From: Perkinsus chesapeaki
Taxonomy: Eukaryota > Perkinsozoa > Perkinsida > Perkinsidae
DNA length: 39,327 nt
Reading direction: 5' to 3'
NCBI GenBank assembly: GCA_013115145.1
Contig: JAAPAO010000326.1
Coordinates: 1 to 39,327, forward strand
Below the pieces are notes generated by a model. It was not told where the DNA came from. It saw only the letters and a program-made list of their open reading frames with translations, and did not search any database. The position numbers and the translations under genes are program-made. Shown here in pieces: positions 1 to 39,327 of this stretch. The first letter of the stretch is position 1, and each line of letters starts with the position of its first letter.

Positions 1-723
1 TGCAAGACGAATTAATAGTAGTAGAGGGGGTGAAGTAGTAATAGTATGAAACACAAAATGTATTGAGCAATAGGAAAGGAAATAATAGAATAAGAAAGCA
101 AATAGCTGTAGAATGAGTGGTAGGTTACAGAGCGTAATTAAGATGCAGTGAAAGGGAATCGTATTTAATGTAGGAAACCGAGGAAAAGAAAGGAACCCGT
201 TAATGCAACTTGCATGACAGGTGCAGGATAACTGCAAGACAAATTTGAAATGATGAAAAACGCAGAATGGGAATAGTTGAAAACAATCATTGTATAACGA
301 AGAATAAAGCAATGTAACAGAAGACCAAAATCCAGGGCTTTCGAATGAATGGTACATTACCTAACCTGAAGAAGGCAGGATGGAAGATATCCTATGTAGA
401 AGTTGAAGGATGTAACGTTTTTACCCATTTTCCGGCGCGAACGATTTGGTACTTACTCACATTATGATATGATTTCCATCTGCCTTAATCCCTCATAACA
501 TCCATATGGGACAATATTGAGTAACAATAAAGATAACACCATCTTCGGGTTATCGGAAAATTATTTGTAAAATGACCTCGCTTTAGTGGAATAATAATCC
601 TTCCTCTTGCCTCTATTTACTTTGAAACCTAGCAAGGCCAACAGGTACTCTAACACTTGGATAAGGCTTTGCCGCTCTGTTATGGTCTTATCGATAATGT
701 TTATTAGTACCTTACTTTCCAAT
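1..723. other. AT-rich leader region, no gene recognised
   Basis: No reading frame here resembles a protein. The stretch is rich in short A/G runs and contains the word tgcaagac near both 1 and 234. It may be the far upstream region of the Mak21 gene or the end of a neighbour outside the window. Confidence 0.4.
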
Positions 724-855
724 GGTAGGCGGCAATAATAAATCAAAAGGGAAGCCTAAGGGAACTGGGCCAATAAAGCCAACATTCAAAGCTGCTAAGA
801 TGAATGCTAAAGGCGGCAAGGGAAGATGGAGTAATAACGCCTTTACTTTCTGATA
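724..855 (+). CDS. Possible basic first exon upstream of Mak21
   Basis: An ATG at 724 opens a 43-codon frame that is very rich in Lys and Gly (begins MVGGNNKSKGKPKG, later KGGKGRW) and ends at a TGA. A donor-like gtaataac lies inside it at about 834. Basic, low-complexity N-termini are common in nucleolar proteins, so it could be the first exon of the Mak21 gene that follows. No splice chain to the secure exons could be closed, so this is only a candidate. Confidence 0.3.
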
Positions 856-1255
856 GAAATTTAGGGAAATATCCTTCCTGTGTGGCGGACATAATGGAAT
901 GATAACACTGTTAAGGCGCAAAATGACTTAGTAATTTATAAGTGGTCCTGATCGGATATATAAAATAAGATATTATAGGGTTTATTGAATGTAAGATATA
1001 TAAGTCTGATTTTATAGACCCAATCACATATCTCATTGAGTCTTCATTCTTGTGAGGGTCATCCCTCCCACTTGAAAAAAAATCCTTCATTTTATCCCTT
1101 ATTAACAATTTGTGTATTCAATTTTTGTTGTGGTTTCGGGTGACTGATCGATTTATCCGAGCTGAAATGCGTCGCTTGGTCGTTGTTGCGGTTAGAGGAT
1201 TGTTCCTTGTAGACAATTTGCGGCGTTGATCGCTTTATTGGTAGGTAATCCAGCG

Positions 1256-1461
1256 ATGAGAGCTGCCAAACGGAGACAGCAGAAGCAACAACTGGCCAAC
1301 TTACCACCTGAGGAGGCTAAGGAAAGAAAGAAAATGGAAAAGGCTGCTGCTAACCATCATCAACCGAGTAGTAGTTGGTGGGTGGGGCGCAGAGAAGGGG
1401 GTAACAATGAAACAAAGAAGTATATTATAAATGGAGCTACGTTATACTATAGAACAGATTG
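1256..1461 (+). CDS. Possible Lys/Gln-rich exon upstream of Mak21
   Basis: An open frame from the ATG at 1256 encodes a charged segment (KRRQQKQQLANLPPEEAKER) followed by a Trp pair and a polar tail, ending at TGA. The composition suits a coiled or nucleolar N-terminal region and the strand matches Mak21. It may be an internal or first exon of that gene, or the end of another one. No homology is claimed. Confidence 0.3.
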
Positions 1462-1876
1462 AGTTTCATTAAGTGTACTCCAAACCTGTGCCCGAGTGCG
1501 AATGGATAATATAAATACGTTATCCAGAATCTATCATCCAGCGGTGACTTGCGCTCCGAGGTGGTTTCATAAGGACAGTGTTGCCTGCTGGGATAAAGAG
1601 CCTCGTAAACAGCCAAGTTGGATTATTGATACAGTTGGTATTGAGGAGTCATCATAAGGTGTTGATCATTATACTCACCGGATTTATATTAGCCCACTAC
1701 TTTACTGTGTACTTTGTCATGTGCGATGTCAATCTATGTCGACAACTTCACAGGGAAGCGCGGCTCCTACTAAATTCTTTATAGTGCGGAGCTGCAAGAT
1801 ATCGTAGTGGTATCTTAGATCTTCATAGTGCGGTTGTCGGGTGCCGGGATCGAACTCGGGTCTTCTCTCTCTTCAG

Positions 1877-4800
1877 AACCAAAGCAAGAAGACATCAGGA
1901 TTGAAACTCACACTGAGACCGTCGAGCCCGCCGATATCAAATCATTAGCTGGTAGCCAGGATGAATTTTGTGGCGCGTGACATTTCTTTGGGCAGGTTGC
2001 AAGTGGTTTAATATAGCGGTTCCTAAGCGAGCTCAGCGCACTGCGAAGGAATCTTCGATCGATTTGGATGCGCTCCATCTCGAGGCTGAGGAGCTCTACA
2101 ACTCGACGGTGGCCCGGTTTGAATCTTTGATGAAAAAAGATTCCGAGCAAGCTTGGTTGCGAAAGACTGTGAAGGTCGGAACTCTCTCCGATAAAGTGAC
2201 GGCCCTCGTGACCATGTCCCAATTCTGTCCGGCATTGGCGTTGCCACAGTTGAAGGCATTGATTGGAATGTGTGGGAAGAAGGCAGCAAGGGAAGCTCAA
2301 TTGGGTATTGATGCTGTTAAGGAGTTGATGGTGACGGAGTTCCTGCTGAAGGATAGGAAGCTTAAGAGCTGGTAAAACGGGGGACATCCGAGGGAATTGG
2401 AGTGAAAGATAGGGAGTGTATTATTGTGATTATGCTGGTAATTTTGGTCATTCCTCATTCCGCATTATTATACAATTGTTAATGGTATCCTGATCTATGT
2501 TGTTGCTGTGGAGACACCTTTAAAATTGTCAAGTAATACGTTGCAATTTCTCAGTATCACTTATAACATGGTTAGTTTATCTATCAATCATCAAACTTTA
2601 CGCATTTCATCTTCATCCGCATGAGGCCTCTCCGACCTTGGTATCTTAGGTTGGAGCATGTAAGATACACAAAAAGTCAACTCAGGTCCCAGCAACGCAG
2701 TGACTTATCGAATCTCCCCACGAAGCCCCATGATCGCCGTCTAGCATTGGTTCGAGCGTATTTCGAATCCGAGCTGCAAATTCTCGTGGCGGCTTTCGTC
2801 CAAATTTTGCATCGCGAAATCGTTCTCGGCGGAACTGTCGATGGATCACAGCAACATTTGAGAAAGAAGTGCTTGTCGGTTGCTTATGAGGTAAGAGAAT
2901 CTTTAGTCGTGAAATGCGCGCTTCAAGCTAGGATATTTTCAGTTACTGCATGCCCGTCGGGAGCAAGAACCAGCTTTACGTGCGATGCTCGTATCCGGAC
3001 TCACTACGAAGGATTCCAACGAAGCTGAAAGGTAACCTTGAAAATATCTTTGCAGTCTTAACGTTTTCCGAGTAGTCGGTGCCCCTTTATTCTTCATAGT
3101 GTACTGATAAGAAAAATATTTTTCCAGAAAATATTCCAAAATTTCCCAAAACTTTCGCCCTGTCAGATTGCTCCACAAATTGTTAAGAGAGCAGCCCCGT
3201 TTGAAAACTGATGTCGCGAAGGAGGTTATCGACCAGCTGATAGAGAAAGGTGAGAGCGTTATATCCTAGCGGAGCGAAGCGATTTGTGTTTTACATTTTA
3301 GGATCAGCAGAGTTGCAGGACCGTCGGGCTATGAATAACCTTTACCGGGGATGCGCATTCTTGTGCTCGATGAGACTTACACATACAGAAGATGGTATCC
3401 GCGCGTATCTTAGGTTGAAGCTTGCATGATAAATGTTAACTCAGGTGATGTCGCTGTCCTGATTGCCGAGACTTTCGCTAAGCTTCTGGAAAGGATGTTG
3501 TCGGACGATATGCAGGGCCCGAGCAAGGCTGTAGGTTAAAATGCCTTCGCTCGGAATCGAACCGACGACCGTTCACTTCAGGTACGACCAGCTCACCGAG
3601 GCAGCCGAATTCACAAGCGAAAGAAGAAAGGAGGAGATGGGCCAAATCAGGAGGATGTGCAACAGCGTCTCAGGATCGTCCGATTGTGTCTTAGTGGAAT
3701 GCACAAGGTGAGGTCATAATCGATCACGCGATCGATTTTGTACATATGATTTTTATTTATGAAAATGTATGTATCATTGACATATCTATAATGCGCTGTT
3801 TCATAAGCGCCTTGGTTCTCGCTCACGAGCGAGAACAAGTGAGCCTTGATTCGAGCAATTGGCAGCTATATCTTGATACTCTCAAAAGGAGTATTGAAAC
3901 ACATCTTAGTCAGTTCGTTGTTAAGATTTCTGTGTCGATCCTTTTTTCATATTTCCTCGCAATTTCTTCCCCCCCCCCCCACCAAAATTCGCACTTCCCT
4001 GCTGAAGGCTTTAAACGTGTATGTTCTCCGCGTATCCGCGGTTGAAAATAATTATATGTTTTAAATCCCAAACAAAAGACATTTCCTTTTTCTTCCCGAA
4101 AAATACAGCGCAAATTTCCTTCTGTGCTGCTGATGAGTTTTTCCAAATTTCCTAAGTTATTAATTCTCCTGCGGACTGTCGATATTAACAGTGTCAATTT
4201 TCAGGCCTTCACTGTAGCCAACGACTCTTTGGTCGAGGCGCGGTTGTCGGATGAAGCAATGAACGCAATACTAAGATTGTCTTATAGTAGAGGAACCGAT
4301 GTGCCTCCAGCTGCGAGTAATGCCGCTGTTATGTTGCTTATTGAGGTGAGGAGAATCTTTATCGATCATGTGATCGATTTGGTTTAGATTGCGAGAGCAC
4401 AGTCTAAGAATGGTGGATTTTCGACGGATGAGGAAAATGAAATGGAAGGAAGGTGGGAATTTACATTATCTTGTTCATCTTTTGAAGAGACAGACTTTTT
4501 CACGCCAGCCTTGCAGGTCGTTAAATCGTATTTATTTAGGGAAAATTCGATGAGAGTACGACGACGAGATGGTGGTGCTGTGTTCATTTCATAGTGCGAT
4601 CAACACATATTTTTTGTGAAAGTTCAATATTGAAGTACTTAACGAATTTGTCCATAGGTTTAAAATATAAATTCATTATTTACTCGCTACATAAGATTTG
4701 CCCACCGTGTAGATGATGAATGCCTACTGAAGTACGGCAAAAGGTGAAACGCTCCACCATTGAGGGCTCAGAGATTCTGGAAATGTATTCACTGGCGGTG

Positions 4801-7130
4801 GAAACGAAGAGATAAATTTCGAAACGAAATTTGATAAATCTAGGAGATTTCTCTCGACTTTATGGGCATCCCAAACTCGACGCTTGAATGTTGGGCAGGT
4901 AGCAAAAGTATCTGATCTTGTCGCATGCCGCATGAGACTATTTTCCTCTGCGTACGATCAATTGTGCAATTTGTCCCCTTTTAGGTGTTGGCGTGCGATA
5001 TACCATCACGTCCATTCTCTTGAGTCCCAATCAGCATCGAACTATATCCCATTATTGCAGATGGTTTGGGATCTGATGGAGGCCAAGTCGACCAAGCCAA
5101 TCCTCGCTGCTGCTACCTCTCGAAGACTTTTGCAATTAGGTGGGTTTACGTATCAAATCTGCCCCATGGCGGAGGAGTCCAAGGTTATCAACGATACGCT
5201 ACATTTGTCGAACAGGGAGATATCGACTCTGAAAATAATGCATTCTTTCCATGTATCCTTCCACCACGAACTAGCCGCTCGTCTCCTCGCAGCCTCGTGG
5301 AGTTTAATAAGTATATCGCATTTAAGCGCTTCGCCCCCTCCTCCTCCTCGGGATTGACCACCAACCTGTGCGTTATTTTCAGCATCAATGACAGTAGAGC
5401 CTGGCATGTCTGCCGTCGCCGAACACGCATTGGATTTGGCCGCTGAGCGATCAAACGAACTTCAGAAACTTATAGATTGGGACGTTGAGGATGAAGAGGA
5501 AGGCGGCGAAAAGAAGGTTTATGATCCTTTGGAGAGAGACCCTAGGTGAGAAGATAACTGCTGAAACGTCTCAATTTCGTGGCGCGTGAAGTATACGGAG
5601 TAGCACTGCGATGATGACACAAGCCTTATTATGATTGCTGGCATCCTTCTTCCCATCTCAAGTGAAGTTTAGAACTCCTGCTTTCATCTCAGTCACAGTG
5701 CGGCATTGAATGGTTCCAAGTGTTGCTGGGAGAGCCTGCCCATGGCGCATCACTTCTGCCCGGGGGTCGCCGATAAGTCTGGTATCTGCAAAACAGCTCG
5801 TGAAACTGTCGAATTTAACTCCTTCACGAAAGCCTTGGCCGGTTTGTGTATCAACGTGGAGGACCAAAACGAGGAAGAAGGACAAGTTGCACTGCCTTGT
5901 GTCTTGCGGTAGGCAATTTTGTGGCGCGTGACTTTTCGAGGTATATGGTGGAAATCGTTGTTCCATATTTGTTGAACTACTTGGTTAATTTAACCAAAGG
6001 TTCATTCGAATCGCAATAATGATTCAGCAGCGTGGTGATGCTGTAAATGCATTCCATATTTTGTGGCGCGTGACTTTCGCCATGTTTCGGAATCTAGTGG
6101 AGGTCTGTTCATTGATATGTCTTGAAGTCTGGAAAAAGAAATGACGGAGCGGAATTTCGGAACACCAAGCATCTAAAGAAGAAAGTGCAAGGATTATTAT
6201 GTATAAAATGTAGGTATTATAACGACCCTGTGGTGGTGGCGCTCCGAGAGGAACGTAAAAAGGCATCCGAAAGGAACAGGGAAGATTATGGTGCAATCGA
6301 TGAAAACGACGATGAGGAGGAAGAGTTCTTCGAGAGTGCTGCTAATGAAGAGCTTGGTGACGACTTGCAGGAAGGTGGGTACATAGTCTTAGCGGAGCGA
6401 AGCGGTTTTCGTTTGTCATTTTTGTGATTTAGGCGGGGAATCTGACGGGGAGGATGATGCATTGGCTGCTGCATTGGCGGAAGAGGGAAGTGATGACGAT
6501 TTGGGAGACTTTGATGAAGATGACGAGGGTGAGCTTCGGTGTCGAGCACGTCACGGTGATGGGGTTTATTTCGGGAATTCCGGACTGTTTTTTTCCGGCA
6601 ATTCTTCCGTCCTTGGAATAATGATTATATACCACTAATATATACTTAGTGGTAGCTCAACTTCATCGGGTATCCTCGTCAACTCTTGGGCGTATAAACT
6701 TCCTTGTCGCGCATCGATAGATGTTCCCACTTAGATGAAGAAGACGCTGCCGCATTCGCCGCCATGGACGGTATTGGTGAAGAGGAGGAAACGGAGGAGG
6801 AGGAAGAAGAAGAAGTAAGGTTGCGCAAATGATATTCTTCAACTTTTCATAAATAAGTTACAAACATTAAATTGACTTCCAGAATTGTGTGGTTCATATT
6901 TACAAAGATTAGGTTGTTTATAATTCATTCACTCAATCGATATTAAATATCTTCATAACTTTTAATAATCCTTCCCACCCTTTCTTCCCCTACAGGCTCG
7001 CCCGTCAAAGAATCCTCGAAAGCGTCTCCGTGAGCTCATGTCCGGCGGCGGCACCTTCGTTTCAGCTGATGAAGTGGCCGACCTTATCGCCGAGGATAAC
7101 AAGAAAAGTCGTAGCAGTCGCCACCATTAA
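1877..7130 (+). CDS. MAK21: Noc1/Mak21 (CEBPZ) ribosome biogenesis factor, 5' end unresolved
   Basis: Nucleolar protein needed for early 60S subunit assembly, where it forms a complex with Noc2. Exons that join in frame: 1877-1951, 1996-2371, 2686-2890, 2943-3031, 3167-3249, 3302-3394, 3445-3530, 3618-3707, 4205-4345, 4388-4452, 4985-5139, 5383-5545, 5693-5908, 6139-6374, 6433-6528, 6735-6814 and 6996-7130. Recognisable blocks: KWFNIAVP near the start; LSDKVTALVTMSQ followed by DAVKELMVTEFLLKDRKLKSW-like text; the helical repeat region; WRAIYHHV; the CBF/Mak21 block YDPLERDP then CCWESLPMAHHFCPGV; FRNTKHLKKK; a long acidic stretch; and a C-terminal GGGTFVSADEVADLI close to the conserved tail of the family. 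The loop after HHFCPGV is divergent. The intron 5909-6138 could hide a small exon. The true start is upstream and not settled. Confidence 0.9.
1952..1995 (+). repeat. Intron built on core family F1
   Basis: A 44-nt intron of Mak21 that joins ...LAG to CKWF in frame. It contains aattttgtggcgcgtgac (1964-1981), the F1 core. About 40% of the intron is core. Confidence 0.75.
2640..2685 (+). repeat. Core family F4 (inverted copy) at an intron 3' end
   Basis: The last part of Mak21 intron 2372-2685 carries ggtatcttaggttggagcat, then ends gtcaactcag. The core is the reverse complement of the F4 word found at 2911-2935. Confidence 0.6.
2891..2942 (+). repeat. Intron built on core family F4
   Basis: A 52-nt phase-0 intron of Mak21. 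It contains atgcgcgcttcaagctagga followed by tattttcag. The same word occurs in introns of the lipoate ligase gene (8503) and PIG-L (35571). Confidence 0.75.
3250..3301 (+). repeat. Intron built on core family F2
   Basis: A 52-nt phase-1 intron of Mak21 containing ctagcggagcgaagcgattt (3266-3285). A near-identical core occurs in the intron at 6375-6432. Confidence 0.75.
3395..3444 (+). repeat. Intron built on core family F4 (inverted copy)
   Basis: A 50-nt phase-1 intron of Mak21 containing cgtatcttaggttgaagctt and ending gttaactcag. The layout is like the 3' end of the intron at 2372-2685. Confidence 0.7.
3531..3617 (+). repeat. Intron holding an antisense tRNA-like sequence (family F6)
   Basis: An 87-nt intron of Mak21. 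Read on the minus strand, 3541-3613 has a TCGG/CCGA T-stem around TTCGATT, an anticodon-like loop CTGAAGT (GAA in the anticodon position) on an imperfect stem, and a D-arm-like GTGAGCTGGT. The acceptor ends pair badly, so it is a decayed tRNA-derived sequence and not a functional tRNA gene. Confidence 0.6.
3708..4204 (+). other. Long Mak21 intron with F3 palindrome and poly-C tract
   Basis: A 497-nt phase-0 intron that joins ...SGMHK to AFTVAND. It starts gtgaggtc and then has the palindrome aatcgatcacgcgatcgatt (3718-3737). A run of C residues lies at about 3970-3981. Short open frames inside it look non-coding. Confidence 0.65.
4346..4387 (+). repeat. Intron built on palindrome family F3
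   Basis: A 42-nt phase-0 intron of Mak21. Its centre is atcgatcatgtgatcgat (4361-4378), a hairpin-forming palindrome also present at 3718 and 9006. Confidence 0.75.
5573..5590 (+). repeat. F1 core in Mak21 intron 5546-5692
   Basis: The word aatttcgtggcgcgtga lies 27 nt inside the 147-nt intron that separates DPLERDP from the HHFCPGV exon. Confidence 0.6.
5909..6138 (+). repeat. Mak21 intron with two F1 cores
   Basis: This phase-2 intron carries F1 cores at 5915-5932 and 6058-6074, both as attttgtggcgcgtgactt and in the same orientation. The first sits in a potential 32-nt GT-AG unit (5909-5940) and the second in another GT-AG unit ending at about 6109. It may be two introns around a small divergent exon, or a nested or tandem insertion. 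Confidence 0.55.
6375..6432 (+). repeat. Intron built on core family F2
   Basis: A 58-nt phase-1 intron in the acidic region of Mak21. It contains cttagcggagcgaagcggtt (6388-6407), a second copy of the core at 3266. Confidence 0.75.
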
Positions 7131-7944
7131 AGTAGCGTCACTGCGCCACGAAATAACGTTTACCAACTTCCAACGTAAAGATACGCTTCTATTCATTGGA
7201 ATCTTTGAGTTGAGCAAGTTGTTAATGTGAAAAGGGGTAACAGTCGTGGAGTATCTTTCCTCTGCCATCCTCGGTCGTGAATTGCTATATAATATCGACG
7301 AGCTTTATTCTTTAATGAGATAACACACCGATTTCTCTTATCGCTTGTAGGCATACAAATTGTCTATATCTCAGATGTCATAGTGAAATCTATTCGGCTT
7401 GACCACACAAGATTTGTGCTAGTGGTGACCACATCGGCATCCGATGTGGCCTAACTCTGGTGTGTTGGCGATACGTGAAATCTCGAAATCGAGTGGCGTA
7501 ACGTCTCGAAGCGTGAGCCTTCAGAAGCCACGCCAATTCCATGCCCAAAAGTTACACGTTGGCGTCTTGCCAGTCCAAGTAATTCACTGAGTTCATCACG
7601 GCGCAATTCGGCGCCATGGGAGGTCAAATACAAATAACTAGCAGCTTATCATTCTCTCAGTCGAATTGACCTATTAGCAAAATATTATAGAACTCTGAAT
7701 CAGTTCATTACTGGATCTTAGCTGATTGCTGATCATCAAGGCTAACGTTCGATTGGTTTTCTATCCTCCAGTACTCCTATGAAGTGAATTCGTCTGCTTG
7801 GGAAAGTACATTTTGTCCCCGATGAGTTAGCAACTCAGAGTTACGTTGGATATCCCTTCCTATCTGTGTATCTGTGCCACTCTCATCGTCCAGTCGCACT
7901 TCCGGATTGTTCTTGCTTTCAGTTTTTTCTCAGTGCTGTTGTTG
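7131..7944. other. Intergenic or 3' UTR; one F1 core, no gene
   Basis: Follows the Mak21 stop. An F1 core gtcactgcgccacgaaat lies at 7137-7154 and begins just after a gtag at 7133, so it may mark a UTR intron or a decayed copy. No convincing protein is seen before the lipoate ligase gene. Confidence 0.45.
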
Positions 7945-10901
7945 ATGTCGACCGGCAGGGCTTCCTCTACTTTACGTCTTTTTCGTACCACTCATAACAA
8001 GTACGTTATCCCCTCGTCGCCGACTTGCACTATTCTTTGTTTAGTATATTCCGAAATTTAGCGTTTGAAGAGTATCTCCAGAAGCACTGCTTGGACTGGC
8101 CTACACTGTAAGTCTATTCGATTGCTGTTTTATCTTTACTACTATTATACACCTCATCATCATCATCATCCTTATATTACCTTTACGTGATGATTTAGGT
8201 TTTTGTGGCGAAACACGCCGACAGTGACGATTGGCCGTCATCAGAACCCCTGGGTGGAATGCCAGCTTAATACAATGCAGGAAGAGGGGGTCAACTTGGC
8301 CAGAAGGTGACCTCGAAAGTATCTTATTCCAAAATCTTCCCTGTGCGCAAGATACTCCGGCGGTGGTGCTGTCTTCCAGGACATGGGTTGCACGACGTTC
8401 ACATTCCTCAATCGAGATGATGGCTCCTTGAAAGGCTCTGAAATTATCGATCGCAATTTCGGCATTCTTACCGCAGCTCTCACGGATGGTCTCGAGGTGA
8501 GATGCACGCTTCAAGCTCGGATATCTTCCTATCTACTGGAATATCTTCATCAGAAGTTTCGATAGAATATGTGTGTTTAAAACTGTCCCTAGTCTGCTGC
8601 CGCTCCTTCAATTGACGCTCCTCTGAAGCTCCCTGCTGTTATGGCTCCACAGGATGAGGACCTACTAAAGGCTTCGGGGAAGTTGAAGCCTGAGCCTTCC
8701 CGTATCTCTCAAAATTATATGGTCTTATTTGGCAGCAGGAGGGTATATAACTAAATATATGACTAACTACTTTCCTCTGTTGCTTGTACTAAGCGATGAG
8801 CTAGTCTTTTCTCAAGTCTCTGAAGTGTTCTTGAACCTTGACAGGTTCCAGCAATCAGGAAGGGCCGCAATGACATAGTTCTATCATCCGATGGCCGAAA
8901 GATTTCAGGCAATGCATTTAAGCAGTTACCAGGAACCTACGTGCTCCACCATGGCACCATACTCGTTAATAGCGACATGACAGCTTTAGGAAGGTGAGAA
9001 TGCATAATCGATCAGGTGATCGATTCCAGGCTTCTTGGGGTCACCGATTACCATTCGGGGGAATCTAGGAAAATATCAGACTACTTCGTGTAGCGTGGAA
9101 AGTCGATATATTTTTCCAGCGGACATATAATATACATTATTATTGCTGTCGACTCTAAGATGAGGCCAGTTGCCGCCGTCGACCAACCAAGTTTGAATAC
9201 TCCACCTTCATTCATGAGCATTAAAGTGAAGCTTAGGGTTGTTGTTGCCGATACCCACGCTGAACCATTGTGATTATTTGATATAAGGATAAAAATTGTG
9301 ATTGTGATAAAAAGTGATAATCTCATTCAGATATCTCACGCCATCGAAGCTTAAGTTAGAGTCGAAGGGTGTTGCGAGCGTGCATGCCAGAGTGGCTAAC
9401 TTGGTCGATTTGGACTCCCATCTCACTCATGGTGAGATATCTATCCTGCCGAAGATGCTGGGATTCCTTCATCGTTTTCACCTGTCATTTTGCACTATAT
9501 AGTTTCAAGTGTCGATGACTTTTCCGGCCCACCCGGTAACTGCGGCTATGGCTACTTCCGTTTACGACTACCAAGTTGAGAGGCGCAAAAATCGACCTGA
9601 ATTTCGCGATTTTTTCGGAATTTTTCCTAAAATGTGTAATTGCGTTCTGCATGCGTTCCGCCAGTGAATGTCATGAGCTTTCCAGAAATCTAGAAAGTCA
9701 CACTCCAGCAGCTCGAAGTGGTATTTAGTGACTCTAGTCTGCCTGCATAGTTCATGATTGAATTCACCTGTGGTATCTTACCGACCACCTTGTACTCAAC
9801 ACAACCTTTGGAAATTGATACGCTACAGAAAATAAGTTTAACGCAAATGATTACCGCGGTTAGAGGCGAGCACGGTCCAGGGCTGTTGTATTCAGAATCG
9901 GTGTGCTACGCGTTAGAGACGGCCTTCACGAAAGCGTATTCATCCATCGAAGAGGTACCTCCCTCTTGCTGTCCATCGGGAAGTCTTTGATAAGGTTGAA
10001 AGACGGACGCTCAGTGGTGACCCGGCCATAGACGGAGATGTTGAAAGTGATGCAGTTTATAAAGAGCATTATGAGAAGCTGAAGGTGAAGTGTATTATAA
10101 CATAACCGAAGTAAATGATGATGATGATGATGTTAGGACTGGTCGTGGCGGTTTGGGACGACTCCGGAATTTTCACACAATATCATAGGTAGAGTTGAGG
10201 GTGTCGCTAATTTCGATGTAAGTCGGAGGAATATCGCAACATCGCACCGGTGATGCATTTTATGGTCCTTCTTGTAACGTTGCATTATATCTCCTCCGTA
10301 TCATCACAAGTAACATGTCTCCACGATGCCGAGGCTGGATGCTCTCCTCATACTGGACCTATTGTGTGCATCTTTGAAACCATTACCAATTCCATATCCT
10401 CTTAGCCTTGCCGCCCCTGCCGCCACCGCTGTTGTTGTTAGGTTCATTTGGATGTTATAAAAGGTGAGATAGCAGACTGTAGAGTGTTCACCGATGCCCT
10501 CTATCCAAGTGTTGTGGGCTTATTAGAGCAAGCTCTAAAAGGAACACCGTAAGGCTTATAACATATACCAACTCCACGCTTCCGACTTCATCTCGGCCTA
10601 TGCGACGACTGGTATGATCTTTACGCTGTAATTACCATTTATTATGCATCCGCCTCCTCCTCATCATAGCATTCATATATGACTCCTATTCTGGGTCTAA
10701 ATCACCTTGAACTACACACAACACACTCATATACGTATGTGTTGCTCTTCACACACCATTTTCAGTTACGTAAGCGAGTCCCTCCGAAGGTCCATTGAAG
10801 GTCAGCGTCCCGCAGCTAAGGACCTGGCCGGTGTAGGTGGTGAAGTATTGGTGCAGTCTTTCGCAGAATGGTTAACATCCGAGATGAACAAGACACTTTA
10901 A
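7945..10901 (+). CDS. lplA: Lipoate-protein ligase (LplA-type)
   Basis: Attaches lipoate to the E2 or H subunits of 2-oxoacid dehydrogenases and the glycine cleavage system, usually in mitochondria. Exons: 8062-8107, 8199-8306, 8352-8496, 8593-8742, 8845-8993, 9331-9431, a middle exon ending 9954, 9995-10084, 10137-10217, 10442-10548 and 10766-10901. Hallmarks: FEEYLQKH, then [59 protein letters not shown] with the expected catalytic Lys, [11 protein letters not shown], and [11 protein letters not shown] with [18 protein letters not shown] and [10 protein letters not shown] form the C-terminal accessory domain. The ATG at 7945 gives a short Arg/Ser/Thr-rich start, plausible for organelle targeting, but exon 1 does not join exon 2 in phase with its best donor. 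The splice into the exon around 9840 is also unsettled. Confidence 0.88.
8307..8351 (+). repeat. Short intron with core family F5
   Basis: A 45-nt phase-2 intron between NLARR and YSGGG. It ends aatcttccctgtgcgcaag, the reverse complement of the F5 word (gcgcac followed by gaagatt). Confidence 0.55.
8497..8592 (+). repeat. Intron with F4 core right after the donor
   Basis: The intron starts gtgagatgcacgcttcaagc and continues tcggatatcttcc, the F4 core in the same orientation as in the Mak21 intron at 2891-2942. Confidence 0.7.
8994..9330 (+). repeat. Intron starting with palindrome family F3
   Basis: The intron begins gtgagaatgcat and then has aatcgatcaggtgatcgatt (9006-9025), matching the palindromes in the Mak21 introns at 3718 and 4361. 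Confidence 0.7.
10117..10131 (+). repeat. Short (ATG)n microsatellite in an intron
   Basis: A run of gat/atg triplets inside the lipoate ligase intron 10085-10136. A similar cat-triplet run lies at about 8152-8170 in intron 8108-8198. Confidence 0.7.
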
Positions 10902-11328
10902 CATATCTCAAGTTTCCGAATGGCGGAATGTGTGTCGAGCTGTTAATATATCAAGTACTGCGGCGAGCGAAACCTGTTAGAGCGATCAATGGTGCTGCCG
11001 AAATATTGCTACATTCACAGCGGTAATAGTAATAATATCCTGTAATGGTCATATTGATATTGACTGGGATGGTAGTAATACCAGCAGTAGCTTAGCATTG
11101 ATAGTTCATTACCTGCTTGTATGTCATGACAACACCGTCACTTAAGATAACGCCGAAGACCTCATCGCTCAGGAGCAGCTCCGCAGGTGCTTTATAGCAA
11201 TTAAGTTGTTCACAGCCTAGAATACTGCTTCAGGCTTCTCAGCCTCGAAACGGACAGATGGTTCGCCGAAAAGTGATAAAGTTAAAAATAGCAAGGTGGT
11301 AGGTCGTCGAGCTTTATAGTATCTCGCA
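10902..11328. other. Spacer after the lipoate ligase gene
   Basis: No long frame. Short plus-strand stretches such as EDLIAQEQL near 11150 could be exons of the coiled-coil gene suggested downstream, but none is secure. Confidence 0.35.
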
Positions 11329-12612
11329 TTCGGCTGAGCTGCTGGCTAGCAGCATTCATCTAGAGGAATCATGTAGCAAAATGCGACCAAACTTGACAAA
11401 CCTGGTGTCATATGGCAGGAGATTCTTTAAGCTAGCTGACAATTCGACCGTTTGATGAACTTTCTCGGAAGTTGCTGTCTAGTTTTTCACTGGGAACATG
11501 TACCCCTCTAAAGGAACTCTCACCGTTATCGCCACTCAGCACTGCCGCGCTAGCACAAGCATCAATTACTAATAAGAATGCAAGGCTTCTCTGTGTTCCA
11601 GTCTCGCATCATCCTCAGACAACTGCCTCCGATATCCGGTATCTGAAGAACGCCCTCGCAGCGCGAGACTTGGAGCTATGCGATCAGACTCGGTTATCAG
11701 CTCCAGATCGCCACGCTAATACAGTGTGTTGCAGATACGCTGGCATGTCCCCGGCTGTAGCAAGTGAGGCCATCGCAGCGATTATAATGAAAACAAGAGG
11801 AGTTAAGGAACGACTTGGACTAACAATGTTTGAAGTATTCCTTCTCGCGGAGTAAGCCAGAGAGTTAGTTTTGTCAGGTTAAGAATTTGCAGTTAGCAGT
11901 TAGCTCATCTCGCAAAACGAGTGCAGAGGATGAGGTGGGCATCGAAGCCAATGCTTCTTGGTCACTCCTGCCTCCTCAGGTTGATGGAAATCGGTTGAGG
12001 ATATTACAGGATGAAATCAACACTCTTCGAACTGAGGTGTGTTCCAGGCTTACATGTTGCCGCGCTCTTCATTTGATTCTACTCTTGTTGAAATAGCTGT
12101 CGCAGTGAATACGGAATTATAACTCGAGTACGGCCTTAACAACGCGCAGCAATGAAAAGCATGTAATCATAAACTCGCCTTCCACTGGAGGGGCTCACTT
12201 GAAGTAATCAATGACTTAACCCGAAAACTGGAAGACTACGCTTGTCTGAGGCACATAAGAGCTCTTCAAGTTTGACGTCTGTCGACCGGATATAATATAT
12301 CTAACTGATAGACCATCAGTGAGTAGTGAACCTCTCACTTTCGCGAAACCGCACGATCGACGTGACAGTACTTAACCATACTTGCGCCCAACTCTAATCG
12401 AATGAAAAGATGCTTGAGAAACGATCACGACTTTAGCTTTTTCATTTACCTGCTCTTTGGAGGTGGAAATTTGACGATTATGAAGTGCAATTGGGTTTGT
12501 ACGCCGCAGAATCATTAGCGTGTTAACATACGCAGTTTCTCAGAACAGCCAGCTCGAAGAGGAGCTTCGGCTCATAGCTGCCCGGCATGCTGACCCGTCA
12601 CCATTATCCTAG
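11329..12612 (+). CDS. Possible exons of an unidentified coiled-coil protein
   Basis: Several short plus-strand open stretches here have helix-forming, charged text bounded by GT/AG signals: ELLASSIHLEESCSKM near 11330-11403, DIRYLKNALAARDLEL at about 11632-11680, LRILQDEINTLRTEV at about 11995-12040, LEVINDLTRKLEDY at about 12199-12250, and NSQLEEELRLIAARH at 12543-12590. The heptad-like spacing suggests one coiled-coil gene with many small exons. I could not close a continuous splice chain and recognise no family. The start, stop and gene membership of each stretch are inference. Confidence 0.35.
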
Positions 12613-15600
12613 CTACAACTAATCGTATTATGTTTGTAACTTTCCAACACATTCAACTTGATTTGAGTAACACCGAGTAACTAACACCGACACCGAGGAA
12701 ATCACGGAAATGAAAGGCAAAGGCTTGAAGAGGTCGAAGCTAATCAAACCACTTGCGAATCTTCGGCTGCGGCGTTGGGTTCCAACTAACAACGACTCTC
12801 GATTGAAAATGGCATCGTCGATAAGCAATGCCCCGGACAGGACTGTATATGGATTGGGACGTATTATCGGATCACCAGTCAGAACTCTTGATTACCACTT
12901 ACTACTCGACGGTTTCGTATCCTGCTTGGATGAGATGCTACTGGGGATGGGTCCTTTCAGAGGTAAGTCAATTCCACGGGGAGTGCAATCGTGCTCGTGA
13001 AGCCCCTTTCGAGGGTACTTCAAGATGATTCGCAACGTACACACAAGTTGTGGTTTGCAACCGTGCAAGGCTTGTTCGTTCAATGACAGTGAAGATAAAA
13101 CAACAACAGTAGACTATAAAGGTCACCTAAACTGGGTAGCTTGGACCATACGGTGATACCGGCAGGGCTGTATTGCAAAAAGTCCTTCGAGTGTCCGACA
13201 TTAATACAAACGAGTACCGAAAGACCTTGAGTATATTGTGTGAACTGATTATGGCGCAACAACAGTACAATGACAACTTCATTATATGCGATGGAATCTT
13301 CACAATAATAATCATTACTCAGCAGAGGATCCTCCAAGCCAGGCGATTTGAACGTCAATCTGAACCAATAACATATACGATTCCACGGCCTGCGGCGGAG
13401 CGATGGGAACATTTTCACCTCGTCATCTTGGCCTGATTCAGCATAGCGTCCGGTAACGAGACCGAGTGGTACTATATGAAACCTGCACGTCCCTACCTAC
13501 GCTCGAGCTCTGAGCCACGGCTTACCTGAGCCCGGGCCCGGACAGGAGGTTACGGGAGGATATCTCAACTTTATCGGATGCAACCTCTGCATTGTTCAAC
13601 ATAACATGAAGAGTGCAACTCACCGAACCACTAATGCGGGGAGCTTCAACATCAAGCGCCAAATCGACTTCTATCTGGTATGCGAACTAGAAGGCTTTAT
13701 TATCTCAATCCTTTACACGACTGGAGCTTCCTGTCACGGAGAAGGTGTCATTTGAAGACGGGCACGCTGATGAAACTCGCGAGATGAAAAATATGCCACC
13801 GTAGTCAGATGGCTCGCATAAGTAACTGTGATAGAAAGAATATGAACAGAGACGATAATATTGCCAACGGCAGGCCTACCCAAAATATTTGGTTGCACCG
13901 TAGTTGACGCCAAAGAAGACTTTATGCCTCTTTAGCCAGTATTCCTCATGTGGCTGACTTAACGTCAATCTTATCTTATAGTTCCCCGCGGCATCAAAAG
14001 GCTCTTGTTGAAGGGCTGCCTAATCGTTATATAAAAATACGACTTGGAGAATACGAAGGCTCGAGAAGACGGACTTGTCCTTTTGTGAGGGTTAAGGAGT
14101 TGCTCATCTCCAACACTCTGTTGCTCTCTATAAGCGCGAATCTGCGCAGATGACTCAGCTTCGATCCTTGTGATATGACCAACGCACACGAACTCGTCCT
14201 GAGGTTCGACAGCTTCTTTTTCAGAAGGCGCCCCCCGATCAGTGCCGGCCAATGACAACATGTCCTATTGGTGAGTTTCATCATCAATACTAAAATACAA
14301 GTGGCATGACCTCCTCTTTAAACCGGTGAGATCTCGGCAGCTTCCTATGTACTATATCTTGTATATCTGACATGGTGCTTGCCTTGTCAGAATTTCAGTT
14401 TGCCTTTTACTTCCCGCGGTCCACTGAGGCTTCCCGCGATTAGCTATTCCAGGCTTCCGTGTGTCCCCGCTCGAAGGTTCTTCTCTGAGGTAATTGAAAT
14501 ATCCCATCTTACTGCGAGAGAGTAGCGAAGCACCGCCGAAAGACTAAAATTGGCTGAGAACAGTTCGTATTGACATCGTCGGCGTTACGGACTACTGACC
14601 AGCAAGCGATATTGCAACGGTAAAACAGGCATAGTAGGAGTAGTAACAGGATGCTTGGTAAGAACCGATCGGATATAATAGTGTGCATTGCGACCGGGAA
14701 GTGCCTGATCTGGCCAAGTTCACATAAAATGTTCAAGGAGGATTATTTTATCAGTAATTTACTATTATTTGTACTGTGCCATCACGTGTAGGCTATCAAC
14801 CGATAAAACAGTACCGCACAGAGGGGAAGCCATCCACGGCGAAGTAGAGCACTTCCCTTGTTAAAATAATAATAATGACTCAGTCATGAACATTTTCTTC
14901 TCACCTGTAGCACCGAAGCAATCTGGTCATCTCTTGTTTGGACTTGTCGCCGTGAGAATTCCATCTTTCGGCCAAAACTAATATCTCAGACTCGCTCACA
15001 ATTGCAAGACTGTCAGAATCCAGTATCGCCTCAACCTGCTCGATGCCAAGTAATAGCAACTTTCCAGGCAGCGGAAGGCCTTATGAAAATTCACATGAAT
15101 TTCTCTAAATCGGTGAAGAACTCCACAGAAGGGAACCTTCCACTTTCACAGTTCCATCTGGGAGCTCCGACTATCGCGGAACCTAGACCTGTGAATCGTC
15201 ATCCGCCGTTTTCTCAGCGAGGTTCAGAGGTAGAGTATTTCTACGCCGCTGTAAGGTATACAACCATGGAGGGATTATTCTTCATTATTGCCAAGTCCCA
15301 GCCAAAAGTCGATCTCATGTTGAAACAGCAGCGCCCTACTAGATCGACGTTTAAGCTCGACCATCTGCCGTCCTTGGTCACAGCTCGGTATTGTTTCCGG
15401 TCGCTGAGTGTTTCGATAATAACGCGTCTGACAAACGACTGAGGACGGACTTCGGATGTGACGCAGACCACCTTAATTTGTCGGCAAATAGTTTCTCTTC
15501 TATTTTACCAATGTAATGTTCTAGCTGATAGAAGGCATCAGCGAAGGGGCCCATCCCGCACTCTGGCGCGCATGACGATCGAAACCATCTCAAGCACTTC

Positions 15601-16067
15601 TCGAAGAGGGTGTCGATTGAGTACCTTCCGGTTCGGGGTATTAAGGATTTCTACTGCTCTCCAGCTCAGAGAAAGAGCTTTAGCACGCCGATCAGCGATT
15701 ATCGAAATTTGTTACGAAGTCGCACCAACTTTATATTCAAGTTCATGAAATCGTCGGCCACTTGAACTAATGGAGCACTGGGATGTTAGTAAGTCCCGAA
15801 GACCGTTGGTCCATCTTGGTATGTGCTCTGACTTGGTGACGATGTTAAACAGGAAAGATATTCTGAGGGGCGGCATGCATTGGCTTACTTCTCAGCGAGA
15901 AGGAATATGTCTTTTATATTACGGACCTAATCAGGTCAAATATACTTCGATGGCGAAGGCAGCTCACTTTCTCTCGTCTCTCTGCCTCAGTTTGGTTTGG
16001 CATCTCATCGAAGTAATACATCACGTCACAGTAAATGAATCGTAAAATCTAATTAGCTTTTCACCAG
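12613..16067. other. Unresolved stretch, scattered short frames
   Basis: Open frames of about 60-150 codons occur on both strands (for example plus 15002-15442), but none resembles a known protein and none has clear splice partners. It may be introns and small exons of a large plus-strand gene running from about 11300. Confidence 0.3.
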
Positions 16068-16253
16068 ACCATCAGAGAAGAATGTGTGCTACTTCTACGA
16101 ATTGCTCGTATGTCCCAAATGGAACCTCGTAACGCTCGGCTAACGCGAAACAATCAGGTCTCTGGACTGACCCTACAGCTCCAGCAATCTAATGCAAATC
16201 CGAGCGGGTCCTTTGAGTGGGCCATGACGGGCTCACATCGGACTTGCTGCTGA
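16068..16253 (+). CDS. Candidate exon, coiled-coil-like
   Basis: Open from an acceptor-like tttcaccag to TGA at 16251. The text includes TIREECVLLLRIARMSQ and GLTLQLQQSNANPSG, helical and Leu/Gln-rich, similar in style to the candidates at 11329-12612. Possibly a later exon of the same gene. Confidence 0.3.
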   Translation, partial: TIREECVLLLRIARMSQMEPRNARLTRNNQVSGLTLQLQQSNANPSGSFEWAMTGSHRTCC

Positions 16254-18786
16254 TGCCTGGGCCAAACAGAGACAGAGATCTACCTGCCAGCCCGTGGAGG
16301 GTCGCAAAGTCCGATCTGAGGAGTGCAATGAGTAAGTTGATGACACATTACCGGCATGGAAGCCGAGCGGAAGCTCGAGTGCTGCCACATGCATTTGTCG
16401 GTGAACAATACAGTGACAATCACAGTGTAGGTAAGCGTGCTCTTATAAGCTGTAGAAGGTGTTGGACTATCAACTTACGCTGTTTAAGACATTACTTCTC
16501 CACAGTGACTGTTGTCAAATACACCAAGCATCATTTTCAGAGAGATATGGATTGCGGCCGGGTTTTGAACCGACTTAAAGACTACAGCTTTAGTAGCATT
16601 TAGAGAGAGGCCGACAGATGTACGAGCACTATGTACCAGGGCCAGTCGCATCTTAGTTCCTTTATTTTCGTTGTGGAACAGATTGCAAGCGGAACGTCTA
16701 GGTGTAATTCTGATTCATTGAGATTAACGGTATGGCTAGATGGGATGGCTCTCATCGCTTACTGAGAGAACTTGGAGAATTTGATATCCTTCAGAATATG
16801 CTTTCTTGTTTCGGCCGAGTTTAGTATAAAAGTCTGAGGAAAACCACAGTTGGTCACGTCAGTGTAGGAAGTGGCTGTCTTGAGGCACATAGTCAATCAG
16901 ATGGCGCCGTCTTAATCAACTGCTTAAGTACATACACGTGCGAGATGGGTATTCTTAAGCACGGTGGTCTGAACTATCGCACGTTTAGTCAAAGGCTTGC
17001 TTCCTTCTTTTGCCGGAAGTCGGACCACCATCACACGCTCGTGAGACAGCTTCTTGGTGGTTCTTAGGGACCGAACCAACTGACATTTCCTTCAGTCCTT
17101 CCACATCGAGGCTCCCAGCTCATGAAGATTGGAGCCGATATGAGATGAATCATTCGCATGAGGCTATCAGATTTTCAAGAGTTCCCAGAAGAGCAGCACT
17201 TGACATTTGTCATTGCCCAGAGAACAAATTTACTGAAAGGGTTTCTATAACGGGATCTCCACATTAGGAGAGCTACAAATCGGTACTGATCCCGACGACC
17301 AAACCTTGCCAAGATGCACAGCTATCATTACGCCACTAGTGACATATAACGGCTTATGATCGCTCAAGTCATTGACGATATGACCGGCTCACCTCGTGAC
17401 TCATTATAGGTTCATCGATGGGTATGCTGGGCGGCAAAGGATGCCCTTTCTTTCTGATTTGGTGTAGAAATCCTCCACCTTTGGCCAGCAACACCACCGA
17501 GTGGCACCTGTGGCGGCCACTTTTGAGCATTGTTACCACAAACAATAGCAGTTGATAATGCGGCGCACCCTACGTTTATCATAATGCCCAGCGTATAATT
17601 TATATTGCAAAGAGGATATTTTTCTACAAAAAGGGAGTGAGAGAAGCGGATCTGAGGCGAGTAAAGTCGGCAACCCTGTTGGATTAATTGTGAGTGAGAC
17701 GACCGCAGAAGGCTCACCTGAACATAGGCCCATTCCTAATTTGGAATCCTACATCACCGCTGCATGTTTCTTGGAAGATTTCCTGGCGAGCACTTGGTAT
17801 AAAAATGACCACATTTGTCTACTATGAATAGCTTAGCCTCGGCAGTCGCCTCGGGGGACTCCAGGCTCCCTGCCAGCGATGTTTTGTCGGTCGGGTCGAA
17901 TTTTTTTCCTGGCGAGGCCATCAGCTGCTGGAACATGATCTTACCTGGGAATAGATGTCCGAGGTTGGGGCGGATGAAAGAAAATATTTCACACAATAAC
18001 AACATTGGAGAAGACTCTGTCTTGAATCGGCTGCTTCTGGAGCATCCTATTCCACTATGCTTGGGCGACTGCCCATCCTCGAAGAATATGTGGCTTGAAG
18101 GTCGAGGTATGTTACAAGTGCGGAGGAGATATAATAGAAAATACGCTACTAGACCAGGGAGCAACTTCGCTTGCATTCCCGCAGCTTTCCGCATTCGCGA
18201 AATTATTCGCGGTATCCGAATCCCGCTAGGTCCTTTATCTAAATCCTTTATCGTTCAAGTGTTATTTTCTGACCAACAGAGACGCTTAGATTATTGCTTG
18301 TAGCATTTATCAGGACTATTACGGCTCCTGTTAGTCGTATATTAACTTAGCCCGATTGCGGCTTACGTTCGCTTTCAGGAAGGGGTGTTTGCGTTTCGAC
18401 ATATACGCGCTTGCTCTCACCAGTCGGGGACAGTGACATTACTCTCGGTAACAATGCTGACATGCTTGACCATCGATCGGAGTGTGTTTGGGCCGAAAAT
18501 GCATCACTTGAGACAAGTTATCAATGCGTGCTATTTGATCCGACTTCAAAGATAAACAATCATGAGCTTTATCGCCTAGAGCAGTACGACTGAGGTATTG
18601 ATGTTAGATGATTGAGTCCTGACCATCCCCCGGAAGACTCCTCAACTTCTTCTTTTTCCAGCGGCTTTAAGTGGTTCAAGCAGTAACCATTGAAGCACTC
18701 AACAAAACTACTTCCACCGAGAAAACATTCTTACACATACTTTCATACTTCTCATAGAGTTGAGTTCATCTTATCGCACTGCTCAT
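16254..18786. other. Unresolved stretch with one longer open frame
   Basis: The longest open frame is plus 17815-18303 (162 codons), overlapped by a minus frame at 17754-18194. Neither has recognisable motifs. Around 16551-16600 an antisense tRNA 3'-half-like sequence (gccgggttttgaaccgac) resembles the intronic F6 copies. Confidence 0.3.
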
Positions 18787-21700
18787 TCACACCTCATCAT
18801 CAAAGTCAAAACCAAAGATATCATCAAGCCTTCGACCCTACAAAGAGCAGCTCAGGTTGACCCCTCTTTCGAGCCCTACACTAGGCTGACTGCCCCCATT
18901 GGGCGCAGTGGAGTTGATCGGCGATAAGGTCGTAGTCGTAGTGGTTGTAGTTGTGGGCTCACGCAATTGCGTCCACTTTTCGTATGTCACAAAGCGTGGT
19001 ACGAAGAAATATGGCTTGTCCTCCGGACAGGTGCTGGCAATGACAGATATGCGAGTAGTATTTTCAGTCACGTACCGTTGTTTAACCGTGGCGTCGTATA
19101 ACGAATCGACATAGAAGCCTGGCATGCACCAGCAGACCTGTCGTTTATGATACCAATTTAGTGGACACCATTCTGGTGGGGCCTTGTCGGTGTACCCTGA
19201 CAGGCAAGCAACTCACCTCGTGGCACACTCTAAAAGTGTCTTTCAATTGAATATATTGATTCACGATCGTGTTCTTATTCAGAATTATATCCCTTTTTGC
19301 GGGACTTGAGATCTCGCCACTCGCCATTCTGGAGTCAGTGAGTCACTTACGAAGGTCGTTAGTACAACTAAGCTTTCATTATTCATGCGGTAGACTGCTG
19401 CCTGCTCACATGCCGTGTAAATTCAACTGCACTGTTAATGACGATATACTAATTTTGGAATGATTACAAAAAATGAGTCATGAAGGTCTCAGAGGCCATC
19501 AGAGCTAGCCGAGTTGATATTGGTTGCGAACTGCGGACTTACCGCCAAAATATTTGCCTTCTTGAAAAAGCTGTCCAAAAGTGCACGTTCTTTAGAGGGG
19601 TCACTCTCTCTGTGTTGAGCCTAATTCATCCCACCTTCTATTGATGGGAGAATTCATTATATGTCGTTTTTAAAATCGATTACTTTATAAATATTATTAC
19701 TGTTTTATATTGATACGATTAATTTGTTTATGTATTAATACTATAATACTAAATTATACAATTTATATATTATCATTCTTCTTGTATTATTTTTGGAAAT
19801 ACTGTTCGATCTATCGATACTGCTGTTGTTTCTTACAGGCCAAAGCTCGCCAAGTAGTAGTGTTTCTGGTGCACTCTTTGCTCAGTGGTGGTCCATGAGG
19901 TGGCAGAGCTACATATTCAGGTCTCTTCTCGAAGCACCTAAGGGCCTTTATCAGCAGCAGCAGCAGCAGCAACACTTCGTTAAGTCACTTGCTTACAGCC
20001 AATCTCGATCCTTATGACCATGTTTGTTCCCGTCATCACCTGGGTCCATCATACAGTCTGAAAGGATACGCACATTCGCCTCCTCCTCATCATCAGCATG
20101 TCAATCACGCTTGATAGTTTAGATCGCGTTTAAGGTAGACTGAAGCGAACTGAAGGCAGGCCGCCGTCGCCATAATAATAATAATAGGCAAGGACTTGAG
20201 CACTGGACTCAACAGGAAGTGCATCTCTACTTCTACTGGAACATAATCCATCCCTCAGTAGTTTGGTTCGACTGTTACGAATAAGTAAAGAAGTTATGAT
20301 TGTGCGAGTAGACAATATCCTCTCTAGCGCATCAACGAGAGTCAAGTATGAATCCACCAGTGCCGAATTCTGGTCATCACAGACGTCGGCGTGTCATTGA
20401 GCAACCATGGATACCCCTACCGGTGGGATAGATGGCCACCGAGAATCTCGGAACAAAAGCGGAAAGCGTCCCATTCCAGTCATAGGAATGGTACTACTTA
20501 AAGTTAGTGCTTTTACGTTTGATAGTACAACGTAATGTATCTTTGGATTGCAGGCTCCGAAGAGTTCGGCAAAAATGATTCCCACATCGAAGAAGACCGT
20601 CTTACTGTATTTCCAAGGGGACGCTCTGAACTCCGCCTTCTTTTGGTGCTTCTCGTGAAGTCTGATACAAAATCTGAAAAAAACATTCAGATGAAACAAC
20701 AGAGTCGATGGTTGAACGGACAATCCCAGAAAGTGTCACTTATTCCAATACGTTCGGCATCCCTCCCATCTGCGCACTATAAATATTTTGATGAGTACCA
20801 TTGGGCGGTTTCATGCGTCACCTTTTACATCCAGCACACCTTTAGATCCTATACTGTCCCATGGGCTCCACCCGACAGTGCTGCCATTCAGATGCTTTGG
20901 ATTTCACTGTTTTCTCAATCAATGCATTCCCAACTCGTTCAACATTGAATAATATAGATTCAAGTTTGAATAGTCCTTGCCCAGCTGTTAATTTCCTTCG
21001 ATGTATAGCGTGTGAATCTCTCACCTATAAATAGGTTCCTTTGTTCCTCCTCTATAATGCTTAGCATCTTCCCATTCCCCCGGTTTGCACTCTATAATAT
21101 ATTTATGGAAGTCCTTATCCTTGTCCCGCACAAAGCCTCCTCGATCGACTGCACCTCTACCGTTGGCGTAGGGCGTGTAATCGACATCCTGCGAGGCTTT
21201 CCTCACCGCGTCCTCCCCTAAAACAAACTCGATCGAATTTTCTGAATACTGCGCGAACAGAGCTGCGTCCTTCACACCGTTGATGTGAACGTTTTTGCTA
21301 GAGCCCATCTTAGCCCATTGCTGGAAGTGATGATACCGATCGGGATACGCAGAGGTTCAATACGGCGTGTAGTCGGGCAACTGTATACTTCCACCACCAA
21401 CATGACTCAGAAAACAGGTTTCGTTTTTGATCGAAACCTGCTGGAGCTTGAACTTTAATTTTCATAAGTATAAGATATGAAACGGTTGATCGACTTGGGC
21501 CAAAAAACATAGGCAAGCACGAGATGTTTTCAGAAGACGCCCTCGCTGCTCCAAGAGCATGTTTCAAAAGTCGAGTTAGATCTCCTTCGCCGCCTTAGGA
21601 ACACATTCATATCGGGCTACAACCATAGTCTTTATGCGAGACTCATTCGAATATGCTTATTCCCTATGTGAGTTATTAGCCTACAAAGACTCACTACTAG

Positions 21701-21871
21701 ATGAGGGATCCTAAAAAAGCGTATAAGAGTTGGTACCAAATTGCGTGGTTTGGATACCCATTGGGTGTTTGGCTTACACATCCTCTCATTGCCCTTCGCG
21801 TACAGAGGAGCTTTCACTTCTACAAATAGGCACCAGACACCAGCAACGTGAGCAATCAAAGCAAAGTGCAT
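18787..21871 (-). CDS. Secreted cysteine-containing protein, paralogue B
   Basis: Minus-strand exons 21871-21758, 21308-21025, 20673-20606, 19196-19076 and 19033-18838 join in frame to 260 residues. It starts MHFALIAHVAGVWCLFV, a likely signal peptide. The body has PYANGRGAVDRGGFVRDKDK, YRGGTKEPIYR, FCIRLHEKHQKK, then PPEWCPLNWYHKRQVCWCMP and TCPEDKPYFFVP, ending in a Thr-rich stretch. The next gene on the same strand (22723-25165) is a clear paralogue with the same intron positions and phases. No known domain is recognised. Unlike the paralogue it lacks a C-terminal membrane helix. Removing a possible 42-nt intron near its end would bypass the TAG at 18838 and extend it to a TGA at 18787. 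The choice of first exon is the weakest part. Confidence 0.65.
19034..19075 (-). other. 42-nt intron of paralogue B
   Basis: On the minus strand it starts gtacgtgact and ends cattgccag, joining ...ATVKQR to TCPEDK in phase 2. The paralogue has a 442-nt intron at the same place. Confidence 0.7.
19952..19972 (+). repeat. (CAG)n microsatellite
   Basis: Seven or so cag triplets inside a long minus-strand intron of paralogue B. A short ata/taa triplet run lies nearby at about 20171-20186. Confidence 0.75.
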
Positions 21872-22722
21872 TGACGTTACAATCGCTGAAATGTGCCCGA
21901 TTAGTCATATCATTCTATCTCTGCGCATCTCTGACGGCCTAACTCAAATGGACTGGGTGAGCGAAAATGAGCCACAAGCATTATACATGGTCGAGGCTGA
22001 GGTTTAGAAATTAGCACTGAACCGGAAGCAAGCAATTAGCAGTTTAACTTGATAAAATACTGTCCTATTCAGATAACCATACAGCAACAAAAGGCTCGAT
22101 CGACAACGTGTCGCGACGTTTCGTCGAGCTGCAGTAAAATATTTTCTAACAAACTCTTATCTGCGCACTCCGACCATTAAGCAATATACATTTACGAGGC
22201 TCAATGATGAGCCCCACTACTAAAGATTATCTTTCGTATTATATACACTGTAAATTTATATTCTACATTATAGGTGTTGTGTTCTTTTAGTTCAGGCCCA
22301 CCACCAGTAACTTTTTATTGCGAATGAGTCAGGACTCGAGACTCATACCATTAGCACATACTATACTAGTATGTATAATGTAAATATAATAACAATGATG
22401 GTGGTGGTACTGCAATAACAGATCCACGAACCCTACCAATTCCTCCCAACTACGACATAGGTATCCTAAAAGTCTTATTATTACAAAACATTGTAATAAA
22501 CGACGAAATTGTACAGTAGATCGGTTTTCTGTAGAGAAATGTGATAAGACTACGACAGCATTAGGAATTGTTACTTATTCGCAAAGATACGTATTACACG
22601 CTTAAAGACTATAATAGCGATTTGGATTCGTAAAAGAATTACATTAACAAAACAAAACCAGAAGCGCTCCAGAAATAACAATGTGAACACTTCACACTTT
22701 CAAAATAGCGGCAGCAGCTCCC
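21872..22722. other. Spacer between the two paralogues, AT-rich
   Basis: No protein-like frame. It contains simple A/T-rich sequence and short ggt runs (about 22397-22408). It presumably holds the promoter of paralogue B and the 3' end of paralogue A. Confidence 0.45.
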
Positions 22723-25165
22723 TCAGTCCGATCGACTTCTCCTCGAGCTGGAGCCTCTCAGCCCCAAATATAAGATAATCGAGAATACAAGCAAGGCCGT
22801 AAAAATAGCGTTACGTCGCAACATGGCACCAACAGTGAATTCATAATCCCCTTCCCGAGGCGGAAGGGTGGGTGGTGGTGGCGAAGGAGTGGTGTAAATA
22901 TGCTCTTTTATCTGGGGCATTATGTACACTGGGCCATCTTTGGGGCACTCCCTGAGACGAGCTAATGCAGTAGTGACGGTAAACGCAAAAACTTATGGAG
23001 TCTGAAGAATTTTACTACATCATGGACCAATCGAAATCCCGAATGAGCCAAGGTTAGTGTTCTCAATACTATCTTGCAATAAGTTTAACGTTTCTCACTT
23101 TTGCTGTATGATGGAGGTTTTTTAGGTACGTAACAAATGATAGAAACCACTTCCGATGGATTCGAAGCCTTTCCGAATTTGACTATAACACTTCTCAAGT
23201 TCCCGCTTAGTTCACCTCGCATTAGCGCCTTAGGGAAGATCGAATCCGCCGAATTACAGACACTTAGGGCAATTATAAAAGGATCGATTTCCCTCGCGGA
23301 AAGCTAAATGTTTTCATACGCCACACTGACGTCACCTATCACGTACCGTTATTATATACGGTTAACATTTCCACGCCCTTAGCAAAGGCTTACCTCGGTT
23401 CATAATACGTATCTTTTGGCCCATCGCGGTAGTAACCGGGTAAACACCAACATGTTTGACGACGCTCATACCAATTGTAGTGACACCATTCTGGAGGATT
23501 CTTGTACGTGTACCCTAATGGGGACAAATTGCACAAAACAGCCTGCTCGCCACCAGCTCCTTACATGTTAGAAATAGAGACTGCACGTTGCCATGCTCGC
23601 AACTATTTTCTTGATCTATTCCATGTGGGGGCAGGTAGGTATACCGCGGATACCTCTCAATACACCTGATGCACCAGATGATGATGAAACTAACGCTTGA
23701 GGGGATATAATATATGTTATCTGTTTTCAGCTGCGGAGTATTGCTGGGAGTTAGCAGTCTCAACTAGTACGCTCCCCAATGCCACAGATTCACGCGCGAC
23801 TTCTTACAGCCAGTCTCGCTTGGTCGGATTCCCGCCGCCGGTATCTTTGGGGTCAGGAACGCACTCTGAAGAAAATATTATGCGAATATCTCAGGGAGCA
23901 CGGAGCGGTATATTCTTGACCGAGACCGGAGCGGTTCATAGGATACTGCACATATGAGTTCTAACTCACTGTATTTGCTGTTGGCAGCAAGAAGGTGCGT
24001 ATTCTTCTTGTGATGCTTTTCGTGGAGTCGAACACAAAACCTGACACTGAAACCATCATCATCCTCAGCTACTAGCCATACGGTAGCCATGCTATCACAC
24101 TACTACTATGATAGTAACTTTCAATAGCTCCATTTTATGGATAAATAATGGCAATTCTTGAATGCGCCTCGGCATTTCGTGACTCCAAATTTGCAAGGAA
24201 AATATTCTGTCTTTGGAAAATTACTGAAGATTCGCCGCGAAAGTCCGCCAAGATATAATTGTATTCTCCAACTATATTTTCACTACGTCCCAAGTGGACG
24301 TATCAAGTGTACTTTTGAATTCCCGATAAACACTTCTGTGGGGCTTACCTATAAATCGGATCCTTGACTCCGCCATCATAGTACTCACTGTGCTCCCACA
24401 TATCCGGCCGACAATAAGATATTTCCTTGTAGACATCCTTATCTTTAACTCTTCGCGGGATGAACCGGATACCTCCCCGTCCGTTGGCATACAGCGACAT
24501 ATTCACGTGATCGGTCGCCTTGATCACAATGGGCTCCCCTGAGGTGGGAGTAGAGTACAAATTTGAGTAGGAATAGATTTATGAAACAGTTGAAAACATC
24601 TCTACTGTTCTTACTAGGGTGTTACCCACGCTATTTCGTACACCTCATAATACACACCTATACCTGCTGCTCCCAGCTCAGCGCCGCGGCAGCTTGTCAC
24701 AGAAACAGAGACAACATTGTGTGCGGTAGATCTCATACTCATCCTTTTAATCATCGTATGAAATGTCTACATATCAGAATGGGCTCCAACTATTTATTTC
24801 GTTGCCTATGGATTATTGATGCCAGGTAAGGATAATATACAGATGGGAGAGTCATAATCTTTTCAGTGCAAATAGATAAGTTTGACGTGAGTCCGAGGCT
24901 TTTTAGTGACACTGAGCCATCAATTCATCATTTATCATTCATTCGTAACATAACACAGATATTCAAGCAAAGAATTCTGGTAGAGGATTTCCGAGTCGAA
25001 GTGAAGTCCATATCGCAACGAAAGAAGGCGAATAGATAATCTATCATCGACCCCACCACTGTTACATTCGTCTTTGTGGTCTCTAGGCCTTTTCAAGGCA
25101 TAAAACAGAGGCAACATAATAAAGAGTAGTCGAAGGAAGAGGGACCGAATATGACATCTCCTCAT
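22723..25165 (-). CDS. Type I membrane cysteine-containing protein, paralogue A
   Basis: Minus-strand exons 25165-25060, 24538-24349, 24046-23970, 23514-23394 and 22951-22723 sum to 723 nt, 240 residues plus stop. All phases agree. N-terminus: an Arg-rich start and a hydrophobic run (LLFIMLPLFYAL), a likely signal peptide. Middle: LYANGRGGIRFIPRRVKDKD, YDGGVKDPIYS, FCVRLHEKHHKK. Then a Trp/Cys cluster PPEWCHYNWYERRQTCWCLP and ECPKDGPVYIMP. A Pro-rich linker (TTPSPPPPTLPP) precedes a C-terminal helix (AIFTALLVFSIILYLGL) and a short basic Ser/Arg tail. The order fits a secreted ectodomain on a stalk with one membrane anchor. No known family is recognised. The first-exon donor (gtggtggggt) is the least certain junction. 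Confidence 0.72.
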
Positions 25166-26751
25166 AGGTTATTACGAAGCTGAAATGCTCTCGGTGTTTT
25201 TAGTCGAATTTAGTCTTTCAAGAGGCTGAGATAGCTCCGGTGCTTTTTGCAAAGTCTCACAATATACAACACCGGGTGTGTTATATTCTGAGATTTCGGG
25301 GGGCCCTAAACACTCACTCATTGGTGGCGCGGGAAGCACCAGAAATTAAACACCACGTACTGACTTAAAAGCCATCTAAGCACAAAAATGAAGATACCTC
25401 CGCCGAGTCCGGTAACAGTGGCTTGAGTGACACTTATGGCGAATGTGAAATCCAACCACACCACGCTGAATGCAGATTTGCAAAACGTGTTGGCTTTACA
25501 TTACACCGTGATTGGAGGGGAAATGATAGTTCACGTAAATGATGATCGATTATGGATGGTTACAGATTGAGGCGAGACATATTTGGGGTACATGTTCTTC
25601 ATTGACAACTTAAAAACTATAAGTAAATAGAAATGTTGAATTAGTGATGATATGTCGAAAAGCTTGCACATAATATACGCTTCGCCTCCTCGATACAATT
25701 CAATCTCGGCACACATGACACGCCTCGACGAGGTTGCTCCCTTCTTGAAGTCGAAGCAGCATCGTGAACCTGACATAGGAGGGACCGATTTAATACCGGC
25801 CAGGAAGAGACTTTGTTCAGTTAGGTGTCCTAGATGCACCAAGCGGATTTGTATGTAGCAAGTATTGTAAAGGGTGATATTTTCTAATATTATTCCTCTA
25901 TAGCTTTCCCGTTTTGAAAAATAGACGATCCAGGAAGTCAACTACCCGCACAGAAACACAGAGTTGAGATGGTGTAGATTCGCATGCAGGCGCGCTCCCA
26001 ATGTTGAAACAAACACAAAGGCTTCTCGTCGAATCTATCGTTTGCAATTCTCTGACGGACTCTACTTCCACCGATTCCAATTCGAGGCTTTCCGGAAAGA
26101 GAGATCGGTTAGCTCAACGGCGATCATCAAGGCTCCCCGAGATCATTTCCAATCCGTTTCAAAGGTCCGTATTCTAGTTTAAATATCGGTTACTTGTTCT
26201 CCTACAAGAGAGTGTGTACGTAAACAGACCCCTTCTGCCACCGGAGCAGCCTTCCTTCAAACAAGGATGGCAGGTCATCAAAGTTTGGGGGGTCAAAGAC
26301 AAGGAATAGCCTTATCCCCAACAAGCCATTCGGTTGCCGGAATAGTATCGCGCAGGCGGATCCTTTTTCAACGAAAATCCAAATTAATCGGGTAGAACAT
26401 TTCTCTTTGCGCAACCGTAACTTGAATATCGAAGCATTGATTTATATAACAATGCATAGAACACTACGGAGCTCATGAGATGGTGACGCCTACTCTGGAT
26501 TGAGAATTCTCACGCGTCACGAAATTCCAATGGCCCTTTCTTCCGCATTCTCAGACTGTGATCTACAGTGATGCAGATGCATCAATACGTCAGCCTCCCA
26601 ATAGCCATGTAATGGACACACCAATATATCCTATAGGCTGACAACAATTAACATGTTTTAAGGTACTGGGAGGAGGAGACACACGGTAGTACTAAATATT
26701 CCCAAATGCACTAGACGCTCATCAAGAGCATTTTCGTGGCGCGCGACTTAC
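25166..26751. other. Unresolved; possible exons of a third minus-strand gene
   Basis: Minus-strand open stretches include CCFDFKKGATSSRRVMCAEI at about 25770-25711, LELESVEVESVRELQTIDST at about 26086-26027, and a stretch ending at 26202 with RLFLVFDPPNFDDLPSLF. They could belong to the gene whose first exon is at 26865-26752, but junctions could not be set. A weak F1-like word lies at 26512-26527. Confidence 0.3.
26735..26751 (-). repeat. F1 core at an intron 5' end, minus strand
   Basis: On the minus strand the intron reads gtaagtcgcgcgccacgaaa. This is the F1 core directly after the donor, in the same orientation relative to its gene as the copy at 34685-34703. Confidence 0.65.
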
Positions 26752-26865
26752 CTTTGTTTGCTTAAGCTCGACTTCGCTAGAGCACTCCAGGAAAGTGGCC
26801 GTTGTGATATCGGTAAAATCTTGCGAGTGCGATTTATCAACCTCGGATGTATCTTGTGTTGACAT
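26752..26865 (-). CDS. First exon of an unidentified minus-strand gene
   Basis: The ATG at 26865 opens 38 codons (MSTQDTSEVDKSHSQDFTD, then TFLECSSEVELKQTK), acidic and Ser/Thr-rich. It ends at a strong donor, gtaagtcgcgcgccacga. The intron start carries the F1 core, as in introns of other genes, which supports the exon boundary. The rest of the gene is not resolved. Confidence 0.5.
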
Positions 26866-27203
26866 GAAAAAATATCTTTTCAAAAAGGTTGTTCAATAAA
26901 CGAAGTGAACCATCGAAGATATCAGAATTAAAAGCAATTGAAACGTTATTCGGGTTTTATTATGCATATGTCTATCGGAGGTTGAGGACATAATGAAAAG
27001 GTAACTCACTCTACCGCTCTCGTCAATAAGGGATAAACTTAAGAAGTAAGCCTAATACATCTTATTTGTAAAGGAATGCATCAAGCACTGCAATAAATAG
27101 GCGACAACCTTATCTATTTGTAAGCCAAATACCTCAAGTGTGTTCTAGTCGATCCCCTAAGATAAATAAATAATCACAAGAATCCTCTCATAAATCGATT
27201 AGA
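26866..27203. other. Divergent promoter region
   Basis: Between a minus-strand first exon and the plus-strand kinase, so it should hold both promoters. AT-rich, with no coding signal and no motif I can name. Confidence 0.4.
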
Positions 27204-28199
27204 ATGGCTCGCGCTTTTTCCATTTGCTGTTCCCGCGCAGCCTCCGCTGTCACTGACTCTTATACACCTATTTTTAGTTTTTCGGAGCCATTTTGCGCTC
27301 CCAGAGAAGACATGACTGCTGGCCTCGTCACCTCATCACAATTGCTTATACCGTGCCTGTCTCGGCATTCCTCGGCGGCAACAACCGAAATTGATGATTC
27401 TCCCTACAGTGAGTGTGACACGCCCTCGACCGCGCTAGAGGCATTGGACTCTTGCTATAAGATCGGTACGGCGATCGCCTCGGGAGCCTATGGACGAGTA
27501 AATAGATCCACCAAAAGAGAAACGGGGTGTCCAGTAGCAATTAAAATGATCGAAAAGCCTGCCTATGACTCTTGGTCTGATGACTGCGTTGATGGCTCGG
27601 CTGGTCACGGGCCTGGCGAAGCTGAAGTCCTCGAGTTGATATCGAAACTGAAGGTTGATGGTGTTCCGAGGATACTTGACGTATTCGAGGATTCTGATGC
27701 GACCTTTATAGTGTCCGAACTGGGCGGGCTTGATCTCTATGAATGGCTTCAACGGACTGAAGAACGACAAGACGCTACTGTGGTAGATGTTATGACGAAA
27801 TTAATAGTCATTCTTGAGGCACTACACGGTTGGGGTATCGCCCACAATGACGTTAAGCTTGAAAATATCTTGCTTAACGATTCGGGGGAGGTCCACCTTG
27901 TCGATTTCGGAAGCTCCGTTGTGTGCCATTGTGACCATCACGAAGGTGTTCGTCGAAGAGTCCTCGAAGGTGATGATGGCTCTTGCTATTCGGGCAACTG
28001 CTCTGATGATTGCTTCATGAGGTTCTGCGATAGCGACTTCCAGAAGTGTTCGATTGTTATGTATCAGCTCTTCACCGGTTTACCGATTCCCTCCGAGGAG
28101 GCTCGTGTTAACAGGGTGCCCGAGAAAAAGGCTGCGCTAAGGCGGGTCTCCAAGGGCGAGATTTTAACGGCTGATGAGGTTCGTGGGCTTTTTGAGTAG
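27204..28199 (+). CDS. Protein kinase, intronless, degenerate activation segment
   Basis: A Ser/Thr-type protein kinase fold of 331 residues in one exon. The first 80 or so residues are Ser/Cys-rich and have no recognised domain. The glycine loop is ASGAYGRV (92-99) and the VAIK lysine is at 114. A Glu for the salt bridge lies among 139-144. The catalytic loop is HNDVKLEN (214-221), with Asn in place of the Arg of HRD, and the metal-binding DFG is at 234-236. Beyond it a Cys/Asp-rich stretch (241-283) replaces the usual activation segment, and no APE motif is visible before the MYQLFTGLPIP helix. The three core catalytic residues remain, so activity is possible. Alternative: the 3' end may splice from about 28181 into the frame that starts GLFEGPHFG at 28234, which would give a more usual end to the kinase domain. 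Confidence 0.8.
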   Translation: MARAFSICCSRAASAVTDSYTPIFSFSEPFCAPREDMTAGLVTSSQLLIPCLSRHSSAATTEIDDSPYSECDTPSTALEALDSCYKIGTAIASGAYGRVNRSTKRETGCPVAIKMIEKPAYDSWSDDCVDGSAGHGPGEAEVLELISKLKVDGVPRILDVFEDSDATFIVSELGGLDLYEWLQRTEERQDATVVDVMTKLIVILEALHGWGIAHNDVKLENILLNDSGEVHLVDFGSSVVCHCDHHEGVRRRVLEGDDGSCYSGNCSDDCFMRFCDSDFQKCSIVMYQLFTGLPIPSEEARVNRVPEKKAALRRVSKGEILTADEVRGLFE

Positions 28200-28420
28200 T
28201 AATATTTACGTTACTGATCTCCATTCTATCCAGGGCCTTTTCGAAGGTCCTCATTTTGGTAGTGTTAGTCGAAGCTGTTGTAGACTTCATCTCGCATTGC
28301 CTTTATTTTCTGTCTGCTCTGATCGTACTATTCATATCTCTGATTATCGTCGAATACTAATAAGTCCACTACTATTCACCTTTTTCTGCAATATTAGATG
28401 GATTTAGTTGCAATAGGGTA
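28200..28420 (+). other. Possible alternative 3' exon of the kinase
   Basis: An acceptor-like ctatccag precedes GLFEGPHFGSVSR at 28234, which fits the LxxHPFF-type end of a kinase domain. The frame stays open to about 28407. Splicing from the GAG before gttcgtgg would replace the RGLFE end. Confidence 0.35.
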
Positions 28421-28748
28421 GAAAGATACTCAGAGGTTAAATTGTACAAGATACTTTGAGGTTAAAATGTACAAGATACTTTGAGGTTAAATCGTGGAAG
28501 ATACTTCAAGGTTAAGTTGTACAAGATACTTTGAGGTTAAATTGTGGAAGATACTTTAAGGATAAATTGTAGAAGATACTTTGAGGATAAATTGTAGAAG
28601 ATACTTCGAGGTTAAATTGTAGAAGATACTTCGAGGTTAAATTGTAGAAAATACTTCGAGGTTAAATTGTGGAAGATACTTCGAGGTTATATTGTAGAAA
28701 GATATTATTAAGGCTGGATTCTAGCAAGACACTTTAAGGTTAAATTCA
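28421..28748 (+). repeat. Minisatellite 1, 25-bp unit
   Basis: About 11 tandem copies of a 25-bp unit (aagatactttgaggttaaat plus tgtag), followed by two decayed units. Variants cluster: ttgagg, ttcgagg and aggataa forms occur in neighbouring copies, as expected from unequal exchange. Confidence 0.92.
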
Positions 28749-28865
28749 TATCCTATCATTCCTCTTCGGGTTTAGCGTAAGTTTCGGTGTGGAAAAAGGA
28801 ACGCGCTTCGGATTGAAACGACGGCAATGAGGAGATGGGCACATAAGAAAGTGGTCACGACGTCA

Positions 28866-29072
28866 CCGATAAGATACTAAATAGGTTAACTTGTCTAAGA
28901 TACTAAATAGGTTAACTTGTCTAAGATACTAAATAGGTTAACTTGTCTAAGATACTAAATAGATTAGCGTGTTTAAAATACTAAAGAGGTTAACGTGTTC
29001 AAGATACTAAATAGATTAGCGTGTTTAAAATACTAAAGAGGTTAACTTGCCTATGATACAGAATAGGTCAGT
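28866..29072 (+). repeat. Minisatellite 2, 26-bp unit
   Basis: About 8 tandem copies of a 26-bp unit (aagatactaaataggttaac plus ttgtct). The unit shares aagatact and ggttaa with minisatellite 1, so the two arrays are related. The array ends some 12 bp before the Ulp1 start codon, so it lies in the 5' UTR or core promoter. Confidence 0.92.
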
Positions 29073-29084
29073 TTCTCTTCGTTC

Positions 29085-30200
29085 ATGAGTACGTCCGAAG
29101 TCCTATCCATTCCGTCCTCATCAAGTGACAGTGACTCTTCATCATCGCAGCCCTCCACCTCTCGAATGGACATTCGGTATCGGAGTCATGTACTAAGTCA
29201 GAGGGACGCGGAGCTCCTCGGCCCCGGCGAGCTGCTCAACGACAACCTCATCGGCTTCTTCCTGGACATCTTCACGAGTGTCCTTGGTCAGGACTCCGTC
29301 TATGCATTTTCAACATTTTTCTTTACGCAGCTGGCTCAGAAGGAGCTCGCTAATGGCTGGGAAAGAGTAAAAAATTGGACCAAAAATGTTGATATATTCG
29401 CTCACGATTTGCTGATCTTTCCGATCAACGAGGCGAACCAGCACTGGTGGCTGATAGCGGTGATACGACCGAGATCGCTCATTCGACAAGTGATAGGCTA
29501 TCCACAAACTGAATCACCACCCGGGAAGCTGCTGATCTTGGATTCTCGCGATTGTGAGCTTCCAGAGGAGAAGAAAGTTCTATCGTTCCTTCACCAGAAG
29601 GCTGCAATCACTGTAGTGTGGTATCTCGGTAAAGTGTATTTGGAGACGTTCGGTATGCCGGAGGAGTCTCGCTTGAACAAAAAAAGCATAAACGCATCCT
29701 TGAAGCACATAGCGCTCTTTCCCGGGGAGCATCATCCCAAGCAGGATAACGAATATGACTGTGGAGTATTTCTGTTGGAGTTTGCAAAACGACTATGTGC
29801 CGGGCGGGAGAATCTAGTGAGGCGGAAAGAAATCACGGAAATGTTTTTGGCTGAAGATAACGGTGTATTGGCGTTTGGGCAGCGGACGGTATCGAGGAGA
29901 CGGAAGGCTCTGAGGAAGTTGTGCAGCAGCAGGTGGATGGCTCGAGGAGGGGACGTGGAGAAGGATCTGTCGTCGGCGATTGGTCGAAGGATATTTTTGG
30001 AGTCACTTGGAAAGCCCGTGGAGAAGCCTCAGGGAGGGTTTACGGAGGGGCTTCTGGCGGAGAAACGACGGAGGGAAAATAATGAGAAAAAAAGAGAAGT
30101 AGGAAAATACTTGGCGAAAAATTTGGCGAGCTTATCCGAACGGAAACGGATAAAGGAAGGAGCGGTATCGAAGAATAAGATGGCACGGGTGCGCAAATGA
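29085..30200 (+). CDS. ULP1: Ulp1/SENP-family SUMO protease, intronless
   Basis: A C48 cysteine protease that matures SUMO or removes it from targets, typically nuclear or at the nuclear pore. 371 residues in a single exon. It has a Ser-rich N-terminus, then LNDNLIGFFLDIF and YAFSTFFFTQL, the substrate-groove motifs. His120 is in NEANQHWWLIAV and Asp153 in LLILDSRD. Gln220 and the nucleophile Cys226 are in PKQDNEYDCGVFLLEFAKRL. The catalytic set is complete. The C-terminal 100 residues are strongly basic (KRRRENNEKKREVG, ERKRIKEG, ending MARVRK), which suggests a nuclear localisation or nucleic-acid-binding tail. ATG 29085 is the first in frame after minisatellite 2. Confidence 0.92.
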   Translation: MSTSEVLSIPSSSSDSDSSSSQPSTSRMDIRYRSHVLSQRDAELLGPGELLNDNLIGFFLDIFTSVLGQDSVYAFSTFFFTQLAQKELANGWERVKNWTKNVDIFAHDLLIFPINEANQHWWLIAVIRPRSLIRQVIGYPQTESPPGKLLILDSRDCELPEEKKVLSFLHQKAAITVVWYLGKVYLETFGMPEESRLNKKSINASLKHIALFPGEHHPKQDNEYDCGVFLLEFAKRLCAGRENLVRRKEITEMFLAEDNGVLAFGQRTVSRRRKALRKLCSSRWMARGGDVEKDLSSAIGRRIFLESLGKPVEKPQGGFTEGLLAEKRRRENNEKKREVGKYLAKNLASLSERKRIKEGAVSKNKMARVRK

Positions 30201-30469
30201 GCATGGATTCGAAGACTAATCAGCTTGGGAAGGCCACGGTGGAGAGATAGTGAGCTTACGTATTCATAGCTTTTGTTGCGTTTAATGGGTCTAGAGGCAT
30301 GTGTATTTGGACGTAGCTACCCTACTCCGAAGTTCCACCACTATTAAAGCTCATCTTGGATGAGATGGCCAATGATCATCAGATTCCCTCTGGCGGAGGT
30401 GATGAATAATCCGCTGCCTCTTTTGAGATACACCATTTGAAGATGTAATTTGCATTGGGGGAAAGATGC
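30201..30469. other. Spacer after the Ulp1 gene
   Basis: No gene recognised. It holds the Ulp1 3' end and the presumed promoter of the next plus-strand gene. Confidence 0.4.
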
Positions 30470-33400
30470 ATGGAATCTCGCAATTTATTTGAAGTTAATA
30501 TGTGACCAGCTCCAGTGGTGGGGGGCAAGTTCTCCTCGACATTGCTGGTTCAAGTGATGACGACAGGGGCTTATCTTATTCCCACAGCAGCTGGGAATCG
30601 CTATACTATTTATCATTGCAGTTTTTGGCACGTCCATGTCTGCCTCGTCTGTCGTCAGCCAACCTTACCACGTTAAGAGGCGGTATGCAGCTACACTTGG
30701 ACCGGGGAGATGCCTTTTGTAATAGGGAATGGGTAGCGTTCAATCATCAAGTTCTTTTTCATGGCCCAACTATGCGTGTCAACATTGCTTTGAATTATAC
30801 GCTTGTGTATCATATTGTACGCATACCGCTCATTTTATTATACTCTCTCGAGGATTCAACAAGGCAATTTTCACAGAATTATTTTTAGCCACTTCGTGTA
30901 TATAGACCTCATCGGGTGATGCTGCAGATGTATCTGCAAGCCTCGCCGGTCCTGTCAGTACCTCCATTAGCGCTGGAAAATGCCAAACTTTTTCGGGAAA
31001 AACATTTTTTCAGCTATGAAGACGCAGATGCCCTGCGAGTTCAGGGAGCATTCAACAAGCAAGGAAGGGAAATGGCTGAGGGAATGAGACTGTAATAAAC
31101 GAGCGTCACTGCGCAACGAAATTACTTCTCGCTCAGGTCTGTGCCGCGGGCACAACCGATGTTGAATTACATGCCGGTGGGGGAATGTCGAGAAGATGAG
31201 GGGATTGTAAGTATGAAGGAGAGGAAACAAACAGAGGACAGTAAGTTAACCTATCTTTTATCTTACCTGCTTAACGTAAAGATACCTTTAGATAACCAAA
31301 TGTCCGCGAAGGTGTCCTCAGAGGAGATCAGTGCCAGGGAGATGGAATTGCGCAAAATGTCGGAGAGGCCGTCGCCGTGGTCGCTGGTTGATAAGGAGCA
31401 ACACAGGAATCCTGTTTTGAGGTCATAATGGCAAAATTTTCGGAAAATATTTTTCGACGAAATTTTTGCTGAAAGATGTCTGCGGAGCCTGAGGCTTTCC
31501 CTTATCTGGAACGGATGCAGGGGAAGTCAAAGTTCAGGAAAGGTGTATTTTTATCGGGAAACTTTTAGGTAGGATATCCTCCCTTGGAAATCGAGGAGAT
31601 TTAAGTTCAGATAAGTTAAGATTCATTTTATTATATTAAACACTCTGATGGGCAATGAATTTGATGGAAATAGGTTGAACATCGGCAGGGGGAGGGGCGG
31701 GCTCGCAGGGTTGGAAATACGGCATGCGCGTTATTAAAGTTTGTTAGGCTTCATGAGGAAATATGGACATTCGCCGAGCACCAGCTGCTCACCTCGAAAG
31801 CCACTAGAGTTGAGTCTGGAAAAATGGCAAAGAGAATCGCGGATGAGGTTAAAAGATGCTATCGTGTGCATGCGTGCATACCGCTCTCAGGTGGAATCAT
31901 GTCTGAGGTCAGATCAGCCGTCGACTACATCGGCAAAGAAATGGTCGTCGGTTCGACCGTGTGGACTTTACAGTCTGGGTAGCTCGGAAGGGTGACAGGC
32001 ATTCGTCTAGCTTCAGGGAAATATGTTACTAATGCGGAGACGGAAATTCATTTAGAAAATTTTCCGGGCAAAAGGCGAAATGAGGCTGCATTATATCCTT
32101 TCTGGGATGGTTATTAATTCTTCTCTGCAGTATTCCCGACAGAGGGGGCACGGCTCTGATTGGGAGTTTATGGATTCAAAATTTTCGATCCACTTCCGTT
32201 GTATTTGACGTACTAGATGTCCCGCTTGTCCCAGCTTGCGTGGCGGAGGCTGGAAAAATGCGCTCACTGTGGCTTGTGATTGCAGTAGGAATCTTCAGTG
32301 CGAAAAGATATCTTTCAGGTGTTGGAAATCTGAATGAGAGAGACAATTATTGCATCGAACTCTACGTGGAAAATATTCCGAAAATTTACACCAAAAGTGG
32401 ACGGGCTGTGGTGAGGGCGGGCTCCTCCTCCGCAGCAACGACAGGGTAAGCCTATTTTTGGGGCGCGCGAGAAATCCTCCCTGCTCGTAAGGTTATGAAA
32501 ACATTACGAAGTAATAGAGAAAGTGACATTTCTCGATTTCTGTCGATGCTTCTAGGGAACATGAAGCTTGAGTGTCACTGCGGAAGTTCACAAACGATTC
32601 TGGGTGGAGGCACGGTCGAATGGCGGAAAGTCACTATGGGGAGGATTAGTTCATCGGCTGATCACCAACATGAATTTGATATATTGTGAACCATTTCTCC
32701 GATCTGTCCGTTTCCCGTGGTACGATGTTATTTTTCCGTTCAATGCCGACGCTAAGACGATCAGAGTGATGTGAGTGAAGGGCATGAAAAATGTTCCTCA
32801 TTTTCCTCAGGAGTGGAGGAGATAGGGCGGCAGAGGGTCTGATGTCATGCGCGGCCCGACTGGTGTCACATCTCAGCGAAGTTGGCTTACTGCTCGACAG
32901 CAATGAGGAAAAGAATAAAGTCACTGTGGGTAGGGAAATCTTGAAATCTTGTTAAATCTTGCATTTCCTTAACAGTTAAGTGTGGATCCATTTTGACTAC
33001 GGGAATTCTATCGCCGGTTATATTTTTCACGACCACCGCGCCTGGTGGGCTGAAGTGCGCCATTTGGTTGAACGCAGATGAGGCTGATGGAGTCACTCGA
33101 GTGACGAAGAAAAATATATCGGAATATCCAGCGTTGTTGCCATTGTAAGTTTGGGAACTGGAAAAAAGTCCACATTTGAAAACAAGTCTTCCTGGGTGCT
33201 GAGAGTTATCGAAATTATCGTCAGAAATACTCCAGTGCTGCGGGATTCGAGAATCGGTCGGTCAGGAAACTTCTCGGGACAAATGTAATCTGAAAAATTA
33301 AAGGTTTGGTTGTTTCACGCGTCAATGGTTCTGAGTGGAAGGAGGATATCCAATTCATGTGATAAACAATTCCCCATTGCTTCCTGGTCGACAGTCAAGA

Positions 33401-34788
33401 GGTATTTGACAAAATTATTTTCTTTCATTTTTTTCACCGACTGGAATTTCCCTTGAGTTTTGACACTGGCGGTTTTCGTCTTAGTTTTACTGACATCGTT
33501 GTAGATAGTAATATATATATCGTATATTATAATTATTATTTTTCTATATTTCTTATTAGATCCGCGAGGATCTAATTCAGTTAGCACCGAGCTGCATGTT
33601 TAAAGTGCTTCCGAACTCTGCAAATCTTCTCTTCACTTTATTCCACTCAGGTTTGCGTTTACCTCCTCATATCTCACTCAAGCAGGATTGCTATCACACG
33701 ATGGTCGAGCACAATGCTTGGATAAGTAAGCTTCATTATCTCCTAACTCAAGCGCAGCACCATTAAATCTCTTCCTCTCAGTTATGCCCTAATTTCCCTC
33801 ATCAACACGTTCCTGCGCGACCAGGAGAGATCGGCCTCGCAGGAACTCACTAAATCTACGGCGGCGTTTGGCGACAATAGTAAACCCGCGTTCACCAGTA
33901 TGAGTTTGGGCCACTTGCTTTGGGAGTTTGCGAAGTAAGTTGAACGTTTCAAGAGGGGTAAAAAAGTCCGGTCAGGTCGTATAGTAGAGATATTGATGAA
34001 AACGCCGATGATGGTGCAGATGACGGTAAGCTAGAAATGTTGGTTGTGGGCATCGAACCTGTGCCCGTTCAGGGAATATGAGAAGGTCGAGCAAACGACA
34101 GTGGCTCCTGCCGTGGTTGGAGAATCTTATTGATCTTACCGAGCAGCTGTCCAATTTCAAGGAAACTAAGGCAGCGTTTGAGTATATGTATGCTACATTA
34201 AAGTGAGTTCATTGGAACGCGTATCTTTCGCACTGTGAAGATTTTCAATTTCGAAGACGACGTATCTTTGCGCACTATAAAGATTCATCGGCTCCATGAG
34301 GGGGCGTACTTTGGGATTTTCTCTTATCAGGCATCTGTTCAAGTCGCCAGAAGTGAGGAAAAACCGTAGTTCCAGCTTGCTAGTTCCGTACTTGCTTGAG
34401 CCTCCACACGACAAGAGTTTGGTGGTAAGGAGTAGCCCCGCATGGAAGGAATACGGTGAAGGCAGAGCACTTGGGGGGAGAGGTAGGCTGTCATTCCAAA
34501 GGCTCACGTTCAAATCCTGGCGGGGGTATTTTAGGTCTTACTGATTATTATCGCGAAGAAAGTCGTCGGCGATTCTCGGAGGTTCGGAAAATTCGGGCTG
34601 GATTGAACGAATCTATTAAGTTGTTGATGGCTCATCCCAGCATGGCTACATGGTGGTTGCCGACTAGGAAGACTGAAGTGAGTTGTCACTGCGCCACGAA
34701 ATTAAAGAGGTTGCTTTAGAGCCGGAAACGGGTGAGAGAGGAGTCGAGGGGACCGCCGAGCAAGAAGGCTAATGGTGGCAAAAAGTGA
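30470..34788 (+). CDS. Unidentified conserved-looking multi-exon protein
   Basis: A large plus-strand gene with a mostly closed splice chain: 30889-31091, 31137-31240, 31292 to about 31413, about 31476-31548, 31740-31978, 32131-32445, 32567-32770, 32811-32925, 32981-33144, 33651-33725, 33782-33934, 33985-34025, 34073-34202, 34331-34424, an exon ending 34677, and 34720-34788 (TGA). The start near 30470 and the joints at about 31413-31740 and 34425 are weak. Segments that read as folded protein: LHEEIWTFAEHQLL, VFDVLDVPLVPACVAEAGKM, VHKRFWVEARSNGGKSLWGG then LVHRLITNMNLIYCEPFL, NYALISLINTFLRDQE, WLENLIDLTEQL. It ends with a basic tail, SRKRVREESRGPPSKK, that looks nuclear. I do not recognise the family. 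Confidence 0.6.
31092..31136 (+). repeat. Intron built on core family F1
   Basis: A 45-nt phase-2 intron containing gcgtcactgcgcaacgaaat (31103-31122), the F1 core in the orientation opposite to the Mak21 copies. Confidence 0.7.
34026..34072 (+). repeat. Intron with antisense tRNA T-arm-like sequence (F6)
   Basis: A 47-nt phase-1 intron. Its 3' part, gtgggcatcgaacctgtgcc then cgttcag, matches the reverse complement of a tRNA T-arm region (GGTTCGA type). Confidence 0.6.
34203..34330 (+). repeat. Intron with two tandem F5 cores
   Basis: A 128-nt intron carrying cgtatctttcgcactgtgaa (34220-34239) and cgtatctttgcgcactataa (34261-34280), each followed by gatt. Each core can fold because atcttt pairs with aaagat. 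Confidence 0.65.
34678..34719 (+). repeat. Intron built on core family F1
   Basis: A 42-nt phase-0 intron: gtgagtt, then the F1 core gtcactgcgccacgaaatt (34685-34703), then aaagaggttgctttag. Nearly half of it is core. The duplicated exon pair downstream has an unrelated 55-nt intron at the same position. Confidence 0.8.
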
Positions 34789-34830
34789 GAATGACGCGCG
34801 CGAGGGTTTCACTTTGAAGGGGAGAATTGC

Positions 34831-34892
34831 GTTGGCTGGGATTTGAACTGGCGGCCTTTGGATTGCGCACTTATGGTTTGGCAGTATAACAG
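34831..34892 (+). repeat. Antisense tRNA-like sequence between genes (F6)
   Basis: Read on the minus strand it has a T-arm-like CAGTTCAAATCCCAG preceded by a CCAAAGGCCG variable region and an anticodon-like stem. It lies between the stop at 34786 and the small duplicate gene. Confidence 0.5.
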
Positions 34893-34917
34893 GTATACTA
34901 ATTCGATCTAAAATATT

Positions 34918-35290
34918 ATGACTTACAACAACAACAATACCGGCAATAACGGCACCGAAGAGGAGCAGACAGATGTGTCGGTGTTGATGATGAGACCGAG
35001 CATGGCTACTTGGTGGTTCCCTAAAATACATCAAGTCCAGACGCCACCACCCCCACCAGTACAACAACCACCACAGAAAGATATTACTGAACAGATGGAT
35101 GCAGTTCTTATGGAGGTTGATGAAATGCAAGTAAGATAAGCCACCTCTTCCTCCTCCTTATTGCTTTGCTATGTTACTCTTTTAGTCCCGTAAACGAAGT
35201 CGTCCATTAGAATCGTCTCCACCGTTCCTAAACGGTGGAGGTTATCCCTGCTGTCAGCCCGTCCCTAAGCGCGGTCACTTCCTAGCCTAG
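34918..35290 (+). CDS. Small duplicate of the preceding gene's 3' exons
   Basis: Two exons, 34918-35130 and 35186-35290, encode 105 residues. It begins with an Asn-rich segment (MTYNNNNTGNNGTEEE). The middle, VLMMRPSMATWWFP, matches LLMAHPSMATWWLP in the upstream gene. A Pro/Gln-rich insert follows. The second exon starts SRKRSRPLESSPP against SRKRVREESRGPP upstream, with the intron at the same place and phase. It is either a separate small gene or an alternative 3' end of the upstream gene. Function unknown; the basic tail suggests a nuclear protein. Confidence 0.55.
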
Positions 35291-35469
35291 AGCGGGAACC
35301 CACCGCCACCATGGTAAACGTTGATAATTCCTTAATAGTAGAAGTAGCAAGGCCACGTGCCTTTTACGGGTGCACAGATAGTTATCATAATAATAAATAT
35401 GTAGAGTTGCTAGTGCTGGGAATAGAACCAGGGTCGTTAGCATGAAAGTGGTGCAGCTAGATTGTTTCG
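35291..35469. other. Spacer before PIG-L with a tRNA 3'-half-like sequence
   Basis: At 35414-35458, read on the minus strand, CTGGTTCTATTCCCAG follows CTAACGACC, as in the 3' half of a tRNA. It ends about 12 nt before the PIG-L start codon. Confidence 0.5.
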
Positions 35470-36931
35470 ATGATACCTTTTGGTTACTTTATCGCAGCGG
35501 CAGCGATAGTTTTGCTATTCGCAATTCTCTCAGTGTTGCGATTAAGGTACACGCTAAACTATTTCGAATCTTGCACGCTTCAACCTAAGATACCGCCCTC
35601 AGGTCCCTAAGATCGCCAAGCGCGTTCCCCTTCAAGTCGGCGGTGATAGTAATTGCTCATCCTGACGATGAAACAATGTTTTTCTTACCAACAATATTGT
35701 GGCTTAAAAAACTAAAAATAAAGACAACGATTGTGTGCTCGACTACTGGAGACTTCGATGGGCTCGGAGGTGAGATATCTGCCAGCTTCGCTGGGAAGGT
35801 GGGTGTTACTATGTCCTGGGGCGGTTACCTGATGAACCTAGAGTATCATCTAGCTTGGTTCAACTTACTGTATTGGCGAGGAAGAAAGCTCGGGTAGAGC
35901 TCGATGAGATTATAGCAACTTCCGAGAACTATTATAACTGAAGAACAACTTCCGTTGGTAAAATTTCAGTGAAATATTTCACTGCCTCTGGGGGGATCCT
36001 ATGACCGCATTACCCCGTGAAAAAAGTGTGGAAGCTTTCTCTAAATTACATGCCATTCGGTGTGCGAACACTCGTGTCCTCTCTAGAGGCGGTGGATTTT
36101 ATATTGAAATAATAGAGCTACAGAAAATGGGGAACCTTGTAGATGTTGGGAAGGGAATGGTCGTCGGGGAATGATAATATACGGTATCTCTCTCAGATAT
36201 TAGGAAGAAGGAATTTGAGAAAGTCTGCGCGTTTTTGGACGTAGAGAGTGTCATTCTAGATGACCCCCAGCTGAGGGACGGGTGGGAGATGTGGGAACCG
36301 AAGGTTGCTGCTAAAGTGGGTCGATAGTTGTGCTAGCCGGGTATCGAACTTGGGACCTTTAGGTGCTGAGTGAGGCCTACTTTAACCGTGTGAACATATC
36401 GGAAACTGCTGTGATAACGTTCGACTCTGGGGGCATCAGCGGCCATCCAAACCACAGAAGCGTGTATTGGGCGATAGAGCAACTGAGATCGACAGTTGCT
36501 GATAAATCGGTCGGAGTCTTTAATCTGGAAACTGTTAACGTAAGCTTTTCGGTTAGCGCAGTGGCAGCAAGTAATCAGAAGACGTGCATCTTGGCGAATG
36601 GGATGACCTCTTTAGCTCGGCCTGTCTAGAATTTAACCGGTAGAATCGATGAAGTCATTTTCCATCGACATGAGCTCTTTCAGTGGCGAACTACCGAGCC
36701 AAATTGTGTGATGCTTTTCAGATTGCCCGCAAATACGTCCTCCCTATTGATTTGCTCTCAATGGCATTGGGGCCTGCAATTTCACGGCGCGTGACTGTTG
36801 TGAATGCCGAAGAGCCAGAAGCACTTTCAAGAACAATGAGACTCTATGGGAGCCAGAATGTGTGGTTTAGGAAACTGTTTGCGGTGTTCTCGAGATACGC
36901 GTATGTTAATACGTTGATCCAAGTCCAGTAG
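35470..36931 (+). CDS. PIGL: N-acetylglucosaminyl-PI de-N-acetylase (PIG-L/GPI12)
   Basis: Second step of GPI-anchor synthesis: removes acetate from GlcNAc-PI at the ER. Exons 35470-35546, 35603-35769, 36197-36315, 36363-36539 and 36722-36931 sum to 750 nt, 249 residues, the usual size for the family, and every junction is in phase. An N-terminal membrane anchor (FIAAAAIVLLFAILSVL) is followed by VIAHPDDETMFFLPTI, the metal-binding AHPDDE motif. Then come TTGDFDGLG, IRKKEFEKVCAFLDVESVIL and DPQLRDGW. ITFDSGGISGHPNHRSV carries the second metal-binding site. The C-terminal block LYGSQNVWFRKLFAVFSRY is close to that of animal and fungal PIG-L. Confidence 0.95.
35547..35602 (+). repeat. PIG-L intron 1 with F4 core
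   Basis: A 56-nt phase-2 intron containing ttgcacgcttcaacctaaga (35571-35590) just before taccgccctcag. The same core occurs in Mak21 and lipoate ligase introns. Confidence 0.7.
36316..36362 (+). repeat. PIG-L intron 3 with antisense T-arm-like sequence (F6)
   Basis: A 47-nt phase-0 intron. On the minus strand it reads AAGGTCCCAAGTTCGATACC then CGG, a tRNA variable region plus T-arm. It ends gacctttag. Confidence 0.7.
36778..36795 (+). repeat. F1-like word inside PIG-L coding exon
   Basis: aatttcacggcgcgtgac differs from the F1 core by three bases and encodes ISRRVT in the last exon. Confidence 0.35.
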
Positions 36932-37332
36932 ATATCTTGGGGTCGAGTTGGGATACTGTTGATGGACTTGGAATAGATATCACGTGGGGGGACTATGGCG
37001 CATGTCGGAGGTCGTCTGTCTACATAGAGTTCTTCCATGAAGTCTTCACTTATACTTATACTAAATTATTATTACTAAATGCTTATGTTGATATGTCAAC
37101 ACGTATGTTACTACTCCACTATTGTTACTAAAGAAGGCTCATAGGATCTCATACTGAATACCAGATCATTGCTCATTGCCAACACAAGTGCTTGCGTGGC
37201 TTGCTGGAATTGATCACTCATTTGCGGAGAGTAGATGGCGAAGTTCATCAGTATCCGAGTCAACCCCGGACCTATCTTCTGGATTGCAGATCGGGGAGGT
37301 CGGGGTGCTGGGATTGTCCAAAGAGTCGCAAC
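36932..37332. other. Spacer between PIG-L and the nucleotidyltransferase gene
   Basis: About 400 nt without a convincing gene. Part of it (37192-37332) is open in the frame of the next gene but has no ATG before 37333, so it may be 5' UTR. Confidence 0.45.
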
Positions 37333-39253
37333 ATGTCGAGTTTCTTTCCTTTGATATTTCCGGCCATGCCAGCGGAAGCGCTGCCGTTATCGGACTACCT
37401 TGATCGGATAGAATCAGCGTGTCGGCCGCCAAAGGCATGGACTAGGGCCTGCGATACTGTGATGGAAACTGTCGAACATGTTTTGGGTGATCATTATGGA
37501 GCGAATGGACCGAAAGTGAAGGCACAGGTAGGGAATGGGTGGGGATGAAGAGAACGTGTTCACAATAACTTCCCTCAGCGGGAACCCTTTAGGTCGTAAG
37601 TGTTACAGGTCGGGACCCCTACCCCGCCCTGGGGTCCTAGGGGTTACAACTAAGCTTCGGATTAGTTTTTTTCCAAATACATTACTTCGTTATTGATAGT
37701 CTGAGTCTTCGACTTTTCTAGATCATTTCAACGTGGTTTAATGATATCGTCTTCTATCAGGGATCTTTCGTCCAGAGTCTCTCCATCCGTGGCAGCGATT
37801 TGGATCTTGTATTATATAGGAAAGGCCGAAGCATTAATTCATGTAAGTGTTCGAGGGTGAGCGCTTCTCGGTTATTTTTCCATCAATACGCATCAGTGAT
37901 GGGTTACATGTCAAGAATTGATCACAGATGGTAGCGAAAACTCAGACAAAAAATCGGAAAATTACAGTCAATTTTGTGGGATGGATTTGCTGTTTCATGT
38001 GGAAGATTTTTTAAAAACAAAGAGCGAGCCACAAATCGTTTATGAGATGCTTCAAGGGGAGTTGGCATTTTCCGACTCATTCACTCAGAAAAAAATACAA
38101 TAATTGTTGAAGGATGGAAACACGATATATTAGTGGTACAAGTGATGTCCAATCAATCGGCATGGCTTTTGGTTATTATGCTCTATCATATTATGGTCCC
38201 CTTAATACGTTGTCTTATAGGCTCTAAAAACTGCGTGAAACGCTACCTCACGACAACTACTGATGCGGTAATTCGTTCTTTGGCACATTTAAATGGAGAA
38301 GTTAAAGCTAGAGTGAAGCAGAGGATACTTCATGCCAGGGTGCCGATCGTTAAACTAGTCTTTGAGGTGAGATGGAAGACCTCAAACATGATCTTGGTTG
38401 ACAGCAGGGCGTTTGGATTTTTCCGTTTCCTTCGCTTTGTGACACTCAGCCCATTCTTATTATACCCTACTATATGTAGTCATATTCTTGACTCCAGGCC
38501 TACCCTTGCGTTTTGCGCACTGTAGAGATTTTAGGTTCGGCCCAATTCGATAGACTTGGATTCGAGCAGCTCCTCTTCTGCGGCTTCGACCACTTCGACG
38601 TCGTCTTCGGATGGTGAGAGTGATGATGATTATGCGAAGGGTAGACCGCAGATGATTGAAGTTGATATGTCTTACGGAGATGAGCATAGAGGAGAGTGTG
38701 ACGAAGTTGTAAGCCGGTGCCTTGGCTGGAATCCGTTATCAAGTGTGAAATTTCGGAGAATTTCGAGAATGTCTGTCATTTTTGTGATAACGAAGTAGGA
38801 TTCGCGCTCCATCCGAAATTTAACTAACACTTTAGTGACTTAAAGTATAAGCGAGTTGCTCGGTCAATTCATCCTGCTCAGGTTCGAGATTTGATCTTAT
38901 CGGGCGGTCCAGTATGTCGAAAGTTTGTTACACTGGTGAAGCTGTGGGGAAGAATCAGCGGTGTGACGGATTCCTTCAATAACTGTCTATCAACATTCGC
39001 GCTAATTCTTCTGGCGATTTATCACTTTCAATCAATGGAGATAATGGAGAGGAGGAAAAGGAAAGGAGAGAAGAGCTCTATTGGTAGGGGGTTCTGGTTT
39101 CGTAAGCCTAAAGTATCATATTCCGATCAGCTACTGACTTTTAGCTCAGTGTCAGTTATTAATGGCCTTTACATTTTCCTACACCAACAAATTTCGAAAG
39201 GCTGGAACCTCTCTGAGCTGGCTGATAGAATACAGTCCTCCAAATTAACTTAG
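37333..39253 (+). CDS. Non-canonical poly(A)/uridylyl transferase (Trf4/TUTase type)
   Basis: A template-independent nucleotidyltransferase that adds A or U tails to RNA, as in nuclear RNA surveillance or small-RNA decay. Exons 37333-37527, 37722-37842, 37928-37975, 38221-38366, 38535-38708, possibly 38759-38790, then 38846-39253. The catalytic signature is GSFVQSLSIRGSDLDLVL, the Gly-Ser and DxD metal-binding site. ARVPIVKLVFE is the palm strand before the third Asp. A Ser-rich acidic insert (about 38550-38640) follows, with VDMSYGD as a candidate for the third carboxylate. The central helices read KFVTLVKLWGRISGVTDSFN then NCLSTFALILLAIYHFQ, closely matching the family pattern. The usual LP.LQ text after that point is not seen. 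The frame stops at 39251-39253, but the gene may splice beyond the window. The junction at 37976-38220 was chosen by phase. Confidence 0.82.
38505..38534 (+). repeat. F5 core at the 3' end of an intron
   Basis: Intron 38367-38534 ends ttgcgttttgcgcactgtag followed by agattttag, the F5 word next to the acceptor. Confidence 0.6.
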
Positions 39254-39327
39254 AATATCACGTTTTTGTGACCATTCTCTGCCAGATTTGCGACTCTATG
39301 CCCAAAACTCAGAGAGTCTCGTTCTAA
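39254..39327. other. Right edge, no feature
   Basis: Follows the in-frame stop of the nucleotidyltransferase frame. Too short to judge. Confidence 0.4.

What the first reader, a model, noticed from the sequence alone, without database searches (positions are those of the whole stretch)
1952..34719. Intron core family F1 (gtcac-n-gcgccacgaaatt) recurs in introns of unrelated genes
The core occurs in introns at 1964-1981, 5573-5590, 5915-5932 and 6058-6074 (Mak21), 31103-31122 and 34685-34703 (unidentified gene) and 26735-26751 (a minus-strand gene). A further copy lies at 7137-7154 just past a stop, with weaker ones at 26512-26527. The host introns at 1952, 31092 and 34678 are only 42-45 nt, so the core is a large share of the intron. 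It occurs in both orientations relative to the host gene. Repeated near-identical introns in unrelated genes are the hallmark of introners, mobile elements that create introns, and the sharing is hard to explain by common splicing signals.
Basis: partly seen in the sequence, partly recalled or inferred. Interest (0 to 1): 0.9.

Follow-up and report, generated by a model that had tools for sequence, protein, structure and literature searches.

The report
Short DNA motif in tiny introns
The clam parasite Perkinsus chesapeaki carries hundreds of copies of one 18-19-letter DNA word, concentrated in tiny introns of about 45 letters in unrelated genes and in both directions; it looks more like a docking site for a DNA-binding protein than like an intron that copies itself.

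Summary
The window is a contig of Perkinsus chesapeaki. Genome-wide one length variant has 218 exact copies; the variant with one extra A has 236 with at most one mismatch; backward-read controls: 0. The annotated proteins splice out the five F1 introns of two window genes, three sense and two antisense. Five more host introns interrupt conserved proteins without a gap at the junction.

The introner reading is only partly supported. The introns are not near-identical: only about 18-22 bp are shared, 3-32 nt from the donor and 4-35 nt from the acceptor. Terminal inverted repeats are not in excess; no duplication flanks the core.

The core's edge preferences are similar in sense, antisense and non-intron copies and one position tolerates A and C but hardly T, as in a protein-binding site. 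It is about 8 times denser in short introns than in intergenic DNA; several other short families share that habitat. Against me: an excess of GT-starting downstream exons, and a sense bias. The binding protein is inferred.

The parts
1952..1995 (+). 44-nt intron of the Mak21/CBF gene (FOL47_005886); F1 core 1964-1981, sense
   Evidence: frame; annotated protein P0121 and P. olseni P0122 run through the junction; core
5546..5692 (+). 147-nt Mak21 intron with sense F1 core 5573-5590 (GTGAA variant)
5909..6213 (+). 305-nt Mak21 intron with two sense F1 cores, 5915-5932 and 6057-6074
7137..7155 (-). F1 core (A-containing variant) just after the Mak21 stop codon, antisense to the gene
26731..26747 (+). 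F1-like core, 2 mismatches, in a predicted 121-nt intron of a minus-strand gene, so antisense to it; not otherwise supported
26509..26525 (-). weak F1-like copy, 2 mismatches; predicted exon, no supported intron
31092..31136 (+). 45-nt intron with ANTISENSE F1 core 31105-31123
   Evidence: model; annotated P0126 (MAEGMRL-SVPRAQP) splices it; P. olseni P0127 is similar on both sides but about 3 residues longer at the junction
34678..34719 (+). 42-nt intron with ANTISENSE F1 core 34685-34703 (exact)
   Evidence: annotated P0126 TRKTE-SRKRVREESRG and P. olseni P0127/P0128 PTEPSRKRGREESRG
36779..36795 (+). F1-like copy with 2 mismatches inside coding sequence of the PIG-L gene; probably chance
2372..2685 (+). 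Mak21 intron carrying family F4 (GTATCTTAGGTTGAAGC..AAGATAC) at 2641
2891..2942 (+). 52-nt Mak21 intron with an F4-related motif (match at window 8497)
3250..3301 (+). 52-nt Mak21 intron with family F2 (TAGCGGAGCGAAGCG...TTTTACATTTT)
3395..3444 (+). 50-nt Mak21 intron with family F4
3531..3581 (+). 51-nt Mak21 intron with a tRNA T-arm/B-box-like block (F6), antisense; best outside match L020:8897-8929, score 15
3708..4204 (+). 497-nt Mak21 intron with palindrome F3 (AATCGATCACGCGATCGATT) at 3718
4346..4387 (+). 42-nt Mak21 intron with palindrome F3 at 4360
6375..6432 (+). 58-nt Mak21 intron with family F2

Best explanation
F1 is a sequence-specific DNA motif of about 22 bp, (not A)-A-A-T-T-T-Y-G-T-G-G-C-G-C-[A]-G-T-G-A-C-(G/T)-N-T, that works as the docking site of a DNA-binding protein. 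It is kept by selection and is housed mainly inside very short spliceosomal introns, where a fixed DNA word can sit inside a gene without altering the protein because it is spliced out. It is one of at least five short families with the same habitat. It is not itself an intron-making transposon. SHOWN: the motif, its numbers, its introns, both orientations, its enrichment in predicted short introns, its tolerances. INFERRED: that a protein binds it at the DNA level, that selection holds it, and why introns are the preferred place.
For: Positions that both fetch patterns left free show specific preferences: -2 avoids A, +1 is G or T, +2 is any base, +3 is mostly T (119 copies with at most 1 mismatch). 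The 71 copies outside sense introns show them too: not-A 69 of 71, G/T 63 of 71, T 40 of 71, so they do not depend on transcription direction. In the first 100 of 284 genome matches listed, 99 have the standard layout; there the position after Y is G 71, A 16, C 11, T 1 (C against T p = 0.006), unlike what neutral decay of a G should give (inference). The share of C at Y does not differ between the two length variants (p = 0.52). Hardly any longer shared flank: 3 of 8001 pairs reach 14 of 20 identities on one side. Copies cluster: 10 pairs within 2 kb among those 100, against 1.6 expected. Short-intron enrichment: 14 of 44 copies (up to 2 mismatches) against 19 of 368 random stretches masked in the same way (p = 6e-7). 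A sister family, F3, is a perfect palindrome around CACGTG (294 sites with at most 2 mismatches, control 0), as dimer sites often are (recalled).
Against: Sense bias in short introns, 29 to 11 (p = 0.006), is not expected of a purely DNA-level site. Excess of GT-starting downstream exons (19 of 40 against 59 of 257, p = 0.0018) and of boundary direct repeats of 4 nt or more (25% against 12%, p = 0.04; at 3 nt or more not significant, p = 0.21) hints at an insertion origin. The two length variants differ at +1 and slightly at the position after Y (G 33 of 40 against 36 of 57, p = 0.043), which could mean subfamilies. A general binding site should be common in promoters; here intergenic density is low. 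Class labels come from a home-made gene finder, trained partly on the same sequence, that found 12 of 16 Mak21 introns exactly and predicted 17 there. No binding protein was identified. Copies were fetched by near-exact patterns, so constancy of the core's centre proves nothing; A at -1 and 0 was fixed by the pattern in the A-containing variant and is free only in the other (78% and 79%).
Confidence: 0.48

Rival explanations
1. Introner relic: whole introns of about 45 nt were inserted by a mobile element, perhaps at GT sites; the intron flanks have since drifted and only the core, held by function, is still recognisable.
For: Host proteins align without a gap at the junction in the five cases tested (of 19 predicted host introns, chosen because the protein was recognisable), so the intron is an addition and no coding sequence was lost. 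GT at the downstream exon in 19 of 40 against 59 of 257; boundary direct repeats of 4 nt or more in 25% against 12%. F2, a sister family, is sense-only in introns (5 of 5), and in window 3250-3301 its similarity runs on to within a few nt of the 3' splice site. Median length 45 nt against 44 in other short introns: no lengthening, as insertion into an existing short intron would give.
Against: Almost no similarity outside the core in 127 copies; no excess of terminal inverted repeats; 59 of 119 copies placed outside introns; similar edge preferences inside and outside introns.
Confidence: 0.22
2. RNA-level splicing signal: F1 in the pre-mRNA recruits a splicing factor or offers a branch point (GTGAC) to tiny introns.
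For: 29 sense to 11 antisense in short introns; a 27-nt predicted intron (L056) is little more than F1 plus splice sites.
Against: Antisense copies sit in spliced introns. The motif's edges look alike in copies outside sense introns. TGAC or TAAC words are not among the enriched words near the 3' end of 492 other introns. Distance to the acceptor ranges from 4 to 35 nt.
Confidence: 0.14
3. A tiny (18-22 bp) insertion sequence that drops into existing introns and intergenic DNA.
For: Dispersed, both orientations, narrowly limited shared block.
Against: No flanking duplication at the core; short F1 introns are not longer than others; asymmetric tolerance at one position; no longer parent copy among 127 copies.
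Confidence: 0.08
4. Fragment of a tRNA or tRNA-derived SINE: the A-containing form resembles the 5' end and A box of a tRNA (TGGCGCAGTG; recalled consensus).
For: One related copy reads TGGCGCAGCGGTCA (L020 intron 7532-7592); a T-arm/B-box-like family F6 exists in introns.
Against: The A is missing in 57 of 99 listed copies; flanks are random, so no B box at a fixed distance; Rfam and ARAGORN found nothing in the window.
Confidence: 0.05

Closest known systems
Introners (Gozashti et al. 2022, PMC9860276; seen: outline with abstract, sections 8 and 15, and a word search)
   Same: Sequence shared between introns of unrelated genes in one genome; opposite-orientation pairs allowed; aquatic organism.
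   Different: Their method requires similarity to begin within 5 exonic or 10 intronic bases of both intron boundaries (section 15); F1 similarity stops 3-32 and 4-35 nt short of the ends, so most F1 introns would be filtered out as interior repeats. The word Perkinsus does not occur in the main text.
Introner elements of Amoebophrya (PMC7789003; seen: section 10 and passages)
   Same: Repeated introns in a relative of Perkinsus; short direct repeats at the boundaries there, a weak excess of 4-nt boundary repeats here.
   Different: Theirs are non-canonical introns with 8-20 nt inverted repeats at their ends; non-canonical introns there average 120-240 nt. The short F1 introns are modelled as GT-AG, 27-62 nt, without excess terminal inverted repeats.
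Intronic binding sites of transcription or architectural DNA-binding proteins (general knowledge, recalled)
   Same: Graded, orientation-free motif, clusters of copies, similar profile in introns and outside.
   Different: Preference for the tiniest introns rather than promoters; no protein identified.
Short introns of Perkinsus marinus (PMC3101222; seen: passages)
   Same: Introns of 39-1622 bp, most under 100 bp, GT/AG.
   Different: The passages seen describe no shared motif.

Membership tests
Introner | Similar sequences in introns of unrelated genes | tested here: met
Introner | Similarity extends to both intron-exon boundaries (whole intron is the element) | tested here: not met
   core 3-32 nt from donor and 4-35 nt from acceptor in 40 short introns; flank information near zero
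Introner | Target-site duplication or terminal inverted repeats | tested here: inconclusive
   No duplication at the core and no TIR excess, mean longest stem 3.35 against 3.35 in other short introns and 3.1 shuffled; but GT downstream exon 19/40 against 59/257 and boundary repeats of 4 nt or more 25% against 12%
Introner | Presence/absence of the intron between relatives or paralogues | not testable with these tools
   I found no other Perkinsus DNA in the tools used; only proteins of P. olseni; tandem gene copies in the window too diverged
Protein-binding DNA motif | Position-specific, orientation-independent tolerance, alike inside and outside sense transcripts | tested here: met
   with the exceptions at +1 and after Y between length variants
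Protein-binding DNA motif | A protein that binds it | not testable with these tools
   needs a binding assay
Splicing (RNA) element | Sense orientation only | tested here: not met
   11 of 40 short F1 introns antisense; four antisense introns supported by annotation or conserved proteins
tRNA/SINE fragment | A box followed by B box at a regular distance, or a longer parent copy | tested here: not met
   flanks random in 127 copies; no Rfam match in the window

The most novel reading that the evidence does not exclude
The tiny introns of Perkinsus are kept, or were made, as removable docking sites: each carries one word from a small catalogue of DNA motifs, so that genes hold protein-binding sites inside coding regions at no cost to the protein. 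Between 1877 and 7128 of Mak21 all seven introns of 42-58 nt carry such a word (F1, F4-related, F2, F4, F6, F3, F2; the F6 match scores only 15). Against it: across 225 non-F1 predicted short introns only 32 (14%) had an outside match of score 16 or more in a 263-kb sample (shuffled: 0 of 248), though rare families would be missed in so small a sample.
Probability: 0.2. Interest if true: 0.85.

Novelty: new variant of a known kind. Interest (0 to 1): 0.6.

Why it matters
Why introns persist in small genomes is an old question. A genome whose shortest introns are enriched for a few short, constrained DNA words would give a directly testable reason (introns as removable sites for DNA-binding proteins) or, if the introner relic is right, a glimpse of old intron gain that boundary-based introner searches would discard. 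Both readings can be separated with P. olseni and P. marinus genome assemblies.

Tried and rejected
Whole-intron mobile element: rejected as it stands because only the core is shared. Branch-point supply: GTGAC, TGAC and TAAC are not among the enriched words near the 3' end of other introns. tRNA origin: ARAGORN and Rfam found nothing in the window; the three tRNAs found in 20 loci were only printed. My first view of a whole tRNA in intron 3531 was wrong: the annotation ends the intron at 3581. A microexon at 2626-2640 in my first model was also wrong. Tandem gene copies at 18.8-24.6 kb were too diverged for an empty-site test. Mutual information between positions: a few of 120 pairs reach p below 0.01, among them length variant with +1, so independence is only approximate. 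The A-containing form of F1 has no exact match in the viral or prokaryote collections (0 and 0). The 201-bp loci give unreliable class labels; they hold 60 of the 119 copies, and grouped them with the motif unmasked (67 in introns there, 60). That the predicted-exon copy L014:5208 might lie in a 32-nt intron is only my reading by eye. Masking the motif could favour intron calls; random stretches masked alike fall in short introns in 19 of 368, F1 in 14 of 44 masked and 16 of 44 unmasked. Literature: Perkinsus with introner returned only the Amoebophrya paper; Perkinsus chesapeaki with intron four papers, seen as listing only; 'Perkinsus, intron, motif, splice' 60 papers, 12 listed. None of the listings seen describes this motif; subscription-journal papers and preprints are not held.
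Full report
What the window is. The Mak21/CBF gene of the window is annotated there as FOL47_005886 on a 39,327-bp contig. The own genome held is 35.4 Mb in 884 contigs.

Is the core real. In the window it is found at all the stated places, two of them with 2 mismatches. Genome-wide, TTTNGTGGCGCGTGAC has 91 + 127 exact matches and AATTTNGTGGCGCAGTGAC has 112 + 124 with at most one mismatch; the same patterns read backwards give none. A pattern with free gaps, AATTTN{1,3}TGGCGCN{0,3}GTGAC, gives 284; of the first 100 listed, 99 have the standard layout, with spacer none 57, A 40, G 2. An exact scan for the A-containing form gave nothing in the viral and prokaryote collections.

Are the introns real. 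Mak21: my reading of the frame and the annotated protein agree at the three F1 introns, and the P. olseni protein (79% identity) runs through those junctions without a break. Two of my other introns were corrected by the annotation. The second gene: the antisense F1 introns 31092-31136 and 34678-34719 are spliced out in the annotated protein P0126; P. olseni proteins fit, with a length difference of about 3 residues at the first. Whether the annotation rests on RNA reads I could not see. Elsewhere, of 19 predicted host introns of up to 75 nt, I tested five in recognisable proteins: a DDX41-like helicase (antisense F1; gapless over 139 residues), glutamate synthase small chain (antisense; gapless over 80), a CHD1-like helicase, DNA polymerase delta and CPSF3, the last three with gaps further away but none at the junction. 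So in these five the intron is an addition to the gene, and no coding sequence was lost. A sixth test, HslU, is withdrawn (see tried and rejected).

Where the copies lie. I trained a simple gene finder on the fetched sequence; with the settings used it recovered 12 of 16 Mak21 introns exactly, with 17 predicted. Motif positions were given no coding score when genes were called. Of 119 copies with at most one mismatch, 60 fell in introns (45 sense, 15 antisense), 20 in predicted exons and 39 in intergenic sequence; 60 of the 119 come from 201-bp loci where calls are weak. In the 20 loci of about 10 kb and the window, 14 of 44 copies (up to two mismatches) lie in introns of 62 nt or less, which make up 4.7% of the bases. 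Random stretches masked in the same way do so in 19 of 368 (p = 6e-7). The loci were taken in contig order from the pattern listing, without regard to class.

What is shared between copies. Little but the core. Flanks carry little information beyond positions -2 and +4. In 40 short F1 introns (29 sense, 11 antisense) the core lies 3-32 nt from the donor; the middle half of the lengths is 42-49 nt, and the median is 45 against 44 in other short introns. No duplication flanking the core was found and no excess of terminal inverted repeats. This does not fit the rule of the introner survey that similarity must begin near both intron ends (PMC9860276 section 15).

Why a binding site. The edges are graded and interrupted: -2 avoids A, +1 is G or T, +2 is any base, +3 is mostly T. 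The 71 copies outside sense introns show this too, so it belongs to the DNA rather than to the transcript. At the free position after Y, G/A/C/T are 71/16/11/1; neutral decay of a G would not favour C over T (inference). The share of C at Y does not differ between the two length variants (p = 0.52). Copies cluster within 2 kb (10 pairs against 1.6 expected among the first 100 listed). Against this: +1 depends on the length variant, the position after Y does so weakly (p = 0.043), the sense bias is 29 to 11, and GT-starting downstream exons are twice as common as in other short introns.

Not alone. Comparing 289 predicted short introns with one another gave several further clusters. Against the whole 263-kb sample, 37 of 230 short introns counted as non-F1 have an outside match of score 16 or more; five of these are F1 introns whose core was cut by trimming, which leaves 32 of 225 (14%). 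Shuffled: 0 of 248; long-intron pieces 4.4% of 205, intergenic 7.7% of 479, exon 3.1% of 520. Genome counts: F3 294 sites with at most two mismatches (control 0), F2 338 with at most one (control 7), F4 267 with at most one (control 1). F3 and F3b copies in the sample are all in predicted introns (15 of 15); F2 5 of 7 and F4 6 of 9. F3b shares its first half with F3 and may be the same family. In Mak21 between 1877 and 7128 all seven introns of 42-58 nt carry a family member.

Verdict. The introner label does not fit the anatomy of F1. The best-supported reading is a DNA motif under constraint that lives in tiny introns; an old introner origin of those introns is not excluded and has some support.

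Noticed in passing
L111-L115 (starts of contigs C805, C1, C511, C876, C802): Five contigs begin with the same stretch of about 72 nt that contains an F2 motif, then diverge; in four of them a second F2 motif follows. Either an assembly artefact or a shared end sequence.
   Followed up: partly
window 28373-28722 and 28844-29097: Two minisatellite arrays with 25- and 26-nt units, both containing AAGATACT followed by a GGTTAA-like word.
   Followed up: no
window 3531-3581; L046 694-740; L029 3638-3680; L020 5279-5322: Short introns (the last three predicted) built around a tRNA T-arm/B-box-like block; in three of these four it lies antisense; the window copy has a partial match over 33 nt at L020:8897.
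   Followed up: partly
window 30600-36900: The annotated protein P0126 seems to fuse the C-terminal part of one gene (ending near 34784) with the PIG-L gene; P. olseni proteins P0127 and P0128 end where the first gene ends.
   Followed up: no
window 18800-24600: Diverged tandem gene copies on the minus strand with exons in the same order (34-58% protein identity by exon).
   Followed up: partly
window 3250, 6375; L020 7384, 9041; L028 6696: Family F2 is sense in the introns counted (5 of 5), and its similarity runs on through a T-rich stretch towards the 3' splice site; a better introner candidate than F1 in this genome.
   Followed up: partly
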